From assembly GCA_902765485.1 (NCBI GenBank), contig CACWZZ010000024.1:1-37207 (forward strand): a stretch of DNA of 37,207 nt, read 5' to 3'. Position numbers and translations under genes: made by a program. The DNA is from an uncultured Bacteroidales bacterium. Lineage in GTDB: Bacteria; Bacteroidota; Bacteroidia; Bacteroidales; Paludibacteraceae. Positions 1 through 37,207 of the stretch are shown here, in pieces; positions within the stretch are counted from its first letter, which is position 1; every line of letters begins with the position of its first letter. Under the pieces are notes generated by a model. That model was not told the DNA's origin. It worked only from the letters and a program-made list of their open reading frames with translations, and ran no database searches.

Positions 1-125
1 TTCTGCACTCCGGTCAACCTTTTCAGGAATCGAGTCAAAAGTTTACGATTTTTAAGATTCCAACTCAGTTTTCGAGTCAACCTTTTTCAGGTTTAGTCAA
101 CGCGACCATCACGTGATCATCTCCC

Positions 126-184
126 GACCAACACGCGACCAACACGCGACCACCTTAGGACGACAATACCCCCACAATACCCCC
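126..184. repeat. Two adjacent 11-bp tandem duplications
   Basis: GACCAACACGC occurs twice back to back (126-136, 137-147) with a partial third unit to 154. ACAATACCCCC occurs twice back to back (163-173, 174-184). Both are perfect copies of the same unit length but unrelated in sequence. A third 11-bp pair lies at 4942-4963. Confidence 0.8.
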
Positions 185-215
185 ACTGCGCTTTGTCAAT
201 CCCCCATTATAGCAA

Positions 216-264
216 AAAATTGCACTTTTATTTGCATATATCAAAATTTATTGCTACCTTTGCA
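216..264. repeat. 49-bp direct repeat, copy A (carries promoter)
   Basis: This 49-bp segment matches 1665-1713 at 48 of 49 positions; the single difference is T versus A in the spacer between the promoter boxes. It contains both promoter elements of the downstream ATPase gene. The two copies bracket that gene. Confidence 0.9.
231..262 (+). promoter_or_regulatory. Bacteroidota-type promoter for the DUF4143 ATPase
   Basis: TTTG at 231-234 (-33 box) and TACCTTTG at 255-262 (-7 box, consensus TAnnTTTG) are separated by 20 nt. The 5' untranslated leader to the ATG at 336 is about 65 nt. Confidence 0.75.
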
Positions 265-335
265 GCGGATTTTTGATAGTTACGTATGAAAAAATCTAAA
301 AACTTCATATAAATTCATATATAAATGCATAAACC

Positions 336-1631
336 ATGAAACGAAAGATTTTGGACTCCTTGTGCGAATGGCGCACAAAAGAAGGGCGAATGCCGCTTGT
401 TCTGAATGGTGCCCGTCAAGTGGGGAAAACCTATATTTTGGAAGAATTTGGCAAACAGTACTATACCAACACCGTTCGATTTAATTTAGAGGCAGACACA
501 CGTGCTCGTGCCGTTTTTGAAGACGACTTGAATCCCAAAAACATCATTCTGCAATTGGAGAGTATCTCATCTCAACGTATTTTACCCCAAGAGACTTTGT
601 TGATTTTGGACGAGATTCAAGCCTCTGAACGTGCTTTAACTGCATTGAAATCCTTTTGCGAGCAAGCCCCGGACTATCATGTATGTGCCGCAGGCAGCAT
701 GTTAGGCGTGGCGATAAATAGAGAGAAATATTCTTTTCCTGTTGGGAAAGTGGATGAGTTACAACTCTTTCCTTTGGACTTTGAGGAATTCCTATGGGCA
801 ATGTCGAAACAATCGTTGGCAGAACAAATACGATTGCATACCGCTGAAAACACGAAGATGCCCTCGGCGTTACATGAGGAGGCATTGGCTATGTGGCGAC
901 AGTACTTGGTGGTAGGAGGAATGCCTGCAGTCGTCGCGGAATATGCGCAAACTAATAGCATTATGCATATAGCCGATATTCAGCAGCGCATCCTAAATGA
1001 GTACGTGGCTGATATGGCGAAATATGCTTCACCTGCCACATCCGTCAAGATACGCGCGTGCTACAATTCGATTCCTGCCCAATTGGCGAAGGAAAACCAT
1101 AAGTTCCAGTATAAAGTAGTGCAACGTGGTGGTAGTGCAACGATCTTCGGAGAAGCCATCGAATGGCTCCATTATGCAGGAGTCGTGCTCAAATGTCAGG
1201 AAGTACAGAAGGCAATCATACCTCTTGCCGCGTATATGGAACTCGGGGATTTTAAGTTATACATGAGTGACGTTGGGCTGCTGACGATGAAGTCCGGTAT
1301 GCCTTCTTCATTGCTTCTGTCTCCAACTCCCATAGACAACACGTTCATGGGAGCAATTGCGGAGAATTATGTAGCGCAAGCGCTGGCTGCACGGCAAATA
1401 CCTTTGTATTATTGGCGAAATAGCAATACTGCGGAATTGGATTTTCTTTGGCAAAAAGACACAGCAATCGTTCCAATAGAAGTAAAGAAAGGTCTGCATA
1501 CGCGCGCAAAAAGTTTGAATCAGTTCCGACAAACTTATCATCCCGAATGGGCAATTCGTATTTCGCAAAAGAATTTTGGTATGGAAGAAGGAATACGATC
1601 GATACCTTTTTACGCAGTATTTTGCATGTAA
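336..1631 (+). CDS. AAA-type ATPase with C-terminal DUF4143 domain
   Basis: A 431-residue ATPase of the AAA_14/DUF4143 type, abundant in Bacteroidota and of unknown cellular role. A Walker A motif GARQVGKT is at residues 25-32 and a Walker B motif LLILDEIQ at 88-95. The C-terminal part (about 180-431) is DUF4143-like and contains AELDFLW near 366 followed by PIEVKKG near 380, the pattern of a PD-(D/E)XK-like fold. Length is complete for the family. It has its own promoter and is not co-transcribed in an obvious way with the following restriction-modification gene, which has a near-identical promoter. The stop codon lies inside a 13-bp tandem duplication. The family call is strong; any function beyond ATP binding is unknown. 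Confidence 0.88.
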   Translation: MKRKILDSLCEWRTKEGRMPLVLNGARQVGKTYILEEFGKQYYTNTVRFNLEADTRARAVFEDDLNPKNIILQLESISSQRILPQETLLILDEIQASERALTALKSFCEQAPDYHVCAAGSMLGVAINREKYSFPVGKVDELQLFPLDFEEFLWAMSKQSLAEQIRLHTAENTKMPSALHEEALAMWRQYLVVGGMPAVVAEYAQTNSIMHIADIQQRILNEYVADMAKYASPATSVKIRACYNSIPAQLAKENHKFQYKVVQRGGSATIFGEAIEWLHYAGVVLKCQEVQKAIIPLAAYMELGDFKLYMSDVGLLTMKSGMPSSLLLSPTPIDNTFMGAIAENYVAQALAARQIPLYYWRNSNTAELDFLWQKDTAIVPIEVKKGLHTRAKSLNQFRQTYHPEWAIRISQKNFGMEEGIRSIPFYAVFCM

Positions 1632-1646
1632 TTTTTGCATGTAATT
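1621..1646. repeat. 13-bp perfect tandem duplication over the stop codon
   Basis: TTTGCATGTAATT occurs at 1621-1633 and again at 1634-1646. The first unit contains the last codons and TAA stop of the upstream ATPase gene; the second lies directly after it. Confidence 0.85.
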
Positions 1647-1664
1647 TTATTGTATCTTTGTCGC

Positions 1665-1713
1665 AAAATTGCACTTTTATTTGCATAAATCAAAATTTAT
1701 TGCTACCTTTGCA
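1665..1713. repeat. 49-bp direct repeat, copy B (carries promoter)
   Basis: Second copy of the 49-bp element at 216-264, with 48 of 49 bases identical. It supplies the promoter of the MmeI-like gene. Recombination between the two copies would remove the DUF4143 ATPase gene and leave one intact promoter. Confidence 0.9.
1680..1711 (+). promoter_or_regulatory. Promoter of the MmeI-like restriction-modification gene
   Basis: TTTG at 1680-1683 and TACCTTTG at 1704-1711 are 20 nt apart. This gives a leader of roughly 20 nt before the ATG at 1738, which favours that ATG over the in-frame ATG at 1669, which lies upstream of the -33 box. Confidence 0.75.
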
Positions 1714-1737
1714 ATCGCAAAATATATCCATACATAC

Positions 1738-4572
1738 ATGACCGCAATACAGCAACAAAAAGCAGCGAAAGCCTTTGCCGAATACTGGTTAACCCAAGAT
1801 GGTTACGAGAAAGGGCAAAGCCAAATCTTTTGGACGACGCTCCTCAACCAAGTTTTCGGGATCGACCACCCGGAGCAGTTTATCATCTTTGAGGATCAAG
1901 TACACCTCGACCACACCTCTTTTGTGGACGCGCGTATCCCGGAGACAAAAGTGATGATAGAGCAAAAGTCGCTGGGTAAGAACCTCGGCGAAGGAATCAA
2001 ACAGTCGGACGGTACCTTCCTCAACCCATTCCAGCAAGCCAAACGCTATGCCGATTCGCTGCCTAACAGCCAGCGCCCGCGGTGGATTGTGACCTGCAAT
2101 TTTGCGGAATGGTGGGTGTATGATCTGGAACATCCCAATGACGAGCCGCAGAAGATACAACTCGCTAATTTGGAGAAAGAGTACGACCGTTTGCGCTTCT
2201 TGGTGGACCAAGGAAACGAGCATATCAAACAAGAGGAGAAAATCTCTAAAGATGCAGGAAAACTCGTTGCTCAGATATACGACGGGCTGCTGAAACAATA
2301 TCATGAACCCGATGCCTCGGAGACGCTTCGAAGCCTCAATATTCTCTGTGTGCGGCTGGTGTTCTGCCTCTATGCCGAGGATGCGCATCTGTTCGGCTCC
2401 AAAACGGCTTTCCATGATTACTTGGCGCAATATCCGGCGAAAGATATGCGCCGTGCGCTGATAGATCTGTTTGAGGTGCTTGACACGCCGAACGACCAAC
2501 GCGACCCTTATATGGACGAGGCGCTCAAAGCCTTCCCGTATGTCAACGGCGGTTTGTTCAGCCATGACGCACGGCTGATTATTCCGCAGTTTACGGAAGA
2601 CCTAAAAGAACTCATTTTGTCCAAAGCCTCCGATGATTTCGACTGGAATGAGATTAGTCCGACTATCTTCGGTGCAATCTTTGAGAGCACGTTGAACCCT
2701 GAAACCCGTCGTTCGGGCGGTATGCACTATACCTCTATCGCCAACATCCATAAAGTGATCGACCCGCTTTTCTTGGACGAACTCAAGGATGAGTTTGAAA
2801 CCATCAAATCTTCTTTGTCAGGTGCTTCGGGCGTCAGCGCGAAGAAAAAACTCGATGCTTTCCAAGACAAGATAGCTTCTCTTACTTTCTTTGACCCTGC
2901 CTGCGGATCCGGTAATTTCCTCACGGAGAGTTATGTCTCGCTCCGCCGGTTGGAGAACGAGGTTATTAAGTTGCGCAACAAAGGTCAGGCGGTAATAGGT
3001 GAGTTTGCCAACCCGATAAAGGTGGATATTCACCAGTTTTACGGTATTGAGATTAACGATTTTGCTGTATCCGTTGCCACTACGGCGCTTTGGATTGCCG
3101 AGCAACAAATGCTGCAAGAGACCGCCAAGTTAGTGCAGTTCAATATAGAGCCGTTACCGCTCAAAGCCTACCATAATATCAAAGAAGGCAATGCGCTCCG
3201 CATCAACTGGAGCGAGGTCATTGCGCCGGAGAAGTTGAACTATATCATGGGTAATCCGCCGTTTGTGGGATATAGCCTTCAGTCAAAAGAGCAAAAAGAG
3301 GATATGCTTTCTATCTATGTGGACGAAAAGGGCAAGCCTTATAAGACCGCAGGAAAGATAGATTATGTAGCCGGTTGGTATATGAAAGCGGCACAACTGA
3401 TGCATGCAAATCCGGCAATCAAGGCCGCCCTTGTTTCGACCAACTCTATCACCCAAGGCGAGCAAGTATCCGCTATTTGGAAACCGCTCTTTGACCGTTT
3501 CGGAATACATATTGACTTTGCCTATCGTACCTTCCGTTGGGATAGCGAAGCCGACATCAAAGCTCACGTCCATTGTGTCATTATTGGCTTTTCTTCTTTT
3601 ACAGGCGAATTAGATTCGCCGCTCTCCTTGTCGGCTGCTTCGGGCGTTAGCGCGAAGAGAATCTATATCTCTGACATGCAATCCATCCCTGCTTCTAATA
3701 TCAACGCATACCTTATTGATGCGCCCGATACTTGGATTGACAGCCGATCCAAACCGCTCTGCGATGTCCCGGATATGATATACGGCAGCAAGCCGACGGA
3801 TGGAGGCTTTTTGTTCCTTAAAGAAGATGAGTACAAAGAGGTGATTGCCAAAGAACCCGATATTGCTAAATATATCAAGCGCATCTATGGCTCCGAGGAA
3901 TTCATCAACAATAAAGTGCGTTATTGCATTTGGCTGGTTGATGTTAGCCCATCTGAAATAAGGAAAAGTCCATTCCTTATGGACAGAGTAAATAAAGTAC
4001 GCGAATACCGTCTTGCAAGCACCAAAGAGGCAACAAGGGAAAGTGCAAATACTGCATGGCTATTCCAAGAGGTGCGCTACTCAAAAACAGATTATATTGT
4101 TATACCACGAGTAAGTAGTGAACGGAGACGTTATATTCCTATAGGTTTTATGACTCCGGATATTATGGTTAATGATGCCGTTCAGTTCATCCCCAACGCT
4201 TCTCTCTACCATTTCGGTGTTCTCACTTCCAATGTGCACATGGCTTGGATGAGAGTAGTCTGTGGTCGTCTTGAAATGCGATACCGCTATTCCAAGGACA
4301 TCGTCTATAACAACTTCCCGTGGTGTCAACCGACCGAGGAACAGAAAGCGCGAATTGAGCAAACAGCCCAAGCCATTTTGGATGCACGCGCCAAATATCC
4401 GGATTCCTCTTTGGCAGATTTGTACGATGAAGTAACCATGCCGCCCGAACTCCGCAAAGCGCACCAAGAGAACGACCGCGCGGTCATGGCTGCCTATGGC
4501 TTTTCTACCAAAATGACCGAATCCGAGTGCGTGGCAGAGTTGTTCAAGATGTACCAAAAACTGGCAAAATAG
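1738..4572 (+). CDS. MmeI-like type IIG/IIL restriction-modification enzyme
   Basis: A 944-residue fused endonuclease and adenine methyltransferase of the MmeI family, which cuts beside its recognition site and modifies one strand for protection. The nuclease signature is near the N terminus: D64, then E75-Q76-K77. The methyltransferase has motif I DPACGSG at 386-392 and motif IV NPPF at 506-509 (typical of N6-adenine enzymes). A target-recognition region follows (about 600-870) and a helical C terminus. Length fits MmeI-like proteins (about 920). The start was placed at 1738 because an earlier in-frame ATG at 1669 lies upstream of the promoter boxes. Two copies of a short near-identical DNA segment are translated in the same frame as SGASGVSAK and SAASGVSAK, probably in loops. 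No separate methylase or specificity gene is nearby, as expected for this self-contained type. Confidence 0.9.
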   Translation: MTAIQQQKAAKAFAEYWLTQDGYEKGQSQIFWTTLLNQVFGIDHPEQFIIFEDQVHLDHTSFVDARIPETKVMIEQKSLGKNLGEGIKQSDGTFLNPFQQAKRYADSLPNSQRPRWIVTCNFAEWWVYDLEHPNDEPQKIQLANLEKEYDRLRFLVDQGNEHIKQEEKISKDAGKLVAQIYDGLLKQYHEPDASETLRSLNILCVRLVFCLYAEDAHLFGSKTAFHDYLAQYPAKDMRRALIDLFEVLDTPNDQRDPYMDEALKAFPYVNGGLFSHDARLIIPQFTEDLKELILSKASDDFDWNEISPTIFGAIFESTLNPETRRSGGMHYTSIANIHKVIDPLFLDELKDEFETIKSSLSGASGVSAKKKLDAFQDKIASLTFFDPACGSGNFLTESYVSLRRLENEVIKLRNKGQAVIGEFANPIKVDIHQFYGIEINDFAVSVATTALWIAEQQMLQETAKLVQFNIEPLPLKAYHNIKEGNALRINWSEVIAPEKLNYIMGNPPFVGYSLQSKEQKEDMLSIYVDEKGKPYKTAGKIDYVAGWYMKAAQLMHANPAIKAALVSTNSITQGEQVSAIWKPLFDRFGIHIDFAYRTFRWDSEADIKAHVHCVIIGFSSFTGELDSPLSLSAASGVSAKRIYISDMQSIPASNINAYLIDAPDTWIDSRSKPLCDVPDMIYGSKPTDGGFLFLKEDEYKEVIAKEPDIAKYIKRIYGSEEFINNKVRYCIWLVDVSPSEIRKSPFLMDRVNKVREYRLASTKEATRESANTAWLFQEVRYSKTDYIVIPRVSSERRRYIPIGFMTPDIMVNDAVQFIPNASLYHFGVLTSNVHMAWMRVVCGRLEMRYRYSKDIVYNNFPWCQPTEEQKARIEQTAQAILDARAKYPDSSLADLYDEVTMPPELRKAHQENDRAVMAAYGFSTKMTESECVAELFKMYQKLAK
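2815..2845. repeat. Intragenic in-frame repeat, copy 1
   Basis: This 31-bp segment matches 3628-3658 with three mismatches. Its core CTTCGGGCGTCAGCGCGAAG can fold as an imperfect hairpin. It encodes LSGASGVSAK, residues about 360-369, between the helical and methyltransferase parts. Confidence 0.8.
3628..3658. repeat. Intragenic in-frame repeat, copy 2
   Basis: Second copy of the 31-bp segment at 2815-2845, read in the same frame as LSAASGVSAK (residues about 631-640), after the methyltransferase core. Two copies in one gene at non-homologous positions are not explained by a domain duplication. Confidence 0.8.
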
Positions 4573-4668
4573 TTAATTACTCGCGCTATGCCCAGATGAA
4601 TCCCCAGCGGCTTGCTACGAAAAAACTCATGCCGGGATTCTTTCCATGGCGGTATATAATTTTTTGTT

Positions 4669-4742
4669 ATGACCGTTTTGACCTTTTTGACCGTTTCACC
4701 CCAAACGGTCAATCCGGTCAATCCGGTCATGTCATTTTTTTT
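4669..4742 (+). terminator. Compound hairpin with T-run, likely terminator of the MmeI-like gene
   Basis: Arms 4669-4696 and 4703-4730 form an imperfect 28-bp inverted repeat around a 6-nt loop. Mismatches are confined to two small internal blocks. Each arm is itself a tandem array: GACC about every 10 nt on the left, and two GGTCAATCC units plus a partial third on the right. It ends in TGTCA followed by eight T. Confidence 0.55.
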
Positions 4743-4744
4743 AT

Positions 4745-4810
4745 ATTGCACTTTCTGCACTTTCGCCCATCAAAATGCAAATAGTGCAAATAGTGCAATG
4801 TCATTTTTTT
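4745..4810 (+). terminator. Second compound hairpin with T-run
   Basis: The left arm starts ATTGCACT at 4745; the right arm ends AGTGCAAT at 4799. As in the preceding element, both arms contain a tandem sub-repeat (ATAGTGCAA units on the right), and the structure ends in TGTCA plus seven T. The sequence is unrelated to the first hairpin but the architecture is the same. Confidence 0.5.
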
Positions 4811-5052
4811 ATTGCATCCGCCAAGTTTGGCGGATAAATCGTTGGTTGTTCTTGTATATTCTTAGTCATCTGTTATCCATCACCGAACCTATTGCCTACC
4901 CATCTCGGCTCAATGTCGGTTCAATTGCCCCCAAATCAGCAGACCTTGCGCTGACCTTGCGCTGCTCTTAGGCAGATTCGGGTATAACCGCCAAATTTAG
5001 TGCTTTTGCTGTTATTGGTTTGTGTTTCTTTATTAAAAATGCAAAATAATCA

Positions 5053-5106
5053 AATTATTTTTGGCCATATCAATTATTTTTTGTAACTTTGCGGCCAAAA
5101 ATAATT
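5053..5106. repeat. 54-bp palindromic bracket element, upstream copy
   Basis: A perfect 14-bp inverted repeat, AATTATTTTTGGCC at 5053-5066 and GGCCAAAAATAATT at 5093-5106, separated by 26 nt. The promoter of the ATPase gene lies inside it. An element with the same arms and the same 26-nt spacing is at 6510-6563, just after the gene. Confidence 0.85.
5060..5091 (+). promoter_or_regulatory. Promoter of the DUF234-type ATPase, embedded in a palindrome
   Basis: TTTG at 5060-5063 and TAACTTTG at 5084-5091, spacing 20 nt. The -33 box lies in the left palindrome arm, and the predicted transcript begins in or next to the right arm. A protein binding the palindrome would therefore compete with polymerase. 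Confidence 0.7.
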
Positions 5107-5115
5107 AGTTGATTT

Positions 5116-6507
5116 ATGCAATTGGTAGGAAGAGAAAAGGAACAGAAAGAGTTAATCCGCTTAAAAGAGTCATCTCAGGCAGAGTTTGTCGTTCTCTATG
5201 GAAGGCGGCGTGTAGGTAAGACTTTTTTGGTGCGCAGTTTTTTTGATGACAAGTTCTCATTTTACTGCACAGGAATAGCCAAAGGTTCGAGAAAGCAACA
5301 GCTGGAGAACTTTGGTAAGATGCTCTCTAAATATAGTGGTAAAAACTTTTTACCCAAAGATTGGTTCGATGCTTTCGAAGCACTAAAGAGCATTATTTCC
5401 ACTTCACGGCAGAAGCGCAAGGTGGTCTTTTTGGACGAGGTTCCCTGGATGGATACGCAAAAATCTGAATTTAAGCAAGCTTTGGATTTATTCTGGAATG
5501 GTTGGGCAATGATGCAGTCAAGTCTTCTGTTTATCATCTGCGGAAGTGCGGCTTCTTGGATGGTAAAGAATGTGATCAACGACAAAGGCGGGCTGCACAA
5601 CAGGCTTACTTGCAAGCTCCATCTTTCTCCATTTTCGCTCAAAGACACAAAATCATATTTGCATACACAAGGTTTCCGATGGACAGATGAGATGATAGCT
5701 AACTGTTATATGGTACTTGGTGGAATACCTTATTATCTTCATTTATTGGATAAATCATTAAGCCTCGCACAGAATATAGATCGGCTGTTTTTTGAAGATT
5801 CGGCATTGCTGTATGACGAGTTCAATAACCTATATTCCTCTTTATTCAAAAAAGCCGATGATTATATCAAGATTATTACTCAATTGAGTAAGAAGAAAAG
5901 TGGTTACACGCGCATGGAGCTGATTAAATTACTTAAACAAAAAACAGGAGGAGGCTTCACTCGGCGCTTGGAAGAGTTGGAACAATGTGGATTCATCCGT
6001 AAATACCTTCCCACTAGTGGCAAGACTTATATCTATCAGTTGGTGGACTTTTTCACATTATTCTATCTGCAATTCGGAGGAGCAAAAGAAGCTTTCGACA
6101 ACAATATGTGGCTACATATTCAGACTTCCAGCAAATATAGTACATGGCTTGGACTGAGTTTTGAACGGCTTTGTTTTGCGCATATTCCCCAGATTCAACG
6201 CGCATTAGGTATTTCCGGCGTCGCGACAAGGACGTATGCTATGCTGACTTCTTCTGCGCAAATAGACATGGTAATAGAGCGTGCAGACGATATCATCAAT
6301 CTATGTGAGATGAAATATACAGCGGGGACTTATGCGCTAACGAAAGAGGAAGCGAAAAAACTGCAAAATCGAATTCATGAGTTATCCGGCATGTTTCCTA
6401 AAAAAAGTATAATCCCTGTGCTTATTACAGACTGTCAGGCAAAGAAGAATGAATACTACAACCAATTTATTTACAACAATATAACTCTAAAAGACTTCTT
6501 TGCATAG
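5116..6507 (+). CDS. Archaeal-type ATPase (ATPase_2/DUF234 family)
   Basis: A 463-residue ATPase of the family first named in archaea, common as a single-gene module in Bacteroidota. Walker A GRRRVGKT is at residues 29-36 and Walker B KVVFLDEVP at 102-110. A winged-helix-like segment and a DUF234-like C terminus containing IDMVIERADDIINLCEMKY near 390-410 (a possible PD-(D/E)XK-type nuclease remnant) follow. It is a different subfamily from the ATPase at 336-1631. The gene begins 10 bp after one palindromic element and ends 2 bp before another of the same design. Cellular role unknown. Confidence 0.87.
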   Translation: MQLVGREKEQKELIRLKESSQAEFVVLYGRRRVGKTFLVRSFFDDKFSFYCTGIAKGSRKQQLENFGKMLSKYSGKNFLPKDWFDAFEALKSIISTSRQKRKVVFLDEVPWMDTQKSEFKQALDLFWNGWAMMQSSLLFIICGSAASWMVKNVINDKGGLHNRLTCKLHLSPFSLKDTKSYLHTQGFRWTDEMIANCYMVLGGIPYYLHLLDKSLSLAQNIDRLFFEDSALLYDEFNNLYSSLFKKADDYIKIITQLSKKKSGYTRMELIKLLKQKTGGGFTRRLEELEQCGFIRKYLPTSGKTYIYQLVDFFTLFYLQFGGAKEAFDNNMWLHIQTSSKYSTWLGLSFERLCFAHIPQIQRALGISGVATRTYAMLTSSAQIDMVIERADDIINLCEMKYTAGTYALTKEEAKKLQNRIHELSGMFPKKSIIPVLITDCQAKKNEYYNQFIYNNITLKDFFA

Positions 6508-6509
6508 GT

Positions 6510-6563
6510 GATTATTTTTGGCCATACATGGCTAAAAAATGCTTTTTGTGGCGAAAAATAATC
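6510..6563. repeat. 54-bp palindromic bracket element, downstream copy
   Basis: GATTATTTTTGGCC at 6510-6523 and GGCGAAAAATAATC at 6550-6563 pair at 13 of 14 positions, again with a 26-nt centre. A 16-bp stretch ATTATTTTTGGCCATA (6511-6526) is identical to 5054-5069. It may also act as the gene's terminator. Confidence 0.8.
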
Positions 6564-6677
6564 CTAAAGCAGTCTCGCACGCGGGTAGTAAGCCTGCCGT
6601 GTCCGCCCGAATCTTAATAATCGGCAATTTCGTGAAAGTACTAAAATCGCGGGGGATTTAGGAAAAATAACAAAATA

Positions 6678-6709
6678 TTTGTATAATTCATTTATTTTTT
6701 GTAATTTTG
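6678..6709 (+). promoter_or_regulatory. Promoter of the EF-hand membrane protein and M23 peptidase unit
   Basis: TTTG at 6678-6681 and TAATTTTG at 6702-6709, spacing 20 nt, with the ATG at 6748. Confidence 0.75.
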
Positions 6710-6747
6710 CAGCGCAAAATATGGATTAACTAAAAACCAAGATATTT

Positions 6748-8394
6748 ATGGCAAAGTACAAATGGAGTTTTGCGAATGTGGGTGGAGTTACCCGCGTACG
6801 CATTCAGTCGGCGGAGGACATCCGCCATTTGGGTGAATTGGACAAGAAAATGTGGACCGTTCTCTCCTGCCCGGTTAATGGATTGGAAATCAGTTCGGAA
6901 TCGCTCTCTCTGATGGATACAGATGGCGATGGTAAACTGCGTCTGAAAGAAGTGGTAGCTACCGCCGAGTGGCTCTGCGCTAACCTCAAAGAGCCGAAAT
7001 CCCTCTTCGCGCAGACAGATGAGGTCGAAATCGCGAATATCGCTGACGAAGCAATCGCTGCTGTGGCGAAGAAAATCGCCGGCAAGGAGAATACCATCTC
7101 GCTGGCTGCCGTACAAGCTGCTATCGACGGCGTTACCATCGAGGAACAAGCTGTTCCCGCTGCGCCGCTGGAGGCAGATGTCATCGCGGCTTACAAAGAG
7201 AAAAGCGCTGAATATGCCGCGTATTTCGAGCAGGAGAAGCTGCAGAAACTGGGTCTCGCTCTGATCCCCGAAGAGACACCGAAACCCGGTATGAGCGAGA
7301 AGAAATTCCAAGAGATGGGTGCGCAGATCGCTGAATGGGAGGCTGCCAAAGCAGCTGCCGAAGGTGCTAACGCAGACGCGCTGGCTGCGGCGCAAGCCGA
7401 GTTCATGCCGCTGCGCAAACTGCTCCTCCTCCACCGCGATTTCTACCGCCTGCTGCGCAACTTCGTGACCCTAGAGGACTTCTATGACCTCAACGACAAG
7501 ACTATCGCTTCCTTCCAAGCCGGAACGCTCATCATTGACCAACGCGCGTGCCACCTCTGTATCCGCGTGAACGATATGGGCAAGCACGATGCGCAGGCTC
7601 CTCTGAGCGGTATGTATCTCCTCTATTGCAACTGCGTGAACCAAAAGACCGGAAAGACCGCGCAGATAGTAGCTGCTGTCACCCAAGGCGAGATCAAGAA
7701 CCTCAGCGTTGGCAAAAACGCCGTTTTCTATGACAACGGCGGACTGGACTACGATGCTACGGTATATAAGATCATCGAGAACCCGATCTCGATCCGTCAG
7801 GCATTCTGGACTCCTTACCGCAAGTTCTCCAAATGGGTCGAGGACAAGATCAACAAATCCGCCGCAGAGAAAGACGCAAAGGCATTCGACGATATGACCG
7901 CTAAAGCGGATGCTGCTGCCGCTGATCCCGCAGCAGAGAAGAAACCGGCATTCGACATCGCTAAGTTCGCCGGTATCTTTGCCGCCATCGGCATGGCTTT
8001 AGGTATGATCGGAGCCGCGCTGGCTTCCGTTGCTGCCGGTTTAGCCGCGCTCACATGGTGGCAGAACATCCTCGTCTTCATCTGTATCTTGTTGGTAATC
8101 AGCGGTCCGAGTATGATCATGGCTTGGCTCAAACTGCGGCGCCGTAACCTTGCGCCGGTATTGAACGCCAACGGTTGGGCTGTCAACGCCGACGCTATCA
8201 TCTCCGTTCCGTTCGGACGGACGCTCACCGAGCAAGTGGCTTTCCCCCTCATCAAAGCGCCGAAAATGAAAGGCGAGATGAGCAACGGTAAGAAATGGCT
8301 CATCGGAATAGGTATCACACTCATTGTATTAGGAATAATATGTCTCGTATTACATCTACTGGGCTTCTGCTTCTGCTGCTTCTGTTTCCATTAA
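6748..8394 (+). CDS. Membrane protein with one EF-hand loop, function unknown
   Basis: A 548-residue protein I do not recognise as a named family. A canonical 12-residue EF-hand calcium loop lies at 57-68 ([12 protein letters not shown], Asp at 1, 3 and 5 and Glu at 12). An Ala/Glu-rich, probably helical region spans about 130-220. Hydrophobic segments lie at about 405-460 (two passes) and about 517-540. The protein ends in a very unusual cysteine-rich tail [10 protein letters not shown]. There is no signal peptide, so the large N-terminal part is probably cytoplasmic and anchored by its C terminus. The last 55 bases overlap the next gene, which suggests translational coupling with the secreted peptidase. 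A role in sensing or envelope maintenance is only an inference. Confidence 0.75.
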
Positions 8395-9371
8395 GAGCCG
8401 ATAATGTCTTTACCGAAGATCTCTCTCTGAACCCGCCTTTGGACACGCTCGCCGTGGACAGCGAGGGCGACGAACTGGAGGAAATGGACGATCTGGACGC
8501 GCGTGCGGCGCAACTGCCGGAGTGCCTGGCAGGGCTCTTTGCCCATGATACACTCATCCTCGGATGTGACATGGAGCTGCTACCCAATAAGATCATCGTC
8601 CGTACCAAAGACGGCGATGTGGTCTATAAACTCGCACCGCAGTTCATGTTCGGCGACAGCACGCTCTTCACTCATCACCCGGCGGACAGCCTCTACCGGC
8701 ATATCTGGACGGACGAGCGCGTGAACCCGTACGGCAACCTGTTCGACAGCTTGCGCGAGGATGTGCATATCCCGATGGCGGGGTTTGTTCTTCCCGCTCC
8801 GGGCTATGTAACGAGTCCGTTCGGCTGGCGCCGGTACAGAATGCATAAGGGCACCGATATAAAAGTACAGATCGGCGACTCGATCCGCTCGGCTTGGCCC
8901 GGTCAGGTACGTATCGTAGGATGGGATCCGCGCGGCTATGGATACTATGTGGTCCTTCGCCATGACAACGGTCTGGAGACGATCTACGGTCACTTGAGCC
9001 GTCCGCTCGTGGATGAATATGAGCGTGTTCCGGCGGGCTACGTGATCGGTCTGGGGGGTAACACAGGACGCTCCACCGGCAGCCATCTCCACCTGGAGAT
9101 CCGCTACTTGGGCGAAGCCATGAACCCCGCTAACGTCATCGATTTCACGACAGGCAAGCTGAAGAACGACCAAGAGTACGTGATCGGCATCAAGGCGATG
9201 AAACAGGCGCGCGCAGAGCAAGCCGCGATGAAATACCACAAGGTGCGCTCCGGCGACACTCTCTCCGGCATTGCCAAACGCTACGGCACAACTGTACGCA
9301 AGCTTTGCCAGCTGAATAAAATCAAGGAGACCAAAGTACTGCAGATCGGACAGAAGATCCGGGTAAGGTAA
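8340..9371 (+). CDS. Secreted M23 metallopeptidase with C-terminal LysM
   Basis: A 343-residue murein endopeptidase candidate. The start at 8340 gives a signal peptide ([10 protein letters not shown] then a Leu run, probable cut after Ala20) and overlaps the previous gene by 55 bp. The M23 domain (about 150-265) has the zinc ligands in place: H169 and D173 in MHKGTD, and H249-L-H251 in SHLHLEIRY, with H218 also conserved. A LysM domain follows at about 299-343, binding the glycan chain. The domain order (M23 then LysM) is the reverse of many NlpD-like proteins. It likely cuts peptide cross-links in the periplasm. A convergent bidirectional hairpin terminator follows. Confidence 0.9.
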
Positions 9372-9392
9372 TAAATCGTCCAATCGTAAATA

Positions 9393-9424
9393 GAATAAAC
9401 GCGGCCCAAAGGTCGCGTTTATTC
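9393..9424. terminator. Bidirectional terminator between the M23 peptidase and rlmH
   Basis: GAATAAACGCGGCC (9393-9406) and GGTCGCGTTTATTC (9411-9424) pair over 14 bp, with one G-T type mismatch and a 4-nt loop CAAA. The A-rich and T-rich ends serve both directions. It overlaps the last two codons of rlmH. Confidence 0.8.
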
Positions 9425-9889
9425 GTGGTGGTAAGGCTCGCCGCGGAGAATAGTCATTCCGCGGTAGATCTGTTCCACCGCCATCAGACGTATCATCTGG
9501 TGAGAGAAAGTCATTTGCGAGAACGATACCTTGCCATTAGCGCGGGCATAGACCGCTTCGCTGAAGCCGTACGGACCTCCGATAACAAGCGTCAGATCCT
9601 TGCCGGAACCCATCTTCTTTTGCAGCCATTCGGCATACTCAATAGACCGGAACTCCCGTCCGTGTTCGTCCAACAGCACAACGTCCATCGATGGAGTGAC
9701 AAACCGCAGGATAGCTTCGCCTTCGGCGGTTTTGATCTGCTCCTCGCTGAGCGCTTTGGTGTTCTTCAGATCCGGCACAACAACCAACTCAAACGGCACA
9801 TAGTGTTTGAGCCGCGAGATATATTCCTCCATTAGGGAGGACAGACGGGAATCGGTGGTCTTGCCTACCACAAGAAGGGTGATTTTCAT
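9419..9889 (-). CDS. rlmH: 23S rRNA (pseudouridine1915-N3)-methyltransferase RlmH
   Basis: A 156-residue SPOUT methyltransferase that methylates pseudouridine 1915 of 23S rRNA in assembled 70S ribosomes, using SAM. Diagnostic features are the N terminus MKITLLVVGK, the cofactor-knot segment LVIGGPYGFSEAV (about 101-113), and the strongly conserved C-terminal block FSHQMIRLMAVEQIYRG ending in EPYHHE. Length equals the family norm. It starts 8 bp after the stop of an unrelated lipoprotein gene, so it is probably read as the last gene of that unit. Confidence 0.97.
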   Translation of the reverse strand: MKITLLVVGKTTDSRLSSLMEEYISRLKHYVPFELVVVPDLKNTKALSEEQIKTAEGEAILRFVTPSMDVVLLDEHGREFRSIEYAEWLQKKMGSGKDLTLVIGGPYGFSEAVYARANGKVSFSQMTFSHQMIRLMAVEQIYRGMTILRGEPYHHE

Positions 9890-9897
9890 AACACCGG

Positions 9898-10803
9898 TTA
9901 TAATAGTTTATCCATATCCTTTATATACAAGTTGGTGGAATCGGTGTCCTGGAAATAGTAAACGCAGTCTTTGTGCCACGTAAACTTATAGACCGCCATG
10001 TGTTTGAACAGCCCGTCAAAGCCGGTGATGCCGGTATAGTACGTGTGACCTTCTTCAAACGTGCAGGTCGTCGATAGGCGGTCATCATGCTCGGTCGCTT
10101 TCACGCCGTAAAAAATATCGGCTGTTTCGGGATTATCGAACATATCCTCTTCCCAGTTGTAGAAGAAGGGGAGCGGAGTACCCCATTCCGCAATCTCTGT
10201 GGTAAGTTCGAGGCTGTCTTTGGTGATGGCAATATAGGGATAGCGGGCGTTGATGTGACCGAGCGTGTCCACCGGGTAGAGATAGTCCCACATGCCCCTC
10301 ACACGGTATTCAAAACGAACATCTACGGTGGAGGCGATAGATGTCTTGATATTCTCCAATACCAGTTTTCCGGCAGGTCTCATTGTTTCCGGATCAACAG
10401 GGAACGCAAATACCCAATAGTCCGTGTAGGGGGTCAGACCCGTGAAGAAATGGCTGGTTTTACCATATTGGAGCGAGTGGCTGGAGAAGGGAGCTATAGT
10501 AAATTCTTGCTGGTGAAGCAGATCATTCCGCCATAATAAATACTCCGCGTACGCGCTGTCAAGGGCTAACTGCATGAACTGCTTCTGGTGGGTTATGGGG
10601 TTAAAATCCTCCCACGGCTCTCGGATCGCAATGAGGTAATATGCGTCCTTGTTGGTTGAGTACTCACACTCAATGAAGCCCGAGGACACATTCGTGATAT
10701 TCATTTTTACTTCTACGTCCTTCGTCTCGTAGTACGCCTCTGTATTGCAGGACGCAAGGAGGAAGGAGCAAAGGATAAGAAGCAACGTAATTTTAGTTCT
10801 CAT
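9898..10803 (-). CDS. Lipoprotein of unknown function
   Basis: A 301-residue predicted lipoprotein. The signal peptide MRTKITLLLILCSFLLASC ends in a lipobox with Cys19. The rest is rich in beta-type segments and aromatic residues (for example FTGLTPYTDYWVFAFP near 120, which resembles the FN3 strand where a domain asks how a residue is exposed). A fibronectin-III-like fold is possible but not proven. Its start overlaps the upstream hydrolase gene by 11 bp, so the two are probably translated together and may act at the same membrane. No specific function can be assigned. Confidence 0.8.
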   Translation of the reverse strand: MRTKITLLLILCSFLLASCNTEAYYETKDVEVKMNITNVSSGFIECEYSTNKDAYYLIAIREPWEDFNPITHQKQFMQLALDSAYAEYLLWRNDLLHQQEFTIAPFSSHSLQYGKTSHFFTGLTPYTDYWVFAFPVDPETMRPAGKLVLENIKTSIASTVDVRFEYRVRGMWDYLYPVDTLGHINARYPYIAITKDSLELTTEIAEWGTPLPFFYNWEEDMFDNPETADIFYGVKATEHDDRLSTTCTFEEGHTYYTGITGFDGLFKHMAVYKFTWHKDCVYYFQDTDSTNLYIKDMDKLL

Positions 10804-12139
10804 ATTTCCTCCTTTCTGCCTCTTCGTTAGCTAATAATTCTTGTACAGTATAGATAAATCGCAAGCAGGTCAGTACGTGTCCGCCGTAGTGCCCGAAATT
10901 ATAGGTGATGTTGGCTTCCTTCCAATGCGACCGGGCATGTGTGGCGTTGGTGTACGGCACCGTCTCATCGTCCATCGAGTGCATCATATAGACCGATGCT
11001 TTCGGGATCCAGTCATAGGCGATGATGGAGTTCAGGGTCATAGCCTTGTATAGCTCCGCTACTTTTTCGGACGTCTGTTCCATAGCTTCCGGGGTCAGCA
11101 GGTTGTGCGTCACCTTGGTGCCGATCAGTTTGTTAATCTGCGCGGACGTGAAACGCTTGCTGTTGATCCAGTCCTCCACATGTTCGCATAGCCACGGCTG
11201 CATCATGTCCTCCAACTGCATGTTCAGTTTGTTGCCTTTGATCATGCCTTGCAGCACTAATGGTACGGCTACCGGGTAACCGGCTGTGTCGGTTGTGACG
11301 AAACGCTCGTAGGTCGCCTGTATGTCGTACGGACCGCCGCCGGCGAACACGCGGTGGAGCATAATATTATTGATGTCAGACGCGTCGCTGTATTCGCTCT
11401 CAATCAGGTACTGTACCGCCATCGTGGTAGCCCCCCCTTGACTATAGCCTACAAGATCCACACTGGGGTCATCCGCACTCCTGCCGACTGACTCCAACCA
11501 TGGCTTGACGGCGAGATACATATCCACTACGTTATGCGCCGTTACGTCCATCACCAAGTATGGGTGAACTTCCTTTGACGTAACCCCGTAACCGATATAA
11601 TCCGGGATGATAAGACCATACCCCGATTTAACCAGCACCCCCTCTAACGAGAAACAATTGCTCGGTGCTTCGGCGTTGGAGCAAACGGTATAGTGGCTCA
11701 CTATGATCATGCGTTTGGGATTACCATTCTTGGGAAGCATCACTTTGCCCGAGAGTGTAATCGGGTTGCCTTCAATGTCTATGCTGGGGTAAGTGCCTAC
11801 CACTTCTATTATTTGGTTCTGGTTCCCGTATTTGAGCAGCTCCTGCAGAATACCGGCTCCCGTGACCGAATTCGTGCGCCGCGGACCCGGCATATCGCTC
11901 TCCTCTGACGGCTGATCGCTGCCCCCTGTCCACTCGTTCACCGGCGTGCCGTCCGGCAGATAACAGTTGGAAGGAAGACCGTCACTCAGATCCCGCTCAT
12001 TCTGACCAATGACTTGGAATTTCAGCCCTTCTGCCGCAGGTGTCTCCGAGAAATTGACATACTCGTCCTGACGAAATTGACATCCTGTCATCCATACCGC
12101 CAAGAGCAGCAATAGAATATGTTGGTATCTGTATCTCAT
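10793..12139 (-). CDS. Lipoprotein alpha/beta-hydrolase (secretory-lipase-like)
   Basis: A 448-residue serine hydrolase anchored as a lipoprotein (lipobox ending at Cys20, MTGC). The nucleophile elbow is GYSQGG with Ser233. Asp390 or Asp391 in MHSMDDETVP and His417 or His421 in NFGHYGGH are good candidates for the rest of the triad, in the order expected for alpha/beta hydrolases. Before the elbow, IIPDYIGYGVTSK (about 177-189) resembles the secretory lipase (LIP) group, which acts on esters. Substrate is unknown. It overlaps the downstream lipoprotein gene by 11 bp. Confidence 0.85.
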   Translation of the reverse strand: MRYRYQHILLLLLAVWMTGCQFRQDEYVNFSETPAAEGLKFQVIGQNERDLSDGLPSNCYLPDGTPVNEWTGGSDQPSEESDMPGPRRTNSVTGAGILQELLKYGNQNQIIEVVGTYPSIDIEGNPITLSGKVMLPKNGNPKRMIIVSHYTVCSNAEAPSNCFSLEGVLVKSGYGLIIPDYIGYGVTSKEVHPYLVMDVTAHNVVDMYLAVKPWLESVGRSADDPSVDLVGYSQGGATTMAVQYLIESEYSDASDINNIMLHRVFAGGGPYDIQATYERFVTTDTAGYPVAVPLVLQGMIKGNKLNMQLEDMMQPWLCEHVEDWINSKRFTSAQINKLIGTKVTHNLLTPEAMEQTSEKVAELYKAMTLNSIIAYDWIPKASVYMMHSMDDETVPYTNATHARSHWKEANITYNFGHYGGHVLTCLRFIYTVQELLANEEAERRKYEN

Positions 12140-12147
12140 AATTCAAT

Positions 12148-12171
12148 CTTCAAATCTTCAAATCTTCAAAT
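12148..12171. repeat. 8-bp tandem repeat, three perfect units
   Basis: CTTCAAAT occurs three times without change, flanked by partial units. It lies in the 36-bp gap between the barrel-like gene and the hydrolase gene. It resembles the 7-nt junction repeats found further right but has a unit of eight. Confidence 0.85.
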
Positions 12172-12175
12172 CTTC

Positions 12176-12832
12176 TCAGAATCTCGCCCCTAATCCTACA
12201 TTAATAATCCGCGACGAAGCCATATAGATCGCATTCGCATTCTTGAGCGCGTACAAGCCTCCGAAATCGACCGTCCAGAACCACCGCTTGTAGTTGGCGC
12301 TCACGCCGAAGACGGTGATATTGACCGCAGCACCCACCTCAGTGCGCTGGCCTTTGGCGTTCGTCTCCGTACCTCCGTTGATGTCCATTCCAATACCTAT
12401 ACCGGAATACAGATTCACATATTCATGGTGAAAATAAGTGAAGCGGATCGTGGGCATGAAAACCAGATTGTAGAAATAATGCCCGCGGCTGCGGCTCATC
12501 TCAACCCCTGCGCCGTTACGCGTCACGTCGTCCCAGCCTACTTCGCTCATGTCCATCATGGCACCCAGCGAGAACCAGTGTTTAAACCGATATTGGTACT
12601 CCAGCCATATATGCTGGTGGTGGCGGTAATTCTCATGATACGTCTGTTGAAAACTCTCCGGCATCGTGGTAGCGATGTTCGTCGGATTATGCCACATTAG
12701 ACTCTCGAATAACTGGTCGCCCCAACCCAAGCGGATCTCATTACGCCAGGTGATGTGATCCCATTTAGTCTCCCCTAATGCCGGAAAAGACACTAGGCAG
12801 AGCAACAGACAGATGTATATTTTTCGCTTCAC
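12176..12832 (-). CDS. Outer-membrane beta-barrel-like protein
   Basis: A 218-residue exported protein. A signal peptide MKRKIYICLLLCLVSFPALG precedes a chain of alternating hydrophobic and aromatic strands (WLEYQYRFKHWFSLGAMMD, YFYNLVFMPTIRFTYF, VNLYSGIGIGMDI) and it ends in a C-terminal GLGARF with terminal Phe, as in outer-membrane barrels. It is probably an eight- to ten-strand barrel of unknown function. The start is GTG at 12830-12832; no ATG exists in the signal-peptide region. The only promoter seen would begin transcription almost exactly at this codon, so the message may be leaderless. Confidence 0.78.
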   Translation of the reverse strand: MKRKIYICLLLCLVSFPALGETKWDHITWRNEIRLGWGDQLFESLMWHNPTNIATTMPESFQQTYHENYRHHQHIWLEYQYRFKHWFSLGAMMDMSEVGWDDVTRNGAGVEMSRSRGHYFYNLVFMPTIRFTYFHHEYVNLYSGIGIGMDINGGTETNAKGQRTEVGAAVNITVFGVSANYKRWFWTVDFGGLYALKNANAIYMASSRIINVGLGARF

Positions 12833-12836
12833 GCTG

Positions 12837-12868
12837 CAAAATTAGTAAAAAATTTGCATATATGCAAG
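12837..12868 (-). promoter_or_regulatory. Minus-strand promoter of the barrel-like protein
   Basis: Reading the minus strand, CTTG (12868-12865) and TAATTTTG (12844-12837) are 20 nt apart. The -33 box lies at the edge of the palindrome TTGCATATATGCAA (12854-12867), shared with the divergent nadC promoter. Confidence 0.65.
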
Positions 12869-12884
12869 AATTTTTGTACTTTTG
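12853..12884 (+). promoter_or_regulatory. Promoter of nadC
   Basis: TTTG at 12853-12856 and TACTTTTG at 12877-12884, spacing 20 nt. The -33 box overlaps the other edge of the 14-bp palindrome at 12854-12867, so one bound protein could control both divergent promoters. Confidence 0.72.
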
Positions 12885-12901
12885 CACAAAAATTTCGAAT
12901 T

Positions 12902-13795
12902 ATGGACAAGCAAGAACTACGTAAACTGATTGCAATCTGGTTCGAAGAGGACATCCGCGACGGCGACCATACCTCGCTCAGTTGCATTCCTCCTACCCAA
13001 ATGGGATGCCAGCAGTTAATTATCAAAGACACAGGTGTGCTCGCCGGTGTTGAGGTGGCAAAAGAGATCATCAATTATTTTGATCCCGAGTGCAGGGTGG
13101 AGCAGTTTCTGCATGACGGCGACCATGTGAAGCCCGGAGATATTGCCTTCAAGGTCTATGGCAAGGAACTCAGCCTCCTTCAGATCGAACGCACGATGCT
13201 CAATATCATGCAGCGCATGTCGGGTGTCGCTACTACGGCGCATCGCTATCAATCGCTCATAGAGGACACCGGTTGCCATGTCCTCGACACGCGCAAGACC
13301 ACGCCCGGACTCCGCTATCTGGAGAAAGAGGCGGTCGCGCTCGGTGGAGGTATGAACCATCGGATCGGCTTGTTTGACATGATCTTGCTCAAGGACAACC
13401 ACGTGGACTTCGCAGGAGGTATCACAGCCGCCCTCACGCGTGCACGCGATTATTTAAAAAGGAAAGCAGAAGAGGGGCAGAAAGAGCGTTTCCTGAATAT
13501 GAAGATAGAGATTGAGGTACGTAATTTCGACGAGATCCGCGAAGCACTCGCTACCAATATCCCCGATCGTATAATGCTTGATAACTTCACGCCGGAGAAA
13601 ACCCGCGAAGCGGTCGTTATGATCCGCGAATGGGAAAAGACTGCCGGACGTCACATGGAGATCGAGTCCTCCGGCGGTATTACAATCGACACGATCCGTT
13701 CCTATGCCGAGCAGGGCGTGGACTTCGTCTCTGTAGGAGCGCTCACCCACAGTTACAAATCCCTCGACATGTCCTTTAAAGCGGTGAAGAATTGA
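12902..13795 (+). CDS. nadC: Nicotinate-nucleotide pyrophosphorylase (quinolinate phosphoribosyltransferase)
   Basis: A 297-residue enzyme of de novo NAD synthesis. It converts quinolinate and PRPP to nicotinate mononucleotide, CO2 and pyrophosphate in the cytoplasm. Recognisable blocks are EDIRDGDHTS at 12-21, the helix LLQIERTMLNIMQRMSGVAT near 97-116, LDTRKTTPGLRYLEKEAV (catalytic Arg/Lys region) near 134-151, GGGMNHRIGLFDMILLKDNH near 153-172, and the C-terminal ESSGGI and VGALTHS phosphate-binding elements. The ATG at 12902 fits the promoter and the family length; an ATG at 12854 would lie inside the promoter. nadA and nadB are not in the window. Confidence 0.96.
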   Translation: MDKQELRKLIAIWFEEDIRDGDHTSLSCIPPTQMGCQQLIIKDTGVLAGVEVAKEIINYFDPECRVEQFLHDGDHVKPGDIAFKVYGKELSLLQIERTMLNIMQRMSGVATTAHRYQSLIEDTGCHVLDTRKTTPGLRYLEKEAVALGGGMNHRIGLFDMILLKDNHVDFAGGITAALTRARDYLKRKAEEGQKERFLNMKIEIEVRNFDEIREALATNIPDRIMLDNFTPEKTREAVVMIREWEKTAGRHMEIESSGGITIDTIRSYAEQGVDFVSVGALTHSYKSLDMSFKAVKN

Positions 13796-13823
13796 ACATT
13801 TCCTAATACAGGTTTTTACGTGG

Positions 13824-13850
13824 TTGTACCGTGGTTTTATCGTGGTACAA
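13824..13850. terminator. Possible weak terminator between nadC and the pectinesterase
   Basis: TTGTACC (13824-13830) and GGTACAA (13844-13850) form a 7-bp stem with a 13-nt loop in the 66-bp convergent gap. The hairpin lacks a strong T-run, so function is uncertain. Confidence 0.4.
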
Positions 13851-13861
13851 AATAGAACATT

Positions 13862-15148
13862 TTATTCTTTGTTCTTTAACCATGTTTTAGGCGTTAGTTT
13901 TGTGCCATCAGGTAAAATGGGTTTCCGGAGTACGGAGACCCATTTTGGTCTTCCTTTAGAGCCATCCTGCGACTTATACTCATAGCTGCGCGGGCAAGGA
14001 TTAGCGGGATCGAACTCCGGGCGTTTCTGGATAAGCCCCGTGTGCCAGCCTTCGGCGTTCAGCACGCCCTCGTCCCATGTGGTATATGCCCATACAGTCT
14101 CTCCCCATGTCCTCCACGGACGTGCCAGCCAGACCTGCTGGCTGACGGCTGACGGCTGATGGCTGACGGCTGATAGTTCCTCCTCCGTCGCCAGCCGTAT
14201 ATGACATTTATAAAACAATAGTCCCCTGCTTTCGAATTTTGACTTTCGACTTTCGACTTTATCCCCCTCCCTTGAGGGGTGAAGAGCTCCGCTCGATCGA
14301 GCGTCCTGTGGACGGTCGTAGAACTCTCTCGGGGTGGGGTTACTCCTACCGGCTGCAATATAGCATTTATCTCCTTTCTCTCCGTTGATATTGGCGACGA
14401 TCGTAGCGCGGTCCACAGCCATCGTCATGCCGCCGAAGATGAAGTCCACGCCGCCTTGCAATACTCCTTTCTCCCAATAAATACTCGCTCCTTCGTCGCC
14501 GTAGAGCACGTCCTGCCTTCCGACCGCGCGGCAGTTCTTCAAATGCGCATTCTTTGCCCCCTCGGTAAACGAAATAGCAGCCGCGCGCTCGCGGTATTTC
14601 TTCAGCTGCACCTCCGTGCTCCCAACCTCTTTCGGACGCACAGGCATCACTTTCTTCGGACGCTCTTTCTCCGTCCATGGCATGTCGCTCTGGCTGATGT
14701 CCACCAGACTGTCTGCCGCCTCAAGGTCGCAGACATAGAGATTGAATGAGTTCTCAAAGATAATATTCTCTGCCGTGAAATCCGGCGCAGTAACGAGCAC
14801 AGAAGCGTTCCATCGCCGCTCACGGCTTCCGCCGTAATTGACCCTATTTCCCATACTCCGATACTGATATCCGTGTCCGTAGTACCAAGTGATCCGCACG
14901 GCATTAGGATCGCAATCCACGCCGCCGTTCTGCAATCCGATAGAAGGCTTCCGGCTGGCGTTCTTGATCGTCAAACCGGGCACATCAATCGTAATCTCCT
15001 CGCGGTACGTCCCCGGCTCAATGAGGATCGTCGTCCGCTCGCCCTTCTGTTCATACACCGTCCGCGCGCTATCCAGCGCGTCATTGATCCGCTCCCCCTG
15101 CCCCACATGAAGCACCAGAACCAATATACTTGCCAAAAAACTATTCAT
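13862..15148 (-). CDS. Secreted pectinesterase with low-complexity in-frame inserts
   Basis: A 428-residue carbohydrate esterase family 8-like enzyme that demethylates pectin. It has a short signal peptide, then the parallel beta-helix markers GTYREEI, GRQDVLYGD, GGVDFIFGG (catalytic Asp region) and LARPWRTWGE (family signature with the usual Gly replaced by Ala). Two inserts sit between the conserved blocks. One reads HPSREGDKVESRKSKFESR, encoded by a run of 7-nt units (14229-14263) plus a CCCCTCC-type palindrome. The other reads SAVSHQPSAVSQQ, encoded by five 7-nt units (14140-14174), directly before the LARPW motif. The frame stays open through both. The enzyme may still be active, because the inserts lie where loops are expected. 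It has its own promoter. Confidence 0.88.
   Translation of the reverse strand: MNSFLASILVLVLHVGQGERINDALDSARTVYEQKGERTTILIEPGTYREEITIDVPGLTIKNASRKPSIGLQNGGVDCDPNAVRITWYYGHGYQYRSMGNRVNYGGSRERRWNASVLVTAPDFTAENIIFENSFNLYVCDLEAADSLVDISQSDMPWTEKERPKKVMPVRPKEVGSTEVQLKKYRERAAAISFTEGAKNAHLKNCRAVGRQDVLYGDEGASIYWEKGVLQGGVDFIFGGMTMAVDRATIVANINGEKGDKCYIAAGRSNPTPREFYDRPQDARSSGALHPSREGDKVESRKSKFESRGLLFYKCHIRLATEEELSAVSHQPSAVSQQVWLARPWRTWGETVWAYTTWDEGVLNAEGWHTGLIQKRPEFDPANPCPRSYEYKSQDGSKGRPKWVSVLRKPILPDGTKLTPKTWLKNKE
14140..14174. repeat. Heptamer repeat GGCTGAC/T, five units, inside the pectinesterase
   Basis: On the plus strand GGCTGAC, GGCTGAC, GGCTGAT, GGCTGAC, GGCTGAT run without a gap. Translated in the minus frame they give a 7-residue periodic peptide (SAVSHQP, SAVSQQ). 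The same unit occurs at 19714-19741. Confidence 0.92.
14229..14263. repeat. Heptamer repeat CTTTCGA, five units, inside the pectinesterase
   Basis: CTTTCGA, ATTTTGA, CTTTCGA, CTTTCGA, CTTTATC. Translated on the minus strand it gives KVESRKS, KFESR. It is followed at 14264-14279 by a CCCCT...AGGGG palindrome that resembles the one at 15207-15223. Confidence 0.88.
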
Positions 15149-15290
15149 AAATCACTAATCTTTAATTACTTGCGTTGCGTTAACTTTTCCATCCTATTTC
15201 TTAACTCCTCCCCTTTAGGGAGGTTGGGTGGGGCTTGTCCTCTTCATCTCCCTCCTGACTTTTTCTCTTTACCGAGCACGTTTGCGCCTG
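15149..15290. other. Pectinesterase leader with a CCTCCC palindrome
   Basis: The transcript leader on the minus strand. It holds a hairpin CCTCCC-CTTTA-GGGAGG at 15207-15223 followed by TTGGGTGGGG, a form that looks like a dispersed REP-type palindrome and is echoed inside the pectinesterase gene near 14264-14345. Confidence 0.45.
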
Positions 15291-15322
15291 CAAATGTACT
15301 GCTTTTTTTTGATATATGCAAA
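15291..15322 (-). promoter_or_regulatory. Promoter of the pectinesterase
   Basis: On the minus strand TTTG (15322-15319) and TACATTTG (15298-15291) are 20 nt apart. The leader to the ATG at 15148 is about 140 nt. Confidence 0.7.
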
Positions 15323-15387
15323 TTTTCCTGCGATTTTCGATATTCTTCGTCTTTTATATTCTCTGTGTTTTATATTCTTCGTCTTGT

Positions 15388-15540
15388 GCCGACTGCCAGT
15401 CGGCTTCCTTCTTCTAACCAGCAATCGGCGAGGTCACCCCCGCCGATTGTTGGTTGTTTGTTCGTTGTTCCCTTCTCGCGCATTTTTGCGCGAGCTTTCT
15501 TTCTCTTTCTTTCTTCTTTTCCAGGGCAATTCGATTGCCC
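15388..15540. repeat. Array of four perfect hairpins separated by T-rich spacers
   Basis: H1 at 15388-15404 (GCCGACTGCCAGTCGGC). H2 at 15418-15453 (stem CAATCGGCG/CGCCGATTG, loop 10). H3 at 15475-15494 (CTCGCGCA-TTTT-TGCGCGAG). H4 at 15524-15540 (GGGCAAT-TCG-ATTGCCC). The spacers are 13, 21 and 29 nt and nearly pure pyrimidine or T/G. The stems are unrelated in sequence. The array lies between two divergent promoters, so it is in no annotated transcript. Open frames across it are not convincing genes. Confidence 0.75.
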
Positions 15541-15663
15541 GCCATGTATGTCTGTCTCTCTGCGGAGAATGTACATCTGTCCGTCGCGTAGAATTTTCTG
15601 TGTCTTGATCCCGAATTGCGTGTCGTGAACAATCTAAATTACGGGAAGAAAAAATAATAAGGC

Positions 15664-15684
15664 GTTCAAACCCTCGCCAAACGC
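15664..15684. repeat. Direct repeat bounding the AT-rich cassette, left copy
   Basis: Seventeen bases AAACCCTCGCCAAACGC (15668-15684) are identical to 18067-18083; with the preceding GTTC/GTTT the match is 20 of 21. The copies bracket three AT-rich genes. Confidence 0.7.
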
Positions 15685-15720
15685 TGAAATGTATTTTTGA
15701 AGAAAATTTATCTCAGAAAG

Positions 15721-15752
15721 TTTGCATATTCCGTTAATTTATAGTACCTTTG
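15721..15752 (+). promoter_or_regulatory. Promoter of the AT-rich unknown gene
   Basis: TTTG at 15721-15724 and TACCTTTG at 15745-15752, spacing 20 nt. Confidence 0.72.
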
Positions 15753-15769
15753 CACCCGAAAAAGCATCC

Positions 15770-15832
15770 ATGTATGAAAACATCCGGCACTTAATGGACA
15801 ACTATCACAAATACTATATTAATACACATTAG
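15770..15832 (+). CDS. Possible 20-codon leader ORF
   Basis: ATG at 15770 to TAG at 15830-15832 encodes a 20-residue peptide rich in His, Tyr and Asn (MYENIRHLMD at its start). It ends 4 bp before the ATG of the next gene and begins about 18 nt after the -7 box. It could be a translated leader that affects the following gene, or chance; there is no independent support. Confidence 0.25.
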   Translation: MYENIRHLMDNYHKYYINTH

Positions 15833-15836
15833 AATT

Positions 15837-16652
15837 ATGGAATATCAGGATTTAGTAAATCAATTTAAGGAATCGTACAGACAAATCTTCGAAGTTCAGA
15901 AATCTGAAGGCTCTATCTCTTGGGCTCAACATAAGACATCTAATCCGAACGAATTAGTTAGTCCTACTATTCCCTTTGTTGGCAAAGATTATCTTGCGCA
16001 GAAAACAAAGATTCTTCTGTATGCAAGCGCAGAAAATCTTGTGGGATATAACGGCTATCTTGATGATGATAGTTATGCTATCAACCGTCATCGTTCTTGG
16101 TTTGATACGAAGAACTATGATTTCTTTCCAAAAGTCCATATAAGACCAATAGAAGACGGCAGTTTAGTAATAGTACTTCGCTATATATGTGAAAAATTAG
16201 GTATTGAAATGCCGGATACTCCCAAAGATTTTTTAGAGTCTATCTCATTTGCTAACTTTGGAAAATTCTCCATACAAACAGATTCAAACAATAAAGACTA
16301 TGCAGGAAAAAAGGACAAATTAGATTGTTCCATGCCATATATTAAAGTTGATCTGGAATTATTACGCCCAGATGTAATTGTTATATTCAATTCCATATAC
16401 AGGAAAGAGAAACAAAGTATCAACGAGATAAAAGGAAATGCACAAATAATTCGGATTTGCCAAATCAATGCAGGAACAGTAAATCGCTTAATAAGCAAAA
16501 AAAACTCATATAAAGATGTGAATGAATTATCTCCTGTAATCAAAGAATGGTACGACTTTGCACATTTTAATCAGAATGGGTTCAGTGGAAAGACCCACCA
16601 AAATTTCCTGTCTGTATTTACATATTTAGATAATATCTTGAAGCAAAAATAA
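15837..16652 (+). CDS. Unknown protein, weakly uracil-DNA-glycosylase-like
   Basis: A 271-residue soluble protein with no signal peptide. It is clearly AT-richer than the genes on either side, which suggests transfer. Segments PFVGKDYLAQKTKILLYASA (about 46-65), SFANFGKFS (about 140-148) and LRPDVIVIFNSIY (about 178-190) recall the strand order of the uracil-DNA-glycosylase superfamily (a glycine-containing loop, then a later hydrophobic strand after RPD). The catalytic motifs of named families are not clearly present, so I leave it unassigned. It has its own promoter and a strong terminator shared with the convergent WG-repeat gene. Confidence 0.7.
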   Translation: MEYQDLVNQFKESYRQIFEVQKSEGSISWAQHKTSNPNELVSPTIPFVGKDYLAQKTKILLYASAENLVGYNGYLDDDSYAINRHRSWFDTKNYDFFPKVHIRPIEDGSLVIVLRYICEKLGIEMPDTPKDFLESISFANFGKFSIQTDSNNKDYAGKKDKLDCSMPYIKVDLELLRPDVIVIFNSIYRKEKQSINEIKGNAQIIRICQINAGTVNRLISKKNSYKDVNELSPVIKEWYDFAHFNQNGFSGKTHQNFLSVFTYLDNILKQK

Positions 16653-16683
16653 TAAAGCGAGGGCACGAAACCCTCGCTTTATT
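16651..16683. terminator. Bidirectional terminator
   Basis: AATAAAGCGAGGG (16651-16663) and CCCTCGCTTTATT (16671-16683) form a perfect 13-bp stem with a 7-nt loop between convergent genes. Its right arm shares AAACCCTCGC with the boundary repeats at 15668 and 18067. Confidence 0.88.
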
Positions 16684-17114
16684 TAAGCATTGTTCTCAAA
16701 CTCCTGACAAAGTTTTGCTCTCAGTTCTTTATACTCGTATTCATAGGGATAAAGCATCTTGAAATCTTTATCCACACAACCGCATTTGTCATGTTGGTCT
16801 TTGACAATAAAATATCCGGTGGTTTTGAACGGAACAATGAACTTAAAGACAGGCGGAATAGTTACTATCCCCTCCGGATTCATAACTCCCCAATATCCAT
16901 CTTGGAAGAACTGCAACCTGTCCGGAGCAATCCATTGCAAGGGACGGAAGAAAGTTCCTTTCGGATATTCAATCCAGTTTTCCTTTAATCGGGTCTCATG
17001 CAGGACACAGTTGCCCTGCATGATTACTACTCTGTCGGAGAAATGATTGATTGCCAACACAAAACCGTCCGACGTCGGCGTGCCTAATAATTCCAATCTG
17101 TTGTTATTTTGCAT
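16683..17114 (-). CDS. Small WG-repeat-like protein
   Basis: A 143-residue protein without a signal peptide. It contains WG-type repeats, most clearly YWGVMNPEGIVTIPPVFKF (about 73-91), and a weaker CGCVDKDFKMLYPYEYEYKE near the end. WG repeats form beta-hairpin units of unknown binding role. It starts 7 bp after the stop of the larger WG-repeat gene, so the two form an operon and may derive from each other or bind each other. Function unknown. Confidence 0.75.
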   Translation of the reverse strand: MQNNNRLELLGTPTSDGFVLAINHFSDRVVIMQGNCVLHETRLKENWIEYPKGTFFRPLQWIAPDRLQFFQDGYWGVMNPEGIVTIPPVFKFIVPFKTTGYFIVKDQHDKCGCVDKDFKMLYPYEYEYKELRAKLCQEFENNA

Positions 17115-17121
17115 ATGTTTC

Positions 17122-17991
17122 TTATTTTAGTTCGTTTATGGTTTTAAGCATTTGTTCCAATATGGTACAGAGGTCTTTGTAGGTGGCCTCTTTCACTATT
17201 TTGTTTTCTTTCACAAAATAGATCCGTCCGTTCTTCTCATTCTTAGTCAAACGATAGCCGGACTTTGAACTGAATGGTTCGATGAGATGGTTCTCCCACG
17301 CCTCTATTAAATCAATGGGTTTGCCGTTGCGGTTAATGAAGAAACATTTGCCGCCACGTTTGACTGCTATCTCATCCAAATTGTCCGTTACATCGAGGTA
17401 ATCGTATCGTGCCGGAACAAGCACTTTCCCCTTACTATCCAGCAAGCCGAATTTGCCTTTTAGCGTTTTCACTTTGTATGTATCTGTAGCACGCTTGTGT
17501 ACCACATACGCATACTTACATTTAATAAACGGCTTGCCATCTGTTGTGATGATTCCGGAGAGACCGCTTTGGTCTCTAACGTGAACGAAGCCGATGTTCT
17601 CTCCAATGCTTGACATTTGTGTGTATTGTGCCGGAACGACCACGTTTCCCTTCTCGTCCTTAATTCCGAACATCCCATTTTCTTGGAAAGCTATTCTACT
17701 TGGTCCGACGAGATACTCTTGCTCCATCGGCTTGCGCTCTACTGCCGGACGTTCGTAATACTTCTTTTCACCGGTAGACGCATCAAACAATAATTCCTTG
17801 CGAGAACCATCTGTGTTCTGGAACGCGAATGTGTTTTTCTCAACATGCGTCGCAATTTCAAATTCTCCGGCAGGAAAGATGATTCGTCCCTGACGGTTGA
17901 TAATTCCCTCTTTACGGTCGCAAGTTGTGTAGATGGCATAGTTTCCATAGAAAGCTGAGATTGTACTCAAATTGCTAATTTTTAGTTTCAT
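17122..17991 (-). CDS. WG-repeat protein
   Basis: A 289-residue cytoplasmic protein built of about five WG-type units. Examples are KEGIINRQGRIIFPAGEF (28-45), MFGIKDEKGNVVVPAQYTQM (107-126), LSGIITTDGKPFIKCKYAYV (144-163), and KFGLLDSKGKVLVPARYDYL (179-198). A C-terminal helical segment follows (TYKDLCTILEQMLKTINELK). The WG family (PF14903) is common in Bacteroidota and its role is not known. The promoter is not obvious: AACTTTTG on the minus strand near 18033-18026 has one mismatch to the -7 consensus. Confidence 0.85.
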   Translation of the reverse strand: MKLKISNLSTISAFYGNYAIYTTCDRKEGIINRQGRIIFPAGEFEIATHVEKNTFAFQNTDGSRKELLFDASTGEKKYYERPAVERKPMEQEYLVGPSRIAFQENGMFGIKDEKGNVVVPAQYTQMSSIGENIGFVHVRDQSGLSGIITTDGKPFIKCKYAYVVHKRATDTYKVKTLKGKFGLLDSKGKVLVPARYDYLDVTDNLDEIAVKRGGKCFFINRNGKPIDLIEAWENHLIEPFSSKSGYRLTKNEKNGRIYFVKENKIVKEATYKDLCTILEQMLKTINELK

Positions 17992-18062
17992 AAATTTTGA
18001 AATTAAACTGTTATTTTATCAAAAGTTCGCGCACGCGTGCATACCCGTACGCACATAAAGGA

Positions 18063-18083
18063 GTTTAAACCCTCGCCAAACGC
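18063..18083. repeat. Direct repeat bounding the AT-rich cassette, right copy
   Basis: Matches 15664-15684 at 20 of 21 bases, in direct orientation. It lies upstream of the WG-repeat pair and downstream of the toxin-antitoxin terminator. Confidence 0.7.
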
Positions 18084-18103
18084 CGTTTTTGATTGGAACA
18101 CAA

Positions 18104-18127
18104 AAAAAGCAGAGTAAAACTCTGCTT
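18104..18127 (-). terminator. Terminator of the PIN toxin-antitoxin operon
   Basis: On the minus strand AAGCAGAG and CTCTGCTT pair over 8 bp around a 5-nt loop (arms 18127-18120 and 18114-18107), followed by a T-run. The stem is about 95 bp after the toxin stop codon. Confidence 0.8.
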
Positions 18128-18222
18128 GTATACTTGTCATTTTCTCCTTTTCTGGAGTGCCGGAAGCATCGTCGCTTACCGACGCACCGCTTTTTTTTAC
18201 GCTGTCGGTGCCAGCGGTATTA

Positions 18223-18636
18223 TTATTGACGACGCAAAAGCAGCATAAATTCCGTGAGATTACGTACATCTACTTTTGGATAGTCATAATTTGCTAATTC
18301 TTCAAAATGCTTGTCGTTGCTTACTATAAATGTAGCTCCGGCGGTAATTGCGCAGTCAACAAATTTGTTGTCATCCTCATCTGCAGTAATCATATGAAAA
18401 TGATAATACGGCGTAACACGTTCTGTGTTAGGAGAGGACAGAATAAGTTCTACGATGTCTTCTGCAAACTGCGCATCGCCGGTACGTCTTCCTATAATCT
18501 CACGGTACTCAAGCAAAATCTCATTTGTAAAACACAGCGTGTATTGCTGCGCATAGAAAGCATCCCACACTTCTTTATGATAAGACTGCGGGAAGATGAT
18601 TTGCAGCAAACAATTGGTGTCAAGGACGATTTTCAT
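18223..18636 (-). CDS. PIN-domain toxin of a type II toxin-antitoxin pair
   Basis: A 137-residue PIN ribonuclease of the TIGR00305/COG1569 type. The acidic site is visible: D6 in MKIVLDTN, a Glu at 43 (LLEYREI), D94 in DNKFVDCA and D108 in SNDKHFE. These residues bind Mg2+ or Mn2+ to cut RNA. The start at 18636 was chosen because it matches the family N terminus and overlaps the antitoxin stop in ATGA; an upstream in-frame start would lie inside the antitoxin gene. Target RNA unknown. Confidence 0.88.
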   Translation of the reverse strand: MKIVLDTNCLLQIIFPQSYHKEVWDAFYAQQYTLCFTNEILLEYREIIGRRTGDAQFAEDIVELILSSPNTERVTPYYHFHMITADEDDNKFVDCAITAGATFIVSNDKHFEELANYDYPKVDVRNLTEFMLLLRRQ

Positions 18637-18851
18637 TGGTACGGAAGACGTTCGTGAATACTGCACATCTCGTCTAATTTCTGCTGATCCAGATCCAACT
18701 TGTCCCATAGTTCATCCGCACGTTTCGCTACTTTTGCACGATAATATGACTGTAGCACGTTCTGCAAATCCAATTGACTCTCTTTCGTTTGGGAGAAAGA
18801 GAATAATTGCAGCAAGTACAATTGTGTCGGATTTAATTGAGTGGCAACCAT
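18633..18851 (-). CDS. Putative antitoxin of the PIN pair
   Basis: A 72-residue protein directly upstream of the PIN toxin, with a 4-bp ATGA overlap that signals translational coupling. The N terminus MVATQLNPTQLYLLQLFSF is followed by a helical, charged region with VLQSYYRAKVAKRADELW near 32-49. No DNA-binding fold is obvious from sequence alone. The role as antitoxin is inferred from position, size and overlap. Confidence 0.75.
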   Translation of the reverse strand: MVATQLNPTQLYLLQLFSFSQTKESQLDLQNVLQSYYRAKVAKRADELWDKLDLDQQKLDEMCSIHERLPYQ

Positions 18852-18891
18852 AAACCTAAACGTTTTTTGTGTTACTAAACCTTTTCGGCTG

Positions 18892-18899
18892 CAAAATTA
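18892..18899 (-). promoter_or_regulatory. -7 box of the toxin-antitoxin promoter
   Basis: TAATTTTG on the minus strand (18899-18892), about 40 nt before the antitoxin ATG. A clear -33 TTTG is not seen; CTTG at 18923-18920 is at a suitable distance. Confidence 0.6.
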
Positions 18900-18903
18900 C
18901 AAC

Positions 18904-18935
18904 AAAAAAATGACATACACAAGAGGAATGCCATT
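18904..18935 (-). terminator. Terminator of the long minus-strand operon
   Basis: On the minus strand AATGGCAT (18935-18928) pairs with ATGTCATT (18916-18909) with one G-U pair, and is followed by seven T. It lies just after the CxxC protein stop. The 3' half TGTCATTTTTTT matches the ends of the hairpins at 4730-4742 and 4799-4810. Confidence 0.65.
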
Positions 18936-18947
18936 TTTCTTCCTTTT

Positions 18948-19109
18948 TTATGCTTCGTCCACCAACATTTGGCAGTTCTTGCAATCGAAGCGGAGCTCCA
19001 GCACTTTGCCGATACGCAGACGCAGGTACCGCGGCTCCTTGTCTTTCGGATAAGGATTCGTCTTGCGGCAATGCCCCAACTCAAACAGCAGGCAGTAGCG
19101 GCAGGTCAT
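18948..19109 (-). CDS. Split C-terminal CxxC domain of the U32 peptidase
   Basis: A 53-residue ORF starting MTCRYCLLFELGHC and ending FDCKNCQMLVDEA. The two cysteine pairs (CRYC and CKNC) with intervening LGHCRKT are the conserved cysteine-rich end normally fused to Bacteroidota U32 peptidases. Here it is in another frame. Its ATG overlaps the TGA of the U32 gene (TGATG), the classic arrangement for translational re-initiation. An earlier in-frame ATG at 19130 overlaps the U32 gene by 22 bp. It probably binds zinc or a cluster and works with the U32 chain. A simple frameshift mutation or sequencing error is the alternative. Confidence 0.7.
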   Translation of the reverse strand: MTCRYCLLFELGHCRKTNPYPKDKEPRYLRLRIGKVLELRFDCKNCQMLVDEA

Positions 19110-20611
19110 CAAAGGACGGTTCGTCTCCATTCGTTCAATATACTAATCGGTATAAAATAGGGTTGGCTCTCAATCTTGATCTCCCGCGCAATAAACGGCG
19201 TGTCGCCTAATTTGGACAACTGTGTGCGGATCGTCTCTATCGCTTTCTCGGGGTTCTTGGCGGGCTCATGAGCAAACGCAAAAGAGCCGACCCATACCTT
19301 CCCTGAAGGGATGGCTTTATATTGCAACTCAAAACCCTCTTCGGTCTCTCGAAACAAAATGTCCACCGGTATGCGCCGCTCGGAATGCAACGAGCGCACA
19401 AACTCTACGTCCAGATTGCGGTACATCGCTCCCTCTCTTGGCGAGAGGTTCTTGTTGATCTTAATGATATTTCCTTCCACGCCGTTGACGGAGAAACCTT
19501 CGCTGCCGACTGTCAAACCGTCGCCGTTATGCAGCACGACTCCTTCTTTGAGCCGTACGCGCAAGGTGTTTCCTCGTGCATCCAGCAATTCACCGATATA
19601 CTCTCCGGTCGATTTAGGAGTGTCCCAATTAGCCATAGGACGTGTCCTGCCATGCAAGAAATAGTCCGTAGCACCGCGATGAAACGTCTTCTCAGGATTA
19701 GGGATGAAGCCACGGCTGATAACTGACGGCTGATGGCTGAATGCAGAAAGCTTCTCCCGATAATAAGCGGTGATATTGGTCACGTAGTCGGCATCTTTGA
19801 GCCGTCCTTCGATCTTAAAAGTCGTCACGCCGGCGTCAATCAACTCCTCCAGATAAGCGCTTCTGTCCAGATCCTGAAGGGACAGCAAGTACCGCTGATG
19901 AATAGGTTTGCCTTCTTCGTCGAGCACCTCGTTCATATTGCTGTCCAGCAGGTCGTACGCCATGCGGCAGTACTGCGCGCAAGCACCTCTGTTGGCGCTT
20001 CGCCCGGAGAGCACTTCGGATATATAGCACCGTCCGGAATAGCTGACGCACAGCGCGCCATGTACAAAGGCTTCCAACTCAATATCCGGCACCGCTTCGT
20101 GGATCGCACGGATCTCTTCTATACTCAGTTCTCGCGCCAACACCACGCGCTTGAAACCCAAGTCGCGCAGTCTCGCCACCTGTTCGGGCGTCCTGTTGTC
20201 GCACTGGGTAGAGGCATGTAGCCGAATAGGCGGCAGGTCAAAATCCAGCAGGTGCAGATCCTGAATGATGAGTGCATCGACTCCGATGCGGTATAGATCA
20301 TGTATCATCTGCACCGCCTGCGGGTACTCGTCCTCATGGAGCAGCGTATTAACCGTGACAAGCACTTGCATGCCGTACGTGTGCGCGTAGCGCACCACTT
20401 CCGCCAGATCCTCAATGCTGTTTCCTGCCGCTTGGCGCGCACCAAAAGCAGGCGCTCCGATATAGATAGCGTCTGCACCGGCTTGGATTGCCGCTTGCGC
20501 TACTTCCTTGTCTCTCGCCGGAGAGAGGAGGCTAAGCGGTACATCACAATGCCGGCTGTCACCGACACGTTCATCGAGTGCTTGGTGCCGTATTGAGGGA
20601 TCTCTATACAT
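19109..20611 (-). CDS. U32-family peptidase
   Basis: A 500-residue member of the U32 (collagenase-like) family, which in other bacteria includes RlhA and TrhP-type RNA hydroxylation factors; the precise role here is unknown. The TIM-barrel start LLSPARDKEVAQAAIQAGAD lies near 28-47, and the family signature EAFVHGALCVSYSGRCY at about 180-196, followed by CAQYC. The chosen ATG (20609-20611) lies about 110 bp inside the upstream SpoU gene; the next in-frame start is beyond the conserved barrel. The first roughly 25 residues have no family counterpart. A heptamer insert encodes SAFSHQPSVISRG at about 288-300. The cysteine-rich tail is on a separate, overlapping ORF. Confidence 0.88.
   Translation of the reverse strand: MYRDPSIRHQALDERVGDSRHCDVPLSLLSPARDKEVAQAAIQAGADAIYIGAPAFGARQAAGNSIEDLAEVVRYAHTYGMQVLVTVNTLLHEDEYPQAVQMIHDLYRIGVDALIIQDLHLLDFDLPPIRLHASTQCDNRTPEQVARLRDLGFKRVVLARELSIEEIRAIHEAVPDIELEAFVHGALCVSYSGRCYISEVLSGRSANRGACAQYCRMAYDLLDSNMNEVLDEEGKPIHQRYLLSLQDLDRSAYLEELIDAGVTTFKIEGRLKDADYVTNITAYYREKLSAFSHQPSVISRGFIPNPEKTFHRGATDYFLHGRTRPMANWDTPKSTGEYIGELLDARGNTLRVRLKEGVVLHNGDGLTVGSEGFSVNGVEGNIIKINKNLSPREGAMYRNLDVEFVRSLHSERRIPVDILFRETEEGFELQYKAIPSGKVWVGSFAFAHEPAKNPEKAIETIRTQLSKLGDTPFIAREIKIESQPYFIPISILNEWRRTVL
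19714..19741. repeat. Heptamer repeat GGCTGAT type, four units, inside the U32 gene
   Basis: GGCTGAT, AACTGAC, GGCTGAT, GGCTGAA. The minus-strand translation SAFSHQPSVIS closely matches SAVSHQPSAVS from the unrelated pectinesterase at 14140-14174. Confidence 0.88.
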
Positions 20612-21045
20612 TGGGTGCAAATATCTACTACTTCTTGTTGTACGCCGAAGACCTCATGCCCTAAAACGATCGCCGTTTTAGGACAAATCTGTTCCGCTGC
20701 TTCTTCAAGGGTGATGGAGTCGTGTGCCTGCTCCACGGCATAGACGGTGTATCCTTCTGCCTGCAGCGCGCGTACTGCCTCCAGCGTGTCTTTGTAATAA
20801 CTCCATTCGACGCTCTCTTCGGCTCCCAGCGCCGTCTTGTGTATCTCAGCGTTCGGCGGGCAGCAACAGATGCCGCACAGCACAACGCGTTCGATCCGCA
20901 TAGCGTCGGCGGTGCGGAAGACTGCACCCACATTATGCTGGCTGCGCACATTATCAAGCACCACCACCAGCGGCAGTTTGTCCGCTTCGCGGTATTGGGC
21001 AACGTCCATGCGTCCCATCTCGGCTGATGTCAGTTTGCGGCTCAT
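20500..21045 (-). CDS. SpoU/TrmH-family RNA 2'-O-methyltransferase
   Basis: A 181-residue SPOUT-class methyltransferase using SAM to methylate a ribose 2'-OH of tRNA or rRNA. The three family motifs are clear: NVGAVFRTADA (about 37-47), AIVLGHEVFGV (about 124-134) and IPQYGTKHSMNVSVTAGIV (about 149-167). It is short, lacking the N-terminal extension of larger TrmH/RlmB proteins, as in TrmL-like members. It overlaps rimM upstream by 4 bp (ATGA), and its 3' end overlaps the U32 gene deeply. The exact target nucleotide cannot be told from the sequence. Confidence 0.92.
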   Translation of the reverse strand: MSRKLTSAEMGRMDVAQYREADKLPLVVVLDNVRSQHNVGAVFRTADAMRIERVVLCGICCCPPNAEIHKTALGAEESVEWSYYKDTLEAVRALQAEGYTVYAVEQAHDSITLEEAAEQICPKTAIVLGHEVFGVQQEVVDICTQCIEIPQYGTKHSMNVSVTAGIVMYRLASSLRRETRK

Positions 21046-21446
21046 ATCTTAAATGGTAAATTTACGCGAAGCACATGTGCGTCTTCGTCGATGTCCAATA
21101 TAAAATCTTCATGCAGCGGCAACATCCGTCCGTCTTCGAGCGTCGCGAGTGTGTTGATGGTGCTCTCATCAATGGATGCTATTATACCGACGAGATACCG
21201 ACGACCATCCGTGTTCAGATCTTCGATGGAATAGCCCACCAAGTCCTGCCATGTCATCAGTCCGTCCTCTGCGTCCTGTATGTCCGTCCGCAGCACAAAA
21301 GCCTCTTCGCCCCGCAGCTCGGCGATGTCGGAAGAGCGGAAAGGGACAAAAAGTCCGTCTCGCTGCACGAAGATGAACTCCGGCAGGTCTTTGTCGTGCG
21401 CCTTTTTGAGCACTCCGATGGATAATAAATCGTCTTTTGTGATCAT
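21042..21446 (-). CDS. rimM: Short RimM-like 16S rRNA processing factor
   Basis: A 134-residue protein aligned with RimM, which helps mature the 30S head by binding ribosomal protein S19. The N terminus MITKDDLLSIGVLKKAHDKD matches the RimM start (IGxLxKxHG). Then it goes directly to FIFVQRDGLFVPFR, and the C-terminal PRC-barrel part (VGYSIEDLNTDGRRYLVGII to LPLHEDFILDIDEDAHVLRV) is complete. RimM is usually near 165-175 residues, so part of the N-terminal barrel is missing and the conserved glycine after the His is replaced. It overlaps both neighbours by 4 bp. Confidence 0.82.
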   Translation of the reverse strand: MITKDDLLSIGVLKKAHDKDLPEFIFVQRDGLFVPFRSSDIAELRGEEAFVLRTDIQDAEDGLMTWQDLVGYSIEDLNTDGRRYLVGIIASIDESTINTLATLEDGRMLPLHEDFILDIDEDAHVLRVNLPFKI

Positions 21447-21940
21447 TGCCCTTGTGTGATAGTTAATCGTCCGTCCGAATTGACGAGTGTCAGTTTGCGC
21501 AATGCTTCATGAGCAATCCCTTTCTGCGGTACAGCTGTGCCGGAGAGCAGGTCGTATTGCTCTTCGCAAGTGGTGCAGACGGCGAACCCTCCGTTCACTT
21601 CGCAGGGATGGCATGCACCTTTCTCGGCGCAGTTGGGACACGCCAGATCGTAGGCGTTGTAGCCGAAGAAACTGACGAACACCAGCACTCCTCCATAACC
21701 GTAAGCGTCCATAGCTGACGAGGAGGTGACCCATTTATTGTCAAGGAAATACCCGTCTCTGTTCGCAATGACGAACGACGAAGTGGTCTCCTGTTTGAAA
21801 TGGACAAACGCACCCATCTTGGTGTCGATCACCACGCGCACAGGGTATGCCGGCACGCTACTGCGAAAGGTCGTTCCTTCGCAGCCGCAGAGCGCAAACA
21901 GCACCGTAAAAAATAAGATTAGTTGGCGATAATACTGCAT
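21443..21940 (-). CDS. Rieske-like lipoprotein with three CxxC pairs
   Basis: A 165-residue lipoprotein (lipobox ending at Cys20). The region NAYDLACPNCAEKG (about 95-108), then CHPC, then FAVCTTCEEQYDLLSGTAVP (119-138) and ALRKLTL resembles the Bacteroidota Rieske-like lipoprotein family. The two Rieske His ligands are absent; instead there are six Cys in pairs at 101/104, 110/113 and 122/125. Zinc or disulfide bonds are more likely than a 2Fe-2S cluster. It overlaps FKBP upstream by 22 bp and rimM downstream by 4 bp. Confidence 0.72.
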   Translation of the reverse strand: MQYYRQLILFFTVLFALCGCEGTTFRSSVPAYPVRVVIDTKMGAFVHFKQETTSSFVIANRDGYFLDNKWVTSSSAMDAYGYGGVLVFVSFFGYNAYDLACPNCAEKGACHPCEVNGGFAVCTTCEEQYDLLSGTAVPQKGIAHEALRKLTLVNSDGRLTITQGQ

Positions 21941-22461
21941 ATATGCACGGTGTAAATGAGGGTGGAATAGGGCGGAATATAACTCTGAGTGCCTTCTGTG
22001 CCGGACCCTTCGGCTGAACCGTAGTCGTTCGTGTCGTATTTGTTCTTGTCGTAACCCAGATAAGCAGGGATATACAGTTCGATGTCGCCGTGTACATGCA
22101 CTTTATGGCACCCTTCGGCAAAGCCGGCAATCACGTTAGCCAAATTCAGCGTCGCATTGTTGGCAGACTCGATGATGTTCCCATTGACGAGTTTGAGCGA
22201 GTAGTCGCAAACGATAGTGCCCGTTGGGTTCGGCGTGGCTTCACCGGTGTCCTTCAGCGGATCTTTGATGATCTTGTATTGCAATCCGGATGGCGAAGTC
22301 TCCACACCCGGTTGCAGTTTGTTATTCTCCAGCCATATCTCGTTTTGAGTCTTCCAGTCCGCCCAATTATTGGTCTTGCAGGATGGCAGTAAGACAAGCG
22401 CGATAAGCGCAATAACTATCCACTTTAAACTTTCAACTTTCAACTTTATTTTGCAATCCAT
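21919..22461 (-). CDS. FKBP-type peptidyl-prolyl isomerase lipoprotein
   Basis: A 180-residue lipoprotein with lipobox LPSC at residue 28 and an FKBP domain at about 55-178: SPSGLQYKIIKDP, TIVCDYSLKLVNGNIIESA, VIAGFAEGCHKVHVHGDIEL, YIPAYLGY and the C-terminal IPPYSTLIYTVHI. It would assist folding of exported proteins. Several catalytic aromatic positions of model FKBPs differ (for example the second GCHKV instead of GLxxM), so activity is not certain. The first 13 residues (MDCKIKLKVESLK) are encoded by a heptamer repeat. The 5' end overlaps the EnvC-like gene by 16 bp. Confidence 0.87.
   Translation of the reverse strand: MDCKIKLKVESLKWIVIALIALVLLPSCKTNNWADWKTQNEIWLENNKLQPGVETSPSGLQYKIIKDPLKDTGEATPNPTGTIVCDYSLKLVNGNIIESANNATLNLANVIAGFAEGCHKVHVHGDIELYIPAYLGYDKNKYDTNDYGSAEGSGTEGTQSYIPPYSTLIYTVHICSIIAN
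22423..22450. repeat. Heptamer repeat CTTTCAA, four units, at the FKBP start
   Basis: CTTTAAA, CTTTCAA, CTTTCAA, CTTTATT. It encodes the positively charged start of the FKBP signal peptide. Confidence 0.82.
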
Positions 22462-23645
22462 AATTCGGGATTTTGAATGTTTTTATCTTTGTATATCTGG
22501 AAATATAATTCTGTTTTCTGGTCTTGGTCCGGGTCGGTGAAGATGGTGCCGATGACCTGTTTGGTCTCCACTTTGTCGCCTTGCTTGACGTTCAATTTGG
22601 AGAGGTTGGAATAGACGGTTCTGTAGTTACCGTGCTGAACGATCACGGCGTACGTGTTGGACACAAGGAAACAACTGGTCACTTCGCCTTTATATACCGC
22701 GCGCGCTTTCGCCCCTGCTACGGTCTGCAGGTAGATCCCCTTGTTGTCCATGGTCACTTGGCTATAGACGGGATGCTGCTGTTTGCCGAAATGTCCGCTG
22801 ATCATACCTTGCTCCACGGGCCAAGGCAGACGTCCTTTGTTCCCCTCAAATCCGCCGGCGATCAGTTTCTGCTCTTTGGTCAGCGTCGTCTTGGAGGATT
22901 TCTCTGCCTGTTTGCGGACCATGTCGTCGATCTTCTTGTTCAGCTCATTCACTTTCTTCTGCTTCTGCTTGATCTGTTTGGTCAGGTCTTTCTCTTTGCT
23001 TTTGAGTTGGGACAGCATTTTCTGCTGCTTGCGCTCGTCGCGTTTGAGGTTCTCCTGCTCTCTCTTGCGGGTGCTCAATGCCGTCTGTTTATCGTTTTTG
23101 TTGGCTTGCAGCAACTCGTTCTGAGTGTCTATCTCCGCTTGGGTGCGCTCAATACGGCGCACTTGTTCCTGACGGAAATGCGCGAACTCCTGCAGGTACC
23201 GCGCGCGACGGGCTAACTGTTGAAAACTGTCGCTACTGAGCAGGAACAGAAGCGGCGACTGCTGGATGCGGGCGTAATGGCTTTTGCATACCATCTCTGC
23301 GTAGTCGGCTTTGTAACCGTCCAGCACAGTCTGCAACGAGTCGCGGCGACCGCTGAGACGGTTCATCTCTCTATTGAGAGCCGTGATCTCGCTGTCCAGC
23401 GTGGAAATCAATCGCTTTTGGTTCTTGATATTCTGACCGATCAACTGCAACTTGTTCTCCGTCGCAGTCTCGTCTTTCTTGGTCTGTTTCAGCATTTTGT
23501 TGGTCTGCTCGATCTCCTGCTGCAGCTTCTTCTGCTTCTTCTGCAGATCCTTCACACTCTCCGCCATAACTACAGAAAACTGCAAGCAGAAAAACGCAAG
23601 GACGATTAGTCCCAACAATTTCCTATATGTCCTTTCACCTTTCAT
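22446..23645 (-). CDS. EnvC-like murein hydrolase activator with degenerate M23 domain
   Basis: A 399-residue exported protein: signal peptide to about residue 28, long coiled coils (about 29-110 and 155-260), then a LytM/M23 domain (about 275-399). The zinc ligands are lost: the HxxxD site reads DNKGIYLQT and the HxH site reads ELYFQIYK. This matches EnvC, which activates amidases rather than cutting murein itself. It probably acts in septal peptidoglycan splitting. It is flanked by DUF4292 and TPR genes, the usual Bacteroidota neighbourhood. The ATG at 23645 is one unit of a heptamer repeat; other units offer ATG or GTG in other frames. Confidence 0.88.
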   Translation of the reverse strand: MKGERTYRKLLGLIVLAFFCLQFSVVMAESVKDLQKKQKKLQQEIEQTNKMLKQTKKDETATENKLQLIGQNIKNQKRLISTLDSEITALNREMNRLSGRRDSLQTVLDGYKADYAEMVCKSHYARIQQSPLLFLLSSDSFQQLARRARYLQEFAHFRQEQVRRIERTQAEIDTQNELLQANKNDKQTALSTRKREQENLKRDERKQQKMLSQLKSKEKDLTKQIKQKQKKVNELNKKIDDMVRKQAEKSSKTTLTKEQKLIAGGFEGNKGRLPWPVEQGMISGHFGKQQHPVYSQVTMDNKGIYLQTVAGAKARAVYKGEVTSCFLVSNTYAVIVQHGNYRTVYSNLSKLNVKQGDKVETKQVIGTIFTDPDQDQKTELYFQIYKDKNIQNPELWIAK

Positions 23646-23666
23646 CTTTCACCTTTCATCTTTCCT
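23632..23666. repeat. Heptamer repeat CTTTCAC/T, five units, across the DUF4292-EnvC junction
   Basis: On the minus strand the units read AGGAAAG, ATGAAAG, GTGAAAG, ATGAAAG, GTGAAAG. The upstream stop codon is at one edge and the EnvC start codon is inside. Confidence 0.92.
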
Positions 23667-24237
23667 ATAGCCATTTGGAAATATCTATTCGTGTGTATCT
23701 GTCTAACCGTTGGTTTCCTATGCGTACCGGCACGTCCAGTCTGCGCGGGGAATAATTGATGACGAGTTCGATCACGTCCATGCCGAAAGTATATTGCAGC
23801 CTTGCTTTCTCTTCTCCGGTCGGCAGTTCGCCGGTGCAAACCTGTTGCAGCACATCCCAGTTCAAGGAAGGTGTCAACTTGCGGTTCAGTTCAGCGAACG
23901 AAGCAATCGCATACCGTCCGTGTACTTTGTCGATGGCAATAATCTCCATCGGTGTGGCTTCAATGCGCATCATTTCGATGCCCATCATCGGCATGACCGA
24001 GATCACAATCATCGAATCACGCACAGTTTGCATCGTCAAGTTCGCAGAGATCTTGTCCTCGTTGGTGTACACCGTTGCGCGTGCGCCTTGGATCAGACAG
24101 GTATGCCAAACCGGTTCCTCCGGCTCCTGACTTACTTCTGACGGCTCTTGGCTGACAGCGTGTTTCTTCGCCCCGCAGGAACTAAACAACACCATGCACG
24201 GAATCAATATGATATAAATTATCCTTCTTCCTTTCAT
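23665..24237 (-). CDS. DUF4292 lipoprotein
   Basis: A 190-residue lipoprotein (lipobox SSC at residue 21) of the DUF4292 group, periplasmic and of unknown role. After the lipidated Cys comes a low-complexity stretch AVSQEPSEVSQEPEEP encoded by a 7-nt repeat, then the conserved part: ISANLTMQTVRDSMIVISVM (about 63-82), GIEMMRIEATPMEIIAIDKV (about 86-105) and FGMDVIELVINYSPRRLDVP. Its place between the TPR and EnvC-like genes is conserved in many Bacteroidota, which suggests a shared envelope function. Confidence 0.82.
   Translation of the reverse strand: MKGRRIIYIILIPCMVLFSSCGAKKHAVSQEPSEVSQEPEEPVWHTCLIQGARATVYTNEDKISANLTMQTVRDSMIVISVMPMMGIEMMRIEATPMEIIAIDKVHGRYAIASFAELNRKLTPSLNWDVLQQVCTGELPTGEEKARLQYTFGMDVIELVINYSPRRLDVPVRIGNQRLDRYTRIDISKWL
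24122..24156. repeat. Heptamer repeat GGCTNNN type, five units, inside the DUF4292 gene
   Basis: GGCTCCT, GACTTAC, TTCTGAC, GGCTCTT, GGCTGAC. Translation on the minus strand gives the 7-residue periodic AVSQEPS, EVSQEPE directly after the lipobox. It is more diverged than the other arrays. Confidence 0.75.
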
Positions 24238-24286
24238 CTTTCACCTTTCACCTTTCATCTTTCACTTTTCACCTTTCGCCTTTCAC
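24231..24286. repeat. Heptamer repeat CTTTCAC/T, eight units, across the TPR-DUF4292 junction
   Basis: The longest array, 56 bp: CTTTCAT, CTTTCAC, CTTTCAC, CTTTCAT, CTTTCAC, TTTTCAC, CTTTCGC, CTTTCAC. It encodes the last residues of the TPR protein (KVKGER), its stop codon, the whole gap, and the ATG of the DUF4292 gene. Confidence 0.95.
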
Positions 24287-25168
24287 TTTAATAAGGTGTT
24301 CTGTGATCACGTCTCGGTTCTCGTTCGTCGCATTCTGCAGAGCTTTAGAGAGGTAGAACCGCGCCAACTCGTTCTGTCCCTGCAAATGCATAATCCAGCC
24401 GTAAGTGTCCAGAAAAGTGGGGTTGTTGGGCTCTTCGCGGATGGTCATTTGACTCATCTGTTCGGCTTTCTTCAAATCTCCTTTGTGGGTAGCTAAGAGG
24501 TACGCGTAGTTATTGAGAACCACCAGGTTATACGGCGCAATCTCCAATATCCGCTCGTACATGGCGTAGAGTTCTTTGGGTTTCGCACCCGTGCCTTCCA
24601 TCAGTTCGAGCCGGAAAATCAGAAACTGCAGGTTCGTCGGGTCGGTCTTCAAGTAACGGTCTATCTCCGCGATAGCTTTTTTGTATTTGCCCCACATGGC
24701 ATAGATGCGGTACCGGGCGATGGCGCTATAAGCGTCGTAGCCCTCTTTCTCGTCTATCTCGTCCTGCATGGCTAACGCGCTCTTCCATTGCTTGTCCGCT
24801 ATGTGTCGCACTTTGATGCGCTCTAACAGATCCGTCGGCGCGGTACCATAAGGCATGGCTTGGTAAGCACGGTCGAAATACTCCTGCGCTTTGTCCGTCT
24901 GCTTCATGCCTTGATAGAGGATGCCTAAATAGTACAGCGTCTGTCCGTCGGATGGGTCGAGTGCCTGGCAGAACTGCAACAGCGCATATGCGTCTGCATA
25001 CCGCTCTTCCTCAATCGCCTGACGCGCTGCGTACCAATAGTAACGGAACTGCTGTTGCTGCTCCACGCTCAAAGCAGCAGCTTCCGGCTGCGGCTTTTTC
25101 TTTGCGCTCACCGGCAGCACCAACACCAGCATCGCAAGGAGAATTACTATGTACCTTTCATTTTTCAA
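24269..25168 (-). CDS. Exported TPR-repeat protein
   Basis: A 299-residue tetratricopeptide-repeat protein with an N-terminal signal peptide (MKNERYIVILLAMLVLVLPVSA). TPR-type helices are visible from about residue 40 to 290, for example YADAYALLQFCQALDPSDGQ, TDKAQEYFDRAYQAMPYG, YERILEIAPYNLVVLNNYAY and SQMTIREEPNNPTFLDTYGW. It is probably a periplasmic scaffold acting with the DUF4292 and EnvC-like proteins. The only start that keeps the signal peptide is TTG at 25166-25168, itself inside a heptamer repeat. The last six residues KVKGER also come from a repeat. Confidence 0.85.
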   Translation of the reverse strand: MKNERYIVILLAMLVLVLPVSAKKKPQPEAAALSVEQQQQFRYYWYAARQAIEEERYADAYALLQFCQALDPSDGQTLYYLGILYQGMKQTDKAQEYFDRAYQAMPYGTAPTDLLERIKVRHIADKQWKSALAMQDEIDEKEGYDAYSAIARYRIYAMWGKYKKAIAEIDRYLKTDPTNLQFLIFRLELMEGTGAKPKELYAMYERILEIAPYNLVVLNNYAYLLATHKGDLKKAEQMSQMTIREEPNNPTFLDTYGWIMHLQGQNELARFYLSKALQNATNENRDVITEHLIKVKGER

Positions 25169-25189
25169 CTTTCACCTTTCAATTCTCAA
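25155..25189. repeat. Heptamer repeat, five units, across the dut-TPR junction
   Basis: CTTTCAT, TTTTCAA, CTTTCAC, CTTTCAA, TTCTCAA on the plus strand. It covers the end of dut, the 17-bp gap and the TTG start of the TPR gene. Confidence 0.88.
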
Positions 25190-25620
25190 TTCCTCCCGCT
25201 GTGTCCGAATCCTCCTGCGCCGCGTTCGGTCTCGCTCAGTTCGGTCACTTCCACTACCTCCGGACTCTCGTGCTTGGCAATCACCATCTGGCAGATGCGC
25301 TCTCCCGGTTCGATCGTCTGCGCCTCACCACTCAGGTTAATAAGTATGACTCCCACTTCTCCGCGGTAATCGGCATCAATGGTGCCCGGTGTGTTCAGAA
25401 CGGTCAACCCGCGTTTGAGTGCCAGACCGCTACGCGGACGAATCTGTGCCTCGTAACCTGCCGGTAGTTCGATAAACAATCCCGTCGGGATCAACTTCCG
25501 CTCCAGCGGCTGCAACGTAATAGCAGCCTCGATATTGCATCGTATATCCATTCCTGCCGCTTGTGCACTCTCGTACCGCGGTAACGGATTCTTGCTTTTA
25601 TTTACAATCTTTAAAACCAT
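25186..25620 (-). CDS. dut: dUTP diphosphatase (dUTPase)
   Basis: A 144-residue trimeric dUTPase. It hydrolyses dUTP to dUMP and pyrophosphate, keeping uracil out of DNA and supplying dUMP for thymidylate synthesis. The five motifs are present: [47 protein letters not shown] and the C-terminal [12 protein letters not shown]. The start is the ATG at 25618-25620 ([11 protein letters not shown]), the normal family N terminus; the reading frame extends three codons further only to a TTG inside a heptamer repeat. Confidence 0.96.
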
Positions 25621-25622
25621 AC

Positions 25623-25657
25623 TTTTCAACTTTCACCTTTCAACTCTCAATTCTCAA
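25623..25657. repeat. Heptamer repeat, five units, across the DGK-dut junction
   Basis: TTTTCAA, CTTTCAC, CTTTCAA, CTCTCAA, TTCTCAA. It fills the gap between the kinase-like stop and the dut start. Confidence 0.88.
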
Positions 25658-26574
25658 AACCTCTTCTCCACCAGCACGCGCAGTCCGTCTTCAACAATCC
25701 GGATGTGAATATCTTTCTCCATCTCCACGGGGTCACCGTCTATATGGAACGGCGCTGCGCTCTCGCGCTCCAGCGTCACCTCTTTGGCGCGGATGGTGTT
25801 CATGAAATGGCTGTCGTCAATACTGCCGGCGAACAGACGAAGCGCCAGACTCGCGCTGCCCAAGATTGCGTGGCTCGACATCAGCATGATGTCCATCATG
25901 CCGTCCTGCACACTCGCTTTCGGAGCAATCAACGCTTCGTAACCCCATTGGTTCGCGTTAGCAAACGTGATCAAGAATGCCTTGTGCGTCACATCTATAC
26001 CATCGCCTATCAGGTGGTAGTTCTGCGGCGTGTAACTGAACACATCATGCAGAATACTTTGCAGATACGTGCTGAACCCGCGTTTGTTGCTGCCCGCAAA
26101 ATGGTCTGCTATGAGCGCATCAAAACCCGTGCCGCATGTACTCACGAATAGACGACCGTTCGCCAGCCCGTAATCTACGCTGATAGGCTCCGAATGGTTT
26201 ATCATTTCTATCGCTTTCTGTGTGCGCACGGGTACGTTTAGATGCCGCGCAAACCCGTTTCCGCTACCCATCGGGAGGATACCTAACGCCGTGCTCCTTT
26301 CACCTTTCGCCTTTCCCTTTTCACCTTTCACTATTCCGCGCGCTACCTCGTTCACCGTGCCGTCACCGCCGACGGCTACCACTGCGTCGAAACCCATCCG
26401 GGCAAACTGGTATGCCATTTCCGTGGCGTGACCCGGGTACTCCGTGAAAGCGATGTTCGGCAACCATTGCGCGCTGTCCAGCGTCTGCATGATGAGTTTC
26501 GGCAACTTACGCTTTGCGTTCTGTGTATCTTTGCTTCCCGATACGGGATTGATGATAAATGCTATATTTTTCAT
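25654..26574 (-). CDS. Diacylglycerol kinase-like lipid kinase (DAGK catalytic family)
   Basis: A 306-residue protein of the DgkB/YegS type, likely phosphorylating a membrane lipid with ATP. The N terminus MKNIAFIINPVSGSKD and the nucleotide motif GGDGTVNEVARGI (69-81) are followed by an insert KGEKGKAKGERS (about 83-94) encoded by a 7-nt repeat, and then the conserved LGILPMGSGNGFARHL (97-112). In relatives the two motifs are joined by a short loop, so the insert is extra. The start at 26574 is the ATG matching the family; an earlier in-frame TTG is in a repeat. It is the first gene of the long minus-strand operon. Confidence 0.9.
   Translation of the reverse strand: MKNIAFIINPVSGSKDTQNAKRKLPKLIMQTLDSAQWLPNIAFTEYPGHATEMAYQFARMGFDAVVAVGGDGTVNEVARGIVKGEKGKAKGERSTALGILPMGSGNGFARHLNVPVRTQKAIEMINHSEPISVDYGLANGRLFVSTCGTGFDALIADHFAGSNKRGFSTYLQSILHDVFSYTPQNYHLIGDGIDVTHKAFLITFANANQWGYEALIAPKASVQDGMMDIMLMSSHAILGSASLALRLFAGSIDDSHFMNTIRAKEVTLERESAAPFHIDGDPVEMEKDIHIRIVEDGLRVLVEKRF
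26297..26331. repeat. Heptamer repeat, five units, inside the lipid kinase gene
   Basis: CTTTCAC, CTTTCGC, CTTTCCC, TTTTCAC, CTTTCAC on the plus strand. It encodes KGEKGKAKGER between two nucleotide-binding motifs. Most units are the same as in the junction arrays. Confidence 0.92.
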
Positions 26575-26611
26575 GTGTCCTAATTTAATTCTCAATTCTC
26601 AAAGACGGCTG

Positions 26612-26643
26612 CAAAATTACTAAAAAAATCCCACATACGCAAA
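26612..26643 (-). promoter_or_regulatory. Promoter of the long minus-strand operon
   Basis: On the minus strand TTTG (26643-26640) and TAATTTTG (26619-26612), 20 nt apart. It precedes the lipid kinase gene by about 40 nt. Two TTCTCAA units lie between them (26589-26602). Confidence 0.75.
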
Positions 26644-26678
26644 TTATTTTGTGATTTATACGCTTTTTTACGAAAATC

Positions 26679-26710
26679 CTTGCGTAATTCCGAAAAAAGT
26701 TTTACCTTTG
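26679..26710 (+). promoter_or_regulatory. Promoter of the lipoprotein and giant-protein unit
   Basis: CTTG at 26679-26682 and TACCTTTG at 26703-26710, spacing 20 nt. The leader to the ATG at 26931 is over 200 nt and contains a microsatellite and hairpins. Confidence 0.72.
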
Positions 26711-26754
26711 CAGCGATTTTTCATATAACCTCTTAATGACAAGCGCGGCGGCTC

Positions 26755-26790
26755 ATGTATGTATGTATGTATGTATGTATGTATGTATGT
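26755..26790. repeat. (ATGT)9 tetranucleotide microsatellite in the leader
   Basis: Nine perfect ATGT units between the promoter and the first lipoprotein gene. Slippage would change leader length by four bases. Tetranucleotide tracts of this kind are used for phase variation in some bacteria, usually inside genes or promoter spacers. Confidence 0.95.
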
Positions 26791-26930
26791 GCGCGCTTAC
26801 GCGAAGAAAATAAGAGAAGAATAGAATAACCGGCTTTTGGCGGCAGGTGCGGTATGCACTTGTCGCCTTTACTTTGTAGTGCGACAAGCAAAACCATTTT
26901 TTACAATAAATATTTAAAAACATTCTAACA
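26791..26930 (+). promoter_or_regulatory. Structured 5' leader
   Basis: Contains GTGC-GGTAT-GCAC (26847-26859) and a longer stem CTTGTCGC/GCGACAAG (26859-26866 with 26881-26888, 14-nt loop). The two stems share a base, so they are mutually adjoining or exclusive. I recognise no known riboswitch. Confidence 0.4.
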
Positions 26931-27311
26931 ATGAGACAAATCAAATTTTTATGTCTGGCAATGCTGGCGATGCTGGCGATTGCTTGCAATCCGATTAAGA
27001 CGGAAGCAACGGTTGACGTGACGGTGTTCGACCAAAGTAATAAACCCGTAGCAGGCGTCATGGTAGCCCGCTTCAATAACTCATCGTCCGAGTATTTCAC
27101 GAACGCCGATGAAAAGCATGAGACCAATGCCGGCGGTGTGGCGCATTTCGAACTCAAGACGCTTGAAGATCTCGGTCCGGCTCAGTATGACAGCGAAGGC
27201 GCTTACTTCACCTTCCGTGCGTTTGACAAGGACAACGAGCCCGCCAGCGAGGAGGCGCGTATCTGGGTGGAACCGGGTGACCACAAATCGCTGGAGTTGA
27301 AGCTCTATTAA
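26931..27311 (+). CDS. Small lipoprotein with a CnaB-like domain
   Basis: A 126-residue lipoprotein: signal peptide and lipobox AIAC (Cys19), then one beta-sandwich-like domain with VDVTVFDQSNKPVAGVMVAR, HETNAGGVAHFELKTL and KSLELKLY at the end. This is the layout of carboxypeptidase regulatory-like or CnaB folds, as also found in the giant protein downstream. Probably surface-exposed. First gene of the plus-strand unit. Confidence 0.75.
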   Translation: MRQIKFLCLAMLAMLAIACNPIKTEATVDVTVFDQSNKPVAGVMVARFNNSSSEYFTNADEKHETNAGGVAHFELKTLEDLGPAQYDSEGAYFTFRAFDKDNEPASEEARIWVEPGDHKSLELKLY

Positions 27312-27360
27312 GATAAGTAAATTTTGCTACAATTTATTAGTATCTAAATTCAAAATCATT

Positions 27361-27834
27361 ATGAAAAAGAAATTTTTTATGTTTGCAGCCATGCTGATGA
27401 CAGCAACTGCAGTGATCTTTACCGGTTGCAAGAAAAATGAACCGGTACAACCCAAAGAAACCATGACCATTACATGGACTGAGGACGATTTAGAGTCCAT
27501 CGCTTTGTCCGAACCAGGGGAGGCGTATACCGCCAAAGGGGTGACGCTGACCGTAATTGAAGGAACCGCCGACGGAACGCAGTGGCAAAGTGGCGAACGA
27601 TTTGGTGCGTATTTCAACGGCGACAGAGAGAATGAGCCGTCCTTCAGTTTCACCACGACGAACGGAACCGGCAAGTTCTGCAAGATTATGATGGGAACCG
27701 GTATGTTTCGGAACTATGATGCCTCATGGAAGATGGAGAACGAGGGGGCCGTATGGACGGGTTACAGCGAGAAAGTGGGCTTCGGTCCGCAGTTTTACGA
27801 GGTAGAGGAGATTACATTCTATATTGAGAAATAG
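27361..27834 (+). CDS. Small lipoprotein of unknown function
   Basis: A 157-residue lipoprotein with signal peptide and lipobox FTGC (Cys23). The remainder is predicted beta-rich with no recognised family. Features include AKGVTLTVIEG, FGAYFNGDRENEPSFSF and a C-terminal VEEITFYIEK. The pattern resembles carbohydrate-binding or BACON-adjacent sandwich domains, but this is only an impression. It lies between the CnaB-like lipoprotein and the giant gene, with a hairpin after it. Confidence 0.7.
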   Translation: MKKKFFMFAAMLMTATAVIFTGCKKNEPVQPKETMTITWTEDDLESIALSEPGEAYTAKGVTLTVIEGTADGTQWQSGERFGAYFNGDRENEPSFSFTTTNGTGKFCKIMMGTGMFRNYDASWKMENEGAVWTGYSEKVGFGPQFYEVEEITFYIEK

Positions 27835-27853
27835 CACACCTCTGCCCATTCAG

Positions 27854-27880
27854 TTGTGCGGGGCTGATTTCCCCGCACAA
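27854..27880 (+). terminator. Hairpin between the lipoproteins and the giant gene
   Basis: TTGTGCGGGG (27854-27863) and CCCCGCACAA (27871-27880) form a perfect 10-bp stem with a 7-nt loop. There is no strong T-run. No separate promoter for the giant gene is seen, so it may lower rather than stop transcription. Confidence 0.65.
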
Positions 27881-27903
27881 TTACTAATTTAATACAAACC
27901 ACA

Positions 27904-30900
27904 ATGAAAACAATTCGATTTATTCTTATCTCCTGCCTGATGCTGCTGGCGGCAGTCAATGTGCAGGCGAATGATTATCTGGAGCAAAAGGACCACTACA
28001 CCGTGATGGCGAAAGGTCCCGGTGTGCTTCACTTCAAGGTGCCCGTCTATTCACGCGGCGCGCGTAACTACTACGTCAGCGCCAACGACCAGGGTACTTC
28101 GCAGTTTTACTACCAGAAGAGCATCTGGGACTCAGGGCACACGATCTTCACCATCAATGCAGCCCGCTATGACGAAAACAACAACGATAATGTGGAGTAC
28201 GGTAAGGTGGATGTCAAGGCGGGTACCGACGAAGGTATCATCGAGATCACCAATATCAACACCGGTGCACGCATGGTAGTGCCCAACGACGGGAGCAGCC
28301 ACACCTACTATGTCTCCAAAAAGAAAGAACATGACAATGGCAAGGACTACGTGACCTGGCTGGAGGTGGACTGGTATGTGCCTCAGAAGTTGGACTCGCT
28401 GGACTTCACAGTCAAGGCGAATATCTATCTTACGCTCGCCATGACGGACAATGTGAATTATACGAAGGTATGGGAGTTCGGTACGTTCCGTGGGGCTGAC
28501 GCGATGATGACGCCGCAGCTCTACGACGCGTTCTTCTATGCCACCAAGGAATCGAACATATCCGGATTCGGTTCAGCTGCCGTGCCCTACGTGCTGTACT
28601 ACGACCCGAAATACTATACTACCACGTTGACGGGCAGCACCCAATATCCAACCGACAAGCGTTCGGGCAATATCTATGTGCAGACTACCGACACCCTGCA
28701 GCCGGGTTTCAAGGCGAACTTCAATGTCTATCGCACCAAAAAGCCGGCAGAGGTGATGGCTCTGCAAACCACCAACGCCATCACGATTCCCGCCTACCAC
28801 CGTATATACGATTTTGCGGTAACGGAGGAGAAGGATGAGTATAATACCTACACGGGCAAAAACAGACTGACATGGAGTGTGAAGAACCCGCAGGTAGCTG
28901 ACCTCGTAGAGGGGGATTATTTCGAGATCCAGCGCGCCATCAAGAGTGACTTCAGCGATGCGCAGACTATCAATGTGGTACCTATGGAGCGCGGCATTGA
29001 TAAATCCAACTATGTATTTGTGGATGAGAGCAGGGAGAGTTGGACAGGTCATGTAGCAACAGAGTACGAAACGGTGGATGCAAATGTGGAATACTTGGCG
29101 AAGAACTACCCGATACTTGCTGCCAACGGGGACACTATGTGCCACTTGGATATAAAGGCGAGCTCGGACAAATTGCGTCTGCCATCGGTGCCCGTTTATT
29201 ACCGTATCCGCCGTGCGTCGGCTTCGATGTGGGGATGGAAGGGACACGACTTTGCGCGCGATGCCAGTTGTTTGAAGCGTAGCTACCTCGCGCCCCTGGC
29301 GAGCACCCAACCCGATTATACCCTGAATACCGAAACGCGGCAAGTGGATTTCCGTATCCAAATAGAGAATGCAAACACCGATATTGGCATGCCTGCCGCG
29401 GAGGACGTCAAACTCGACTTTACCATCAATGATGTCGATTCTGTAGATTTGACTATTGTCGGACATTATTATTCGAGTTCCATGCCAACTGGATTCGTTC
29501 GTATCACTCCCGAGAAAGGTGAAGTTCAAAAGTTCTCAATTCAGGATTGGATTAGATCCTTCCGCGTTCCTTATGGAGCCGTTGTAGAAGTCGGCACACG
29601 TTATAGCAGTTATAGTGAGAACGTGGGCGCAGCATTCACCCTTACCAAGCCTGCTGCCATTATCACTACAAGTATTGATAATTACAATAATTGGACCGCG
29701 ACTATTAGCGAGCAATCCACCTCCGAGGCTGTGGAAGCGCGTTTCGCAGAGGTGAGAACACAAATCGTGGACAGCTTGCGTCCGTTGCTGCAGGCAAAGG
29801 CGATCACAGGTCTGGGCAGATGCGTATGGGACAAATCCGCCCGTCTGGTGCTGATTAAGACCACCGACGGCGTGCAACAGGAATACATCATCCCGCAGGA
29901 TAGCATCCGCCGCTTGGAGAACGGCAACTGGGAGGCACACTATACGGATTTAGCAAACCACGCCTGCACCAACTACAGCTACGCCGTGCGTATCGACCAA
30001 AGTAGTTCGGATCTGCACGTAAGCGATTCGGCATTCTTACAACCCCAAATGTTAACCGGTCCGAGCCTCTATTTTGAGGAAGGAGCAGACATCAAGACTG
30101 CCAGTGCTTCGAACCAGGACGCCCAAGGTGAGATGAAACGCGGTATTTTGGTGCAATGGACCCCCACCAATGCTGCTGTGGATTACTATGTTGTATCGCG
30201 TGCCAAAAATATGTCCGAAGAAAAAGAGGATACTGTCTATGTAGGTGTAGATAATTCGTACTTCGATAAGCAAGTGTCACCCGGATACGTATATTCGTAT
30301 GCCATCAGTGCTATATATGACTGTAATAACCGACACTCCGAGCATCGTGTATTCCGATCCGGAATACGGTCTGGATACGGTGAGATACGCGGTCGAATCA
30401 TTATGCCGGACAACAGCGGCATGGCGGGCGTGACGGTAACACTGACGAACAATAGTACCTATCCGACTCGCACCATAACGACCGACACAGATGGCGCTTT
30501 CGTGTTCGACAGTATAGACTACGATTTGTGCGAGCCGTGTGGAACAGACTACACCATTATTCCCAGTTCGCAGTACGGCACCTTCTCTTTCAACAATACG
30601 AGTGCCGGTTCGGCTACTGTTCATCTCAGTGAGGACAACTGTATCGCCCGAGACCTTGTGTTCATGAACACCTCTACCACTCGTCTGAGCGGTCGTGCGC
30701 TCTATAAGGGCAGTACAATCCCGGTAGCGGGCGCCATGTTCCTCTTGAACGGCGACACAATCCGCCGCAACGGAGCACCGCTGAAAACCGGCATTGACGG
30801 TAACTTCGAGCTGACGCTCACCAAGGGACAACCGTACAAACTGCAGATTATCAAAAAGGGGCATACCTTTGAGGGCGACGGCATCCTGCACGTCACGCAG

Positions 30901-33900
30901 GGTACGGACACCTTCGCGCTGACGCAGCCGCTGGATGGAATACGCTTCTACGACCAGACCAAAGTGCGTCTCGTCGGACGCGTAGCCGGCGGTAACGACC
31001 AGCGCGATCTGCCCGAAGCTTTCGGCTTGGGTAAGAACAACCTCGGCGATGACCTGCAGCTCGTGCTGGAACTGGAGGGCGACAACGTGTCGCATTTCGT
31101 TAATGATCCCAACGACCCGACGCTCGACTCCGTGCAGCAGACCATCAACCATCTGGTCTATACCACCGACCCGCTGAGTGCCGTACCGTCCCGCACGGTA
31201 GGTGCTACCTATATGCGCATGGAGAAAAAGCGCGTCATCATCCGTCCAGATTCTGCTACGGGCGAGTTCGCGGTCGATCTCTATCCGGTTAAATACAAGG
31301 TAGTGCAAGCGTCCGCCAGTGGCTACGCTACGCTCTTTGCTGCAGGGCAGGGTAGTGAGGTATTCGATCTGACCAACGCCCCATTAGCGAGCTACGACCC
31401 CAAGCACGGCACCGACTCCGTTCACTACAACGCCGTCTATGACCGCATTTACCATACACCGGTTCAGATCCACATGCAGCAGTTGCTCTACGGTCTGCCG
31501 CAACCGGGGTACGGCGAGAAAGCGATGAAGGTCAGCTCTTTCAATATCCGTAGCGACGAACAGGTCGCGCTCTATATGGAGGGAGCCGACAACTCTGTCA
31601 CTTATACGATGGGGTATCCCGTCTTCTGCAACAACCGCAAGTACCAGTTTGAGGCACAGACGTATGAGGATTATTACTATAATAACGACTCCGAGAGCGG
31701 TGCTCTGGACCGCGTACCGCAACGCGGCGGATCGGTCACCATCCACAACGGCATGGAAGGCACCACCAAGCACTATGCCTATCCGCTGGACAGCGTGGGC
31801 AAGAACCGCAATATCTACCTCACGGTGGATCAGCTCGAGACTGAGTTTACGGGCACCAATGCCCTGCATACCGTCAGCGCCGCCCTCGAGGTGGAGGGCA
31901 ACACCGTGGAGACCGAGGTTTTCCGTGCCTTTATCTCCGGCGATGTGATCAAGCAGAGCGAGCTGCAATCCACCGATGCCGACATCACCATCCTCGATAT
32001 CGTCCGCGACCCGGGAGGAGACGGCAGCTCGGCTTGGGTGGAGACCGGCTCTACCTATACCTATTCCTACACCCAGAGTTTTGACATCAACTTCGGTGTG
32101 ATACTTCAACCTACGTGGGGAGCTAGCATCAACACGGCTTTCGGTGCAGTTGTTGCGCCGGAAGGTAAAGGAGAGTATGAGGGAATGTCGAGTACTGTCA
32201 GCAAAGAGTTCTCCGTCGGTTTTCCGCTGACCCATGAGATTGCATTCGGCACCAAGTACAGCTATACTTTCACCACCAACGATAAGATTTCCACCTCGTC
32301 GTCGAAGAACAAACAGGGTATCGGTGCTAATGCGGATGTCTTCTTCGGTGCTACCACCAGCGTGCTGACCGGTAAGGCAAAGTCCGTATCCGTCATCAAC
32401 GATACCATTTATCAGCAGCGTCTGCCGGCTATCCAATCCGGCGCAATGCGCGTGCTGGCGCAGGGTGTGGACACTGCCGGTAAACCCTACTACCTCGTCG
32501 TGGGTGAGAAAGTGGTACTCGGCAGCACCATCAACAATACTTTTGCTTATTCGCAGTACCATATCAAAAATACGGTTCTGCCGCGCCTGTTCCTGGAACG
32601 CGACAACCTGCTCGAGTACTTTGCCGATGCCACAGCTGCACAGGCGGCAGCCGATCAGCGCGGCGAACCCGTCTATTGGTACATCGACAGCCTGACGGCA
32701 CAGCAGCTGAACGACACGCTGCAGCGAGGCAAATGCAAGATGATTATTCCTACCGGAGACGCTCGGCCCTACACCGACCGCGTACAAGCGCTGGATAATA
32801 TGATACTCAAGTGGATAGCCATCCTCTATAAGAACGAGGAGGAGAAAATCAAAGCGCGGTATATGGGTACCTCGGTCGGCACGTACAGCGTTTCAGCCGG
32901 TACGACCTACAACCATTCCGATACTTACAGCGCCAGCTTCAATTACAGCGAACTGCCCCAAGGTATGTCTTTCGCTTCAGACGGAGCGGAAATAGTTACC
33001 CGTTTTGGTAAGGATCTTCTCAATAACTTAAAAGGAGCAAAGCAATTGGTAACCGGTGCCATCTCAAAGTTGGCCCAAAGCATAGCATCTGCAACAGATG
33101 GGTATAATATCGGCCAGGAGTCTACCGAAACGCAAATCATGACCATTGGTGATGGTGATTGCTTCAAAATGCGCTGGACGCCGGTAGTGGATTTCGATAT
33201 GGATACCAAACAAGGTACGGATTTCACCGACAAAAAGAGCACCGGCTTCACCATTGCACCGGATAACCAGGGCGAGATCACCGTCGCGGTCTATCACGCT
33301 CCGCTGGACTCCGTTTGGGACGGTACCATTTCCCATGTCACCGGCAACGTCGGTACGAGCGTCCCAACCCCGCAGAGATACGGCAGTTACGTCTTCTTCA
33401 CGCAAGCGGGTTCCACCTACTGTCCGTACGAGGACGAGGACGAGACCACGCTCTTCAACCCGGGAACGCCGCTCAATAACTCCACTCTGGTGATTGCCAA
33501 ACCGGCTATGAGCATCAATACCTACGAGCAAACTAACGTCTTGCCCGACCAGCGTGCGAAATTCACCATCGAGCTTCGCAACGCAGGCGAGGTACAGTAC
33601 GGATGGGCAGGTAGCGGTATGCTCTTCAACCTTTCGCTCGCCAACGAGTCCAACCCGCACGGCGCCAAACTGTATGTCAACGGCACGCCGCTCGCGCAGG
33701 GCATCGAGTTCTTCATGGAGCCCGGACAGTCCTTCAAGCAGACGCTCGAAGTGGAGCGCGGAGAAGTGGATGACTACGAGAACTTGCGGCTCCTGTTCAA
33801 AGTGAGTGACTGCCCGAAGAGCAATACGTTCCTCGATTTCTCCGTCCATTTCATCCCGCTCTCCTGCGATGTGCAGATCGACATGCCGCGCCAGAACTGG

Positions 33901-36900
33901 GTGATGAACACTCTCTCGCAGCGCGACTCGGCGGGCTATTACATCCCGGTAGAGATTTCGGGCTTTGATACCCACCATAAGAACTTCGATCATATCGAGT
34001 TCCAGTACAAGCAATCCAAAGAGAGCGAGGAGAAATGGGTAACCGCGCTGTCGTTCTTCGCGGAGGACAGCCTCTACGAGAAGGCGACCGGCAACAAAGC
34101 CATGATCGAGAACGGCCGTATCGTGCCCTTCCGTTTCTACGGCGAGCGCGACCCGATGGAGCAGGAGTATGACCTGCGCGCCGTTTCGTTCTGCCGCTAC
34201 GGTTCGGGCTATGTACACAAGGCCTCGCCCGTCATCAGCGGCGTCAAGGACACCCGCGTGCCGGTACTCTTCGGCGACCCCGAACCGGTGAACAGCATCT
34301 TGGCGGTAGGCGATCACCTCAAGCTCCGTTTCTCGGAGCCGATAGCCGGTAACTACCTCGACGAAGATAATAACTTCAGCCTCAGGGGCGTGACCAACAA
34401 GACGGGTATCACCGCCGGCACTTCGCTCCATTTCGATGGCAGCGAGGATAGCTACGCCACGACCAAAGTGGACCGTGAACTGACCAATAAATCCGTCAGC
34501 ATCGACCTGCTTGTCAAGCCTTCGGAGAGCAACCAAGAGGCTGTCTTCTTCTCGCACGGCTCCGGCAAGAACGTCACCTCGTTCGGTATCACGACAGACC
34601 GCCGTCTGTGTCTGACCAGTCCGCAAGGGACAGTCTATTCCAAACCGCTGGAGGCGATGCTGGATTTCACCCGCGTGACGATGGTCTATAACCATGAGCA
34701 GAACGCGATCCGCTTCTTCGCAGGCACAAAGGAGATGACCGATGCTTCCCAGCGCCGCACGTCCACCGAACCGCTGTTCTACAACGCGCCGCTGGTCTTC
34801 GGCAAAGGCTTCAATGGTAACATGCTTGAGGCGCGTGTATGGAGCAAGGCGCTGACAGCGGAAGAGATTGCCGCTACGCATCTGAAACGCCTGTCGGGCT
34901 ACGAGCGCGGATTGACGGCATACTACCCGATGAACGAAGGCCGCCACGAGACCTGTACGGACAAGGCGAACGGCGCTACGCTCTATCTGCACAATACGAC
35001 ATGGACGTTGCAGAAAGGTATCTCGATGGCGTTCCGCAACGACAGTGTGAAGCTGGACGGCAACCTCCTGAGCCGCTCCGACGTCTATGACGAGACCTTC
35101 ATGCTCTGGTTCAAGACCGGCTCGAAGAACGCGCCTATCTTCCGCGCCTCCACCGGATGGCTCGGCATGGAGGACGGGCTCCTCACGCTCCGTAGCGACA
35201 GCAATACCGTGGTGCTCTTCGCTACCGCTTCGGATAACGAGTGGCACCATTTCGCGCTCGCTATCAACCGTGCTTATAATACGGCGTCGTTCTTCCTTGA
35301 CGGCAAGCTGATGGAGAACGTGCCGGCGACCGAAGTGAAAGGTCTGCGCGGAGCGATGTACCTCGGCGGTAAGGGCTTCGAAGGTAGTGTGGACGAACTG
35401 ACCATCTATGAGCAGGCGCTCCCACGCAACCTCATCGAAGAACGCTATAACATGGCGCCTGCGGGCGATGAGATGGGTCTGATCGCCTACCTGCCGTTCT
35501 CACGACAGATCCTCAACCCCAACGGCGTGCTCGAACTCGTCTTCAGCCCCAACGACCAGCGCGTCTTCAAAGGACCGGACGGCAATGTGATCGATAAGGT
35601 CGTTCCGCTCGTGCTGACAGAAGATGCCGCAGGGCTGGCTGACAAGACCCATTTCGCTCCGGTACGCGACCACGGTCTGCTCAATAAACTCAAGTTCGGC
35701 TGGGCATTCAATACCGATGAACTGCTCATCAACCTCACGATGCAGGATTACGAGATCAACAAGCAGACTGTCTATGTCACCGTCCGCGACGTGGAGGACC
35801 TGCACGGCAACCCGATGGCTTCGCCTGTAACCTGGTCGGCATTCGTGGATCGCAACACCCTCAAATGGGAGAAACGCGACCTCTATTACTCTGTTGACTT
35901 CGACAATCAGGATAACCTCTCTCCGTACACGCTTACCATCCGTAATATCAGCGGACGTACGCATCAATATACGATTGACAACATCCCCGACTGGCTCAGT
36001 ATCCGCTCCGCGAGCGGTACCCTCACCGCACTGGAGGAGAAACCGGTCGAGCTGCGTCTGACGCGCGAGATGGCGCCGGGTGAATATACCGAAACGATCT
36101 ATCTCACCGATGAGAACGGGCTTGCCGAACCGCTCAATATCCACCTCACCGTAGAGGCTAACCCGCCGTACGCAGATCTGGATGAAAACAAGTATCAGCT
36201 CAACATGTCTGTTTGTGCCAAGGTGCTCGTCAATACGGCCACCTATCTTGGCGCAGCGAACGAAGAGGATATCGTCTATGCGTTCTGCTCGCATCAGTTG
36301 GTCGGCTCGACCCATATCAGCATCAATGACCAGTCGAACGAAGCCGAACTATTCCTCACCGTCAACGGTAATGATGCGATGACCGGCAAACCGGTTACCT
36401 TCCAGTTATGGCGTGCATCTACCGGCAAAACGTACTCGCTCTATTGTCCGCGCGATATTCAGTTCGCGCACGGAGCAGTGGAAGGCTGCGGTGATGCCAC
36501 ACCGCTCTATCTCACCACTACCGGCACCGAGACGATGTCAATTCCGCTGAAAACAGGCTGGTCGTGGATATCCGTCAACCTTGACTTGACCCAAACGCAG
36601 GGCGTGCTAAGCAAGTGCATAAACAGCTCGGATCCATGGACGAAGTTTGACGTTATCAAGACCCCCGCATCGCAGCAGATGGCTACCTATTCGCAGATAC
36701 GAGACCGCTTCGAAGGAGATCTTGACCATCTGCATCACTCGCTGATATATATGGTTTATTCGAAGGACGGCAACACGATGCGCATAGCCGGTGATCAACT
36801 GGCTCCGGACTCGATGCATATCACGCTCCGTGGCGACGGTAGGTGGAATGCCCTGCCTTGTCTGCTCAACCAGACCACCACTCTCTCCGAGGCAATGGCG

Positions 36901-37207
36901 GATTATTACGACCATGCTACGGCAGGCGATATCATCAAGGCGAAGAAGCATTTTGCATACTTCTCTGCTGATAAACGCTGGGTAGGTGACCTCACCGCCC
37001 TCACTCCGGGCGAAGGCTACCTCTTCCGCCGCATGGGACAAGGCGACGTCACGGTGAACTTCTACGACAAGAGCGCTAAAGCGCCCAAACGCGTCGTTGC
37101 AGCGGAGCCTACAAACAACGGCTCCGAGTTTACCAACCCAAGCGCCGCCACCAACATGACCATGATTGCGAAAGTACAAAGTGACAATGTACAAAGTACA
37201 AAGGATA
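27904..37207 (+). CDS. Giant secreted multidomain protein (3' end outside the window)
   Basis: The frame from the ATG at 27904 has no stop before the window end, giving at least 3101 codons. A signal peptide (MKTIRFILISCLMLLAAVNVQA, cut after Ala22) shows export. Further on: a FN3-like domain at about 740-818 (ILVQWTPTNAAVDYYVVSRA); CnaB/carboxypeptidase regulatory-like domains at about 826-920 (GEIRGRIIMPDNSGMAGVTV) and 927-1010; a Ser/Thr/Tyr-rich beta region at about 1380-1525; two LamG/concanavalin-like domains at about 2172-2346 and 2371-2517 (EGSVDELTIYEQALP); a BACON-like Ig domain at about 2654-2752 (IDNIPDWLSIRSASGTL). It is probably a surface protein or adhesin. Type IX secretion is plausible, but the C-terminal sorting domain would be beyond the edge. 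The last bases are a heptamer repeat translated as KVQSDNVQSTKD. Confidence 0.85.
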   Translation, partial: MKTIRFILISCLMLLAAVNVQANDYLEQKDHYTVMAKGPGVLHFKVPVYSRGARNYYVSANDQGTSQFYYQKSIWDSGHTIFTINAARYDENNNDNVEYGKVDVKAGTDEGIIEITNINTGARMVVPNDGSSHTYYVSKKKEHDNGKDYVTWLEVDWYVPQKLDSLDFTVKANIYLTLAMTDNVNYTKVWEFGTFRGADAMMTPQLYDAFFYATKESNISGFGSAAVPYVLYYDPKYYTTTLTGSTQYPTDKRSGNIYVQTTDTLQPGFKANFNVYRTKKPAEVMALQTTNAITIPAYHRIYDFAVTEEKDEYNTYTGKNRLTWSVKNPQVADLVEGDYFEIQRAIKSDFSDAQTINVVPMERGIDKSNYVFVDESRESWTGHVATEYETVDANVEYLAKNYPILAANGDTMCHLDIKASSDKLRLPSVPVYYRIRRASASMWGWKGHDFARDASCLKRSYLAPLASTQPDYTLNTETRQVDFRIQIENANTDIGMPAAEDVKLDFTINDVDSVDLTIVGHYYSSSMPTGFVRITPEKGEVQKFSIQDWIRSFRVPYGAVVEVGTRYSSYSENVGAAFTLTKPAAIITTSIDNYNNWTATISEQSTSEAVEARFAEVRTQIVDSLRPLLQAKAITGLGRCVWDKSARLVLIKTTDGVQQEYIIPQDSIRRLENGNWEAHYTDLANHACTNYSYAVRIDQSSSDLHVSDSAFLQPQMLTGPSLYFEEGADIKTASASNQDAQGEMKRGILVQWTPTNAAVDYYVVSRAKNMSEEKEDTVYVGVDNSYFDKQVSPGYVYSYAISAIYDCNNRHSEHRVFRSGIRSGYGEIRGRIIMPDNSGMAGVTVTLTNNSTYPTRTITTDTDGAFVFDSIDYDLCEPCGTDYTIIPSSQYGTFSFNNTSAGSATVHLSEDNCIARDLVFMNTSTTRLSGRALYKGSTIPVAGAMFLLNGDTIRRNGAPLKTGIDGNFELTLTKGQPYKLQIIKKGHTFEGDGILHVTQGTDTFALTQPLDGIRFYDQTKVRLVGRVAGGNDQRDLPEAFGLGKNNLGDDLQLVLELEGDNVSHFVNDPNDPTLDSVQQTINHLVYTTDPLSAVPSRTVGATYMRMEKKRVIIRPDSATGEFAVDLYPVKYKVVQASASGYATLFAAGQGSEVFDLTNAPLASYDPKHGTDSVHYNAVYDRIYHTPVQIHMQQLLYGLPQPGYGEKAMKVSSFNIRSDEQVALYMEGADNSVTYTMGYPVFCNNRKYQFEAQTYEDYYYNNDSESGALDRVPQRGGSVTIHNGMEGTTKHYAYPLDSVGKNRNIYLTVDQLETEFTGTNALHTVSAALEVEGNTVETEVFRAFISGDVIKQSELQSTDADITILDIVRDPGGDGSSAWVETGSTYTYSYTQSFDINFGVILQPTWGASINTAFGAVVAPEGKGEYEGMSSTVSKEFSVGFPLTHEIAFGTKYSYTFTTNDKISTSSSKNKQGIGANADVFFGATTSVLTGKAKSVSVINDTIYQQRLPAIQSGAMRVLAQGVDTAGKPYYLVVGEKVVLGSTINNTFAYSQYHIKNTVLPRLFLERDNLLEYFADATAAQAAADQRGEPVYWYIDSLTAQQLNDTLQRGKCKMIIPTGDARPYTDRVQALDNMILKWIAILYKNEEEKIKARYMGTSVGTYSVSAGTTYNHSDTYSASFNYSELPQGMSFASDGAEIVTRFGKDLLNNLKGAKQLVTGAISKLAQSIASATDGYNIGQESTETQIMTIGDGDCFKMRWTPVVDFDMDTKQGTDFTDKKSTGFTIAPDNQGEITVAVYHAPLDSVWDGTISHVTGNVGTSVPTPQRYGSYVFFTQAGSTYCPYEDEDETTLFNPGTPLNNSTLVIAKPAMSINTYEQTNVLPDQRAKFTIELRNAGEVQYGWAGSGMLFNLSLANESNPHGAKLYVNGTPLAQGIEFFMEPGQSFKQTLEVERGEVDDYENLRLLFKVSDCPKSNTFLDFSVHFIPLSCDVQIDMPRQNWVMNTLSQRDSAGYYIPVEISGFDTHHKNFDHIEFQYKQSKESEEKWVTALSFFAEDSLYEKATGNKAMIENGRIVPFRFYGERDPMEQEYDLRAVSFCRYGSGYVHKASPVISGVKDTRVPVLFGDPEPVNSILAVGDHLKLRFSEPIAGNYLDEDNNFSLRGVTNKTGITAGTSLHFDGSEDSYATTKVDRELTNKSVSIDLLVKPSESNQEAVFFSHGSGKNVTSFGITTDRRLCLTSPQGTVYSKPLEAMLDFTRVTMVYNHEQNAIRFFAGTKEMTDASQRRTSTEPLFYNAPLVFGKGFNGNMLEARVWSKALTAEEIAATHLKRLSGYERGLTAYYPMNEGRHETCTDKANGATLYLHNTTWTLQKGISMAFRNDSVKLDGNLLSRSDVYDETFMLWFKTGSKNAPIFRASTGWLGMEDGLLTLRSDSNTVVLFATASDNEWHHFALAINRAYNTASFFLDGKLMENVPATEVKGLRGAMYLGGKGFEGSVDELTIYEQALPRNLIEERYNMAPAGDEMGLIAYLPFSRQILNPNGVLELVFSPNDQRVFKGPDGNVIDKVVPLVLTEDAAGLADKTHFAPVRDHGLLNKLKFGWAFNTDELLINLTMQDYEINKQTVYVTVRDVEDLHGNPMASPVTWSAFVDRNTLKWEKRDLYYSVDFDNQDNLSPYTLTIRNISGRTHQYTIDNIPDWLSIRSASGTLTALEEKPVELRLTREMAPGEYTETIYLTDENGLAEPLNIHLTVEANPPYADLDENKYQLNMSVCAKVLVNTATYLGAANEEDIVYAFCSHQLVGSTHISINDQSNEAELFLTVNGNDAMTGKPVTFQLWRASTGKTYSLYCPRDIQFAHGAVEGCGDATPLYLTTTGTETMSIPLKTGWSWISVNLDLTQTQGVLSKCINSSDPWTKFDVIKTPASQQMATYSQIRDRFEGDLDHLHHSLIYMVYSKDGNTMRIAGDQLAPDSMHITLRGDGRWNALPCLLNQTTTLSEAMADYYDHATAGDIIKAKKHFAYFSADKRWVGDLTALTPGEGYLFRRMGQGDVTVNFYDKSAKAPKRVVAAEPTNNGSEFTNPSAATNMTMIAKVQSDNVQSTKD
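37172..37207. repeat. Heptamer repeat AAGTACA type at the window end
   Basis: AAGTACA, AAGTGAC, AATGTAC, AAAGTAC, AAAGGAT: five consecutive 7-nt units of related sequence. Translated in the giant gene's frame. The array may continue beyond the window. Confidence 0.75.

Follow-up and report, generated by a model that had tools for sequence, protein, structure and literature searches.

This locus raises the question of why four unrelated proteins carry short periodic peptides. The window (i.e., the whole stretch of 37,207 bases that was analysed) comes from an uncultured Bacteroidales genome, here called G000, of a gut Paludibacteraceae genus. A preliminary description derived the peptides from 7-nt tandem DNA, and not from protein ancestry, and proposed a mobile or self-expanding repeat. 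The quoted periodic peptides were confirmed in all four proteins: SAVSHQPSAVSQQ (pectinesterase), SAFSHQPSVIS (U32 peptidase), AVSQEPSEVSQEP (DUF4292 lipoprotein), and KGEKGKAKGER (lipid kinase). One heptamer family, TCAGNNN, was found in the pectinesterase, U32, and DUF4292 genes, and another, GTGAAAG, in the lipid kinase.

Heptamer arrays in the window and the genus

The genes and arrays concerned were as follows, where "threshold" denotes arrays detected at the chosen threshold and "TRF" those also reported by Tandem Repeats Finder:

13862..15148, minus strand: pectinesterase gene (PF01095) containing a dispersed repeat and, in frame, two heptamer arrays
14140..14173, minus strand: TCAGCCR array, pectinesterase loop 2, encoding SAVSHQPSAVSQQ (TRF, threshold)
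14225..14342, minus strand: loop 1 insert of the pectinesterase, combining a partly palindromic dispersed repeat with the AGTCGAA array
14230..14260, minus strand: AGTCGAA array, pectinesterase, encoding KVESRKSKFESR; missing from G083 and L270 (TRF, threshold)
19109..20620, minus strand: U32 peptidase gene (PF01136)
19709..19747, minus strand: degenerate TCAGNNN array, U32 loop, encoding SAFSHQPSVIS; loop heptameric in 19/81 mapped
22422..22447, minus strand: array at the M23-peptidase/FKBP gene junction (threshold)
23631..23664, minus strand: GTGAAAG array adjoining the DUF4292 stop codon (TRF, threshold)
23665..24237, minus strand: DUF4292 lipoprotein gene (PF14125)
about 24124..24158, minus strand: decayed TCAGNNN array, DUF4292 linker, encoding AVSQEPSEVSQEP; 11/56 mapped heptameric
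24231..24284, minus strand: GTGAAAG array spanning the stop codon of the TPR-protein gene and the start codon of DUF4292 (TRF, threshold)
25156..25192, minus strand: mosaic array TCATTTT TCAACTT TCACCTT TCAATTC, dUTPase/TPR junction (threshold)
25624..25657, minus strand: array at the lipid-kinase/dUTPase junction, containing the kinase stop codon (threshold)
25654..26595, minus strand: lipid (diacylglycerol-type) kinase gene (PF00781, PF19279)
26296..26331, minus strand: GTGAAAG array, kinase loop, encoding KGEKGKAKGER (TRF, threshold)

In total, the window held eight period-7 arrays at the chosen threshold, and 20 third-order Markov simulations of the window gave none at any of the periods 4-12. 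Tandem Repeats Finder returned six period-7 rows, comprising five of the eight threshold arrays and 37171-37203, which has indels. The U32 and DUF4292 arrays were too degenerate for either detector; the window copy of the DUF4292 array failed even a looser rule, which its L270 orthologue passed.

The sampled 575,835 bases of G000 contained 85 period-7 arrays; the counts for periods 11, 9, 8, and 6 were 31, 28, 15, and three. Across the genus, array density was approximately one per 5-7 kb. Head-to-tail 7-nt units occurred genome-wide in strong excess, as in a heptanucleotide simple sequence repeat of the LSSR/STRR type. The 144 arrays of G000 (83% complete) and its sister species G083 (71% complete) had 46 distinct unit consensus sequences, with no predominance of TAACTGA/TCAGTTA. 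Arrays were mainly intergenic: according to a simple home-made gene caller, 98/140 lay outside and 42/140 inside predicted genes, with 4/144 left unclassified.

Several junctions were occupied differently in related genomes. At the M23-peptidase/FKBP junction G083 had a different heptamer family with a palindromic core, and at the lipid-kinase/dUTPase junction it had a palindromic element, element B, with other heptamers. Palindromic repeats stood in place of the mosaic dUTPase/TPR array in G083 and L270. The array at 24231..24284 was longer by three units in G083 and by eight in L270, and the array at 23631..23664, which contains the first ATG of the M23-peptidase ORF, had one more unit in L270. 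Whole-unit differences between genomes measured 7, 21, 21, and 56 nt. Arrays gain and lose whole units, and these copy-number changes bear out the term self-expanding.

Within the pectinesterase gene, the loop 1 insert was 118 nt in the window and 10 nt in L270, while G083 carried a shorter palindromic insert. One part of the window insert (14264-14326) had further copies elsewhere in the genome. Loop 2 was heptameric in 11/34 mapped orthologues and represented several families. Pectinesterase rows from G003, a false match, were left out of the orthologue comparison.

Loop contents among orthologues

The kinase loop was empty in 54 and filled in 21 of the 75 mapped species, and the filled loops comprised about six heptamer families. 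The tree of these 75 species indicated at least six gains or losses, six being also the minimum forced by its starred branches, and 11 family changes among the 21 filled species. On this quick tree, inferred without a mixture model and with the tested groups named after the loops were seen, a single clade of filled loops was rejected (p-AU 4.9e-6), as was a single clade of TCAGCNN loops (p-AU 3.4e-5). One ancestral filling of the loop was thereby rejected.

Sister species G083, whose kinase is 96% identical, had TCAGCNN in place of GTGAAAG. The loops of G000, L270, and L204 were all GTGAAAG, which places an in-place swap on the G083 branch. No clear donor was found for the G083 array; the best matches elsewhere covered 35 nt (89%) and 30 nt (93%). 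A second in-place difference between G000 and G083 (not polarised) exchanged 34 nt for 34 nt, in frame, in a linker. Related species had chemically unlike kinase-loop peptides (KGEKGKAKGER, KAVSLQQSAVSSTQ, RGNGLPVMGYG, and SGSRFSDHGS) with the DNA periodicity retained. L199 and L202 had the peptide KGNGRMANGERA in common despite belonging to different clades, and horizontal exchange may be part of array turnover. A predicted kinase structure (mean pLDDT 42) was set aside.

Family and presence were likewise variable among orthologues at the other loops; in DUF4292, G083 had the same decayed TCAG array as the window. The mapped loops of the four genes were heptameric in 19/75, 19/81, 11/56, 4/34, and 11/34 orthologues, and 63-nt segments drawn at random from these genes, with overlap with the loops allowed, were heptameric in 13/738. 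At the loop sites, orthologues had different heptamers, palindromic repeats, or nothing repetitive, upholding the initial proposal that the peptides come from 7-nt DNA. The check proposed with it, a search for conserved peptides in orthologues lacking a related DNA repeat, came out against ordinary linkers.

Orientation and stop codons

The lack of stop codons in the used frames had been put down to chance, a view contradicted in G000 and G083 by strongly sorted orientation. A TCA/TGA motif was present in 118/144 of their arrays. In-gene arrays were TCA-sense in 30/35 oriented cases and usually open in all frames. Arrays between co-directional genes were TGA-sense in 59/71 cases, and 39 of these 59 contained the upstream stop codon. 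Units open on one strand only made up 124/144 arrays, compared to 87.2 after shuffling. In the kinase array, the unit that would bring TGA into frame was altered. Replication strand as a cause of the TGA-sense bias could be checked in four stretches only, those with arrays beside genes of both strands (seven TGA-sense, one TCA-sense), a number too small for a decision.

Among 20 other species, the motif was weaker (44/93 arrays vs. 24.7 expected) and not better conserved than the rest of the array, and one-strand-open units were not in excess (55/93 arrays vs. 51.4). Because of this weak motif and missing excess, the stop-codon logic is demonstrated in G000 and G083 only, and no universal TGA/TCA rule is put forward for the genus.

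Origin and spread of the arrays

Families tended to be genome-specific: array pairs having at least 6/7 bases in common amounted to 14.9% within and 7.7% between genomes (0/500 permutations). Loop arrays matched other arrays in 13.7% of comparisons within the same species and 5.4% with other species (0/1000 permutations). Unlinked arrays of G000 had a common order of variant units over at least 20 nt in 48 pairs (permutation mean 26.9, maximum 42; 30 permutations); at 24 nt or more there were 15 pairs vs. a permutation maximum of 16, and G083 at 20 nt had 16 pairs vs. a mean of 20.4. The strongest similarity of unlinked loci (49 nt, 90%) extends into the flanks and may therefore be explained by linker paralogy. 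A 25-nt match led to loci that have flanking sequence in common as well. No copying event was caught with both donor and recipient identified. Another copy in the sample was found for 32/196 array flanks, a raw, uncontrolled count. Arrays are dispersed and replace one another; the process behind this pattern is one that we infer.

We consider it probable that the arrays form a genome-wide heptanucleotide satellite system in this genus, shaped by slippage, spread, in-place replacement, and translational sorting. Such a system would consist of many short arrays of few units and several families, in a mix that differs by species. Whole units are gained and lost, as in replication slippage. Spread to unlinked sites and in-place replacement would most likely be the work of host replication/repair enzymes, through template switching or short non-allelic conversion, given that no dedicated enzyme was found. 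Most arrays arriving inside genes would be lost, and the survivors would be sorted by translation. With 7 not divisible by 3, the reading of an array does not depend on the frame. Of the two strands in G000 and G083, one mostly lacks stops whatever the frame and could persist in loops and linkers if net length preserves the frame; the other, which within 21 nt usually has TGA in each of the frames, could persist across gene ends, where the gene would often take from it both its stop codon and a short novel C-terminal extension. The pectinesterase, U32, DUF4292, and lipid kinase sites would then be four tolerant addresses. Only tentatively do we suggest that a genome-wide array-rewriting process maintains arrays at fixed addresses, loops of conserved enzymes among them, and overwrites them there with the currently prevailing family of the genome. 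If so, dispersed protein loops would undergo concerted evolution as a side effect of rewriting at the DNA level, which exploits the frame-blindness of a 7-nt unit.

Small mobile elements of a classical type (MITE, REP/RAYT, or retroelement), with the array as a non-autonomous element or its arm that a transposase or reverse transcriptase moves, are an unlikely source. Dispersed palindromic repeats do accompany arrays, as in pectinesterase loop 1. The G083 sample contained six copies of element B, whose 84-bp core was flanked by inverted heptamer arms in 6/6 copies as judged by eye and in four according to the array detector; the G000 sample had no copy. G098 had two similar cores, and inverted arms also flanked other cores in G030, G083, and G092. 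An inverted partner array was, however, not general: at 12/14 or better it was found for 10/237 arrays vs. 14 for random units, and at 11/14 for 30 vs. 23. Arms of palindromic elements found no support as the general array form, being seen only for element B and a few other cores. The enzyme survey covered two families, Y1_Tnp and RVT_1, in genomes of which several are incomplete. Y1_Tnp matched in 3/10 array-rich genomes (G073, G098, and G035) and 4/12 array-poor genomes (G072, G118, G020, and G008); G000, G083, and five other array-rich genomes had no match to this cognate transposase of REP/RAYT systems. RVT_1 leaned toward the array-rich genomes, with 4/10 (G000, G074, G092, and G113) vs. 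1/12 (G008), yet, against a retroelement or DGR as the common source, it was not found in array-rich G083, G034 (97% complete), G073, G098, G070, and G035. Neither a RAYT nor a reverse transcriptase was present throughout the array-rich set, and neither found support as its common engine; a reverse transcriptase could conceivably be involved in some lineages. In presence/absence pairs (G000, G083, and L270) judged by eye, no consistent target-site duplication or fixed insert length was seen. The word mobile is supported only in the sense that array families disperse and supplant each other across many sites.

The other alternatives draw on parts of the same evidence. Pure local slippage, with arrays grown in place from chance seeds by a polymerase favouring 7 nt, would suit the whole-unit differences and the predominance of period 7, which Mrazek et al. 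(2007), as cited by MacGregor (PMC4679880), tied to polymerase interaction. It is very unlikely to suffice, as it leaves unexplained both the same families at unlinked sites of one genome and the replacement of a family within otherwise near-identical DNA. Swaps could instead be alleles imported by interspecies homologous recombination, lineage differences otherwise having other causes; the peptide common to L199 and L202 fits this, but the near-identical flanks of the swapped sites in G000 and G083 speak against it and the origin of the families is not accounted for, making it quite improbable. We give a similarly low weight to arrays acting as regulatory RNA- or DNA-binding sites at gene junctions, as suggested for the Beggiatoaceae TAACTGA repeats. 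The TGA-sense bias between co-directional genes and the positions across stop and start codons are in line with such a role, whereas families differ between near neighbours, the bias is reversed inside genes, and stop codons, held by most TGA-sense arrays, can yield both biases. Ordinary Ser/Gln/Pro-rich or Lys/Glu-rich linkers under protein selection, with accidental periodicity, are scarcely credible: the sites do look tolerant (a linker following a lipobox, and enzyme loops variable in length), but the same loop carries chemically unlike peptides with periodicity retained, the same units lie between genes, and random segments of these genes are rarely heptameric.

The satellite system favoured here resembles several known repeats in part. 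Cyanobacterial heptameric STRRs form several dispersed families per genome, with small palindromic elements embedded in the arrays. The present arrays are like them in all of these respects; unlike here, no account was found for them of in-frame arrays that occupy set protein loops and change family there. PMC4692102 mentions Calothrix heptamers. The GGGNATC heptamers of Xanthomonas and Nostoc (Rehm 2015, PMC4692102) are described there as dispersed arrays, as here, mostly between co-directional ORFs and adjoining stop or start codons. They are also described as G-quadruplex-forming and under-represented in coding sequence, whereas G-rich units are in the minority here.

The present arrays sit in frame within unrelated genes, some orthologues of which lack them, in the manner of Rickettsia palindromic elements. 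Those elements were reportedly studied by Ogata in 2000. In the parts of PMC10969869 drawn upon, they are likewise in-frame DNA that is translated in unrelated genes, but are about 150 bp, palindromic, and of conserved peptide, whereas the present units are tandem heptamers with peptides differing by species; those parts describe no family turnover at one address, unlike here.

The Beggiatoaceae TAACTGA repeats, as far as the excerpted account describes them, are also genome-wide heptamer arrays. As in G000 and G083, their forward strand has stops in all frames at gene ends and their reverse strand is open in ORFs; the reverse strand, TCAGTTA (peptide LSVISYQ), is close to the TCAGNNN family. 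That account describes one dominant unit with similar units rarely repeated, whereas many families coexist here. What sets the present arrays apart from that system as so described is that families supplant each other at shared addresses, loops of conserved enzymes among them, across tens of species.

The loops provide a natural series (empty, filled, and swapped) of repeat DNA rewriting gene ends and small parts of conserved enzymes. This opens to test the prevalence of 7-nt repeats in many bacteria and their dispersal without a known transposase. For annotation, peptides of the SAVSHQP or KGER type, as well as short C-terminal tails, should be read in these genomes as repeat DNA, not as conserved motifs.

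Period-7 arrays in the window and in other genomes

The window is contig C24 of the 2.1-Mb Bacteroidales genome G000. At the detection threshold applied, eight arrays of period 7 were present in it and none in 20 Markov simulations. The periodic peptides that the preliminary description had reported in four proteins were all found in place. These proteins matched the domains Pectinesterase, Peptidase_U32, DUF4292 and DAGK_cat (the lipid kinase). A TCAGNNN family was common to the pectinesterase, U32 peptidase and DUF4292 lipoprotein; the kinase array was GTGAAAG. The pectinesterase and kinase arrays were detected by TRF, the U32 array was degenerate and the DUF4292 array decayed.

Period-7 arrays were counted in G000 (85 per 575,835 bases sampled), its sister species G083 (59 per 390,024 bases), another 20 species from this genus (93 per 391,641 bases), and 80 loci from gut MAGs, many labelled Paludibacteraceae and many of ruminant origin (316 per 1,520,446 bases; runner-up period 8, 55 arrays). 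At least one array occurred in 62 of the 80 loci. Outside the genus but within the phylum, 20 stretches from seven genomes contained eight arrays per ~341,000 bases, several of these genomes ranking among the richer ones in a phylum survey of the TCA-every-7 pattern. This pattern was present in 98 of 101 genus genomes and 120 of 148 genomes drawn over the phylum. The reversed control pattern was also common, and in many genomes equal to TCA-every-7, so TCA was not favoured everywhere. G000 favoured it (280 and 228, vs. 20 and 20 for the reversed control).

Turnover of array families at protein loops

Loops were mapped in 82 sources (the 80 loci, G000 and the G083 kinase piece): 75 kinases, 81 U32 peptidases, 56 DUF4292 lipoproteins, and 34 pectinesterases for each of two loops, the remainder being without the gene or anchors. 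By one rule, heptameric loops comprised 19/75 kinase, 19/81 U32, 11/56 DUF4292, and 4/34 and 11/34 pectinesterase loops, compared with 13 of 738 random 63-nt control segments of the same genes, which may overlap the loops. The majority of mapped U32 and DUF4292 loops were non-heptameric by this rule. Of the 75 kinase loops, 54 were turns of 12 residues and 21 were 18–29 residues long. Its fillings, mostly sharing a register by eye, included GTGAAAG, TCAGCNN, GGTTACG, GGTTCAC, GGCGAAT and AGTCGAA; families were assigned by eye, a few being degenerate, and the filled loop of locus L235 was scored as “other.” Repeats in the other loops were CATTCCA, AGAATAC, ACCAATC, AAATCAY, CAACGAC, AAATGGA and palindromic CTCCCC-type repeats. 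Loci L199 and L202, from different clades, had an identical kinase-loop peptide (KGNGRMANGERA), for which horizontal transfer of the loop is possible.

On a quick 75-species tree with loops masked, filled and empty loops required six changes, and the starred branches alone also forced six. Family changes among the 21 filled-loop species numbered at least 11. Tree tests rejected monophyly of the filled kinase loops, and likewise of the TCAGCNN kinase loops.

G083 and G000 were 96% identical in the kinase, 98% in U32, and 88–97% across the long blocks of DNA that could be aligned within the window; several arrays were identical or nearly identical. The tree placed L270, a related species, as outgroup of this pair. 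Because L270 and L204 share the GTGAAAG kinase loop with G000, a family swap would most simply be assigned to the branch leading to G083. G000 and G083 also differ in frame, 34 nt vs. 34 nt, at a second place, a linker close to the C-terminal end of a large protein; the linker reads ESIQPSEVSYQ in G000 and SQVPSDQVPST in G083, and the following segment is a candidate type IX secretion sorting domain. Pectinesterase loop 1 had no repeat in L270, a palindromic repeat in G083, and a longer repeat plus an AGTCGAA array in G000, possibly a series in that order. Array lengths at other sites differed by 7, 21, 21, and 56 nt. Arrays gained and lost units, were present or absent, were replaced in place by other families, and formed genome-specific families.

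Array pairs with at least 6/7 bases in common made up 14.9% within genomes and 7.7% between genomes (reached by 0 of 500 label permutations). Loop arrays matched other arrays in 13.7% of pairs from the same species and 5.4% from other species (0 of 1000 permutations). The same loop compared across species matched in 18.4%, so descent counts too. Among 37 genus genomes the CTTTCAN pattern was highest in G000 (90), G015 (61), G034 (43) and G030 (34). The kinase loop carried this family in G000, G034 and G030; in G015 the kinase itself was matched only weakly. CTTTCAN numbered 18 each in G006 and G035, where the kinase loop was empty and GGTTACG, respectively.

Strand sorting and possible propagation

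Arrays in G000 and G083 were sorted by strand. A simple gene caller allowed the placing of 140 of the 144 arrays: 83 between co-directional genes (59 TGA-sense, 12 TCA-sense, 12 with no sense assigned), 42 intragenic (30 TCA-sense, five TGA-sense, seven with no sense assigned), nine divergent, and six convergent. The upstream stop codon lay within the array for 39 of the 59 TGA-sense vs. one of the 12 TCA-sense arrays. In 37 of 42 coding arrays the unit's sense strand was open in all frames. A TPR-protein stopped after ...AIK or ...SIK in many array-free species; in G000, G083, L270, L204 and L235 it extended into VKGER and ended at the array TGA. In GTGAAAG kinases (G000, L270, L204, L214, L223, L198), GGA, TCA or CGA by eye replaced the TGA that a pure array would give at that position.

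A TCANNNN setting fit 118 of 144 unit consensus sequences in G000 and G083 (119 by triplet count vs. 42 expected after shuffling). Within-array mismatch was 2.8% at T, 3.7% at C, 5.8% at A and 9.1–16.1% at remaining positions; this low T/C/A mismatch was not repeated in 20 other species. Conservation of TCA may stem from selection for stop codons where genes end, or from the mode of array propagation.

The host's replication and repair machinery probably copies array sequences from one site to another. A search for two families in 22 genomes found neither a transposase nor a reverse transcriptase shared by the array-rich genomes, no target-site duplications were seen by eye, and searches found neither a donor array nor inverted arms as a general feature of arrays. 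The same strand logic has been described for TAACTGA arrays, for which mobility was considered without an evident mechanism (MacGregor, 2015; PMC4679880). Heptameric repeats are described as over-represented in many bacteria and little studied (Rehm, 2015; PMC4692102), repeat density as high in Bacteroidota (PMC12699852), and a possible transposition mechanism has been proposed for short-repeat satellites (PMC6749651); Rickettsia elements are a related case (PMC10969869). In open-licence literature, with subscription papers mostly outside this scope, no description was found of array families turning over at fixed loops of proteins.

Other repeats and features

Further repeats in the window were:
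100–152, 11-bp tandem array; G083 copy shorter by one unit
12145–12175, octamer array AATCTTCA; in G083 this junction holds ~160 bases of unrelated sequence
14264–14326, dispersed repeat read in frame inside the pectinesterase; copies elsewhere in the genome
15278–15337, intergenic CTCCCC/GGGGAG palindromic repeat; tens of copies in the genome
26755–26790, ATGT repeated nine times without a mismatch; a small ORF (26931–27311) lies downstream

Period 11 ranked second in the G000 sample (31 arrays). The 14264–14326 repeat occurred as 60–63 bp at 95% identity in two other genome places, with weaker copies at several more.

Window positions 3620–4594 were ~69% identical to G083 vs. an average of 93% for 98–3619, the block boundary coinciding with a stretch boundary, so that the divergence may actually begin at another position. 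The methylase-like gene end in this block may carry an exchanged specificity domain.

Element B, a repeat in G083 stretches (L135:8466–8614 and five more copies; none in the G000 sample), comprised an 84-bp core between inverted heptamer arrays in six of six copies by eye and four by the array detector. Two similar cores occurred in stretch L171 of genome G098.
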